57,763 bases of DNA from Jaapia argillacea MUCL 33604 (Eukaryota > Basidiomycota > Agaricomycetes > Jaapiales > Jaapiaceae): assembly GCA_000697665.1 (NCBI GenBank), contig KL197725.1, positions 167,895 through 225,657 on the forward strand, written 5' to 3'. Under the pieces are notes generated by a model. The model had not been told where the DNA came from and did not search any database. It saw only the letters and a list, made by a program, of their open reading frames with translations. A program made the translations under genes and the position numbers. Shown in pieces: positions 1 to 57,763 of the stretch (the stretch's first letter is position 1; each line of letters starts with the position of its first letter).

Positions 1-80
1 GGATACAAACTAAAGCGCTGTATTGTTCAAGTGGACAAGCTACCGAATACAAAGTAGGTAGGTGTCCTTATATACTACAA

Positions 81-216
81 GAACAATGGGATATCGAACA
101 ATGTACTATAGACAATAACAGACGAGACAATGTCTAAGGACAATGGCAAGCGAGTTAAGGTTCAGAACAATGACAATGAACAATGAAGATAGAACAATGA
201 AATAGAGAACAATGAT
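81..216. repeat. Degenerate ACAATG-rich repeat
   Basis: About nine ACAATG or GAACAATG words occur within 136 bp at irregular spacing, which is a decayed short tandem repeat. No reading frame across it looks coding. Confidence 0.6.
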
Positions 217-274
217 GAGGCTGTACGAGGCTGTCCGAGGCGAGTCATTGGATGCTAATAATAGTACCAAGTCC

Positions 275-305
275 AAGATAAGATAAGATAAGATAAGATA
301 AGATA
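275..305. repeat. AAGAT microsatellite
   Basis: Six consecutive perfect copies of AAGAT. The remaining sequence up to about 590 shows no convincing gene. Confidence 0.9.
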
Positions 306-593
306 AAAGGATGCTGAGTATCATAGACACGGGAAATGATACGAAAGCGAAGGAAGTCCAATAAAAGAATGAAAACAACAGAAAATATACAAGTCCAGAC
401 GTGTTCACAACAGATGCACCATTCGAAAACACCTTAGGCAGGGGACGCCTGAAGTAATCATATTCCTTCTTCTGCCTTCGCCAAGCTCTCTGGCTCACCT
501 TTTCATTCAGGACTTTCCTCCTGCTGGATCAGACGCCGATCTGAATCTAAATTCATCTGTTCGCAGCCAGATGGAACCAATCTCCCATTATAA

Positions 594-2886
594 CCACCCA
601 TACTTGTGTCTGGACATAGCTTCCTCCTCAAGGACAAACCTAGTTTGTTTCTTTTCTCATCTTTTGAAACCCTTTGGACTTACCGCTTCGCCACAGACCC
701 TCTCTTCGAGCGAGGCGTCTGCAACACCTTCATGTCTTTCACTTCCTTGCTCATTCCAGAATACACGCAAACCGTCGGGGATATTTTCAACCGAGACCTG
801 TATGATGAAGATAGGATGGCACTCGTTGGTTTCCATGATATGGTGAGTCCAATCTGGTGATTAACATATTCTTGGAAATGGCGCTCCTCTACCATTTGTT
901 CAGTCGCTGACATCCTTCGCAGCCTAGGTTTTCTGTACCATCACTCTGGCATGACCCTTCCTCGACTCGCAAGGTCAATTCTGACAATCCTGAGGCTGAC
1001 ACTCTGTATGCCACCAACCAATCTGTCCTTTCCACTATCCCTCAGAAACGACGGGCGGAAGACAGTGCAGCACCCCCATCCGTGAAACGCCACGCAACTG
1101 AGGTGCGGCTACTTCACCTTCAGTTCAATTATCTTCTCATTGTTATTCCAAGTAGGCCCTTCTACATTCTACTAGAAATGAGCGCCTCATACGCCTCGAA
1201 CGCACTGTAAGTCCGATCACATCATTTTGTTTGTTTACAATTGATCTCCTTGCGGTGTACTCTACAGCCCTCTTTGATCAACTATTCTCCAAGTCCAAGT
1301 TCAGCACGGTCTCCGAAGCGATTGACCAGTAGGGCGCATGTCTACTGCAGCACCCATGTATGCAGATTTCAAACAGTTTGTCAGTCCATACTTATCTTTC
1401 TTCTTTGAAAGGCATCTCCTCACCCAATCCATGTTGGTCATGAATCTCTTGAGAGAATTGCAACACCTCGTTGTCTCAAGGCCAAATTACAACAAGTCGT
1501 CGAACGCCTCGTGCAAGTCTCAGGAGATGCCTTGGTCTCTCAATCATCAGTTCTGACGAAGCATCCAATTGGGCGTCGGTATGAAGTCGCATGCAAGCGT
1601 CCCAAATTAGATATCAGTCAAGTAACAGGTTTTTTTGGGTCTTGACGTGGCTGCCGTTGAACTATGGAATCAGCCACCTCCGTTATTGAGTGAAAGCTCT
1701 GACGTCCCTGGTCCGTCCACTGGCCGGCGCACTCAAGAGGTATCTCAGCGCTACTCGATATTGCCCCTATACTAATCCTATTCACTCAGCCTCAGCTTCC
1801 TGACAATAATGTTAGTAATGATTGTACTTTCCTTTTCCGAGCATCTTCAGATTGGACCTGAGTAGGTACCACCTCCCCAATCATATTGTCATCCCCAACA
1901 AATGCCCCCTGGAATCCCCATGATCCCTGTCAAGGTGAAAAATCATTTTTCCCATAGATTGTGCTGTTGTTTCACAGCCTCAGTCTATTTCAACACGCGT
2001 AATCCTTTTCAATCTTGTTTTCACTATCAGCTGATCCAGAGTCTTTCAGACCAGACTTGGAGTCCATTCTTCAGATCTGTGGCCTCTTCTGCATGAGACA
2101 CTGTCCATCAGCAAGAACCAACTCCACCATGATGCGGTTAGTTCCTCTTGGTTTTGCAACTCCCGATCTCATCTGTATCCTTCCCAAAGACATCTTTTGC
2201 TGAGGAGCTCAAGGCTGCAGATCTCAAAAAATCTGTTAAGCAAGTGGATTTTCTCTTGTTGCCAGTTATATTGATCTCATGCTGCCTCTGATAGATTTCA
2301 GCAGTTATCAAGTTGGAGGTGTCCAACGCAAGGGAAGAGGTAGGCGTCTTGTTGCTTTGTTGTTGTCGCCATCTGGAGGTTGACTCTTGTCCGACCGTCA
2401 GCTGGCTAGTCACATCACGCACGAGGCTTCTCTTCTCAGGTTGGAGGTAGGCCTCATGTTTTGTACCTACTGAATACATGGATGACGTTGGTTGCAGCTC
2501 CACTTCTCCCACCATAAGGTTGGCACCCAGTGGAGTCCCTTGATCATATCTGTGAACTAATGAAAGGCCAGTTTCTCACCCAACTACATGAAGATATCAT
2601 GCACCTTGAGCGATCAGTGAGTTGTCCCCTCAACACCTAAATATTTGCACCGCAATCTCAGACTCGCCAGGTTCTCCAACCTTCAAATCAGTCTCCAAGT
2701 GCCAATGGTTCACATAGCAAGGAGCAATCTCACCCACCTCCCGATTCCAATATGGTATGATTTTCCCTGCATCCTGGCAACACGGAATCATTGACGGCTG
2801 TTTAGGCAACTAGTTCATCCAACCACATTGATAATTCAGAAGTTGGTGGCTTAGGCATATGGCAGAAACTGCAGCATTGGATATAA
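594..2886 (+). CDS. Unidentified multi-exon nuclear-type protein
   Basis: I do not recognise this gene. A chain of short exons with GT-AG borders can be followed. An opening exon carries a motif ending DEDRMALVGFHDM before a GTGAGT donor near 841. An exon near 930-1098 ends in a bipartite basic motif (KRR, then KRH about ten residues on) typical of nuclear import. Around 1430-1625 there is a coiled-coil-like stretch (LKAKLQQVVERLVQVSG) followed by a second basic motif, CKRPKLD. Other exons lie near 2160-2240 and 2530-2613 (LHEDIMHLERS). The last exon ends GLGIWQKLQHWI with TAA at 2884-2886. The true start is uncertain because the frame is open only from 594. Exon joins are by eye. It lies directly upstream of the JmjC gene, on the same strand. 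Confidence 0.45.
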
Positions 2887-3157
2887 ACTGTTGGGGTCTC
2901 TAGTTACAGTTATGATTTATGTATCCTACATATTGCAGGCGTCATGGCATTGTATTCTACACATTGAGGCTATCAATGAATTAAGCTTTAGGCTTGTTTT
3001 GACAAGCTGGAATAGTCTGATCACAACACCACATGGCAAACACTGGGAAGAGTTCGGGCCTGTTTTGGAGATCGGCACACCCAACTGAGAAAGTTGAATT
3101 GGCTGTAACTAAAAATCTCATCATCTCTGTTTGGTCTTACTTCTGCTATCTTGTGCC

Positions 3158-3180
3158 CAGAGTTAGACTTTGTGTCACTC
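3158..3180 (+). repeat. Dispersed CAGAGTTAGACTTTGTGTCACTC motif, copy 1
   Basis: Short motif about 90 bp upstream of the JmjC gene start. The same word precedes the gene start at 10587 and occurs in the inverted-repeat arms near 8.0 and 13.4 kb. The rest of 2887-3271 shows no gene. Confidence 0.7.
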
Positions 3181-3271
3181 GCATTTCAGCTAGACTCTGC
3201 ATCGCTGAGATACATAATCAAGCATCTACCTGGATTTCCATCACTGTGTCTGCTCTGCCATCGTCTGCTCA

Positions 3272-5958
3272 ATGAACAGCACCATGAGCCAGCCCTTCTT
3301 CATTGAAGGTATTTATTTGCCGTGAGTTGGCTTCTCCTAATGTATATCTTATCACCCCTCACAGATCCCGCTGCCAGCAAGGGCCAACTCTTTCCCCTTT
3401 GCAATGGAACATTTGCTAAGATGGCCAAGGTGGCTAGTCGTATCAGTACTGGGTCTTCAGTCCAGTTTTATCACACCTTCATCACGGATTGCGCTCCCAT
3501 CGCCCAATCTATTGAATTTTACCCTGGCGATGTGTGGGTGGATAAGAAGAATTTACAAGTCTATTGCCAGAACTCAGGATGGATCTGTTGGATGGGGAAT
3601 CGGGATGGTAGGAGGCATCCACATCTAGCCAAATACCACCTTTTCTGGCATGGGAAAAGCTTTGACTGGACACATGACTCCGCCGTCTCGAGAGCCTGAA
3701 AGTCAAACCCTAGCCTTGACCTGATTCCTGTGGAAGAGGCTGTGTCCAAGATGGTGCTATCTGCGGCCGAGCCCCACACCGGTAGCAAATGGAGAGCTAG
3801 TGGAGAAATTGATGGGCCATCACACGTTTGTATGAAGCTTGACGAATCACCAGGTCTGTCTCTTTCTTGGTCACTTTTCTAGCCTCCACTCACTATAGCC
3901 AGGACAATCACCTCTTGATTCGTCAAGTCTGTATCAGTTGGACCAGGATCCCAATCAGGGCGAGGGCATTGAACGTGACCAACAACCACCCCAGGGCGAA
4001 CCAGAGATGCTGCCCTACAATACGCTGAAACCCACTGCCGTGCCCACCTATTGCAACTCTCTTGATGTTGACATGTGCATCAATGATGCCACGGGAAAGG
4101 AGTTCCCAGAGGACGTGGAAGTTATCACATGGTTCAACGGGTTGAAGACGATCTTACCCTTTGCTGGTCGCAACGTGGGAATACCTGCAGCCGAAGTATG
4201 TGCGTCTCTGTCTATATGGTCTTGACACTGATGAAGCCCTCACATATTTTTCCAGGATGATGATCTTCAAGCAGTTCAATTTATGGCAAAGTTTGGTTGA
4301 GTTGGCACTGCTTGCCTCCCTGGTGAATCAGAACCACCCGTTCTAGTCCTTGATCTCCCTGACGTCTCCGACGAAGCTGCCATAAAGTCCTTTGAGGAAG
4401 ATATACAGAAGGCAATGTCCAAGGGGCGACCCGTAGTCATTCACCCATGGTTCGGTGATACCACAGAGCCAACTCTGTCATGGATGACAGAATGGCTAGA
4501 TCGGCAGTTTATGACGAGAGAACGGGACATCGTGTGGCAAGATACCAATTTAATCTCCCACCGGAAGTCTGCAACAGATTCTAAAGTTGCTTTGATATCA
4601 GACGCTAAGTTACGTGCCCTTGATTGGAACAGGATCGAAGAATCCGAGTCACCAAGCCCGATTTCAATAACACACGACAACTTCTGGTCACCAAGATCGC
4701 AGTCTATACATAGAGGTCGAAAGAGCGATGGGACGGATGAATTTCTTCAGTCATCGAAGATACACTACTATGGAAAGTTGGCGCAATTCTTCTCAACTAT
4801 CCATCAACCTGAGTTCTGTGGTAACCTACTGGACATGTATAGCATGGACATGCAGAGGCCCTGGATTGTAAAGTACGTCAAGTAAAAAACTTTCTCTGGT
4901 TTCCTGACCAACTGCCACGTAGCATCATATCAGGCCATGCACGTGCCGCTGTGGAGACAGAGAAGAGGAACTATGACATCCAACAGCCCAAGGGGAAGCC
5001 CATCCAAACTATGTTCAAAACACCTGATAAGACCAGCTTTGACTATCTGGCTTTAAACGAGTGGAAACTAGTCACATCCCTGGGTTTCCCAACATTGACA
5101 CATGAAGATGCTGGAGGGTTCACCTTGTGGATCAGAATGAGACTCAGGATGAAGATATGGGGAATTGCGAGGCCCAAGGCTGATGCCCAACCTCACGATC
5201 CAGGAACTACGACGACCGCCTGTTTGAGAGCAACGGAAGCAATTCTAAATATGGAGAAATTTGAGGAGCATGTAGATCTCTTTGTCATTTTCTTGACTCC
5301 TGGATCTCTTCTGTAAGTGTATTTGATATGAGTCACCTGATCGATCGACTGACACAGGCAACACGCCAGCATCCAGCCCCCAGGTCTGCTACATCTCGTC
5401 TACAGCCCAATGAAGAGTGTTGCTGTTGGCAGGCACTTCCTCACATTCGACGCCTTGCATCTCACTGCCTGGAGTCGATGGGTGGAACACCTTGTCAGCC
5501 TTTTCTCAACAAACACTGAGTATGAGGCCATGGAGCAATACCTGAACCGGATGATGCTTGCAATGGAATATCATGTGGGAGCCTCCTGTGAGTTCCCAGC
5601 CCTTATTTCTGTGATCATGCTGAACCGTATTGCAGACCTGTGAGTTCAGTTACTCTCCCTAGTGCTAATGGTCCTTGACCCTGCTAGTTTTGACCATCAG
5701 TGTGACGACCCTTCATATGTACCCGAACTGTCATCTGAAGAAGAAGGAGAATGCAAGGTGGCTCAGATCTTTGCTCGGTGTTTAACCATATCCTGTCTTG
5801 AGCTTCCCAACAACACCTTGACTCCAAAGCTCTGCCAGTTGCTACGCAAGGAGATTTGGATGGTGGGATGGGATGGGTCTGATAAAGATACATTGATTAT
5901 ACCCCCTCTCCTCACAAAAGTTGGCAATTCATTGGAGACTGCAGAAGAGTTTAAATAG
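3272..5958 (+). pseudogene. JmjC-domain (2-oxoglutarate/Fe(II) oxygenase fold) protein, two in-frame stops
   Basis: Exons read as about 3273-3308, 3365-3853, 3903-4195, 4256-4881, 4923-5312, 5358-5641 and a last exon to TAG 5956-5958, all with phase-consistent GT-AG borders. The C-terminal half has JmjC features. LTHEDAGGFTLW supplies the HxD iron ligands. It is followed by MKIWGI, then LTPGSLLQ and PPGLLHLVYSP with the distal His, then a GRHF-like turn. JmjC enzymes are Fe(II)/2-oxoglutarate oxygenases, often histone demethylases; the substrate here is unknown, and mushrooms carry large divergent JmjC families. The frame is broken by TGA at 3697-3699 and TGA at 4298-4300, each followed by more open sequence in the same frame, so this copy is probably not functional unless the stops are bypassed. 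Start chosen at the first ATG of a 12-codon exon joined in phase to exon 2. Confidence 0.7.
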
Positions 5959-6160
5959 AATTAGAAATCAGAGGCTTGTACTTATTACTATATATCGTAC
6001 GGCACCTTCGACAATATGACTTGATTGTCTTTGCTACCTCATCCACCATCGCCAAGTCAGCTGTTTCACTTTTCTTGAGTTTCACTGCACGCCGGCATGG
6101 TAAACATGTCATCCCACCTAGCAGAATGGCTTTTCCCTCGTATACGCTATGATTCAATTC

Positions 6161-7101
6161 TTAAGACAGTATTGTCGGTCTGTCAAGAATGACCTGGATG
6201 GGTCTGAGGACAAATTTCTGGGCATCATCCCAATGATTGGTTTTTGCACTCTCAATTGCGGCGATTCCAGAGGTTGCAGTTGTCTGCATACAGCGATCTT
6301 GAAATTCATGAATCACCAGAGATGCCAGGGGCAATTCCGTGTGGGTCATCCTTACCAACTTGAGGTGAGAGTGTCCGCAAGGCAAATGACAAGCAGGAGT
6401 GAATATAATATGGATATATAAGACACAACGCAACTAGTTAGGATCGATACCTCACTCGGACAACTGGCCCAACGCTGATTGGGTTCTACCCAACCCATCC
6501 TCTATTTACACAAGGGGTAAAGCGATATCAGAGAGCGGGTACACAATGACGCTTCAGAGAGGATTAATGATCTTCCATGATGAGCATCCAGAGAATGATC
6601 AATGCACAGCAGCACAGTAGAAAGATCGTGTATTGCAAATACGACCACCATGCTAACTTCGAACTCTGCAGGTACCTGAGTTAGCTTAAACATTGACAAA
6701 AATGGATACGAGACACACCTCAGGACGACAGAAGGATACGTTGATAGTCTTAGGCGACAGTCCACTCATGATGGTGGGGTGAGAAAGACCACTGTAAACC
6801 TGATGGAGAAGTCAATTAGCAATGCAGACAGTCCCAATTATGAAAGAACGGACTGCGAGGGTTGGAACTAGGTTCCCTTGAATGGTACATTCAGAATAAT
6901 AGCGCAAGAGTATGGCAATAAGCAATCACCTTGAGAATGTGTGATTGGATGAACAAGACGACCGTCTAAGATCGGAATGACTTCTGGATCACTACCAGAA
7001 ACAAAAAGTCCCTCGGGAACCATGGAAGACGGCACTTGAAGAGGTGTTAGGATGAACACAGTCTGGCTAGAGTACCAAATAGGTTGGAAGGGAGTTGACA
7101 T
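6161..7101 (-). CDS. Unidentified minus-strand exons
   Basis: Two minus-strand stretches look coding: 6161-6433 (contains THTELPLASLVIHEFQDRC) and 6868-7101 (contains VPEGLFVSGSDPEVIPIL, ending in a GTGATT donor-like site). Candidate introns lie between them. The gene may extend upstream into the inverted-repeat arm at 7529-8197, where an exon ends PSKK before GTAAGA. I recognise no domain. It could be a decayed gene. Confidence 0.3.
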
Positions 7102-7528
7102 CTCGGTCGTAGTATGAGAATGGGAGGTAAGCAGAGGGATGGCAGAAGTGATTGTGTGAAGCCAAGTAGCTGCTGCCTGAAATTATAGGCAGCCAGATGA
7201 GGTGACAGTGATGTGACATCCTCTCAGTGCTTGAAATCAGGAGATGGTCTATCGACTGCCCAGGGGCAAAGACAATAATCAGAACTCAAGACCGGCTACC
7301 TGCCCAATCAAGAGTAGCAAACAAACTTCTTGAAGTGCCACAGATTTATCGCCAACAAATGGTAGGTGAGGGAAGAGTCAGGGACAGGACAACCAGTATA
7401 ACAAATACATAGATATGCACCATCAGCAAAACACAAGGCAAATGATGGGATGATCGCACCCAGCATTGGCGACAGGATGGATCGAATGTCGACGAATGGT
7501 GGCTGATGGAAGCGTCAGGGATGAAACA

Positions 7529-8197
7529 ATGGGACAATGAGTACAACCAATGTACAGATGCTCACCTTGAGAAAAGACAGAAGAAGGGTAGCGACGGGGT
7601 ACAATTGGAGGTCCTGAGGTAGGGATAGTGAGAGGAGTACCAAGATCTCTGGCTCAGGGTATGGAAGGGTGTGATCAATCAAGGGGTGGAGTGGTGGCTG
7701 TATGCCATAAATCAGCGATGGCACAAAAGAAAAATGCATAAGCATACCTCCGCAGGTCGTCCAGCTATTGTCGAACGACACGAATGGACTAGCAAGAAGG
7801 GATGAAACAGACTCGAAATTGGTCAGCCCGAAATGGGGACTTGATCATTGAGAATGGAGAGTGGTGCAGAAGGTCAAATCAGGCGTAGCACAGGAGGACA
7901 ATGGGGTCGTACCTCAATCCAGAATTGTACCTTGACGCAGAATTTTGGGTGCAACAAGGGTTTGTGAATTGAACATCCATGACACAAAGTCTAGCTCTCC
8001 AGGTGCAAAGTGAGTTTGGGAGTGAGAGGTCAAGCTTGAAGTACCAAAGTACCAGCTTGGTACCAGCACAAGTTGGGATCATGAGTTGGCACTGTGGTTG
8101 CCAAGCATCTAACCATTCTTGGACAATTGCAAGACTTGCAATGATGGTGTCAAATCCGATCTTACCCTTTTTGGAAGGCACTCAGGTTCCAATCTGC
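7529..8197 (-). repeat. Long inverted repeat, left arm
   Basis: On the minus strand this arm matches 13177-13878 on the plus strand over nearly its whole length. Similarity stops at CATTGTCCCATTGT on the outer side and near GGAACCTGAGTGCC on the inner side. The arm contains exon-like sequence (SFDNSWTTCGGM, PYPEPEILV) and one copy of the TAGACTTTGTGTCA motif. Confidence 0.85.
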
Positions 8198-8262
8198 TGG
8201 CACTGCTGCCACTCGCAACCGTACCTCATGCTCCACTATCTTTTGTCTCCCTTCAAACGGCA

Positions 8263-8279
8263 TTTAGACTTTGTGTCAA
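8263..8279 (+). repeat. Dispersed TTTAGACTTTGTGTCA motif
   Basis: Another copy of the TAGACTTTGTGTCA word, between the left inverted-repeat arm and the WD40-like gene. Confidence 0.6.
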
Positions 8280-8471
8280 TGCCTTCTCTGTCTAGACTAT
8301 GAGTTGACATTGAGATCCACACCTCATCCTCCATCTCTGCACCTCGTCTCCAATCACCTCCATTCATGCCCTTTTGTCCCTATTGTCCACCAGCCGGTGC
8401 CCTCTCACTTTCATGCATATAAATAATTTGTATGTTCTCCCTCTTCTCACATAACCTCACCACTTCCCAAT

Positions 8472-9722
8472 TCCTATGTCCTATTATTTACTTTTCAACA
8501 TGATTTCTCCTATGTTTATCCCCACACCCCATACAGGGCCGATATGGTCGCTCTCCCTCTGCCCTCGAGGTGAAAATTTGGCCAGCGGATCGTCCAATGG
8601 GACCATCACGGTGTGGAGTTTTAGGCAATCAAAGTGCTTGTTCTGCCACTCCTTCGACCATGGCATCATGACCATTTGCCTTTGGCCTGTACGCTCCTCT
8701 GTCTCCCATTATCACCTCTTCTGTGTCCTGGAAGATGGTTCAGTCACCCTCTTAGAATTCCACACATATGGGAATGTGTGTGATTGTCATCCATCTATCC
8801 TTGCTTCTGCTAATGCTCCAAGTAGTTGATTCCCACTTGCATATCTCTAATGACAGCTGGCTCTGACATCCGTGCCATTGCGTGTTCTTCAGACGCCATT
8901 GTGTGTGGCTCTGACGGGAGATCGTTTCATCTTTGCCACCTCGACGATGGTCGGTGATCCCTCGCTTTCGCGACTTCCTTGGAGTCTCACCTTTCCCAGA
9001 TGACTGCTGGATGCCTCAAACACCCATCCAATTCCCATCCCATTGCTCCCTTGAGCTGCTGATTGGATTGTATATCGCAGAATCCCCCAGGGAATCACAT
9101 ATCACGGCCGTCTATGCAACAGGTACCATTATGTTTGTGTCATCTGGATCTTCCTTGTGATTTTCTCACGTTGATTGTCTATTTGAAGTATGTTTGGCGA
9201 TAAGTCCAAAAATCCAACAACGGAGCTGCTGACCAGCTGCTCTATGTAAGCCCATTTGTCCCCTGCCTTAAACTTTCATGTTGACAATTTGGTCCTAGTG
9301 CTGGGTGTGCGTTCACAGGTTATGGCCAGCGTCTCGCTATTTCACTCCCTTCTTCTGCTTCCATCCAAGTGATTCACAGTCATTTCCCAACTATGAAGTT
9401 CTCTCGCATCCCTGACGAGCTGTGCAGTGTCGTCTGCCTTGGTGGCGATAAGTTACTCGCCAGCAATCATTCGGTTGATGTATTTGCTTGGGATGGTAAC
9501 TGCGCCACCCTACTTTTTTATCACGACCATCAGGATACCAGTGAGGTCTCCTGCTCGCATCGCCGTACTTTGCTCAAACAATCCTTCGTGTGCAGGTTAC
9601 CTCCCATCAGATGTCACTGCCACAGTAAGCACATCCCCTGGAAAGTAATTCAGTTTTGTCATACTCCACAGGGACATTGGGACAGCGAAACAGGAAAGAC
9701 CATTGTCGCAATGTCAGATTGA
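8472..9722 (+). CDS. WD40-repeat-like protein, fragmentary
   Basis: After a candidate acceptor near 8535 the frame reads GPIWSLSLCPRGENLASG and then SNGTITVW, a classic WD40 blade ending in a VW dipeptide. A weaker blade-like segment near 8860-8945 reads SDIRAIACSSDAIVCGSDG, and another near 9390-9500 contains LGGDKLLASN and VDVFAWDG. WD40 propellers are protein-interaction scaffolds; nothing indicates a specific partner. The frame shifts between segments, so either several small introns or frameshifts are present. The gene lies between the two arms of the long inverted repeat. Both ends are approximate. Confidence 0.45.
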
Positions 9723-10586
9723 CACCCTCTTAAGCCTGCAGTTCATTCGATCTCAGTGTGGCACTTGAAGCGAGGATGTGAGCAACAAGCCACTGTTTCT
9801 ATCTGAAAGCATGTCAATCTAATTGTTCCGAAGCCCTGGTTGACACTTGGTTTGGGACAATGATTAAATATCACAGGATGCAAGATCTCTCCATGAAACA
9901 AAAGCCTGTGGAAGGTATGCCAAAAATTTGTCTTACCAAATGTTATTGATTGCCATACGATTCTCAGCTCCAACCTCTCGGTTTTCTCGAAGGCTGAGTT
10001 CGCACATCTACAAGTGAGTTCACACTGGGATTTGTTTGGTTGTAGTTCACCTCTCCAGCAGAAAAAAGTCTCACATTGGCAAAGGTTTCTGAGGACATGT
10101 GAGCTATTTTATGGGGAGTTTGTTGTTCGTATTGTATGTAATTATAGGTTCACTGATCTGTCAGTAATTACAAAGTGTTGCGCTGTTGCACCACAAACCG
10201 CCTCAAAGCACCTGTCCAGTTCGATACCCCTGTTAAATTTTGAGGTTTGTTGAGGACATATTTATAAACAAATCTCCACAGTGGAACAGGTGCAGTCCAC
10301 TGGTTGAGGAAAGGTGGGTACATAGAAGTCATCCAAGCTGCCAACCATCATAAGTAAGGGAGTCTGGGTGTGACCAGATATGGCACGTGGCACTAGTCCA
10401 GCTACCACCACCACAGTTCCACCTGTTCGAACTTGAACCTCATCGTTAGCGGTCTGCGTATCCCCAACTCCATCGGTTTTCCATCATTCCACTCAGGAAA
10501 TCTTCTCAGCTCAGCATTGATCTTCACTCAGAGTTAGACTTTGTGTCACTCGAGCTCCTTTCATCGTCGTCTCTCAGTGGATCATC
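9723..10586. other. Intergenic stretch with no supported gene
   Basis: I see no convincing frame. Near its 3' end (10529-10552) is another copy of the CAGAGTTAGACTTTGTGTCACT motif, about 35 bp upstream of the next gene's ATG, matching the arrangement before the JmjC gene. Confidence 0.5.
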
Positions 10587-12817
10587 ATGGCGGACAAGGT
10601 GAAGATGCAAAACCTTTCTGATCGACTTACGGGTTCATCCATCCCAGTTCTATTTTGCGCTCGATATAAATATATTTCAGGTCCCATTGGTCCATTTGAC
10701 GGCAACGTCTTCACCTGCTATGGCGAATATGTGATCACATCCCCTAATGCTGAAGTTATCTATGAACCATTCATGGGCGTCTGAAAAGTTTGCGCTCGAG
10801 CAGACCTTCGATTTGGTGAAGACGATCACACTCAATGGCTGCAGCCATTTTCTGAGATATATTGTCACCATATCACCATACCCCGACACCTGCAAGATCC
10901 AACAGACCCTCTGTCAATCATGTGGTGGACTCCAGATGAATCCTCTTTCGTCCCCATACAGGATGGCTCGCTGTGTGGTCTTGGGAAGCTTTCCAAGGAG
11001 AAGCTTGAGCACTTCAGGTCTCTTATGGTCGAGTGTGTATCTCGCTGGGAGGCTTTCCAGCAGAAGTGGACTAGCTGTGCTTCGTTTGCTATATTATGTG
11101 TCGCTATGAAGCACTCCTTCGTTCGCCTCCAGAATCTGGCCACCAGCAGGAGGGGATTGATGATGGCGGTCACTGAGTTTCAGCACTACTATTTGGAGAT
11201 TGTCGGTGGGCTTGATTATATGGAGATATATCGACCTGTGATGGATGGGCTGGCTCCTCCGACCCCTACACTGGCTTCAGTTATCGGAGCGTTTACCTTT
11301 GAGCCTTCGGTTGCCCAATGGTGCTTTGCCGCTGGTATACCTATATGGCTTATCAGGCCTCGTAGTTCTCTGCTGCCCAGCACTGTCCTCTGCACCCGTG
11401 TCGAACTCACCCCGCCAAATGACCTACTGGAGTGGCAGGATTGGTCTCTGGAACCATTGCCCATTATCTTTACAGGCTACGCTGGTTCCGATTACAAGAT
11501 CGGACAAATTCATAAGTTCTCTCGAGTTTTACCATTTCCCAACCCCTTCTCCCTACCTGCTGACATTACACAACACCAATCAACGTCGTCACAAATTGCC
11601 TCATCGTCCAATCGGTTGCCAGGTTCGTCAACCCAATTTCGATCATCCACCTACAGCTAGCTAACATGACCTCCATCAGCTTCCACACCTGCCCTGAATG
11701 GAAAACAGGTCATGCAGTTGAGTCGCCACCGATACTCAGCGTATAGTCGTGTTAGCTGTTGAGGCAATCCAAGTAGCAGCGTTCGGCAACCCACAGGTCT
11801 GTCTATCCATTGTCTGTGATAGGAGGTTTTCCCTTATTTCATTTATGATGAACAGGTTCGCAAATCAGGGGTGTGTTCAAGACCCATGATCCTCAGAGGG
11901 GTAGGAGCAAGTTCCAAGACCCTTTGGGACCGTGGGTGCCGCCCGCCATTCATGTGTGGCTTGATGCACTTCAGGCCATTGACTTGGACCTGTTGTGGCT
12001 CATTACATTGTCGAGACGCTCACCTCAGGATGGAAGATTCATCTTCCCTGACCCTGGTCTCTTTTGTCTTGACAACAAAGTGAAAGCCTTGTCATACATC
12101 ACTGCTTGGCTTTCGACCTGTAATTCCTGGATCTTCAGGGTTCTGCAGTCTCATTCGGGCTCCCTGCTGTCCAGTCAGGATTGGCATTATGTGTTCAATG
12201 CTCTCACTGATGCCAGCCAAGCTTCAACCTCCATTAGTCGAACCAACACTGCACAGGTCAAGTCCCGCCTCCTCACTCTCCACTTTGAGGGCTTTGTCGA
12301 TGTCAATGGTGTCACTGCAAATACGGATCTGGTCTCATCGCCGTCTTGGCAAGGACAAGTCGTCTCTGCAGATCAGCTCTCTGATGCTGTCATCCAGGAG
12401 ATCTTGTGGGAGTTGTTCAAACTCAACTTCTGATTTGAGTTGCGTTCTCTAGACTGCCAGGCCCATGTTGGGAGCCAGGACATCATCAACTGTGATGACC
12501 TCATACTCCAGTGCTTCAAGGGAGATCCTGACCTTGTCGCCTCATATGTCGTGGGAGAGATACCACAGCATAATGTTGGGCTAGCCGCTGATAGTTGGGC
12601 AGATCGGGTACCCTACCTGTGTGCACTGCAGGATGTTATGAAAAGTTGGCAGGGCGACAAACCCACAGATATGACCATCTCTCTTGACCCTCAGGGTCCT
12701 AACAATGAGAGTTGTGTTCTTGCCCTTGAACAGGCTTTGGCAAGGTTTTATACCCAGTCCTTCTTCAATTTCTTTGGCAGAGCAGCTTCCACCCCACACA
12801 AGCTTCCTGAGGTTTGA
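10587..12817 (+). pseudogene. Unknown-function protein of a mushroom multicopy type, two in-frame stops
   Basis: The reading frame runs from ATG 10587 through TGA 10782-10784 and on, in the same frame, to about 11660. It contains MWWTPDESSFVPIQDG, EIVGGLDYMEIYRPVMDG and FTFEPSVAQWCFAAGIPIW. A second block, after introns, runs from about 11870 in one frame through TGA 12431-12433 to the stop at 12815-12817. It includes GPWVPPAIHVWLDALQAIDLD and a C-terminal region ending FFNFFGRAASTPHKLPEV. From memory I associate this kind of sequence with multicopy hypothetical proteins of Agaricomycetes with no known function. I cannot assign an activity. Both internal TGAs replace a codon inside apparently conserved sequence. 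Confidence 0.5.
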
Positions 12818-13176
12818 AGTTATTGAGGACTGCTGCTCTATTGGTATATTTCATTTGTACGACTATTTCTCCCTTTGCTGGTAGCATGATTCTGGCCCCC
12901 TCGCCTCATCCGTGACTTTTTACCCCACAACTCAATGAATATCCCAATATCATATCTACTGTTTCTATATATCTATAATAATACAACATGGATGCCGCCT
13001 CAAGAAATCTGATGAGAATAACTCTGATATCGCTAACAAAAAATATAAGACAACTAAGTAAATTGCTGTCGTCTTGCCATACGAGCGGTGTCTTGCGGAC
13101 ACAGTGCCTGCACACAGATATAGATGAGAGCTTGGAGAGGGTGTGTGCAAAGACATGAAGGGCTGCTTGGTTGGAG

Positions 13177-13878
13177 CAGGTTGGAGCCTGAGTGCCTTCC
13201 AAAAAGGGTAAGATTGGATTTGACGCCATCATTGCAAGTCTTGCAATTGTCCAAGAATGGTTAGATGCTTGGCAACCGCAGCGCCAACTCATGATCCCAA
13301 CTTGTGCTGGTACCAAGCTGGTACTTTGGTACTTCAAGCTCGACTGCTCACTCCCGAACTCACTTTGTGCCCAGAGAGCTAGACTTTGTGTCACTCTCAT
13401 CACTCCACTAGACTTTGTGTCACGGATGTTCAATTCACGAACCCTTGTTGCACCCAAAATTCTGTGTCAAGGTACAATTCTGGATTGAGGTACGACCCCA
13501 TTGTCCTCCCGTGCTACGCCTGATTTGACCTTCTGCACCACTCTCCATTCTCAATGATCAAGTCCCCATTTCAGGCCAACCGATTTTGAGTCCGTTTTGT
13601 CCCTTCTTGCTAGTCCATTCGTGTCGTTTGACAATAGCTGGACAACCTGTGGAGGTATGCTTGCGCATTTTTCTTTTGTGCCATCGCTGATTTATGGCAC
13701 ACAGCCGCCACTCCACCCCTCGATCGATCACACCCTTCCATACCCCGAGCCAGAGATCTTGGTGCTCTTCTCACTATCCCTACCTCGGGACCTCCAATTG
13801 TACCCTGTCACTACCCTTCTTCCGTCTTTTCTCAAGGTGAGCATCTGTACATTGGTTGTACTCATTGTCCCATTGTAA
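13177..13878 (+). repeat. Long inverted repeat, right arm
   Basis: Inverted partner of 7529-8197. It carries the same exon-like segments and differs by scattered substitutions. It also has a ~31-bp tandem duplication (13380-13423 region) that doubles the TAGACTTTGTGTCAC word. The space between the previous gene and this arm (12818-13176) holds no gene I can support. Confidence 0.85.
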
Positions 13879-13937
13879 ACTCCCATGAGCCAACCCAAAC
13901 CCATCGAATTCGTTTGTTTTTTAACAGCCACAGGCCA

Positions 13938-14108
13938 TGTTGGAATTCGGGATTAAGATTCCCGTACAAGCTCGAATGAGCAACGTTTGATAGAGTTCGC
14001 ACGTTTACCATTCCATTGGGTTTCCGCTTCCTTTCCGTTACTCTGGTTCCTTCCTTTCCATATTCGGTATATAAGCGCCTTAGATACAAGATTGTACACT
14101 ATCGCGTG
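13938..14108 (+). repeat. 5' LTR of the Gag-only Copia element (matching part)
   Basis: Matches 15071 onward. Contains GGTATATAAGCGCC, a TATA box suitable for the element promoter. After about 14108 the sequence departs from the 3' LTR and instead contains the reverse complement of the last ~36 nt of the 3' LTR. Confidence 0.8.
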
Positions 14109-14213
14109 TGTGTAGAAATAACAGAAGTCGGGGCGCGTTTGGCTGAGCCCTCGCTTCTCGTTGATTCCCGTGTTACCGCATTCTCGAGGCCGAATTCGTA
14201 CGTCGTTACCGTT

Positions 14214-14978
14214 ATGTTGGAGAAACCGAGTGTTGGGAAATTGAATGACACCAATTATGCCGAATGGTGTGTGTTAATGGAAGCCTTGTTGGTTCGGAAA
14301 GGGCTATGGGATGTTGTCAGTGGTGAGGAGACGAGGCCGGCAGGAAGTGAGAATGCGAAGGTGGTTAAGGGATGGAAGAGGAAGTGTGCCAAGGCGAGGG
14401 CAGAAATTATTCTGCATGTCGAGACGACTCAGTTGCCCCACGTACGAAGCGCTGTTGTCACGGAGGTTTGGGAGACCTTGAAGGCTGTGCACCGTGCTCG
14501 GGGATTTGCGACGCGCCTCGCGTTACGTCGTAGGTTTCTCACGGCTGCCAAGAAGGATTCTCAGAGTATGGTCAGCTGGATTGCTGATGTTAGAAGGAAT
14601 GCTTTTAAATTGGAGGATATTGGAGTTAAAGTGGAGGACAAGGACCTCATTTTGGTGCTCACCATGGGCCTACCCCCGGCATACGAGACTTTCGTTGTCT
14701 CTCTCGATTCGACCCCTCCCGACGATCTTATTTTGGAATTTGTCATTGCACGCCTTCTTAACGAAGAAGCTCGTCAGGTCCTGACCACTGTCAAATCCGA
14801 GCCAGATCATGATGGCACCTATTCCGTCACTGCTACCTGCCGCGTCGGTTTGCAGCACATTACCTGTTTCAGCTGTGGCAAGAAGGGCCATTACCAATCA
14901 ACCTGTCCCACCAAGAAGCCCGAAGTTGCTGGCACCGCCGCTGTGGTTATCGAGGAGGAGGATGACGACGCTTGGTGA
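14214..14978 (+). CDS. gag: Copia-type Gag polyprotein
   Basis: A 254-residue protein. The start is at ATG 14214, although the frame is open further upstream. The N-terminus has KLNDTNYAEW, typical of the DUF4219/UBN2-like start of Copia Gag. The middle is the alpha-helical Gag core. Near the C-terminus is one CCHC zinc knuckle, CFSCGKKGHYQSTC, which binds RNA during packaging. An acidic tail (EEEDDDAW) precedes TGA. The ORF is intact and CpG-rich, unlike the genes around it. No protease motif follows, and the stop is about 90 bp before the 3' LTR. Confidence 0.92.
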   Translation: MLEKPSVGKLNDTNYAEWCVLMEALLVRKGLWDVVSGEETRPAGSENAKVVKGWKRKCAKARAEIILHVETTQLPHVRSAVVTEVWETLKAVHRARGFATRLALRRRFLTAAKKDSQSMVSWIADVRRNAFKLEDIGVKVEDKDLILVLTMGLPPAYETFVVSLDSTPPDDLILEFVIARLLNEEARQVLTTVKSEPDHDGTYSVTATCRVGLQHITCFSCGKKGHYQSTCPTKKPEVAGTAAVVIEEEDDDAW

Positions 14979-15070
14979 TTGAGGGGGTGCTACCTTACAG
15001 TATACAATTTCTTATTTCTCATTATTGTTGTTCACTTTCGTTGTCTACTCATTCTTTGCTTGAGGGGGTG

Positions 15071-15298
15071 TGTTGGAATTTGGGATTAAGATTCCCGTAC
15101 AAGCTCGAATGAGCAACATTTGATAGAGTTCGCACGTTTACCATTCCGTTGGGTTTCCGCTTCCTTTCCGTTACTCCAGTTCCTTCCTTTCCATATTCAG
15201 TATATAAGCGCCTTAGATACAAGATTGTACGCTATCGCGTTTGCAAGAGATTTGTGTCTATCTCAGCCAAACGCGCCCCAACTTCTGTTATTTCTACA
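15071..15298 (+). repeat. 3' LTR of the Gag-only Copia element
   Basis: 228 bp from TGTTGG to TTCTACA, immediately followed by the GGCCA target duplication. Contains AGTATATAAGCGCC. Confidence 0.85.
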
Positions 15299-15402
15299 GG
15301 CCATTGTGATCGCCATCCAGCAACTGACCCCAGCCATTCCCTTCTCTCATCTCAAGATTATACCACGACCTCTTGAGGCACCATCTCTTCCTTGAAGCTC
15401 CA

Positions 15403-16622
15403 ATGGCATCGATACCAATGTCTATTCAACCTGCCACCTCTGACCACGACGACATCGTAAGTTTAGCCATGGGTCGACTTCGGTACCTGACTAAAACGTA
15501 CCTCACACAGTACCTCAATGATCATGGTTATGTCGAATTATCATTCCCGGACTGCGAGCAGAACACCTGTGACATGGGGATCAATCACTACCCCCCAGCA
15601 GAGTGTGGAAGTGTCGTTTCTGACGTTCACGCCATGCTGAGGGATGAAGAGGTTCGTGCATTCAAATCTCAGAATTTACACTCATGAACATGCAGATAAC
15701 ACAGATCAATCAGCAACAGGACGGGGTTCAGACCTCTGAGTCCCAGCCAGTGGCTGGAACCACTGCGACAACTCCCCATTATTTACTGAGTAGGATATTT
15801 TCTCTGACACCTCCCTGTCTCTCATCTACCCCGTTATTAGCCCCCGTCAACTGTGCTAGACCTCCACTCCCAAAACCCTGTGCTGCTGGACGGCACCTTC
15901 GTCCTGCTCCCGTGAGTTGAAGTGCTAGATTCAAATCCACCCCTTTTACCTGCTAACCCTATTTCTCCTTGGTTAGGTCAAGGTTGCCCAGGGTTAGTCA
16001 TTGATTTTCTCCTTCATATCTTCTCATTCCTTCCCGTTTCCGCAGACCCGTGATACCATCCATACAGGCGCCACTTCTTTCCATGCATCGACAACTCCGA
16101 GGATAGTCAACATTTGGTATGAGAACTGTAAGTTTTTTGGTCCAATAACTTATACCTTGCTCCCAGGAGCCCCGCCTAATGCGAGGGACTCACATTCGTT
16201 CAAGGGGGCCCCTTAACCAACTGGTGAATATGACCAGTAATCCATTGACCAACCTGTCGGTGAGTTACTGTACATGGATAGTCAGCAATCTTTCCTTATC
16301 TCACCTGGCTGTTCAGGCTTGCAATACAATCTTGCAGTTGCCTTTCACATTTCCCACCCCCTCTCATTGCACGCCCCTACCAACCAACACGGCTCCTTCC
16401 AGATCGCACAACTCTGCCCACCACAGAGTTTCTGCGCCAGATCCTGCCTTTGGTATACTCTTGGATGGAATTGATAATCTGAGAGTACAGAGTGAAGTGA
16501 TGCAATCGCTTATCACTAGCACGCAAGATGCTTTGAGGACCCTGGATGTGCGGTTGGTTGCGATGGAAACCAGAGCGTCAAGGTGGATGCAGGCAATGTC
16601 CTCCGCAAGTTTGTATTTTTAG
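15403..16622 (+). CDS. Unidentified multi-exon protein with C-terminal coiled coil
   Basis: Not recognised. Exon 1 starts MASIPMSIQPATSDHDDI and ends at a GTAAGT donor. The next exon contains NDHGYVELSFPDCEQN, joined after a short intron to ITQINQQQDGVQTSES. Later short exons include STVLDLHSQNPVLLDG. The last part (about 16440-16622) reads DGIDNLRVQSEVMQSLITS and continues as a heptad-rich helix, ending SASLYF with TAG. Its general build (small exons, low complexity, coiled coil) resembles the gene at 594-2886. The Copia element sits just upstream and may separate it from its promoter. Confidence 0.4.
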
Positions 16623-17570
16623 ATTCGCACACCACAGTCTTGAATGGGGCAGGAACTCTGTCCATCAATGTTGTCATTATGCCTATATGTATCTCATTCT
16701 TTACATGCACTTCTTGTCGTTTGAATNCAACTCATATGTTCATTCCTCATACCCACTGCGATGCCAGACTTGAGCTTGAGCCCTGAGAAGCTAAAAATTG
16801 TCTTCATATACCTAACTATTCTAATCCTTACGCGGCGCCGCACGGAAGATACAAGTGGAAATACCCAGTCACTCGTGTACCCCTGACTCGTAGCCTAGTT
16901 CCTTCCATGCCGACAAGCGTTTGCAAGGAACATTTGAAGAAAGTCCTTAATCACCCAATGGTTCTGATACAACACCAGGAACAGAAATTTCTTAACTCCC
17001 TACTATTCACATAAGCCAACCAGCCATAATGCTCGAGAGTTTGTGACAAGAGACTTACTGAATCAAATACCTTCAATAGATCACCTTTTGCCTGCATATG
17101 CAACATGCGACCGATAATGAGATGTAGTCTTGCTTGGTCCCTCAAGAAGTGCTGGTAGGAGAGTTAATGTATGAAGTTTGGAAAAAGCAGCAGATGTTTC
17201 TGACCTGAACTGCAGAGTACAAGGATTTGTCCCATCCAAGCTCCTTGCATAGAGAATATCCTCGAGGACTCGACCTCCCCACCTCGCCAGGGGGTTTTGG
17301 TATCCGAGCACCATTAGAAAGGGTGGCCAGGGTCAGTAGCCGTAGCACTGGGCTTTCTGCGTATTTCTGTTCCTATACGAAAGTTGGTTAGTGGAGAGAA
17401 CACGGTTGATAGATTGCGTACTGCTACATCACCTTCAGAGTCACACCACTTCAGCAACCTTCTGGAGGTTTGCAAAGGATCTGTAACTCCAGAGAACAGA
17501 GGCTGCATTCAACAGTGGGTAAGTCTATATCTCGTTGTCATGATCTCTTTGGTTTTGGGGGTCTGAATTT
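16623..17570. other. Unresolved stretch with one N
   Basis: Contains a single N at 16727. Some minus-strand sequence around 17081-17314 (WGGRVLEDILYARSLDG) looks protein-like but cannot be joined in frame to neighbouring pieces. I do not call a gene here. Confidence 0.3.
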
Positions 17571-18011
17571 TGCTCGTCTGCCTAGTGTTTGGAGCCTATG
17601 TGCCTGGCAACAATCTTCCACACAGGACGCGTCGCCAATCCGGAAGACATCTTTGCCACCGCCGTTGACATCATCAGAACCATCAACACCAAGCCCTCTT
17701 TGTTTCAACTCTACTTCCCCCTCTCTCTGCCATCTTCTCCAATCTCTAAATCTTCATTTCAACATTGCTTCCATCCCTCTTCACTCCAATACTCAACATC
17801 TATGGGCCCTGCCGCCCCAGCCTACCTTGTGCAGCTTCGCGATGCAAGGCCGCCTGGAATCAGGATTGTTCAAAGTAAATGTGCAAGACCCATTGTCGTG
17901 TCACATATGAATCTAAGCCTCAGGGTGTTTGATGTGTTGTAGTGAAACACCATAGTAGCATCTCTGCATGTATGTACTGGTTAATGTCATTGGTGATGTT
18001 CAAGTTTGTGG

Positions 18012-19880
18012 GCTAAAGTGGGCTATTGTGAAGTTTCACCATCTGGTACTACCTCATCGTCTTCCGTGGATCCACCACATGTGCAACCTCAGTCTACCTC
18101 TCCCTCCACATTGAGCTCGACTTCACGTCCAACAATGTCACCTGCAGCTTCTGCATCAACGTCCAACTTGCCTGATACACCATCCCAATCGAAGGACTTT
18201 GCACAGCCAATTGCCTCACTATGGCAGAAACCTCTTGTTGGTTTGGTGGAGAATTGTAATAACGCAATGATTAAGGCGGCGGAGGAGGCACGAAGACTGG
18301 ATGAGGATATTGAGGCTGAGAACTGTAGCCGGAACATAATCACTGCTATTGTTTGGCGAGCAGTGAGTACATTTCAGAATTAGCTTGGATGGTCTCAACT
18401 CATATCTTCCTAGGCTGCTGTGGCTCCACAACGAATCCCAGTAGTTGTCAAGTCCCTCCCCAGCCTCGTCATTAATGACCATAACAACCTAGCATTGTTA
18501 CTCTCATTGGGCCCACGTCCTGAGCAATGTGCTACCCACTGTGAGATCTACTCATTAGCTGATGGATGGAGCATTCAACCATTTGATGTCCCAACCACCA
18601 TCCATGCTGGCAAGACGCTACTCTGCCGACTATTACCAGAAGGTTTAACTGGTCCTTCATTTGCCAACGAAGACTGTGTTGACTTTGCTGCAACCATTCT
18701 TGACCTGACCTGGAAGCCTACGATAGGACAAAAGCGTCTTCAAAGTGTATCTGATGCCAAAGATGAATCACATCTGAAGCAGGACATTTCGATTCAACTG
18801 CCTCTCTTCAAACGGGCTTGCATGTCAGGGTTGCAGGTGTGTCTCATTTTTGCTTTCTCATCCTTTCACTAACTCCTCTAAGTCAGGTGCCAGGCTCAAA
18901 TGCCAATGCCACAGAGGTTGACCTATCTAGAGTAGATGAGGACATGTTTGCCGAAACTGTGAGTCTTATTCTTCCGAATCTTCAGTATATGGACTAATTC
19001 AAACTTGTTGATCAGACATTTAAGGCCTGTGATGGTATGACCTCCTCACCCTCTTCTCCGTCATCCTAATCTGTGTCTACGACTGCACCAGGGTCTGCAC
19101 CATCCACAGTAGCCACTTCACTGTCCACTCATTCGTCAAGTCTCTCCACTTCATCTGGTCAGGCGTCCCGCAGTAGACTCCGTGCTGGAAAGGTCTCATG
19201 GCCATCTGGAATCCCATTTCACCAGATATATGCTGGCTTCAGACAGTTGCACAAGATCCAGCGGCAGTCCCCCGTCCCCTTCTGAAAACTGCGTTTCCCA
19301 AGGCATTTGGTTATCCATATTTTCCATCAACACTTACCAAAGCATGTCAAGATCTTGAACGGGGAAACCCAACACTTTGGAATGTCTTCATTAACTACAG
19401 CGATTCAGATATGGGTCTATGGATGAACTACATTGCTGAACTGAAAGCCCTGGGCACGTTGGAGCACTCGGTCCTTCCATGGCTCTCCCGGGAAATGGAG
19501 TCCATGGATGGTTTCAGTGGTGATTATATCCAATCAGCCATAGCTTCTGGTGCTAAGGAGAGGAGTGACTTTGTACCTGCTGTTTTTCTTCACTTGGACT
19601 TGACTACTGACTCAAATTGTTAATGTAGGTGGATGATTCTCACCAACACATCACGGGGACAATTCAAACTGACATCACCAATACTTCGGGCAAGCCATCA
19701 GCTGATGAGCTATGGACTGATGGGCTGATTGCCTCCATGTCAGACGAAACACTAGCAGATCTCACTGCATCATTTACATTTGATCTTCAAACTCTTCCAG
19801 TGGGGAATGACTTTCAATTACCTGGCTTTGACTTTTCGAATATGATCAAGGGAGACGAAGGCGCTACCCTCTACAACTAA
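18012..19880 (+). CDS. Unidentified multi-exon protein, Ser/Thr-rich N-part and acidic tail
   Basis: Not recognised. The first clear exon is Ser/Thr/Pro-rich, then reads FAQPIASLWQKPLVGLVEN and a charged helix. After an intron near 18366 comes PVVVKSLPSLVINDHNNLAL, then a globular part with DGWSIQPFDVPTTIHAGKTL. A Ser-rich exon near 19075 leads to SRLRAGKVSWPSG. Across 19190-19285 two frames both look coding (WPSGIPFHQIYAGF and AIWNPISPDICWLQTV), so a frameshift is possible. The last exon (from about 19629) ends in an acidic, hydrophobic-patterned tail and TAA at 19878-19880. The upstream limit is unclear; 17571-18011 has open frames I cannot join confidently. Confidence 0.4.
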
Positions 19881-20594
19881 TCTCATCTTTTCTGTTCATT
19901 CATCTGCCATTCCTTCATTCAATGCCTGTCATTCCTTCCGTTCCTTTCGTTCCTTCATCCATTCATTGCCCCTTCATCATTGTTCCTTCATCCACAGACT
20001 AATATCAACACCTAATTCTTAATCGACAATATGACCTATATGTATTTTTATCCTTTCATTTACATCCACCTCCACATTGTAGCTATTCACAAGCTTCCGC
20101 ACAATACACATCTTCACCATGACTTCTCGATGACCCCAGCAAACCATCAATTATCCATGTATGAGCAAACAAGGTTGTGCATCCTGAGGTGGGAAGGACT
20201 CAGGTGTGGATCTGGGGGAGGAAAGGCTAGAATGCTCAGTGAAGGAAACAACTGGTGAGGCGAGGCAGCAGAAGATAGTTCCATGGGAATTCTGGGCGAG
20301 TGGCTGTGTCACTTGCCCATAACTCTCACGCCTTCAAATGAAGGTAACCTTTCAGGATCTGTGCCTCCACGCATCTTGGCTCCCAACCGAAACATTGGCC
20401 ATACCTCTGAACGCTGCATAGTCTGCCGGAAGGGGATGCGAGGACTGATATCTTGCCTCTCCGTAGAGTTCGGCCATGTATGTCTTCGTGTGCAACCTGA
20501 GGATGTGCTGTTCGTGTCAAGGACTGTTCCTCCTTACATCTGGATCTGATATTTCCCACCGCTGCAGCCACTGGGATGAATCATATTTGGTACT

Positions 20595-23561
20595 GTGACA
20601 CTCGACCTGTTGAATTGCACGGAAGTCAGGAGTGTGCCGACCCTGGTACATCCGAGCGCGAAAGATGACATTGGGACTATTGCTGCGAGGACACAGAGTC
20701 AGAATGCAAGTGTCAGTGGTGGAGATCTTGGTGAAATGGGTTTGATGGAGACCCTCTGTCCATTCCAGTTGTTGTATGGGGATGGAATCGAGAGACTTGG
20801 TGCTGAGAGTGCGAGAGAGAGGGTTAGATGGGTTAGCGCTATTTGGTGCATTTCACTTTTTGTTTTCGTCCTGATTGCAAAACTGACCAATTGTTTTTGT
20901 GTTGGCTTATAGGGAGGCGTTGGATCGTTCGGACAGCAGGTCACCAACCGGCTCTATTTGCACCATTCGTTCACAGACGAGTACTGTTAGTACACAATCA
21001 ACAGCTTTGGGTTCGGCCCTCACTTCCTACATTCCTCCCATGGAATCTATCCCCCGACCTGTCCAATCTACAATTGATCTCTGGTACTTCCTCGTATACC
21101 GGAACTGGATACGGACACCACCCTTTCCCATGCTCCATCTCTTACTTCGACCACCTTCCCGACTCGAACTCGCACAACTGCTGCCGTCTCCAGAAACACC
21201 TACTTGTATTCTGGTGACCCCCGCGTTATCGCTCCCAGTAGGAGCAGCTCGATCAGGAGGACGAGTTTCATGACGGACTTGGATGAGGAGTTTGCAAGCG
21301 CTGTCAGGAGGGCTAGGGATGCTCGACCTGGACTCAGGTTCGGGTTGAGCTTGGTTGCTGGTGCAAACGTCGATGGAAGCCTCGTTACGATCAGCAGTGG
21401 ACCGAGATTGAGTGGAGACGTAAGAGTTACTCCACCACCTAGTCTGAGGTCGAGGAGCAAGTCTCGCAGTCGGGCAATGAGTTCTATTGGTGGGAGTGAG
21501 TTGTCCGATGAAGGGTTCTTCACTGCTGGTTCGAGGACGAGCTCGGACTCCTGGGCGTCGAGTTTCTTCTTGACGCTGTCGTATACAGACTCAAGGGAAC
21601 CAACCACATCTACAGACCGGACTGTTACGGGATTGGGAATCACATCCGGCTCAGGGACCAATATTGTCCCATCAACTTTATCTTATCGATGCACTGATTC
21701 TGCCTCCTTTCTGGGTGATTCGCACACCGGGAGTGGCCCTCAAACGTCAGATACATACACTCCTACTTCACCGTCGAGAAGTACGGCCACTAGGTCAAGG
21801 AGGCTTTCCGGAAGAGCTAGTTCTAGGACGTTCTCGAGTGGATATTCCTACCCCAGTATCGAGGATGAGAGCTCAGACAAAGAAAATACGGATGATTATA
21901 CTCATTCCGGAACTCGTTCGACAGGCGGTTGGACAACTGGGTCCTGTTCATGTTCTTACACTGGGTCTTGTTTGACCTGCCAATCTACCTACTCGTCTTG
22001 ATACACCCCTTCAGCGCCTCGAACCGAGCTGCCTACCGAAGAGGAAGAAGATCGAACCCCACCGCCGAGCTCTCTCGGCTCGCCACCTACAATTCCTTCA
22101 TCGTTGGACTATGCAATGGCTGAAGTATGTTCGACAGAGTATGAGACTGCCGAAGTGTGCTCGACGGAATTCAGTATGGCTGAGGTATGCACAGAGAGGA
22201 TGACAGAGTTCTCGACCGCCGATGTTTGTACTGAGAGGGAGACGGAGTTCTCCACTGCGGAGGTATGCTCAACGGAACCCAAGACTGAGTATGACACTGC
22301 AAAGTGTGTCTGTGTCCCTGTACCATCAGTGACAGAGGAAGAGGTTGAAGAGAGTGTCGAGGAAGAGGAAGTTGAACACGTTCTTGAGGACCAGAGGCCC
22401 GAGGAGCCAGAGGAGCCTACGCCTGTGGTCGTAGTCCCAGAGGAGGACCATGCCAACGAGGAAGAATCTGAGGAGGCTGAGGTTACGAGTATCATGTCGC
22501 CGCCCTCTGAGATCGCGATCATCCCCTCCACGCTGGAGACGGAGAGTGAGATTTACCCCAAGGAAGTTCCTCTCCCTCCTTCGACTTACAGCCCCTCCAT
22601 CCCGTCCACAGAGCTCCTTTCACTTGAGATATTGGAGCCATCGTCCATGTCGTCACCTTCAGAGATCACCATATCCAGCCCTGAAGAGTCGACACAAGTG
22701 TCCGTGATAAGCCCGTCTCCCTCCATGCCCATAGCCTCGATTCCAAGCAGCCCTATGACCCTCTCTATGTCAATCCAAACCGAGTCCTCAATCACTCCGA
22801 CTCCCACCAAACGGACTCCCAGCGTTGTCTCATCTTCGCTCTCTGTTTCGCAACCTACTCCAGCCACTCCGTCGATTCGAGAGTCTCTGTGGGCATCGGA
22901 GAGTGACAAATCATATGAGTCCTCTGTTTTGCAGGCCTCGCCGTCCATTCGCTCGCTTGCGGTTCCAGAAGGCATGGACACCTCTTACGATACGTCGTTT
23001 TTGCGACCGAGTGGCTCCATCATATCAACCGAGGTTCTGGGGAGGCTCACTCCCATCACTGAAGTACCGTCTTCCATCATGCCCTCGTCGCCCACTTCTA
23101 TCACCGCAACTCCCAACTCTGTGTCGACGCCAACCTCCGTTGTCACACCAACTCTGACTAGGCAGTCTTCAGTGACGGTTACCAGGACACCGCCCTCTGT
23201 GTCGACTGCCTCAAGTATCTCAATGCGATCCTCTGTTTTCGATGCTCGGTTGTTATATGACTACGAGATAAGCGAGCCTTCGGAGCTATCACTCTTGTCA
23301 ACACATCGTTCACCTCCTTCGCCTGTATGGAGAGCTGTAGGTCTGTTCTTTCTCTGAACTGTTCTTTTATTGATATACACCTTTTTTAGTTTTCGCTGGC
23401 TATGGTTCCATTGCCCTGCTCACCAGCACCTTCGACAAGCAGCGTCTCTATCGGCGGTCCCGCAATGCCTTCGCCCATCGTCGTCCCTTCCCCGTGCCCC
23501 TGGTGCAGCTTCCAGGGCTTTCGTTGATGGTTTATTTGAATTTTGTGCACGCACTTCTTAA
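20595..23561 (+). pseudogene. PH-domain, Ser/Thr-rich protein with EY.TAEVC repeats, frame-broken
   Basis: The first exon ends with what looks like the last strand and C-terminal helix of a pleckstrin-homology domain (GDGIERLGAESARERVRW, then VSAIW). It is joined across an intron (about 20851-20911) to EALDRSDSRSPTGS. PH domains bind phosphoinositides or proteins at membranes. A long Ser/Thr-rich region follows, with SGDPRVIAPSRSSS and TDLDEEFASAVRRARDARPG. Then come seven imperfect copies of a (M/T)E(Y/F)(E/S)TA(E/D)VC unit (22104-22320) and a Ser/Pro/Glu-rich tail. The frame needs +1 shifts near 21084 and near 21122 and reads through TGA 21999-22001, so the copy appears inactivated. The N-terminal PH strands upstream (20283-20594) are not clear. 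The 3' end is uncertain. Confidence 0.55.
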
Positions 23562-23992
23562 GTCCCGTCGGAGCTGATCTATGTGCACCTCATCCAGACC
23601 ACTAACATGCCGCTTGCGTTCACCTCAACTGACTCTTTCATCAATGGAAGGCCCGTTTGTATGATTATCCAAGAACCATTGTTCTTCTCCTCACTTCTCC
23701 TCTTTCATTGGTATGGCAGCAATTTGTCGTTCGCGAATGTGTGATCAGGATGGTGGAACCAATCGCGAAGGATCGGATCGTGATGTGCTTCCTTGAAGTC
23801 AAAAATACCAGCAGTCCATGATGACAATATTAATGTCATTGTGGTTGGAAGCGTCGGCATCTATGTTGCCCTTGAGTGGCCATTGATTTCTTCTATATCC
23901 CAAACAGGAAATAAGGTAAGATACAGATTGAGGTGCAAGGCAATGTCAGGGCAAGGTGCATCCACTTTCCAACTTACCACCGTAGCTGAGCA

Positions 23993-26171
23993 ATGTCTCT
24001 TGCGACTTTCTCAAACATTCTTCAGGTGAATCCCCAGATTGAACAGTCACTTTCATTTTCTCAACTGGATCTCTTTTTTCACATCACAAAGCACATTCGC
24101 AATCGATTGTCCTGCTGTGTTGTAGCTTCTTCAGATGAGCCACCTCTCAAACTGCCTGTAGATGTTGTATCTTTCCTATATGCAGCATTACAGGTTGACA
24201 TTGTCAAGGAACCAAAACTCATTGCGGAGTGCTGGACAGCATTTCGGGCAGTTATATGGGACCAATCTTCTGATGGACTGTGTGACAGTCGATCATTGCT
24301 TGATGCCTTTCAGGAGCACAGCTTTCAGTTGGAAATAGGTGAGTGCCATACACTGTGGTATCAGAGTGATAAACCCAAACATTGTCAGGCTTCCGGGATC
24401 TGTACCCACCCACACATAGCTATACAAACCTAGCCTGCAATATAAACATCAATGGAGCTTCCCAACCCTGCCCTCTTACTAAACCATTGGCAAACAAGGC
24501 TGTCTTGTATACTTGAGATTTTGGACCAATACCTGTCTGGTCTAATTCAGCGTATTGCAGTTGTGAGTCCATTATATTCAACTTGCATTGAATATGTCTT
24601 AACCTTGCCTCATGTTCCCAGATTTTGAAACAAGATACTATCCAAACTACCATGTTTCCAGAGAGAATCGCATGTACTATGGGGGGATGCCTTCTGTATT
24701 ACAAACAGGTACTCATTCCTATATTGAAGTCTCTCTGTGTGAGAGGTTTGAGACGTCAATGGTCTGTGCATGGTAGGCAGATTCAAACTTGATTCCCTTT
24801 TGATCAGTGTAATAATCAATATCCAGGGTGTCGGCCACAAATAATGCTAGGATTTACAATCAAGAGCACTATTGACAACTGCAAAAGCTCAAAAAACTTC
24901 AATTGAAAAATTGGACATACTCTTTTGATTTAGATGGTGATCTGGTTTGGGATGCCTTTTTTCTCCATGCTTTGGTTTGTGAATCCACTGAGCAGGGTTC
25001 AAAATTGTGGCTTTCAAATCAGGGATCACATTCAAACCACATTGAAAACGCTCTCCATGATCATAATGCTGCCATGGCTGGCCCTGGACAAGAGCAATGG
25101 AATCATGCATGTGATCTATGTTGTGCTGTTGAGACAGTTGATGGAAGTGAAGGTGAAGTCTCATTGTTTGGATATTTTGAATGAAACTCATTCTTCTTAG
25201 CATATATGCGAGCTGTTGTCATGGATGGTGTCACTATTGGCCATCCTTGCTGCGGTGTTTATGATTGCCAGGAGCCACTCCCCAATCAACGTGCCCACTT
25301 TTGTGGCTCCCATACCTCTGAAGCTGATCTATGCACTGTTACATCCTGCCAGATGAAAGCAGATGCTGGTCATAAAACTTGCGATAATCCAGGTCATCGA
25401 GCACTGGAGACTACAGGCTCGGATGAACATTCTGCAATGTTTCAACTTCAGAAACAACTTGAACGCTCCAAGGCAGTGCACCTTGTTGATTCTGTTGGAC
25501 GTGGTACTGGTAGTACTCCAGGGGAAGATGAGGTGGTTGAGTTTGATGAGACAGGAGAGTGTACTGGAAAGCCTGACACAGGAAACTCAAAGCCCCATGC
25601 TCGCTTTGGGTGGCGGTGCACCCATAATGAGCAGCTATGTGTTGGCACATGTGGTGTTGTGTTGGGTAGGGCAACATTCTATGGATCTGAGGGTGTGAGT
25701 GGGTGTCGAGTAGGTTTCTTTTATTTAACAACTTCATGGTTACTAATATATTACACAGACATTTTGTGCTGCCTCTTTCCCACACCACTCTCACTTCCCC
25801 AATTCATCTTCTTCAATAACAGCTGCTCATTGAAGAAGCATCTGCAAAACATCCAAGATCACTATTTCGACCACATTGCCATGCCTGTTGATATATTTCA
25901 CATGAAGAGCAAACACAAAGAATCAGACCTATTTTGTGGACAACATTGCAATCCAGCGAGCTGGCCTGCTCTCATCAAGAATGGAAAGTGGCGATTCAAT
26001 TCATCCACAGCTGAGATGACCAATGCATGGTTTGGCGGGTTTCAGGCAATTGTGAGGGAGATGCGAGAGGATAGATACAATTTCTTTCTGGATGAGATGG
26101 TCAAGTTACACAATCGGATGGTAGTTGCCAACCTGGCTAACCGTAAGGCATACCCATATCAGATCCCATGA
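23993..26171 (+). mobile_element. KDZ (Zisupton-type) transposase with CxC cysteine clusters, decayed
   Basis: Spliced exons read in order: a helical N-part (23993-24340), then GFRDLYPPTHSYTN and PCPLTKPLANKAVLYT. After in-frame TGA 24514-24516 the frame continues FGPIPVWSNSAYCS, then YYPNYHVSRENRMYYGG, VSATNNARIYNQEHY, TGA 24873-24875, and DGDLVWDAFFLHALVCES. The main exon 25206-26171 begins MRAVVMDGVTIGHPCC and carries the Cys/His cluster of KDZ-associated CxC domains. It then has FNSSTAEMTNAWFGGFQ near the C-terminus and stops at 26169-26171. KDZ enzymes are cut-and-paste DDE transposases common in basidiomycetes. Terminal repeats were not found. With two internal TGAs this copy is probably dead. 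Confidence 0.8.
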
Positions 26172-27326
26172 AGTAGCCTCCTCAGCCAGTAGATAGATAT
26201 ATCATATTCAGATATCTGTTGTTGAATGATATCCATCAAAAGAGAAAGGCCCCAAGGATGGCCCGACACAGGAGAAATACTTACTGCTTGACCCTTCAAG
26301 TTGAAACCTGATATCTCCAGAAGTGCTCATGCAAGTCCACTTGGTTGAATGTGAAAGACTGGCAGTGGTCTCACAACCCTCCTTCTCTTCCCATCCTCTT
26401 TGTCTGTCACCAACCTCCTCATCCTTAGCCATGGTCCGATGGCAACAACTTCCTTCCCAAGTGCTCTCTTCTCATCCTTGCAAAACTCACCAATCTTCAA
26501 GTTTTCACTGGTCCAACCCATCTACAATGACCATTAAGATGAACTCATACTCAGTGATATGACCTGGTCTTCTCGTTCAGGCTTGGGTGTATTGGGTTGT
26601 GCAACATTGCAATGGGGTTGGGTTTGGAATGCAGGGAATGATCCTGGCAGGATCTCCATACACGTCAGTGTTCTATGAGGCAGATGGAGTGAAATCACAC
26701 CGCCAATGTGGAATGACAGGTTCTTAGTGTCAGTCAATGGAGTCCCTGAAGTTCGAACCTACAGGAAACAGTGAGATATAGGTACGAGGAAAGGGAATTA
26801 GAGACAAACTTTGATTGACTGTATGGTGGAGGTGATTGGTGGGACTCTTCACCCCGCTCTCTCCATCTCCGCTTCAGACTGCATTCCAGACAACATTAAC
26901 AATGGCACTCACCCTTAAGCAGACAGCCATCCATAACAGAGAAGTGCTCAATGCAGTTGAGACAATAGCGCCCACGAGCGGCACAGTTGCCTATCAGAAC
27001 GAGACATTGGATATGTGGATGGTGGGTGGGAGGATGAACTGTGCTGCAGATAAAGTAAAACACTTGTCGATGATACTGGTTGCGAGGCGCTTTGATATCG
27101 TCAGCGACGGCAGACAATGGTTGGGAGGCCAAGACATAGAGCTCCCTGAAGGACGGGAGTGGATTGAGCATGGTTGCTGAGAGCATCACATAACAAAAGA
27201 TAACCTCAGGGGAGTGCTACCGTGGCACGGAGGAGAATGGGGAGACAGTGGAAAGCTTGGGCCATCTTATATATACATCCAAGGCCATCGTCGGCTTGAT
27301 AAATCGACTCGGAAATCACATCATAG
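26172..27326. other. Non-coding or degenerate stretch
   Basis: No frame on either strand looks convincingly coding and no terminal repeat of the KDZ element was recognised. Confidence 0.4.
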
Positions 27327-27512
27327 CCCTTGCTACATTGCCACAATGCTACAACACTACTTCGCCACAACCTTGGTTCAACGATCAGTGAGCCAGCCAG
27401 CGCTACTTTGCTACTTTGCTACAGCTTGGCCAGGAATTGCTACTCTGCCACATTACTCAATCACCATAGGCTGCTACTTTGCCACTTTGCCACTTTGCTA
27501 CCTTGCCCAGTG
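27327..27512 (+). repeat. Imperfect CTACTTTGC(C) simple repeat
   Basis: Roughly ten interspersed copies of GCTACTTTGC, GCCACTTTGC or CTACATTGCC. A low-complexity stretch rather than a gene. Confidence 0.6.
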
Positions 27513-27799
27513 ACAGACCCAGCTGACATTCTGACTTTCTGAGTTTCAGAGCCAGCAGTGACTAGTGGCCAGAAGGCCCCTTTTTGAGTTTCAGAGGTTT
27601 GCTGCCTCCCTCCGTCAGAGGCTACCAGGGCTGCCAGTGGAATCAGTCTTCAGAGTTCAATAGATCATCGAGAATTACTATCAGAATGTGGAGAGTTGGT
27701 TACAGTTCTACAACAATTGTATGGACTGATTCGCAAAAGAATGTGATACTCCAGGGAGACTGGTTTTGGTAAAGGAGTGGGGGTGTGAATAGGTAAGTT

Positions 27800-28150
27800 G
27801 GTCATTGATACGAGGAAGCATGTGAATGAAAGCTACTCCATTACATGAGAGACTGGACGAGAAGGATGATGGTTTACATCCAAGGCTCATCAAATGTCAT
27901 TGTCGAAGACAGTGGGGCTGCTAGGCACCATCAAAACGGCCGCTCGAATTCTTGATCCCTTTACGATAGGGCCAGTCTGGCGAGCTTGGGGGGTTCTGGT
28001 GTATTGAAAGGCCTCACGAAGAATGCCAGGCCAGTGACCCTTTTCGACGAGGCATTTGATGGTGGGCCCTTCAGCGAGTTCACGAGTGAGATCACTGGCG
28101 GTGGCGTCTGTGAAGCTGGCTTTAGGAGCCATGAATGTGCCCATTGACAA
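27800..28150 (-). pseudogene. Minus-strand gene remnant, unidentified
   Basis: Starts MSMGTFMAPKASFTDATASD at 28150 and contains LVEKGHWPGILREAFQYTR and TGPIVKGSRIRAAVL. After a frame change it continues DEPWM, TAA, TIILLVQSLM, TAA, WSSFHSHASSYQ. The stops are TAA where CAA would restore the frame. It looks like a broken exon of a mushroom hypothetical protein; no function is assigned. Confidence 0.4.
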
Positions 28151-28787
28151 TTGATTAAAGTGGGGGGTAGGTAAACCAAACCAACACCAACAAATCGTTC
28201 TGGATCGTCATTGATCGGGAATAATAGAGTTAGTGGATATTCAAGAGAAGCACTGAGAATGAAAAGCCTCTGGTAGTAGTGTGCCTTGAAACTAATGATC
28301 AATTTCTGATAATCTTATCTTCGTCACTCTCAGCCTCAAATACTGATCAGTGTCTGCTAGGACTGGACTTGGCTCCGTCTAATGATTTTCTCAAGCTGTA
28401 ATTCAGAGGGTAAAAGTTGTTCAATTTCACTTTGGGCTGTCCTTTTATAGACTAGTCCAAGGCTGTGTAATAAATACAAATTCTAAATACTGGAAAAAGC
28501 GAATATTTACAATGTCCAATCCTCTCTGTTGGTCCATATGGGCTCTTGATGGGGCTATGCCTGTCCATATGGATTTCCATATGGTCCTGCAGAGCCTTCC
28601 CACAGCCTCACACAGCCCTGTGGCTGTACTATCCAGACTTTCCCGGACCAACACAGCCTCCCTTTCACCAAACCATGCTTATGCCTGCTCATGACATTAT
28701 TGCTCAGTCTCCCAATGTTTAGATGTCAGGATGTGTGCTTCTGCCTGTGCTGACTTGATGGAAATGATTCTGATACTGACTTGGTGC

Positions 28788-29253
28788 NNNNNNNNNNNNN
28801 NNNNNNNNNNNNNNNNNNNNNNNNNNNNNNNNNNNNNNNNNNNNNNNNNNNNNNNNNNNNNNNNNNNNNNNNNNNNNNNNNNNNNNNNNNNNNNNNNNNN
28901 NNNNNNNNNNNNNNNNNNNNNNNNNNNNNNNNNNNNNNNNNNNNNNNNNNNNNNNNNNNNNNNNNNNNNNNNNNNNNNNNNNNNNNNNNNNNNNNNNNNN
29001 NNNNNNNNNNNNNNNNNNNNNNNNNNNNNNNNNNNNNNNNNNNNNNNNNNNNNNNNNNNNNNNNNNNNNNNNNNNNNNNNNNNNNNNNNNNNNNNNNNNN
29101 NNNNNNNNNNNNNNNNNNNNNNNNNNNNNNNNNNNNNNNNNNNNNNNNNNNNNNNNNNNNNNNNNNNNNNNNNNNNNNNNNNNNNNNNNNNNNNNNNNNN
29201 NNNNNNNNNNNNNNNNNNNNNNNNNNNNNNNNNNNNNNNNNNNNNNNNNNNNN
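28788..29253. other. Assembly gap (466 N)
   Basis: Run of N. The left flank contains three copies of the palindrome CCATATGG within about 50 bp near 28545-28590. Confidence 0.99.
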
Positions 29254-31269
29254 CGTAGGGAATTTATGAGCATTGATTTCAGGAGGCCTTCCATGTAGAT
29301 TAGTCAGATTGGATGGGCTGGAAGGGTGATCCTGAGAGTTCAAGATGGTAGACTGATTCAACCTTCTCCTCATCAGTTTCTGAGGTGGTCTTTCCCCTGA
29401 TCAGACACCCTTTACCATTCCCATAAATTCTGCAAGAGTACTGCACCCTAATTGGTCCTTCTTCCTCACTTCAGGGACAACTGAGGGCTCTAGGAAGTGT
29501 AAAAACAAGATCTGAGTATCTCCAGCGCACTGTATTGTTTGTATGAGCATTCTAGAGTTTCAAAATTTCTTAGACTATAATGTCGCTCTAGTAATGGGGG
29601 GGGGGTGGGCATAATTGACAATGAAAGGAGTCTCTCGTGTCGTTTCCTAGATACCTCTCACAGCACTTCTTGGTCTGATCATTCTGAAACAGGGACAGCT
29701 TGGAGTGAATTGTGGCTAATGATTGTGCATATAGAAGAACAAAACAAAAACAAAACAAATCGCAATAGAAATTGGTACAACGTGCAGACTGAGGTGGGCA
29801 AGTAGAGGTGAGGGATACCAAGGTGAGAAGGAAGGAGGGAGGAGGATGTGCGAATGATAAGTAAGAAGAAAGAAGGGGACTCAGATGCGACCACTATCTG
29901 GATCTGACACCGTATAGAACATTTCAAAAGCCTGCTGCACCTGAAGACCAGCATCAATACAAGATGCAAGTATACGAGAGGAGCAATTGAACATACAGCG
30001 ACAATTGAGAGCGCAAAGGCTCTGACAGCTACACATGACTCCTCCGGCATCAGAGATCCTTTGATCTGTTTGAGATGTATGGCGAAAGTGGCGAGGATAT
30101 ACTTCGACTGGTATGCCCTTGGTCGACCTTTTGGATCCTGCAGAAGAATTCCTGGTGTCAGCAAAATGCAACAGGACAAACAAGACACTCACTTTAGGAT
30201 CAGGCTCTCCCCAAAATGCCCTTCCCTCATCCTCCATTGCCTCTTGGGCAAATACAGCGATCTTCGCCACCACCTCTCTCTTCTCAGCTTTTGTCTTGCA
30301 TGTCTCAGACTTGAAGATCTTAGCAATGTCAGCTGTCATAATCTTTGTAGCAGCTGTCTGGAAGTCACGATGCCACTCATGAAGATGTTGACGAGCCTAG
30401 TTCCCGATAAGCAGATGAATAGTCACCAAGATGATGATAAAGCTTACCAATGCATAGATACAAGATTTCTTGTCGATCTTATGGTGCTCATCAGGGGAAA
30501 TCATCAACACCAGCTTCTTGATGATTGCAAGAAAGAGATCATCACCCTGGTCAAGGTCCCATAGGTCAGCTTCAGCACTGTATATTTCAAAAATACTGGA
30601 CATCAGCATCGAATCAAAAACAGATTTGATGAATTCTGGGAGGGCCTTGAAAGAGAGTGATGTGGGATCGCTAGGATCAACAATCAATTTTGGTTTGCGA
30701 GTGGCCTTGATGGGTTTGACTTCGTCCTTGTCATCGCTGATGATGACCATCTGACAGACATATTGGGATGAATTCTAGATGAGATAGGGTGAGAAGAGAG
30801 GTCGTACTCACCTGGGATTTTCAAGCCATCTTCGACTTCGTTGTCTCATCCCTCGTCATCTCATTGTCCTCATCCCTGAAGCCTCTGATCTCCTCGATAG
30901 AATCTGACCGCTTGCAGCCTTGAAGTTTGCGTTGAACCACATTCAACTGAGGCGTTGTGTCATGAGAGGTCATGAATCCTGCAAAAAGGGTGTCCTTCCC
31001 CAAACGTGGTGGGACAGTTGGTGCTTTGGTACCATTCTGAGAAGTGGAGGCGGAAGAGACAGGAGTTCATGAAGTGGACGCAGTGTGGAGGGTTGTCAAA
31101 GATGGGGTTGTGATAGCGCCAGAGGGATCAGTCTGAGCATTCACCTTCTCTTGCCACCCAGAGAGGAACACTTTCCTGGTCGTCTTTGATTGCTTTGCAG
31201 CGTCCCTGGGAAGCAGGGGTTTGCATGAGCACCAATCAACAAGAAAATGGGAATGATGTGACATACTTG

Positions 31270-31544
31270 GGGATAATGCTATTGGGAAACCCCAGTTGTT
31301 GCTGAAAACCTGGGTTTAGTGAGAAACCGCTAAGTTGACAAAACCTGACAAAAGTCAGGGAGGGTTGTTGATCCCCAAGTCCAGGGATTTCGGGTGGCGT
31401 CAAGCTTGAGGGTGCCTTGGTTCTAGTTGGCGAAGATTGATGCCAGGATTTCCTGAGAAGCGCCAACCACATGAGCTCGATGACAACGACGCAAACGTCG
31501 GTAAGCACAGCGGCAAAGTAGGCGCACTCGTTGTCATCAATGAC
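31270..31544 (-). repeat. Foldback inverted repeat, left arm (275 bp)
   Basis: Reverse complement matches 31674-31948 over the same 275-bp length at roughly 90% identity by eye, with a 129-bp spacer. Both arms translate, on opposite strands, to the same sequence (IPGLGDQQP, SGFSLN.GFQQQLGFPNSI). Confidence 0.85.
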
Positions 31545-31673
31545 AGCAGCAGTTTCTTTGCTGAAAGTTGATAAATCAGAAATCTGATTCACCATTTGAT
31601 AACTAAATGCACACATATGTCACTTTATCACCAGTGTACAATTTTTTTAAGTCAATTTGTCTTTGATTTTAAT

Positions 31674-31948
31674 GTCGTTGATGACAACGAGCGCGCCTAC
31701 TTTGCCGCTGTGCTCACTGACGTTCACATCGCTGTCATTGAGCTCATGTGGTTGGCGCTTCTCGGGAAATCCCAGCATCAATCTTCGCCAACTAGAACCA
31801 AGGCACCCTCAGGCTTGACACTGCCCGAAATCCCTGGACTTGGGGATCAACAACCCTTCCTGACTTTCGTCAGGTTTCATCAACTTAGTGGTTTCTCGCT
31901 AAACCTGGGTTTTCAGCAACAACTGGGGTTTCCCAATAGCATTATCCC
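31674..31948 (+). repeat. Foldback inverted repeat, right arm (275 bp)
   Basis: Partner of 31270-31544. Each arm also has a small internal hairpin (CTGAC TTTC GTCAG type). Confidence 0.85.
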
Positions 31949-33020
31949 ATACTTGGGGATCTGCAATGTTGGGCCTTGTTCTGTGCCAAAGATGGCAAGC
32001 TCACAGAGATTCTGCATGTTGATCTTCTTCTTCTTGGTGGCTGTGAGGTGCTTCTTCTTTGTCTTCTTCGTATCCTGAGAACAGATAACACATCTGAATC
32101 AGTGACCACGTCGACAAGCTTCATCGACAACAACAAACCTTCTTGCGGCTCCCACCATTGTCCTCACTCTCCTCTGAGCTGCTAGGTTCTGACCCACTCC
32201 CTTCACTTGGAGATGCCACTCGCTTGCCATTCCTTCTCTTGCCAGCCTCCAAGTTTAGCAGTCCTGGCAACTCACTCTCCTCAGCGACCTCTCGATTGCT
32301 TCCCCTGACATCACCATCCTCGTCGTGGTAATGGAACACTGGCCCACTCCTCATACACACTTCCTCCTTTTCATCATCACATTGCCTTTGAGCATCCAGC
32401 AATGCCAACTTCTTCACACCAATCGCACGACTCACCTCCACAGCATCCTTAGCCGTGGTTTTCACTGCATCTCACGCACCTTTCTCAGCTCGTTTTCGTT
32501 CAGCTTTGAATGTCACCTCTGCTTTTGCCCTAACCCTCAAGCCAAACTCTTTGGCTGGGTGAGCTTTGTTCGTTGTTTGGGTGCTGTAGTGACGGCTGCT
32601 GACAAGGGGCTCGGTGGCAGCATTGATCTCAGCGAGAGCAGCTCCCTGGAGGGACGGTGGTACTTTGGGCACAATTTTGGGGTTTGAACCAGGAGTAGGG
32701 CTCGATAGGGGAGAAGAGGTAGCTTCTAATTGCAAGTGGGATGCCTTTTGTCGTTTAGGAGCAGGGGATGGGGAGTTATTCAATGGATTGTCATCAGTGA
32801 TTGTGAGTTCCAATTTGTCAATAGTGCCAGCTGAAACTGAATTGTTCTTGCTTGGATCAATGGTTAAGCTTTTAGTAGTTTTGGAGACCATAGCTGCTTG
32901 TGTTCTCTGTTTTCATTGGGAGGTCATTTTGGAGGATGAAGTGAGAGCAATCGAACTTGACGCAATTTGTTTCCAAGTCCAGATTTATTGTCAGCCTTCA
33001 TCATCCTCTCGCAACAGTGC

Positions 33021-36000
33021 TATGGCTTGGTGGCACAAGATCTGCAAATATTCACTCCCCTCTCTCTCTGGCTATGTCCAGCACAATAACATCCATCACA
33101 AGCGACCCAAGCCCCCGAAAATTCGTTCTGAATTTCATTGCCACCCAGACCTCAATGGTAAGCCCATTGTCAAGTTCATCCTGCCTTCAGAGCTCATGAA
33201 ACTATCTTGTTGGGTCAGCTCATCCATGTGATCAAAATGGGAATTTTCTCCCTCACAGCACCCCTCCCCCACCTTGCGATAACACCCACAATTGGGCACC
33301 ATTCAACAATGGTCCTACCTTCAGGTTTGCTGAACTTCATTTTGAGAAGATACAGACTTCCAAAGCTGACATTGATGAACTGCTCAGAATTCTGGTCGAG
33401 AAGAATCAGCTGGACCAAGCTGGAGAGCCAATTTTTCAGAACTGCGATCATCTCCAGGCCACAATCAATGCCATTGAACATGGTGAAACATCCTGGACCA
33501 GCTTTCAGGTCAAATATACAGGGCCGATCACTCCCAACTCCCCATCATGGAAGTGGGAGCCCCTAATTGTTCATACCTGCGACAGCCTCAACGTTGTCCA
33601 CAATATGATTGCGAATGTCGAATACAAGAACAGCTTTGACTATGTCCCCTACGAAGAATACACTGGACCGAATTGTCAATGTTGGTCGAACATTATGTTG
33701 GGTCGGTGGGCATTCAAAAAGGCTGTACATTGATATATTTGCCAACATAATTCTCTGCTCACATTTTACAGAATATGATTGCCGAAGATCCAATAACCCA
33801 TGGGTCAATGCTTGTTCCCATCATTCTCGGTGCAGATAAGACAACGGTCTCTGTCGCAACTGGGAACCAGGAGTTCCATCCTCTCTACCTCTTGATTGGG
33901 AATGTTTACAATGAAATGCGCCATGCCCATCGTGATGCTGTTGTTCCTGTGGCCTTCCTCACTAATCCCAAAGGCAAGCATAGACTCTATTTGAAGTCTC
34001 GACCCTAACTGATTCTCATTATACCTGTCAGCGTCAAGGGAATCTGCTGAAACAGACAAGTTCTGCCTCTTCAAGAAGTAAGTTTACCACTCTTCGATTG
34101 CTCAGATTCTTTCACCCTTATGACCCAGGATGACAACTCCCAAGATTGTTGCTTGTCCTGATGGACATTTTCGAAGGGCAATATTCGAACTGGGTCCTTT
34201 TGTCACTGACTACCCTGAGCAAGTGTTTCTCGCTGGCATTGTTCAGGGGTGGTGTCCCAAGTAAGTTGCATAGTTATTGTGCTGCTTTGTTACTCATGCA
34301 TTTCCATGAGGTGTCAGGCCCCTCCAGATGAATTAGAACAAGAGGGTCGTCCACACTCTCGAGCGCATACAGAAGTTCTTGTCAAGTCGTTCAATCTTGG
34401 TGAGCTCTGGGATGCATTCAGTGTTATTGGGGATGTCATTGTAAGTTTCCAGGTTATTTCGGTTCTCCTTGTCTGATGTAATGTCCACTAGCCCTTTACA
34501 GACTACTTCCCCCATGCTGATATTCACAAACTCATTACTCCCGATCTCCTCCACCAGCTCATCAAGGGCACCTTCAAAGACCACCTTGTCAAATGGGTGA
34601 AGGAGTATGTCTATGCAACTGCTGATAGCGAGTGTGAGGCAAAGAAAATCATGGATGATATTGATCAAAGGTAAGCCCCAGCTTTCACAAGTCCTCATCG
34701 TTGGTTGCTAACTTTGTATAGAATTGCCATTGTTCCTGCCTTTCTGGGCCTAAGGCGATTTCCTGAGGGACGAAACTTTAAACAATGGACTGGGAATGAT
34801 TCGAAAGCTCTGATGAAGGTTTGTCCATGCTGTGATATTTGACTCTTTCTCATTGTTAAGTTGATCTAGGTTTTTTTGCCAGCGATTGTTGGGTATGTTC
34901 TGGACAAGGTCATCCTATGCGTCAGTGCCTTCCTCAACTTCTGTTACCTTGCACACAGATATGCCCACAATACTCCCTGCTTGGAGGCAATGGACACAGC
35001 CCTCACCTGCTTCCATGAATATTGTGTCATCTTCCAGGCTGTCAGAGTTTGTCCCAACAGCTTTTCACTTCCTCGCCAACATGTGCTTGTCCATTATGTC
35101 AAAAATATCAAACTTTTCAGTTCTCCCAATGGGCTCTGTTCCTCGATTACAGAATCAAAACATATCGACACCATGAAGAGGCCCTGGTGATGGTCAAATC
35201 GAAACAATCCATTGATGCAAATGATTCGAACCAACACCCAACTTAACAAGTTAGCAGTGGAGTTTGGCAGACGTGGGATGTTCAACGCACCACCTCAGCC
35301 TGCAGTGATAGGGGATGATGACCATGATGAAGATGATGATGGTCAGAACGATGAGGAAGATGATGCAATGGAGGCAGAGGGTCAGCGAAATGATTCAATA
35401 GTCACTCTACCGAAGCGACCAGGTGAGTAGTATACATTCCATGATGAATAAGTACTATACTAATTCTGTATGCATTCAGCATACGTGCACAAGGTTTGCA
35501 TCTTAGCGAATCAACTGGGTCAGCCTATGCTACCCAAACTCATCTGATGTTTCCTCCACGATCAACTGTACCCCGACAATGAGCTTGCAGCAGTGCATAT
35601 TCCCCTCAACAACTGCCCTCAATTTCACGGGTGTGTTTTGGTCTATCACAACGCCAGTGCCGTCTTCTATGCACTGAGCGATCAATCAGGTACAGGAGGG
35701 ATGCATCATGAGATTATCCGTGCCAACCCCAAATGGCAAAAGACCCAGTACCGATATGATACTGTCCTCGTGCAAAACAACGCAACTGCAGCTGATGATG
35801 GCATGCATGGTATAATCATAGGTCAAGTCCTCCAATTTCTCTCCTTCATCCACAATAACGTCAGATACCCCTGCACCCTGGTCAAATGGTTTCTTCCTGT
35901 TGGAGATGAGGTAGATCCTCTCACAGGAATGTGGATAGTCAAGCCAGAGATGGTTGGGAATGAATGGACGGTTGGTCTTGTTCATCTAGACTGTATTGTC

Positions 36001-36138
36001 CGTGCTTGTCACCTGATCAGTGTTTATGGGGAGACGGAGATTCCAACTGACTTCAAGTTCCATCACTCTCTTGATGCATTTGCATTGTACTATATTAACA
36101 AGTTTGGAGATTACAATGCCCATGAATGTATTACGTAG
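33021..36138 (+). mobile_element. Plavaka-type (CACTA-like) transposase, decayed
   Basis: The frame follows the order I know for Plavaka transposases: RPKPPKIRSEFHCHPDLNG, an intron, WAPFNNGPTFRFAELHFEK, a spacer ending SWTSFQVKYTG, IANVEYKNSFDYVPYEEY, AEDPITHGSMLVPIILGADK and TTVSVATGNQEFHPLYLLIG. Then come [59 protein letters not shown] and FSLPRQHVLVHYVKN. The C-terminal part (from about 35560) has GGMHHEIIRANP and ends YINKFGDYNAHECIT with TAG. These are cut-and-paste transposases of the CACTA relatives. The intron at 33974-34031 would be GC-AG. Internal stops lie at 34079-34081 (TAA), 34121-34123, 35188-35190 and 35545-35547 (TGA), each in continuing frame, so the copy is dead. Confidence 0.82.
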
Positions 36139-36183
36139 ATTAGATCCCCCACATTCTGCATTACTGTCTCTGAATTCTGAAAG

Positions 36184-36236
36184 GCACTGGTGCCACTGGT
36201 AGCCCTGATGGCCACTGGTGGTGTTTCTACCAGTGT
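36184..36236. repeat. CACTGGT cluster, possible transposon end
   Basis: Three CACTGG words and one inverted ACCAGTG lie within about 50 bp just downstream of the Plavaka stop. CACTA-type elements start with CACT(A/G), so this may be a terminal or subterminal repeat. No left-end partner was found. Confidence 0.3.
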
Positions 36237-36640
36237 TGTCAGAGCTTCAGGATGCACCAAAATGCTGATGAAGGAGGCAGGTGGAATGTAATCAAAGTAA
36301 TGAGTTTCTTATGAGTCGCTGCTCAGAGGCGTCCAATGTGAAAGAGGGATGATGATGGAAGTTGGAAGGTTGACAATGACGAGTTCAACGCAACTCAGAT
36401 GCATCTTCAAGTTGATCAAATGCGATGAATATCCTCCTTTAGAGTCTTGTTGGCTTGTCAACAGGATAAGATTGATAGAGAGGATGGTGTGAGCAATGTG
36501 CCACATTCAACCTTTTATTGTGCATGGGAGGAAATTCAACTTCATTCTAACTTCATTCATGAGTCCGAATCTTGGTTCACTGGGGTACCTATCGAGTCAA
36601 TACATATACAAGCACCATTCTTTCACCTTGGAGTCAAGCC

Positions 36641-36745
36641 CATCAGGTTCTCACCAGTCCATGTACGCAGAACCAAATCGTTCCAAACAAGCAGGGCCCC
36701 AAAAGGTAGAATGCAACATCAGTGAATCACTATACACTGGCACCG
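36641..36745 (-). repeat. Structured module, degenerate subfamily-A copy
   Basis: Aligns with subfamily A on the minus strand (TGTACGC, AATCGTTCC, AACAAGCAGGGCCCC, GGTAGAATG, TCAGTGAATCACT), but both stems are damaged. Confidence 0.6.
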
Positions 36746-37176
36746 ACTAGTAGAACGTGAGCCAATAGGTAGGGAGCAAGAAGATGCAAGGACAAGAGCA
36801 GGAAGGGGGCTTGTACTGGTTGTTTGGCAGGGGTTTTAATAACTAAGATGGCCCAGGTGTGAAACATGGATGACAACTTGGAGGAAAATGTTTACTGAAG
36901 TCAATGCAACTAGTCCCAACTCCCATTGAAGAAAAGACACCAATGCCAGTCTCCCCTCCCTCCACCAATCTGGAAAAATGTGAAGAAGTGAGACTGAGTC
37001 AGCTACTGATGCAGTCCTAACAGAGGAATTAACTCACAAGCCAAACAAAACTCTTGTTTTGCCTGGGTGAGATTTCAGTATGAGTAAATCAGATCTCCCA
37101 CAGAAAACTACAGACTCACCGCTAGGACAGACATTTCAAGGTGCATCCATTATATACCACCACCCCAGAACCAGGC

Positions 37177-37307
37177 CATCACTCTCTCAACTCACCGTAG
37201 TGAGAATACATCATCCCAGGCAAGCTAGTCCTGGTGAAGGGAGGAATGCAAGGCTAGTGTGACAACACCAGGTTTGGCTGAGGTGCGTTGTGGAGACACA
37301 GAGATGG
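37177..37307 (-). ncRNA. Structured module, subfamily B, array 38 copy 2
   Basis: Minus-strand copy ending, in its own 5' direction, at CCATCTCTGTGTCT. The 3' hairpin is a perfect CTCAC TACG GTGAG. The CATTCC/GGGATG pairing is kept. Confidence 0.6.
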
Positions 37308-37845
37308 CTGGAATCAAGGTTAAAGGAGAGCGATCCAGTGACAATTCAGAAGATTGTTCTTAGGGTGAACGAATCTCCTTAGAGTTTCACGGAATGTGTT
37401 TCAAACAGCGAAATATCTATTGTTCAAGGGATAGGACAATTCTCTGATCTTCCATTGAAGAGTTCTCAAATATTTTAGACAAATACGAGGGACGACAACA
37501 AACAAAGGGAGGATGACAAAGACTATAAAGCAGTAAAATCCCACTTTCCAGATTTCTGTCAAAGAAATCTGATACTTCACAGAACCTGATGCTGACAGAT
37601 GGACCTCAATGGCTGCAACGATATGCAGGCTTACAAGCTTAAGTTTTTCTGGCACAAAACAGACTTTCAAGTGAAGAGAATCTCTTAGAGAGGGATACTT
37701 TGGGGTGGGAATTCTTGTATTTCTTCTCTCTACTCAGCCTGCCTTATATAGGCTACAAAATGCTGACTAATCTACTGTATGTAAGCATAATAATCCTGAC
37801 AAAGCACCTATTTCTAGCCAATCAGAGTCTCAATTACTCATCCCA

Positions 37846-38048
37846 TTCTCACGCTTCACTTAATCATCCTATCAGAATGGCTGCTGAGTAAGGCAGTTCT
37901 CACGCTTCCAGATTCCAGCCAATCACAGTCCAGGCTGAATAATCCACTTCTCACGCCTCCAGATTTCAACCAATCATGATCCAGGCTGAGTAATCTGCTT
38001 CTCGTGCCCCTCTTTTCTATCCAATCACAGTCAGGCTGAGTCAGCCAC
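37846..38048 (+). repeat. 51-bp tandem repeat x4 with CCAAT boxes
   Basis: Four units (37846-37896, 37897-37947, 37948-37998, 37999-38048), each starting TTCTC(A/G)(C/T)GC. Units 2-4 carry CCAATCA(C/T), which is a CCAAT-factor type site, followed by CAGGCTGA. Confidence 0.85.
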
Positions 38049-38442
38049 TTACTGAACTCATCTGACAAATCATTTGAGTGACTTGTAGGCAGAATGAAGG
38101 GATGTAGCAATGTTTGATTGTCCACAAGAGGAAGAATGAGATAAATGGAACAGAGACAATGATAGCAATGACATTTGATTGCATGACAACTTGGCATAAT
38201 GTTGAAATATAGGATCGACCCAAAGTAGAGGAATTGACGATTTACAAGAATGGAGGGAGGAGAAAGCAAAATGATGGAAAATAACAAAAATACACAACAT
38301 TCAGACCGTGGACCAGTAGGTCGTCTGACACCGGGCCATCTAATTGAAGGTGTCAGCCAATATTGGATCAACCAATGTACTTACTTCTCATCATAAGACA
38401 ACACTCACACCCAACCCCCTCCACTCATGATCAACAATGCCC

Positions 38443-38574
38443 AATCACTCTCTCAACCACTGTGGTGAGAATACATCATCCCAGGCAAGCTAGTCCCGGT
38501 AAGGGAGGAATGCAAGGTTAGTGTTACACCACCAGGTTTGGCTGAGCTGCATCCGATATTGGACACAGAGATGG
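38443..38574 (-). ncRNA. Structured module, subfamily B, array 38 copy 1
   Basis: Minus-strand copy closely matching the module at 52683, including its TCCAATAT.GGATGCAG variant. The 3' hairpin pairs CTCA.CCAC with GTGG.TTGAG. Confidence 0.65.
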
Positions 38575-38644
38575 GAGGACCAGTGGAGAGGAGGTGGGAG
38601 TCAGAAGGAAGGGGAAGATGAGGATGAATGGGGATTCAACGAGG

Positions 38645-38735
38645 TTTATATATGGTTTTGCTAAGTGGTTAACATCTGAAAGTCGCTTGTTGATCGTGGC
38701 TAGCAAGGTTGGATGCAACGTGAATGGATCACGTG
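38645..38735 (-). promoter_or_regulatory. Promoter of module array 38 (subfamily B)
   Basis: Reading the minus strand: CACGTGA (38735-38729), CTTTCAGATGTTA (38682-38670, one base off the common box), TATATAAA (38652-38645), then the first module about 70 bp on. Collinear with 52526-52616. Confidence 0.6.
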
Positions 38736-38821
38736 GCTGGAAACCACTACAGTCATCCACTAGTCCTCTGTACACCGAAATCGATTTCGTGCTCCCATTC
38801 ATGGCCACATCACTCCACTGA

Positions 38822-39875
38822 AATTCTGAAGAGACAGAAAGTTCCCAACATGTATGAAGAATAATCTTACCAACTACACTGAAAAAATACTCAATACTGG
38901 CTGGTGTACAAGCAAAAAGGTGGTGTACAGAGGAGTGGTCCAGCAGATTTGAAAGTCCGCTAAAATGACCCCTTCAATTTCCCAACCACCTCGACATTTG
39001 TGGGGTAACTTCACTTATGAAAATATGTTCCTTAGATGCATATAAAGCATCTCAGAAAATTTTTTAGCAGAACAATTCAAGTAGAGCGTGCTACAAGGGA
39101 GATACAAAAGTGTACAGACAACACATGGTGTATGAAGGACCAGTGGATGACTGTAGCCACCAAGCTGACGCATGGACCATCTGCCAACACTCAACACATT
39201 TCACCCTGCACATCCCAACAGAAAATTGGATTTGCAGTGAGCTGCCCTGTGTATCCTGAGCCATCTGCCGCCGTTGATCCATTCCCAATCCTGAAGATTT
39301 TCCCCACAGCAATTCCCTACTACAGCTTCAATGCTTGTTCTACACCTGTTGTGAGGCCCTGCACGATGTGCTGCCACTGATTCCTCAAATCTTTCACCAA
39401 CATAAACCATGGTTCAATTGCTACCACAATGATGGCCAAGTACATGTGGTTTACTGGAGTCCTTGCCAACCTCGTGCCCTTCCCTGAGCTCATCCTCTTG
39501 GTTCAAAGGTCCACCAGGCAGTCCTTCCACATCAAACCATCATTGATGAACCTTGTGCACGGTTTCGCGGTTTACCAATGGCGAAATTTTTGGATTTGCC
39601 AGTGAGGGATGTAACTGTTTGAAAGAACCACATTAACTATCATTCACATTGGGTTGATGAAGGGCAAGCGTGGCTAAGAGAGATGCGAAGATGCCCTCGA
39701 GCAGTGTGGGGAACCCAATCCGCCTGCTAGCGGAATCGCGCCATTATACTGTTTCGACCGTAACTCCATCGAATCAAGTATACGACATCCCCTCTCTTCA
39801 GATCGAGTTGAACTCACCAGTTTCATACGGTTTCAGACCCAACATCCCATTCCCTCACTCCTGACAACCACACAG
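38822..39875. other. No supported gene up to the gap
   Basis: Only short frames on both strands; I cannot support a gene here. Confidence 0.4.
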
Positions 39876-40544
39876 NNNNNNNNNNNNNNNNNNNNNNNNN
39901 NNNNNNNNNNNNNNNNNNNNNNNNNNNNNNNNNNNNNNNNNNNNNNNNNNNNNNNNNNNNNNNNNNNNNNNNNNNNNNNNNNNNNNNNNNNNNNNNNNNN
40001 NNNNNNNNNNNNNNNNNNNNNNNNNNNNNNNNNNNNNNNNNNNNNNNNNNNNNNNNNNNNNNNNNNNNNNNNNNNNNNNNNNNNNNNNNNNNNNNNNNNN
40101 NNNNNNNNNNNNNNNNNNNNNNNNNNNNNNNNNNNNNNNNNNNNNNNNNNNNNNNNNNNNNNNNNNNNNNNNNNNNNNNNNNNNNNNNNNNNNNNNNNNN
40201 NNNNNNNNNNNNNNNNNNNNNNNNNNNNNNNNNNNNNNNNNNNNNNNNNNNNNNNNNNNNNNNNNNNNNNNNNNNNNNNNNNNNNNNNNNNNNNNNNNNN
40301 NNNNNNNNNNNNNNNNNNNNNNNNNNNNNNNNNNNNNNNNNNNNNNNNNNNNNNNNNNNNNNNNNNNNNNNNNNNNNNNNNNNNNNNNNNNNNNNNNNNN
40401 NNNNNNNNNNNNNNNNNNNNNNNNNNNNNNNNNNNNNNNNNNNNNNNNNNNNNNNNNNNNNNNNNNNNNNNNNNNNNNNNNNNNNNNNNNNNNNNNNNNN
40501 NNNNNNNNNNNNNNNNNNNNNNNNNNNNNNNNNNNNNNNNNNNN
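39876..40544. other. Assembly gap (669 N)
   Basis: Run of N, immediately followed by tandemly repeated sequence, which may be why assembly failed. Confidence 0.99.
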
Positions 40545-40840
40545 CCACGTTGCTCAGTATCGGGATTTCCGATGTTCTACGATTAGGACTGTATTCGACC
40601 CAACGATACGATTCCGATGCACCCGATGCAAACGTTCATAGGAGTCCGGAACATCGGAATTCGACTCAAGACTAGTTGTTCACCATCTCGCCTCCACGTC
40701 ATTCAGTATCGGGAATTCCGACGTTATCAAGTTAGGAACGTATTCGTCCCGACGATACAACTCCGATGCCCCCGATGCGAACGTTCCTAGGACTCCAAGA
40801 CACCCGATTCAACTCAGATCTCCTCCTTCACCACCTTGGA
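40545..40840 (+). repeat. 149-bp tandem repeat, at least two units
   Basis: Unit 1 starts CCACGTTGCTCAGTATCGGG at 40545 and unit 2 starts CCACGTCATTCAGTATCGGG at 40694. Both contain CCGATGC.CCCGATGC and CGTTC.TAGGA. The array abuts the gap and may continue into it. Confidence 0.85.
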
Positions 40841-41315
40841 CTTACAACCTTGCACGTCCCCGGAATCTCAACAATCTTATCAGGAAGTTCTTTATCTCGA
40901 TGATCCGAGTCCCCGATACACTGCCACAACACGTTCCGATGATCCGATACTCTGGGATTTACAAAACACTTACATCACTCTCCACACCATCGCTTATCGA
41001 CTTCTCCACCTCATGTCTGTGCTCTTGCGCTGAGTCCTCGATCAGGAAGATACTCGCTTTAGGTTTCCGAGATTAACTACTATAGATCCTGCTCATTCTG
41101 AGGCTTCTGTGCACTTCCCCTTTCGGTCCGATACACCTCCGATAGGACTTCACTCGCTTCCGAGGAATACTCAGTATGTTTTACCTCAGTTACTTGACTT
41201 CTGACTTGTCCCCCTCTTTCGTTGCGTACTCCTTCACTTTATTCACCCTCATGTTGTCCCGAATTCACCTTTCCCTTTATCCTTTCCTATTCCGTAGCTA
41301 CCTCATGTACTTAGG

Positions 41316-41322
41316 TATAAAA
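41316..41322 (+). promoter_or_regulatory. TATA box in an LTR-like or promoter region
   Basis: TATAAAA within CpG-rich, pyrimidine-rich sequence. Downstream (41340-42090) is a CT-rich leader with one long open frame (41600-42085) that I do not recognise. It may be part of an LTR retrotransposon reaching into the gap. Confidence 0.35.
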
Positions 41323-42089
41323 ACCTGTCTCTAGCTACTTTCCCGAAAACAATCTTTCGTGATCTCTCTCGTCCGGAGTGGCTCTTGGATGTTGTTCACC
41401 CTCGCGCTCTCAATCTAAGCTTGTCCTTGTGTCGCTCTCTAGTGTCCCCTCGGAATCTAACTGTCTCGGGTTTCGGACTTCTTTACCTTCGGGATTTCCG
41501 ATCTTTCTTACTTTCGACTTGTGTTGACGTTTCCTGACCTTCACGTTCTATCTCGACGCTTTCTTTTCGATTCATTCCGATCTTATTTCGTTCCGATTAG
41601 TGTTTTCCTTTCGTTCCTATCCCGACGTATTAGTTTCAGTCCGTTTCGATTTGATTTCTTCGTTTCCCTGTCGTTTTAGTTTGTTTTCGTCACACGTCTT
41701 ACAGTTAGTTTCGTCGTATCGTGTCCTTAGATTTCCGAGTAGTCCGACTCGATTCCCGACGTTCTGGACACCCGCGCAAGTACTCGCCGTAGCGCACCCT
41801 CCCCTCAGGATTACTCCTCCACTATCGCTGTGTCGAGTTGAGTTTCCTTTTGTGTTCCGATTACTGGACACATCAATTCCAGACCTTACAAAGTCTGTCC
41901 TACGCATTCCCGCATCCCGAAACACTGATCCCTCCCATTCTTCAATTTCCATTGAAGACGAACAACTACCTCTCACTCGGACCTCACGCACCCTGAGTAC
42001 CCCACAGCAGATCTGTCTATTCATGGGCCTTGGGATAGCTACATGGTCTGCTTTTTTCCACTCCAATTTTCCTTGCATCCTTTAGTAAT

Positions 42090-42436
42090 ACAAGGTTTAC
42101 AGCCTAAGCTCCCCTCCAGGAGCCTCTGAACCTATCTTGAGAGCATCCATGGCTCTCAATGTCTGTCAATTCTCCTTCTAGCCATCATTCATCACGATGT
42201 CGAACACTACACACCCTATCTGACCGTCGACGATGCTGACAGGATCGTGATAACAGACCCGAATCCTCATGGTCGAAGGAATCAGGAGACGTAACCTACT
42301 ATCAGAGAGTCTGCTTACCCTCAGAGGCCATGTAGAGAGACAAGCACTAGGCAGCTACTATCATGACGACGCACCCCCCCAAATCCCCATGGGTCAGTCA
42401 GTCTGTAAAGTACGTCAAATCAAGTCATCGAAATCA
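42090..42436 (+). repeat. Inverted duplication flank (partner of 51793-52140)
   Basis: Matches the reverse complement of 51793-52140, including GGAGCCTCTGAACC and GACAAGCACTAGG. On the 52-kb copy the frame includes VDDTDGIVNFVFSSKKSQW, so it derives from a coding exon. Confidence 0.75.
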
Positions 42437-42438
42437 TA

Positions 42439-43790
42439 CACCCCCAATTTAGAAAAAGGTTGAAAAAAGGTTTTCGGTCAGACCCTACCAAGACCTTGGG
42501 AAAATGTCCGAATCACTGAAATACAAAAATCAATCAAGCCTTCCCCAACCTTCAAGGTTGGGCAAAGGTTTCTGCTCATACTTGCATGACCTGGCATTCT
42601 GGATGCTCTTCCTCTGCTGTCGGCCCTATGCTCTTAGATATCAATTCCTATTGTATTTTCCAAATCTCGTCTTAATCACACAGAAGGAGGGTGAAACAAC
42701 ATCATTCAAGGGACATCTAATACATACAATTTTCGACTACAATGATCATAATAGAATGAAACAAGTGATACCTGATTACCATGGGTGAAGAGAATCCGAG
42801 AGATGAAAGACCAAGGGGAGTGATGATGGGGATGCGATATCAACAAGCTCAACATGAAATGGTGGTGTGGGAGTCTTGAGATCGGAGGCAGACGGACGAG
42901 AAGGGAGGGGTGCTTGGGCTCTGCAAAGAACGGGAAGTGCCGATTTCTCGCTCGACTCAATCAGGTGTGGTGAAGATGTTGCCGGATGGCACCATGGGAA
43001 CATTCGGGAGCCAAATTCCTTGAGGACATGGGGGGGGGAGGTTTCGGGTCAGGCCATACAAAGTAACACAGACAGAAACTTGAATAGATCTCTTCAGCCA
43101 GGAACCTCGGAAGAATCTCCTGGGAGAGAACGATAGCCTCTTGAATTATCACAGCCAGTGTTTGTCACCTTCCAGTTCAGACCTCGGGAGGGTTGAATTT
43201 CGAATGTCCTCGGACCAGGCAATACTGTCTTGTCCGTGAGGGCCAGAGGTAAATTCAAGGAGTGGGGGCTTGTGGTCCATTCTTCTGAGGTTATGCAGAA
43301 CAGGGAAACCACAACAGCAGGACGATGACGACGTTGAACGTTGGGGAGCGACGGCAAATTTTCAACATCGGGCGACGCGATTATTTGGCGTTCCAACTCC
43401 GACGGCAAACTCCGTTGCTCACCAAAACGCCTGAGATCGTGAAGTCCGTGCCTCTGCTTGGGCAGACAGTTTCGAGCACCTCTTATTGCCTTCAAATGAT
43501 GCAAGGGGGAAGGAATAAGACTAGATAAACTTCAGGACAAACCCCTTTCCAGAAATAATGGGCCGTAGTAGTAGACATTTAGATACCACCTCATGCATCC
43601 CCTCAAGCCGACTGCCAACCTTGGGCAGACCTTGAGCTAATCCTCCCTCGGCCTCTACCTTGCGGGAAATTCATCTTTTCGGCAAAAGATTTCCGTGACC
43701 TCACCCAAGGCTTTCAGGAACGTAACCTCCTAATATTGCCGTGACATTCCCGCTTCGGGGCCGCGGAAGTCCCAGGCCTGGTTGGGGGTG
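42439..43790. mobile_element. 1352-bp non-autonomous DNA element with TA target duplication
   Basis: Starts CACCCCCAA and ends TTGGGGGTG (9-bp terminal inverted repeats), flanked by TA on both sides (42437-42438, 43791-43792). The uninterrupted site survives in the inverted paralogue near 51783, where the flanks join around a single TA. TA duplication suggests a Tc1/mariner/pogo-like integration, though the ends are too short to assign a family. No transposase was recognised inside. Confidence 0.75.
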
Positions 43791-44250
43791 TATTGTCTCG
43801 GTATTGTCTCGAATCACGGAGCTGGTATGGAGAGGGTGATCTAACTACAATCAGACTGAGCCCGAGGAGTCGGACGTTGGACTAGCTTAACGAGTTGCAT
43901 AGGGTACATCATGTATGAACCAAGAGAGCGAAACAGTACCGAATTCAATAGTGGGACAAGTATCGCAACCAGCAACGCGAGTATCCCACAAAACATATCG
44001 TCACAATCTCATGGACCCCAATGATCAAGTACAAATCCTCCAACCTAACAAAGGTGACAATGACACGAGCAAAAGACATCGACATGAAAAGGCACAACAA
44101 CTACGATCCACAAATGACACCGAACCCGAACCTTCCCTCCCCCTAACCTGCAACCGCGTAAAGGAATGAGACTCCATAAGAAAATTTATTCTCACCTTCA
44201 TTTCGATGACGTACCCGTCCGACCACCCCTCCACGACCTCAGAAGCAACT

Positions 44251-44387
44251 CATCAATTTCTCAACCTGCCAAGTACGCCGGACCACATCGTTCCCTACAA
44301 ACGAGGCCCCGAGGGGTAGAATGTAGGGTCAGTGAATCACTTGACACCATGAGGGTAGTTGAGCTGCGCCGGGAGACACAGAAATGG
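44251..44387 (-). ncRNA. Structured module, subfamily A, array 44 copy 3
   Basis: Minus-strand copy. Stem GGCGC/GTGTC replaces GACGC/GCGTC while still pairing through G.U. The CCCTAC/GTAGGG stem and CCCCTCGGGG inner hairpin are intact. Confidence 0.65.
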
Positions 44388-44534
44388 GTGCGGTCCGAGA
44401 TCTCTCTGGTCCTGAGAAGGGAGCGAGGAGATTTTGTGAGTCTCCATAAGATGACCGACTCGAAATACAATCATCTGCTCACCTTCATATCAACGATGTG
44501 GACGCCCAGCCACCCCTCCCAATCTCGTCCAACC

Positions 44535-44672
44535 CATCACTTTCTCAACCTTCCATGTACGCCGGACCACATCTTTCCCTAAAAACGAGGCCCCGAGGGG
44601 TAGAGTGTAAGGTCAGTGAATCGCTTGACGCCATGAAGGTAGTCGAGCTGCGTCGTGGAGACACAGAGATGG
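44535..44672 (-). ncRNA. Structured module, subfamily A, array 44 copy 2
   Basis: Minus-strand copy. GACGC/GCGTC is kept; the outer stem is CCTTAC opposite TTAGGG, with one mismatch. Confidence 0.65.
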
Positions 44673-44818
44673 GTGCGATTCGAGGTTGGGTTGGTCATGG
44701 GAGAATCTGGATAAATGTGAGTCTCTGCCAGACAGCTGACATGAAACGAAATTGTGAGCTTACCTTCATATTAACCATATGTCTATCCGACAACCACTCA
44801 ACAACCTCGGATCCAACA

Positions 44819-44954
44819 CATCAGTTTCTCAACCTGCCAAGTACGCCGGATCACATCGTTCCCTACAAACGAGGCCCCGGAGGGTAGAGTGTAGGGTCAG
44901 TGAATCGCTTGACGCCCTGAGGGTAGTCGAGCTGCATCTGCGACGCAGAGATGG
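44819..44954 (-). ncRNA. Structured module, subfamily A, array 44 copy 1
   Basis: Minus-strand copy, first after the promoter. Stem GATGC/GCGTC pairs by G.U; the inner hairpin is CCCTCCGGGG. Confidence 0.65.
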
Positions 44955-45017
44955 AGGGATGTCGTGGTGAGAGAGCAGAGGAAGGGAGTGAAGAAACCAA
45001 CAGCGATTTGGCAAAGT

Positions 45018-45065
45018 CTTTATACCTGAGTAGTTAGCATGTGAAAGAGCAATAACATGTGAAAG
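45018..45065 (-). promoter_or_regulatory. Promoter of module array 44
   Basis: On the minus strand: CTTTCACATGTTA (45065-45053), CTTTCACATGCTA (45047-45035) and TATAAAG (45024-45018), about 65 bp before the first module. A coding gene starts on the opposite strand within a few hundred bp. Confidence 0.65.
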
Positions 45066-45149
45066 AGGAAGAGACGAACTTTACTTCTCGAGGATGTTGG
45101 TTCAAATCAACGACTTGGCTGACGCGACGCGTCTGGGTCACGGGATACT

Positions 45150-46553
45150 CTAAACCTTCAAGTTATTCCCCCTGCTCGTCCGAGTCCTTCCCAACCATCG
45201 CCGACATTTCATTGTTGTTTCATTGCCTACCTCAGAGCTTGACTGTCATTACTGCCTTGGCAGTTTTGATGTATCGGCTGCGTGGTCTCTTTGTAGAGTC
45301 TCCAGAGTTTGATCTGTGCAATCTTCAATCTCTCTGGATCCGTTTTCAATTGAAAAATAGCACCAAGTTGGCTGTGGGCTTGATGAAAGCTTGCCGCGAC
45401 TGTCTTTCGCTTTCAAGGTTGAATGGAGCTCAAGACGCGGTGGCAGGGATGAAAGTGTATGCGCGTTTCTGGGTCTGGTTCTATTTCAGGTACGGCTGAG
45501 GTCAGAGTTCAGTGTTCGTGGGCCATCATGTTGCTCTTCCAACCGATCCCTCAAGAATAGGTATGCACCCCATACTGCTTTTTCATCTTTAATCTAACCC
45601 GTTGGATTGTCAGCAATTGCATTGGCTTGGGCCAAACTTGCCTTGCGGCGGTGGGCTGGTCCTGCACATCGTCGCTGATCCCCGAAGTTTATCGTTTATC
45701 CCTGAGCCCTGGCGGGGCCTCGCGATTGCCTATTTTGATGTGAGCACGTTCATCGATATCCCTCAACGATCCTTTTTCAATCTCTGTTGACTCTCGAGTC
45801 GGGAACTGGCCGCCCGGCCTCCCGTTTGGGAGTTCAGGTCTCCGAATGCTTCCAATTTTGTTGAGACAGCTGGTCGAGATCCGACACCTCGAAGAACGGA
45901 TAAGCAATGGGATAGCATGTTGACCTCACAATGGGGTCATATGTTGCCTATGGTCTATCTCGGCGATGGCGCCGAAGCTTCGATACATTGCTGTAGTGTT
46001 ATCTGCTCACACCTTGACTGAAACTAACCCAAGATTCGAGTCTAGGGTCATCCACCCCTCGTCCAGTTGACGGCGAGGCTCCCACCTCAAATTCTTTGTC
46101 GAAATGTGTAGACGTTACCAACGCTTCCGTATGTCGCTATTCTGGCATCACTGACCCACTTATATCCTTATATCCCTTCAAAGTTCAACTCGAGGTTCTC
46201 GGAAGCACCAACGAAGGAACTCTGCTCCACTGCGTCCGGACGGGAAGCTTCAAACCCTGGCCTCCCCACTTCGTCTCCATCCGCATCGTCCTCCACTCAT
46301 TGATCAACTTATGCTGTTGTACCCGGTCCTTTCGCTGGGCCTTATTTCAGCGGCTCTACTGGCCGTACCCTTTACATTCGGGAGATTGTCGCTTCGGCTA
46401 AGAATAATCGTCATCTCGGAAGATCCAAAGATGGTTAATTGTGAAGTGGGAATGTACTCGTTGGCTTCACTGACGTCTGACGCTGACGACAACCGTTTAG
46501 ACCGAAAGGGTTCTCGCCGTCGGGTGTATTCAGCTAATTTTCAAGATGGTTGA
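45150..46553 (+). pseudogene. Unidentified gene, decayed paralogue of the gene at 54-55 kb
   Basis: Contains ESFPTIADISLLFHCLPQSL with a hydrophobic stretch after it, then NLQSLWIRFQLKNSTKLAVG and KACRDCLSLSRLNGAQDAV. Later exons read ARSSISLNDPFSISVDSRVG and LRQLVEIRHLEER. Compared with the paralogue it has TGA at 45741-45743 where that copy has TGG, TGA at 45921-45923 where that copy has CGA, and a local insertion near 45690-45725. The family is not recognised. It starts divergently from module array 44, as its paralogue does from array 55. Confidence 0.55.
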
Positions 46554-47295
46554 GCAGGATTGTTCCAAGTGTGCCGTCCTTCTCACCATGTATCTCCTTT
46601 AATGCTTTGTCTCCGTGGCCACAGCTTCGAGCTTTGAGCCAAGCTGAACACACATAATGTTGCTAGCGACTTCAATAGTATCAAGGTGTTTTACGCTTCC
46701 ATTCCGTGCTCCCAAGTCGACTGAATGTATCCTCGAGCAGTAATAGACTTACCGTCCGCTTCCATGCTCTCGGAAACAACACCCCGCCCACACGCAATCT
46801 CTTCCTCGTTCCGCGTTGATCTTGATGTATATATGTTGCCTGCGACCACTTTGCATTTGCGGTGACACCAACACTTGCCCTTCATTTAATCACGATCGTC
46901 GCGACTCAACTTCGGGATGGGTGTCTGTTTGATATAGGCATGTATACGACAGTGAAATCGGACTGCGGTAAGACGAGATTTGTGTATCTCCCACCGTATA
47001 CAACAAGTTGGAAAAAGTAGACGTGTCAAACGAGTTGTGCTCCATCAAAATCGGGTTCGGTGAAGTGGCTGGGCGATGGACTCGTGGAGATGCCAATGAA
47101 GTCTTCACGGCAGTATTCTAATGATACAACGACCGACCGAGTAATACAATGTCAAGTGGATAATACAAATCAAAGAATATGAGATCCATTGAGACCAGTA
47201 GGCAATCCAGAGACGAGAAAAAATGATAGGAATAGAATCATCCGTCCTAGCACAGATTATACTCTCCGCAATGCATCTAGGGCACACCATATGCG

Positions 47296-49045
47296 TTACA
47301 ACGGAAGCAACAGTGTTGTCGGTTCATGATGACCGGGAAGTTCGTTGATCTTGCGGACCATGGCGTCTCGAAGCTGTCGGTTAAACCCTTCGCACCGTAG
47401 CGCAACGACTTTGATGGTCTGAGTGAGAAGCGATTCAGCTCTGAGGTATCCGATATCAGCAGTTCACGAGATACAGACCTTTCTTCCTTCGTTAAAGTCT
47501 TTGATGACTTCGTTGATTACGTCCTTCGGGGGCAGGTCGGTGAAGTCGTTATCCTCGGAATTCCCACCGTGACGGAACATCTTGGAAATCGGCTGGAAAA
47601 ACTGGGCCGCGAGAACTATTTTCGTCTAAAGAGTTGCATAATCGTCGTCAGCATCCGTACAATCTCCCCAACGAATCCATGCTCACCTCATAAGTAAGCA
47701 TCTTCGCTTCGGAGGGGGAGAGGGTGTGAACAGTTCGGCCAGTAAAGTCGCCAATATAGCCTACCGCCTTCCGCTTTCCTCCTCCAGCGACGAGCAAGGG
47801 CCTGCGAATGGAGGTGCAGAGTTCCTCCCCAACGGACGACAGGATAAGACCACTACTTCCCGGTTTCGAGAAGCCAGTGATGCAGAAAGCTCGCTGAAGG
47901 TAGACGAGTGTCGAGATCAAAGTCTCCTGCAATTCGGGGATCACATCTGATGCGGAACGCGAAACACGCGTAATAAGCCGCATCTCCTGGATCCCGTACG
48001 CGCGACGGATGAACCGCTCCCATACTGAGAAAGTCCGACAATCTCCATCTCCTCCTTCGCCGAAGGTGAAGTCCTCGAGACCGGTCATATGCTCCATCGT
48101 AGCCCTGAATAACTGGTTCTGGGAGCTCAGTCAGCATGTGTGAAAGTCTCTGGGAGGAGAATTCCGGTCTTACCTGATTGAATTGTCCTTTGCCTATTAC
48201 CTTCGAGAACACAATGGGTGCTGGGTTCATTGGGCCCACAGCGTACTTCTTAACCTCTTTGTCATCCTTTGAAGAGACGTTGCCATCATCGAGCGCTGAG
48301 TGGGGGCGCTTGTTGTGTTTAGGGATTTGATAGCACCTATCGCCGGGGCTGGCATTCCGCGTGACCGAGATGATGAAAGGAGTGCTAAGCGTTGATCGAC
48401 GGCGACGAGTGGAGGGCGATGGGGAGGGGGCTGAAATAGATGGGCCGGGAGCCGAAGACTCTCCCTCAGGATTCGAAGTCCTCTCCTGATGATCCGGAGA
48501 GTCTTGAGTTAAGCTCTAAATCAACGTTAGCATATATGCGAGTCAAGGGCGTCAGGGTACCAACGCACGGAGGTGTCGGTAGTATCAGCACCTTCCTGTT
48601 GGGGAGGAGCAACGTTCGATATAGAAGCATTCCTATAAACTAAAAGAGAGGTGTAAGGCCGAAACTCCTGAGACCGTGGACTTGAGTCCTACACCGGTGT
48701 CAGACCATCAGTTGAGGTGTAAGCAGATAAGACTGGTGCGACTTACCGAAGCTTTTGCACTATCCACCGGTGGAGTCACCAGTATGTTCGAGTTTGAACC
48801 CTCTCCAGCGATTGAGGGAGGGGTCACGATTTGAGGCCCTGCCGATGTTCCATCCAAGTGCTGAGAGATTGTCAGCATATATGCGACTCAACGAGTTCCA
48901 GGTAACGTACCAGAGTTATCTTAGTGTCCACCTCTTCCGAGGGTGCGTCCGAGCCGCTGCAGGGCACGACCTCGGATTCAAGACACTCGGAGATCGCACC
49001 GACACCAGCAAGTGTAGCGAGGTCGACGGCATCTGTACAAGACAT
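47296..49045 (-). CDS. Unidentified multi-exon protein, apparently intact
   Basis: Reads on the minus strand from ATG 49045 (MSCTDAVDLATLAGVGAISE) to TAA 47298-47296. Early exons are Ser/Pro-rich and disordered, with RRRR near 48410 as a likely nuclear signal. The next part is VKKYAVGPMNPAPIVFSKVI then GKGQFNQ. After an intron (about 48121-48176) come NQLFRATMEHMTGLEDFTFG, VWERFIRRAYGIQEMRLITR and VYLQRAFCITGFSKPG. Further exons have AAQFFQPISKMFRHGG and VVALRCEGFNRQLRDAMV. No premature stop was met and CGA codons are retained, in contrast to the genes of the left half. I do not recognise the fold or role. Confidence 0.65.
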
Positions 49046-49596
49046 GATAAGAGAAGGTGGGGATAGTGCGAATGGGGTGAGGACGTCGTGGGGGCGAAAG
49101 GGAAAGATTTGTTGGGCTGAAACCAGAACACGTCGCGATGAATTTATAGCCTTTTCCGCTGACATCCCCGATAGCCTTGTTAGGCAGTTGCATCTCCTTT
49201 TCAGGACGCTACCAGTGTCGTGCTGATTCTGGATGGCGTGTATAAGTGCTCTTCGAACTTCATCTCGACGTCATCCTTGCAGACGTGGCTGGGTACGCAT
49301 TGAAGAACAGTCCATTTCGCCAGTAGTTCTGCCAGGGTCCAACCAGCCGTGCGAACGGCGAGACAAGAAAGTAGGACTTGCTATCGCCCATCCTCTCCAT
49401 AGGAGACCGACTAGGGAGCTACTGCTAAGACCTTCGATGAGAAACTTCTTCTCCGGTCGCTGAGGTGTCGCATCTCGGCCAGCAGTTCAAACAAGAGGAA
49501 GAATTCGGCGACTCGGGGGCCAAGGGTAGGCTATGTTCAAAAGGCCACCGGTAATCAATCATCCAATCTACAGGGCGGTTGGATATACGGGAATCG
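49046..49596. other. No supported gene
   Basis: Short frames only on both strands. It may include 5' leader of the minus-strand gene or 3' sequence of the next one. Confidence 0.35.
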
Positions 49597-50303
49597 TTAG
49601 AGAGCCCTCAAGGTAGTTGAATACAACACGGTAGGAGGTGTTCGAGCTGTGAGTGGATTTCGCATCCAAGACGATGCAGGTAGACCTAAGACGATAGCCA
49701 GCAGACAGCTTTCGCACGTGTGAGAGTGTGGAGGTGCAGGGGCAGGTTGCTTCGATTCCAGAATGTGACAATTGCAACATCTTGCTCCGGATCCCTCAGG
49801 TCTGGTTAACTGGTTTTCAGCTCCAAAATTCAACAGGGAAACATATCGCTTGGAGGATAGGAACAACAGTCGCGAGATTCGGCCAGGAATGAGGCATTCG
49901 GGTTCGACGTGTCCGACGACACACAGAGCGACACCTTTGCTGAAAGGGGTGTTCAGCTTGAGCCAGTGTAACACCTAGTAATCCAACGAATCAGTAGGAG
50001 GTAGGTCGTAAGTCGGGATATAGGATACACACCAGTCGGCTCATAACTCGGTCGAAAGAACACCTTGAGCGTCCATGAATCCCTTCGCTCCAATCCCTGT
50101 AACGCTGAAATAGAACCAGGCCCGAGAATCCACGTATATCCTTCCAGCCCTACCGTCCCATGTCTGGCTCTTTCCTCCCTCAGAAATGTCAGACGATTGC
50201 TTAGCCGTTGCCCAAGTGAGCAACATCGACTCGACCCACGGTCATTAAGCCTGCTTGACACCGAAGACTTGAAGTACGGACATCGGACAAAGCAGCCAGA
50301 CAC
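49597..50303 (-). CDS. Unidentified gene divergent from module array 50
   Basis: Minus-strand exons include the stretch around 50041-50226 (TWDGRAGRIYVDSRAWFYFS, IGAKGFMDAQGVLSTEL). After an intron near 49975-50040 follow HWLKLNTPFSKGVALCVVG and HVEPECLIPGRISRLLFLSS. Upstream frames to about 50303 are less certain. No domain is recognised. Its 5' end faces the promoter of array 50, with the CACGTGA box about 130 bp away. Confidence 0.45.
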
Positions 50304-50428
50304 TACTGAAGATTCCTCAGCTCAAACTCAAGGTAGTGAATGACGGTGAAGCTTCTAGTCAGAAATCGGTATCGAAAGCTGTTGGCGAGCGTTGGCGAGA
50401 AAGACAGAACAGTGAGAAATGGTTGCAG

Positions 50429-50554
50429 CACGTGACCTGACGCGTCGCGTCAGCCAGGTCGTTGATTTGAACCAACATCCTCAAGAAATAAAGTTCGTCT
50501 CTTCCTCTTTCACATGTTATTGCCCTTTCACATGTTAACCCCTCAGCTATAAAG
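50429..50554 (+). promoter_or_regulatory. Promoter of module array 50
   Basis: CACGTGA (50429-50435), a CGCGTCGCGTCAGCCA block, two copies of CTTTCACATGTTA (50507-50519, 50525-50537) and TATAAAG (50548-50554). The first module begins 64 bp after the TATA box, so transcription probably starts near 50580. Confidence 0.7.
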
Positions 50555-50617
50555 TCCTTGCCAAATCGCTGTTGATTTCTTCACTCCCTTCCTCCGCTCA
50601 TTTGCCTCGGCTTCCCT

Positions 50618-50754
50618 CCATCTCTGTGTCTCTCCGACGCAGCTTGACTACCCTCAGGGCGTCAAGCGATTCACTGACCCTACACTCCACCCCTCGGGGC
50701 CTCGTTTGTAGGGAAAGATGTGGTCCGGCGTACTTGGCAGGTGAGAAACTGATG
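50618..50754 (+). ncRNA. Structured module, subfamily A, array 50 copy 1
   Basis: Stems: GACGC 50636-50640 with GCGTC 50659-50663; CCCTAC 50678-50683 with GTAGGG 50708-50713; inner CCCC 50690-50693 with GGGG 50696-50699 (outer three pairs closing a CTCG loop). Confidence 0.65.
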
Positions 50755-50901
50755 TGTTGGATCCGAGGTTGTTTGAGTGGTTGTCGGATGGACGTATGGT
50801 TGATACCAAGGTAAGCCCACAATTATATTTCTCGTCAGGCATCTCGCAGATACTCACATTTGTCCAGATGCTCCCATGACCAACCCAACCTCGATTCGCA
50901 C

Positions 50902-51039
50902 CCATCTCTGTGTCTCCCCGACGCAGCTCAACTACACTCATGGTGTTAAGCGATTCACTGACCTTACACTCTACCCCTCGGGGCCTCGTTTGTAGGGAAA
51001 GATGTGGTCCGGCGTACATGGAAGGTTGAGAAAGTGATG
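50902..51039 (+). ncRNA. Structured module, subfamily A, array 50 copy 2
   Basis: GACGC faces GTGTT (paired with G.U) and CCTTAC faces GTAGGG (paired with one G.U), so both stems survive base changes. Confidence 0.65.
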
Positions 51040-51186
51040 GGTTGGACGAGATTGGAAGCGGTAGCTGGGTGTTCACATCGTTGATATGAAGGTGAGAAGA
51101 TGATTATATTTCGAGTTGGTCATCTTATGGAGAGTCACACAATCTCCTCGCTCCCTTCTCATGACCAGAGAGACCTCGGACCGCAC

Positions 51187-51323
51187 CCATCTCTGTGTCT
51201 CCCGATGCAGCTCAACTACCCTCATGGCGTCAAGCGATTCACTGACCCTACATTCTACCCCTCAGGGCCTCGTTTGTAGGGAACGATGTGGTCCGGCGAA
51301 CTTGGCAGGTTGAGAAATTGATG
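51187..51323 (+). ncRNA. Structured module, subfamily A, array 50 copy 3
   Basis: GATGC faces GCGTC (G.U pair). The inner hairpin loop reads CTCA. It has one base fewer than other copies after TCTGTGTCT, which shifts any reading frame. Confidence 0.65.
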
Positions 51324-51792
51324 AGTTGCTTCTGAGGTCGTGGAGGGGTGGTCGGACGGGTACATTGTCGAAATGAAGGTGAGAATAGATTTTCTTATGG
51401 AGTCATTCCTTCACACAATTTCAGGTTGGGAGGGAATGTTTGGGTTCAGTGTTCGTTGTGGTTCATCGTCATTGTTCTTGCTTGTGTTGAGGTCTTTCGC
51501 TCGTGTCGTCGTCAACTTTGTTGTGTTGGAGGATTTGTGCTTCGACCATCGGGGTCCATGAGATTGTGACGATGTGTTTTGTTCGATACCCGCGTTGCTA
51601 GTTGCGATACTGTCCCACTGTTGAATTCACTATTTTGCTCTCTTGCTTCATGCATGATGTACTTACTCTGTGGAACTCGTTAAGCTTGTCCTACGTCCCA
51701 CTCCTCGAGCTCAGGTTGATTGTAGTTAGATCACCCTCTCCGCACCAGCTCCGTGATTCGACACAAAATACCGAGACAATATGATTTCGACG

Positions 51793-52140
51793 GCCTGATT
51801 TGACGTACTTTACAGACCGACTGACCCGTGGGGATTTGGGGGAGTGCGTCGTCCTGATAGTAGCCACCTAGTGCTTGTCTCCCTACATGGTCTCCGAGGG
51901 TGAGCGGACTCTTCGATAGTAAGTAACGCTTACAGTCTGCCACTGAGACTTCTTAGAGCTGAACACAAAATTCACGATCCCGTCGGTGTCATCGACCGCC
52001 AGATAAGGTGTGCATGGCTCGACATAACGAAGAATGATGACTAGAAGGAGAAGGGACGGGCGTTGGGTGCCACGGACGCTCTCGAGAACGGTTCAGAGGC
52101 TCCTGGAGGGAAGCTCAGGCTGTATGTATCGTTTTTAGGA
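51793..52140 (-). repeat. Inverted duplication flank (partner of 42090-42436)
   Basis: Continues the array-50 duplication outward without the TA element, giving the empty integration site near 51783. Sequence 51425-51792 likewise matches 43791-44170 in inverted orientation. Confidence 0.75.
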
Positions 52141-52525
52141 AAGGCGGAAAGAAAATGTGAGTGGACAAAAGTGTAACATATCCTGAGGCCCAAGAATAGA
52201 TACATCCGCTCGAGGGCACTTTCGCTCCTCTCTTAGCCCCGCCCGCTCCCCTCATCAACCCGCTCTCCTCGATCTCGACGGTAATCAATCAATATTGTGG
52301 ATGGTCTCGAAGGATCACGCATGCGTTGCATGCTGGCAAATCCATGTCTTTCGCCGTTCATATTGGAATGGTGATGTTCGGCCAGCCAGCATGGGTGGTC
52401 AAGGGGGCTCGAAAATGGGGTAAGTACAGTCCTATATTCTGGTAGAATGACAAGAAAATGCTCAGAGCAGCACCATCGCGGCCGCCATGGTTCGTGCGTA
52501 GAGTGACCTCCAAGCGATTTCCAGC

Positions 52526-52616
52526 CACGTGATCCATTCACGTTGCATCCAACCTTGCGAGCCACAATCAACAAGCAACTTTCACATGTTAACCACTGAG
52601 CAAAACCCTATATAAA
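52526..52616 (+). promoter_or_regulatory. Promoter of module array 52 (subfamily B)
   Basis: CACGTGA (52526-52532), CTTTCACATGTTA (52579-52591), TATATAAA (52609-52616). The first module starts 67 bp after the TATA box. Confidence 0.65.
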
Positions 52617-52682
52617 CCTCGTTGAATCGCCATTCATCCTCATCTGCCCCTTCCTTCCTACTCTCACCTCCCCGCTGGTCCC

Positions 52683-52815
52683 CCATCTCTGTGTCCAATA
52701 TTGGATGCAGCTCAGCCAAACCTGGTGTTGTCACGCTAACCTTGCATTCCTCCCTTCACCGGGACTCGCTTGCCTGGGATGATGTATTCTCGCCACGGTG
52801 GGTTGAGAGACTGAT
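52683..52815 (+). ncRNA. Structured module, subfamily B, array 52 copy 1
   Basis: CATTCC pairs with GGGATG (one G.U), inner CCC/GGG, and 3' hairpin CTCGCC/GGTGGG. Followed about 95 bp later by a GTA(A/G)G-type donor. Confidence 0.6.
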
Positions 52816-52988
52816 TGGGCGTTGATCATGAGTGGACTCAGTGGAGGGGGTTGGGTGGCTATGGGCTAGGTTGACGAAGTGCGAGTGCTGTGTTATGAGG
52901 ATGGGTAAGAGAGTTGTTTGATTCAAGGTTGGCTGACACCTTCTGTTAGATGATCCGGCCTCAAGCTCTCCTTCAATTTGATTCCAGC

Positions 52989-53117
52989 CATCTCTGTGTC
53001 TCCACGACGCACCTCAGCCAAACCTGGTGCTGTTACGCGACCTTGCATTCCTCCCTTTACTGGGACTCGTTTGCCTGGAATGATGTATTCTCACCAAGGT
53101 GGGTTGAGGGTCTGATG
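52989..53117 (+). ncRNA. Structured module, subfamily B, array 52 copy 2
   Basis: Directly follows an acceptor-like TTCCAG. CATTCC/GGAATG and CTCACC/GGTGGG stems are intact. An open frame crosses it, but the frame is not shared by the other B copies. Confidence 0.6.
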
Positions 53118-53940
53118 GTTGAATGATTGTTTGAGGAGGGGCTCAGTTGCGAAGTACGAGTGGCTGACCAGTAAGCAAGTTATCCAATCCCCACATTGGT
53201 TTGTTGGTAAGGTGGTGGCATGGGCACGCATTTGGGTTTGTCGAGGTCGGCCTTGGTGGTGAGTCTTCGCGTCTTTCGGAGAAGATTTGAGTTACTCATA
53301 CCATATCCGGCCGGGCACAACGCGAGTTTTGTTCGGCTGGTGCGTTGATCTCTCTTCTAGCATCACACAGTGAGCTAACTCGATTATATATTTTAGCAGT
53401 TGTTCAGGTTAGGGGGGGAGGGGGGCGGGGCGGGGCGGGATCCATTCCCTATAGTAGTAGTTGTCCTTTCTCACATCGATGTAGTCCACCCATGTCGTTG
53501 TCATCCTTTCGGAGCGGGGGCACGCACACGATGTTACTCACGTCAGGTCGAAATATCTGTCGCAGCCCCGATTTCTTTCTGTTGATGGGTGGCAAGGCAC
53601 AGACTTGGTCTTCCTACAGTCCAATATCACAACCGAACGGACAACCATCCCATGTTTGAAAGTTCGCGACAATTGTGATTAGATTACGGGCAGGTGTCGG
53701 CGTCGCCGCAGGAGGTTTGAGTGGGGTGACATCTCCGCGGCAACGCAAGCGGACAGCAAGTCTGTTATTGCTCGAGGAAAAAATTAGTCGACTTGAGAGC
53801 GCGGAATGGAAACGTAAGATCTCTTGGGGTTATTGTAGTCCCCGGAGATATCGTGTATATTCAGCTTTGCAGTAAAGCGGGAAGCTGTAACCACGGAGAC
53901 AAAGTATCAAAGGAGATACATGGTGAGAAGGATGGGACAC
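53118..53940. other. 3' part of array 52 and spacer
   Basis: The stretch 53231-53430 matches 56141-56330 (TTTTGTTCGGCTGGT, then an acceptor followed by GTTRGGGGGG). No gene is supported up to the minus-strand gene downstream. Confidence 0.4.
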
Positions 53941-53949
53941 TTGAAGCAA

Positions 53950-55173
53950 TCCCGTCCGACCATCTTTCAAATTAGCTGAATATACCCAACGGTGAGAGCC
54001 CTTTCGATCTAAACGGTTGCCGCCAACGACAGGCATCAGTAAGGCCAGCAAATACATACCCATCTCACAATCAACCGTCTTTGGATCTTCAGATGACGAT
54101 TATTCTCAGCCGAAGCGACAATCTCCCAAAAACGTGTATGGCACGGCCAGTAGAGCTGCTGAGATACGGTCCAGCGAAAGGACTGGAAACAGGTTAACTT
54201 GATCAATGAGTGCCCATGAGGATGGAGCCGAAAAAGACGGGCCAGGGTTCGAAGCACCCCCATCTGAGTCCAGTGGCGCAGAAGTCCTTCGTTGGCGATT
54301 CCGAGAACCTCGAGTTGGACTTTGAATAGATGGATGTAAGGATATATGTGGGTCAAAGATGCCAGAATAACGACGTACGGAAGTGTTGGTAGCGTCTACA
54401 TACTTCGACAAAGAATTTGAGGCAGGAGCCTCGCCGTCAACTAGACGACTGGAGGATGACCGTAGACTCGAGTCTTGGGTTAGTTTCACCCCATTGTGGG
54501 GTCGACATGCTATCCCTCTGCTTCTCCGTTCTTCGAGGTGTCGGATTTCCACCAGCTGTCTCAACAACTTTGGAAGCATTCGGAGACCTGAGCTCCAAGC
54601 GGGAGGCGGGGGTGGCCAGCTGCCGACTCGAGAGTCAACAGAGACTGGAAAAGGATCGTTGAGGGATATCGAAGAACGTGCCCACATTACAATAGGATCA
54701 GCGACGGTGTGCAATGTTTGGGCCAAGCTAATGCGAGTGCTGACAGTCTCAGTCCAACGGGTCAGATCCAAGATGAAAAAGCAGTATGGGGTGCATAACT
54801 ATTCTCGAGGGTCGGCTGGAAGAGAAACTTGATTGCCTTCGAACAACGAACTCTAACCTGTACCAGAAACAAGACGAGACCAAGGTATTGTGCACCTCCA
54901 TCCCTACTGCCGAGTCTTGAGCTTCATCCAGCATAGAAAACGAGAGTCACAAGAATAGCCTCGACAAGCTATCATCAAGTCCAGCAGCCAGCTTGGCAAT
55001 GTGTCAGGCTTTGTGTTCAATTGGAAGCGGACAGATATGAAAGATCGACCTCGGGGGGCTCTCGTGAGACCACTCGGCCGATGCATATAAATTTTCAAAG
55101 CAGTATGTATGGCAGTTGCGATCAAGTTCCCAGTCGGAAGTAAGTCTTGAATATGTTGAGCCACCGTTGGCAA
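53950..55173 (-). CDS. Unidentified multi-exon gene, intact paralogue of 45150-46553
   Basis: Minus strand from MPTVAQHIQDLLPTGNLIAT (55173), with a hydrophobic helix directly after. Introns follow, then RISLAQTLHTVADPIVMWAR and SSISLNDPFPVSVDSRVGSW. Next come a Pro-rich turn, LRMLPKLLRQLVEIRHLEER, RRSRGIACRPHNGVKLTQDS and a Ser-rich C-part (about 54110-54450) with SRNRQRRTS and GPSFSAPSS. The frame ends at 54106-54108 or continues through a small intron to near 53950. The paralogue at 45 kb shows the same order in inverted orientation. The function is unknown; the helix and Ser-rich tail do not identify a family. The 5' end faces array 55. Confidence 0.55.
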
Positions 55174-55217
55174 TCCGGGTGGGGAAGGAGGAAGGAACGG
55201 GGATAAGGTTTGTGCAT

Positions 55218-55342
55218 CACGTGACCTAGTCGCGTCGCGTCAGCCAAGTCGTTGATTTGAACCAACGCCCTCCAGTTACAGTTCGTCCCTTCCACTTTCA
55301 CATGTTACTCCTCTTTCACATGCTAACTCCTCAGCTATAAAG
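55218..55342 (+). promoter_or_regulatory. Promoter of module array 55
   Basis: CACGTGA (55218-55224), CGCGTCGCGTCAGCCA block, CTTTCACATGTTA (55295-55307), CTTTCACATGCTA (55313-55325), TATAAAG (55336-55342). Confidence 0.7.
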
Positions 55343-55405
55343 ACCTTGCCAAATCGCTGTTGGTTTCTTCACTCCCTTCCTCCGCTCATTCACCTCGATT
55401 TCCCT

Positions 55406-55543
55406 CCATCTCTGTGTCTCTCCGACGCAGCTCGACTACCCTCAGGGCGTCAAGCGATTCACTGACCCTACACTCCACCCCTCGGGGCCTCGTTTGTAGG
55501 GAACGATGTGGTCCGGCGCACTTGGCAGGTTGAGAAACTGATG
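55406..55543 (+). ncRNA. Structured module, subfamily A, array 55 copy 1
   Basis: All A-type stems intact (GACGC/GCGTC, CCCTAC/GTAGGG, CCCCTCGGGG). Confidence 0.65.
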
Positions 55544-55680
55544 AGTTGGATCCGAGGTTGTTGAGTAGTTGTTGGATGGACGTATGGTTGATACAAAGGT
55601 AAGCCCACATTCACTTCAGCGATCTTGCGGGGACTCACGTTTGTCCAGATGCTCCCATCAACCCCAGCCTCGATTGGCAC

Positions 55681-55818
55681 CCATCTCTGTGTCTCTCCGA
55701 CGCAGCTCAACTACCCCCAGGGCGTCAAGCGATTCACTGACCTTACACTCTACCCCCCGGGGCCTCGTTTGTAGGGAACGATGTGGTCCGGCGTACTTGG
55801 CAGGTTGAGAAATTGATG
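55681..55818 (+). ncRNA. Structured module, subfamily A, array 55 copy 2
   Basis: Outer stem CCTTAC/GTAGGG (one G.U), inner CCCCCCGGGG. A 41-codon ORF starts exactly at the exon start (ATG 55649) and ends TAG 55772-55774. Confidence 0.65.
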
Positions 55819-55951
55819 AGCTACTTCCGAGGTCGTGGAGGTGGTCGGACATGTACACTGTGGATATGAAGGTGAGATTGTGTTTTCTTACGGATTTTCA
55901 TCCATTCTCCCCAGATTACTTCCCTATCGCCTATCACACCTCAATCTGCTC

Positions 55952-56085
55952 CCATCTCTGTGTCTCGTCGACGCATCTCAGCCAAACCTGGTATTGGAAC
56001 TGCTAACCTGGCATTCCTCCCCGTGAGGGGACTAGTTTGCCGGGAATGATGTGGCCCAACACCATGGTGGGTTGAGAGAATGATG
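55952..56085 (+). ncRNA. Structured module, subfamily B, array 55 copy 3
   Basis: Outer stem CCTGGC 56007-56012 with GCCGGG 56039-56044; inner TCCCC 56018-56022, GTGA loop (GNRA type), GGGGA 56027-56031. Two adjacent pairs differ from subfamily A on both strands. Confidence 0.7.
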
Positions 56086-56299
56086 GGTCCGGTCGGAGGT
56101 GTTGGTGTCTCTTGGATACACCCTGGAGCATCCGTTTTGACGGTGAGTCTTTGCATGCTTCGGAGGAGATTCGATATACTCATACCCATATCTTCGTCGG
56201 GCAAAACGCGAGTTTTGTTCGGCTGGTGAGTTGATTCCCTTGCAGGACTGGATAGATGGCTGACTCGATCTCATCTCTTCACGCCGGTGCAGGTTGGGG

Positions 56300-57075
56300 G
56301 GGAAGGGGGGATGGGGCGCAGGGATCATAATAGCTGTACTTGCCCATGTCGTTTTTGTTTTTGTTTTTCTATTTTACCATCTGGGGGTGGGCAAAACAAT
56401 TGTACTCTCGGTGGTCGAAACATGTGTTGCAATCCATGTTCCCTATGGTTGATCGGAGATGAACGAGAGACAACTCTTGTTGATACCCCACACGAGAGAT
56501 GCGAGTACGCTATATTTGTATCCTCTAGTTACATTCGACAACTTGGAGGACATTCGGGATCTTTCAGCGTATGGAACGAACAACTAGCGCGACAAGATAG
56601 TCAAGATGTGACGCTGTCAGCGGAGGACTACCAATTGGGAGAGTGTTGGTTCCTTAGTCGAGTTGTCCAGACCATAGAACCAGGAAAGCATTCGAAGGAA
56701 TTATGGAGAGTAAGTGGCTTCAGGTCACAGCAAGCAGAGTCAAGACAATGGTAGATGGTAAACGCAAATGAGAGCAGATGAGCGCCAAGGGTCAGCACCG
56801 ACCGGGATCGTATGTCGCGGTTCCAGCTGGACTGGTTTCCTGGGCACCGTTTGCTGCGAAACATTTGGGGTAAGGGATGTCATTGCTAATGGATCCTGAA
56901 TCGATGAGGGTGACGAGCGATTGACAGGTACATAACAGCGCCCTAAGCCGGTTCATGAATGACTGCCGTGGAGTATGTTGGAGTTGGATGTGCAAGGATC
57001 GGGTATGAAAACCGAAGTCGCTGAGGAGCTGAGAGGAGGACATGGGTTGGTAGAAAAAAACCGAGGCGCCTCAGG
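56300..57075. other. No supported gene
   Basis: G-rich and T-rich sequence continuing array 55, then short frames only. A minus-strand frame starting at 57043 (MSSSQLLSDFGFHTRSLHIQ) is possible but unsupported. Confidence 0.35.
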
Positions 57076-57763
57076 TGTCACGGTTTCCATGAAGGATCCC
57101 ACAATTCAACCCTAACCTAGAAGGTTCAGTCTAGATCGTCGAACATAACAAGCGCCAGGTAAGTCATGTGATAGACACCTCCAGATCCCCTGATGTCATA
57201 GAGAACATTCCAGAACTCCGTAGTAATCCAGATTTCTCTGAGTAACTGCGGACTACGCTGCAGTTGCTCTAGATTTCTCCGAGTATGTCAAATGACCTAA
57301 CTCAGGACCGTAACTCAGGATAGTTACTCAGGACTCGCAGTAGAAGCACGGGCGCAGCAGCCCCGCTTAGTGATAGACGCTTACATGTGCGTAGATAGAT
57401 TGTGTATATATAGCTGGTGGAACTGGGCGTAACACCCCAGCTTTCAGTTGGCTTTTTCTTTCTTGTCATTAACTGAAAGCTACCACTACCCTTTCACTCG
57501 ACAGGCACTGCCTCTCTTCCCCCTTGTTATCTGTCTAGGCGACGCGGTCTACGCGTTCAACTATTCCTACCTTTATCCTGGCTGCCATCTTTCGTTGAAA
57601 CTCGACATCGACAGCGACCAAGACGCCGCCTCTCACACACCTTCCTTTTCTCATACCATCTTACGTTGTTAGCGGGATTCCACTTTCAACACCCCTCTTC
57701 CCCACTCTGAAATTTTCCCTTCTCAGTGACTCGGAAATGTGTAGACTGCAGAACGATTTGCTC
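57076..57763 (+). repeat. Candidate 5' LTR of a retrotransposon, cut by the window edge
   Basis: Begins TGTCACGGTTTCC, has a TATATATA box at about 57403-57412 and a pyrimidine-rich leader with CACCCCAGCTTTCAG. TG start, TATA position and CpG-rich content fit an LTR. No second copy is in the window, so this is unproven. Confidence 0.35.

Follow-up and report, generated by a model that had tools for sequence, protein, structure and literature searches.

A family of structured modules arranged in arrays

Within a 57,763-nt stretch of DNA (the whole stretch analysed, hereafter the window) we identified 13 copies and one relic of a structured module, grouped as five arrays (G1 to G5). The modules keep their shape through compensatory change and are accompanied by promoter and splice signals; no reading frame is conserved, and the family is linked to DUF6697 genes. 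From these features we consider it fairly probable that the modules serve as exons in long, spliced non-coding RNAs of a new family, probably Pol II products with repeated protein-binding sites. The earlier note on this DNA had counted eleven copies and a relic; the family proved real and larger than was then seen, and the relic found here may or may not be the one meant there.

The sequence CCATCTCTGTGTCT, with up to three mismatches, occurs at 25 places in the window against 8.78 expected, and heads a full module at 13 of them (nine exact, three with one mismatch, and one with two at 44954 on the minus strand). Eight copies belong to an A subfamily and five to a B subfamily. Two models were made from the 13 window modules only: a covariance model (R2), and the same model without base pairs, hence sequence-only (R3). 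On the minus strand, G1 comprises B modules at 37172..37307 and 38437..38574, and G2 comprises A modules at 44249..44387, 44533..44672 and 44816..44954. On the plus strand lie the A modules of G3 (50618..50757, 50902..51042 and 51187..51326), the B modules of G4 (52683..52822 and 52988..53122), and G5, with A modules at 55406..55546 and 55681..55821 and a B module at 55952..56088. All match R2 and carry the CCATCTCTGTGTCT head (with two mismatches in 44816..44954), and the last is the best-folding of all copies (z -4.82). The relic, assigned to G1, lies at 36638..36787 on the minus strand (R2 48.2 bits, E 9.8e-11), just beyond the span 37177..56085 of the earlier note. A hammerhead-like reading of GAAACTGATGAG was rejected because CTGATG is not preserved in other copies.

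Promoters, introns and 3' elements

Upstream of all five window arrays we found E-box-like sites and a TATA box 71-78 nt from the first module. The G3 (50429..50554, plus strand) and G5 (55218..55342, plus strand) promoters contain CACGTGA, GCGTCGCGTC, two copies of CTTTCACATG and TATAAAG, and the G2 promoter (45018..45130, minus strand) contains TATAAAG, two copies of CTTTCACATG and GCGTCGCGTC without an exact CACGTGA. That of G4 (52526..52618, plus strand) holds CACGTGA, CTTTCACATG and TATATAAA, and that of G1 (38645..38735, minus strand) holds TATATAAA at about 38645-38652 (placed by eye), CTTTCAGATGTTA at 38670-38682 and CACGTGA at 38729-38735. Searching the genome with the promoter pattern gave eight matches, seven of them at five arrays, against one for a backwards control. 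Seven arrays outside the window have a TATA-like box and CATGTGA upstream; no promoter-like sites were found at the lone module of cluster C55. A promoter match in C12 was rejected as an array, as no modules were seen there and it sits at a beta-oxidation-type protein gene (by eye).

Ten short canonical introns (43-77 nt) are predicted between the window modules. Those on the minus strand are at 38340..38384 in G1 (45 nt, GT..AG) and, in G2, at 44148..44195 (48 nt), 44412..44482 (71 nt) and 44707..44763 (57 nt, with a branch-like ACTCAC). The plus-strand introns are at 50811..50867 (57 nt), 51092..51168 (77 nt) and 51379..51424 (46 nt) in G3, 52905..52949 (45 nt) in G4, and 55599..55648 (50 nt) and 55872..55914 (43 nt) in G5. 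The TATA boxes and introns of an array share one orientation, and this pairing of a TATA promoter with predicted canonical introns on the same strand is what a spliced Pol II lncRNA gene would have. We infer that the arrays are transcribed and spliced.

An intron-like 3' element with a conserved hairpin was found in G1 (36993..37122, minus strand, R1 E 3.5e-27), G4 (53256..53384, plus strand, E 2.2e-28) and G5 (56140..56269, plus strand, E 6.4e-29), these three elements having themselves been used to build the model R1. The model detected the element at 12 places, seven of them in the model, and additionally in C23 (E 1.7e-18). The hairpin is well kept, but covariation gives no support to it: in an alignment of 14 rows, two of them weak and on the minus strand, pair counts were not above shuffles (score 0.232 vs 0.236; 94.5 vs 94.4% paired). 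A 3' splice site within the hairpin loop is unlikely, as the loop has no AG in C11.

No conserved reading frame was seen in the modules. The columns that vary do not follow a codon phase (13, 9 and 7 in A; 15, 13 and 13 in B), copies differ by 1-nt indels, 10 of the 13 window modules have stops in all three sense frames, and in G3, spliced as predicted, the longest ORF starting with ATG has 46 aa, against a mean of 69 in shuffles. A conserved small protein was rejected on the codon phase, the sense-frame stops and the short ORF.

Conservation of the module fold

The double compensatory changes claimed in the earlier note are both present in the window alignment, A1. At columns 69/98, eight copies have A-U and five have G-C; at columns 68/99, eight have U-A, one has G-C and four are unpaired, so that the second double change rests on the single copy at 55952. 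Mismatches in the outer stem had been partly conceded, and pair 68/99 indeed fails to form in four of the five B copies. Covariation within the window alone is modest: both sides changed in 3 of 32 pairs of A1, a value reached by 28 of 500 shuffles, and further pair types were no higher than in shuffles. Paired cells made up 89.4% of A1, compared with 32.6-41.8% when slid. Scored by RNAalifold against column shuffles, the sense strand gave z -2.2 for A (3/200), -5.2 for B (0/200) and -3.2 for A and B together (2/200), and the antisense strand +0.35 for A (118/200) and -2.6 for B (2/200). For copies folded one by one, z ranged from -0.38 to -4.82 among the five of B and only from -0.13 to -1.93 among the eight of A, so that A copies taken singly are not clearly better than shuffles.

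The decisive part of the evidence for the fold lies in the remaining genome outside the window. IRG-GTPase matches, with identities of at most 59% among the 120 listed of 410, mark this genome as that of an Agaricomycete. By our own count it holds 18 arrays in eight clusters, with very different sequences, making this a sizeable family. Across 175,676 bases from 15 sources, R2 matched 40 places at E<=5, 13 in the window and 27 elsewhere; all 27 are in or beside family clusters, each on the strand of its array, and one is the lone C55 module. Full-length or near-full-length R3 matches were confined to the window and C55, with no more than partial matches in C16 and C17:276k and none in C11, C23 or C17:252/267k. 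R2 missed all seven listed C36 modules; these were assigned via the 3' element, the promoter and, in three of the seven, the core-loop pattern.

Each module would form a three-way junction of a closing stem P1, a hairpin P2 and a long arm P3, with a linker of 5-6 nt from P3 to P1. The earlier note had proposed a larger alignment as a test of covariation. Such an alignment (A5, 39 rows), which was fitted to the structure under test and whose rows are related to each other, the C17:252k and 267k arrays being 95% identical duplicates, showed double changes in 22 of 30 pairs, compared with 11.9 in shuffles (0/500 reached 22) and 8-13 in slid controls. Its 963 cells were 90.7% paired, with 115 double-change cells vs 38.4 in shuffles, and 29 of 38 rows have U-G as pair 4 of P2. 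The modules thus show compensatory change beyond chance, as a conserved structured RNA does.

Exchanging 3' strands between groups also affected pairing in P1, P2 and P3a: 491 of 513 cells paired in 27 modules of six groups, compared with a mean of 417.7 and a maximum of 470.9 after exchange, with strands placed by hand and 16 of the 43 listed modules left out. The fold fitted all four modules of C23, a cluster used in no model, and only 0-3 of 500 shuffles were equally good, a linker of 5-7 having been allowed and a 5-nt P3a adopted after reading the sequence. A pairing test that left the linker free to vary over 0-12 nt proved too permissive: the mean over 33 modules was 24.3 for cognate strands, 21.6 for non-cognate and 19.2 for shuffled ones, with 9/33 above the 99% line. 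With the linker fixed at 5, chosen after that result, the values were 23.4 vs 14.5 shuffled, with 19/32 above the line. Unbiased 6-mers common to the module groups were not in excess over shuffles.

Comparison with known RNAs

Rfam 15 at gathering score gave no match in the window or in five other loci. With E-value thresholds, two weak sub-gathering matches appeared at window positions 50400-56500, both outside modules, and a search of 43,304 bases from five related loci at E<=0.5 gave no match. This agrees with the earlier note, whose author knew of no described RNA family with such a layout, and, together with the covariation in A5, supports them as a candidate new structured RNA.

P3 has a CUGA / RUGAUG-like internal loop in six of the eight module groups. 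A kink-turn-like pattern, written after inspecting the modules, matched 24 of 37 of them, compared with a shuffle mean of 0.56, and none of the reverse complements; it was absent from C16 (0/4) and C250S (0/3). In box C/D snoRNAs, box C (RUGAUGA) and box D (CUGA) lie at the ends, adjoining the closing stem. Like box C/D and C'/D' kink-turn RNAs (C/D snoRNAs, the U4 5' stem-loop), the modules place CUGA-like and RUGAUG-like strands beside a C-rich stem. Unlike them, each module has one such motif, within an arm, and no conserved C/D boxes were seen beside P1 (by eye). H/ACA snoRNAs are built of two hairpins with an H box and an ACA box; the Rfam searches gave no match to that class either.

Similarities of layout extend to longer transcripts. 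CsrB/RsmZ, roX, the Xist A repeat and S. pombe meiRNA are multi-module scaffold or decoy RNAs with known partners; the arrays would resemble them in that a single RNA repeats a structured unit or motif and so offers several protein sites, a likeness of layout in which no kinship of sequence or fold is expected. GAS5 and UHG are non-coding spliced snoRNA host genes with small RNAs in their introns. The arrays, as predicted, are likewise spliced, non-protein-coding and furnished with small structured RNAs, but carry these in exons.

Association with DUF6697 genes

DUF6697 is a protein family of unknown function. A DUF6697-like open frame lies between G2 and G3 at 47648..48130 on the minus strand (Pfam 17.4 bits, below the cut-off of 23.9; phmmer E 4.9e-6 with the C11 DUF6697 frame as query), within a gene spanning about 47.3-49.1 kb (limits by eye). 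Four of the 23 DUF6697 loci are inside clusters, where 0.045 would be expected (P 1.7e-7), and 19 are outside. In four of the eight clusters no DUF6697 gene scores above cut-off, the pieces C79, C35 and C17:256.5-261.5k have DUF6697 matches and lack a 3' element, and a joined DUF6697 exon pair gave no homologues at E<=0.001. Gene structure, other clusters, 3' element and DUF6697 link all go beyond what the earlier note covered.

Discussion

As we read it, a typical gene of the family would have a TATA promoter with CACGTGA, CTTTCACATG or CATGTGA elements, followed by structured modules, from two to about seven in number and each roughly 90-165 nt long, separated by short introns or pyrimidine-rich linkers; many genes would also have the 3' intron-like element and its hairpin. 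The CUGA / RUGAUG-like loop in P3 resembles a box C/D kink-turn, and junction and kink-turn may form repeated sites for a protein, either one of the L7Ae/Snu13 type or the DUF6697 protein encoded nearby. Given repeated sites in an array, one transcript would gather several protein copies, as a scaffold or decoy; the partner and this role are conjecture. It is possible, although we lean against it, that arrays and adjoining DUF6697 genes are one fast-evolving Agaricomycete RNA-protein system. Tandem three-way-junction/kink-turn sites would be read by a DUF6697 (or L7Ae-type) protein and each cluster would have diverged into a matching version of its own, in the manner of a self/non-self or selfish-element conflict.

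Among other explanations, an array might be a polycistronic precursor from which modules are cut out to act singly, like clustered snoRNA genes. The modules are autonomous folds set apart by introns or pyrimidine-rich linkers, and their loop recalls snoRNA C'/D'. That loop is inside an arm, however, beside P1 no conserved terminal C or D box was seen, Rfam gave no snoRNA match, and the window modules are exonic with ordinary-looking introns, the reverse of intronic snoRNAs. We regard a precursor as unlikely, though worth keeping in mind.

An origin as hairpins that are processed into small interfering or micro-like RNAs, with arms diverging along with their targets, would suit the long P3 arm, the tandem copies and the fast sequence change between clusters. 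Conservation is instead strongest in the three-way junction, P2 stem and an internal loop, with many loops in the arms and no long perfect duplex, and such an origin seems improbable. We give slightly less credence still to a selfish or mobile repeat that has no role as RNA and whose palindromes act at the DNA level, through cruciforms, recombination or inverted duplication, in spite of inverted duplicates inside several clusters and a P2 loop inverted between two near-identical copies. The earlier note had itself named DNA palindromes without a transcript as an alternative. This is unlikely because G-U pairs, which a DNA stem does not favour, are frequent, the antisense strand folds worse than the sense, and TATA and intron signals are kept in a single orientation; copy number is also low. 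Protein-coding or decayed genes with the fold as a by-product are scarcely credible: antisense ORFs of 145-154 aa do overlap the A arrays, but the modules lack codon phase, contain 1-nt indels and, in 10/13 cases, sense stops, and the G3 ORF has 46 aa.

Spliced non-coding RNAs built from repeated modules remain our preferred reading, and the family probably represents previously undescribed RNA genes. Gao, Jones and Rivas (2021) used covariation to identify 17 conserved structural RNAs in fungi (PMC8216456), which resemble the modules as fungal structured RNAs with covariation support. The candidates of that study are H/ACA RNAs and intergenic and mRNA-linked structures, the genomes were all from Ascomycota, and Basidiomycota were considered and not screened; the terms 'tandem' and 'three-way junction' are absent from its main text (PMC8216456). 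This covariation screen of fungi, the one found in the literature, thus did not cover basidiomycetes (PMC8216456).

The fold of the modules is kept while their sequence turns over almost completely, which makes the family a test case for RNA shape outliving sequence. With a promoter, predicted introns, a 3' element and linked DUF6697 proteins, this probable RNA family would also offer a first handle on DUF6697.

Modules and arrays in the window

Allowing up to three mismatches, the window contains the head CCATCTCTGTGTCT at 25 places, compared with 8.78 expected. It heads 13 full modules of ~137 nt (nine exact, three with one mismatch and one with two), of which eight belong to type A and five to type B. 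The earlier note had recognized real repeats but counted too few, with eleven clear copies and one relic; there are 13 full modules and one relic, a degenerate fourteenth module at 36638-36787. The full modules form five arrays: G1 (38574, 37307) and G2 (44954, 44672, 44387) on the minus strand, and G3 (50618, 50902, 51187), G4 (52683, 52988) and G5 (55406, 55681, 55952) on the plus strand.

Also present are a 51-bp unit repeated in tandem at 37883-38050 (3.3 copies) and an inverted segmental duplication (45300-46900 and 53600-54900; matches at protein level) near a DUF6697-like gene. The C17:252/267k and C17:276/284k arrays, in two other clusters of the genome, are likewise inverted pairs. 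An open frame at 13980-14978 looks like the gag gene of a retroelement, with a zinc knuckle of the CCHC type.

A fold conserved across the genome

Within the window, the proposed fold was upheld by RNAalifold against column shuffles (z -2.2 in A, -5.2 in B and -3.2 in A+B; antisense +0.35 in A and -2.6 in B), but the covariation claimed with it was modest, with double changes in 3 of 32 pairs, a number reached by 28 of 500 shuffles. Individual A copies did not clearly exceed shuffles in stability.

With individual modules as queries, DNA searches matched the window and cluster C55 only. The 3' part of G5 as query reached C36, C17:252k and C17:267k, and chained searches led from C36 and C17 to C11, C16 and C17:276k, and then to C23 and C17:284k. 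Our count comes to at least 18 arrays, spread over eight clusters (five in the window, one in C23, and two each in C55, one a lone module, C36, C17:252/267k, C17:276/284k, C11 and C16), DNA-search counts being lower bounds with the best candidates only scored. The C17:284k array is known as a DNA match alone, and the C16:836k array lies mostly inside an N gap. At locus L062 (C55:98-107.9k), an array and a lone module adjoin two related interferon-inducible-GTPase-like (IRG) genes.

A covariance model of the 13 window modules only (R2), run over 175,676 bases, gave 40 matches at E<=5, 33 of them at E<=0.01. These were the 13 modules, the relic and 26 elsewhere (C55 6; C16 4; C17:252k 4; C17:267k 4, duplicates of 252k; C11 3; C23 3; C17:276k 2), with none at this threshold in C36 or loci L038 and L063-L066. 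A sequence-only model from the same alignment gave 26 matches: the 13 modules, the relic, seven in C55 and five partial (one in C17:276k, four in C16). In this larger R2 alignment (39 rows, E<=0.1) the suggested covariation was borne out, with double changes in 22 of 30 pairs (shuffled 11.9; slid versions 8-13) and a score of 0.336 versus 0.179 shuffled, equalled by 0 of 500 shuffles; the alignment is fitted to structure and its rows are related, making this strong rather than independent evidence.

Cluster C23 was reached through the 3' element and is in no model. It holds four tandem modules and a 3' element, with TATAAG and CATGTGA upstream. The closing stem P1 and P3a, part of the long arm P3, form in all four modules about where expected, with a P3-P1 linker of 6 (5-7 permitted, P3a set to 5 nt), and 0-3 of 500 shuffles were as good. 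P3a shows a compensatory change between modules 2 and 4 (CGGGG/CCCCG vs CGGGA/UCCCG). This fit and the R2 matches in six clusters outside the window, C23 among them, support the suggestion of a new structured RNA family.

Strand sequences vary between groups. As P1 the window has CCAUC/GAUGG, C16 has CUGUC/GACAG, C11 has CUUUC/GAGAG, and C17 has CUGUC/GACGG, UUGUC/GACAA or CUGCC/GGCAG; hairpin P2 reads CUGUGUC/GACGCAG, CCGUGUC/GACGCGG, CCGAGUC/GACUCGG or CUGCAUC/GAUGCAG. Over P1, P2 and P3a, 491 of 513 cells were paired in 27 modules of six groups, compared with a mean of 417.7 and a maximum of 470.9 in 265 arrangements with 3' strands swapped between groups; strands were positioned by hand with linkers of 5 or 6, and 16 of the 43 listed modules (six C55, seven C36, three C276) were omitted, mostly with no clear site. 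We are highly confident that the modules share a conserved RNA fold. The nearly identical arrays C17:252811 (L060) and C17:266498 (L061) differ in the P2 loop, one having GAAAC and the other GTTTC, as if the hairpin tip were inverted.

In most groups the P3 internal loop has CUGA-like and RUGAUG-like strands beside a C-rich stem. This pattern, composed after inspection and thus describing conservation without proving a kink-turn, occurs in 24 of 37 modules, spread over six of the eight groups (shuffles 0.56; six C55 modules omitted). The loop fits the kink-turn definition in PMC5061560, where binders include L7Ae, Snu13 and 15.5K.

Promoter-like sites, predicted introns and 3' elements

CACGTGA lies upstream of four of the five window arrays, G2 having no exact copy. 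Upstream of the arrays is CTTTCACATG, replaced in G1 by CTTTCAGATG; GCGTCGCGTC precedes G2, G3 and G5. The first module has a TATA box 71-78 nt ahead of it (G1's by eye). Across the 43.7 Mb genome the pattern CTTTCACATGN{10,40}TATAWA matches 8 times (backwards-read control 1), seven at five arrays of the family and one at a C12 protein gene. A TATA-like box also stands 57-174 nt ahead of the first listed module in seven arrays outside the window (C11, two C36, C16, C17:276k, C23, C55), each of which has CATGTGA upstream as well. CATATG or CACATG, together with TATAAG, lie ~275 nt upstream of the C17:252k and 267k arrays (by eye); all of these elements are absent upstream of the lone C55 module.

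Short predicted GT..AG introns separate the window modules (ten read out, 43-77 nt), and in C16, C11 and C36 pyrimidine-rich linkers join consecutive modules instead (by eye). R1, a model of the intron-like 3' element built from seven copies, was matched at 12 places in 154,172 bases, and five of these were not among its source copies. Two additional weak rows are the same hairpins on the opposite strand; the C23 element scored E 1.7e-18. These features suggest that the arrays are likely to be transcribed as spliced long RNA.

In the 3' elements at 36993-37122, 53256-53384 and 56140-56269, two GGUGAGU copies flank the hairpin, and both can pair with a branch-like ACUCAU between them, an arrangement that could be a splicing switch. 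Long G runs open the stretch after the element (~53410-53440 and 56290-56320, plus; 36950-36969, minus).

Judged from sequence, the window arrays are not protein-coding: no codon phase was seen among variable columns of the modules, stop codons interrupt every sense frame in 10 of 13 window modules, and in the predicted spliced G3 the longest ORF starting with ATG reaches 46 aa (shuffled mean 69). Open frames of 145-154 aa that run antisense to the A arrays (44118-44582, 44450-44884, 50657-51103), with 50-74% mutual identity, are probably due to chance.

DUF6697 genes and possible function

Searching for the protein family DUF6697 (PF20411) gave 32 rows at E<=10, some under the curated cut-off, merged into 23 loci. 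Four, all above cut-off, lie within clusters or <=1 kb away (C11, C36, C17:256.9k, C23), compared with 0.045 expected (Poisson P 1.7e-7, cluster limits and margin chosen after seeing the data). Each of the first three is flanked by an array on either side. In the window, the gene lying between G2 and G3 is more weakly related (17.4 bits; phmmer E 4.9e-6 with the C11 frame as query), and C17:279k has a frame at 14.1 bits. C16 and C55 have no DUF6697 nearby, and 19 of the 23 loci are elsewhere.

No paper on DUF6697 was found in the open-licence literature. The module family was undescribed in titles and abstracts of the open-licence matches listed for structured or long non-coding RNA in Agaricomycetes, basidiomycetes or mushrooms; the structural-RNA screen of PMC8216456 covered Ascomycota only.

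The arrays make up a new family of probable RNA genes in which structured modules are repeated. A DUF6697 protein is a tentative, rather doubtful, candidate partner of the module RNA. Given a conserved fold and a spliced long RNA, it is somewhat probable that the modules would act as repeated protein sites.
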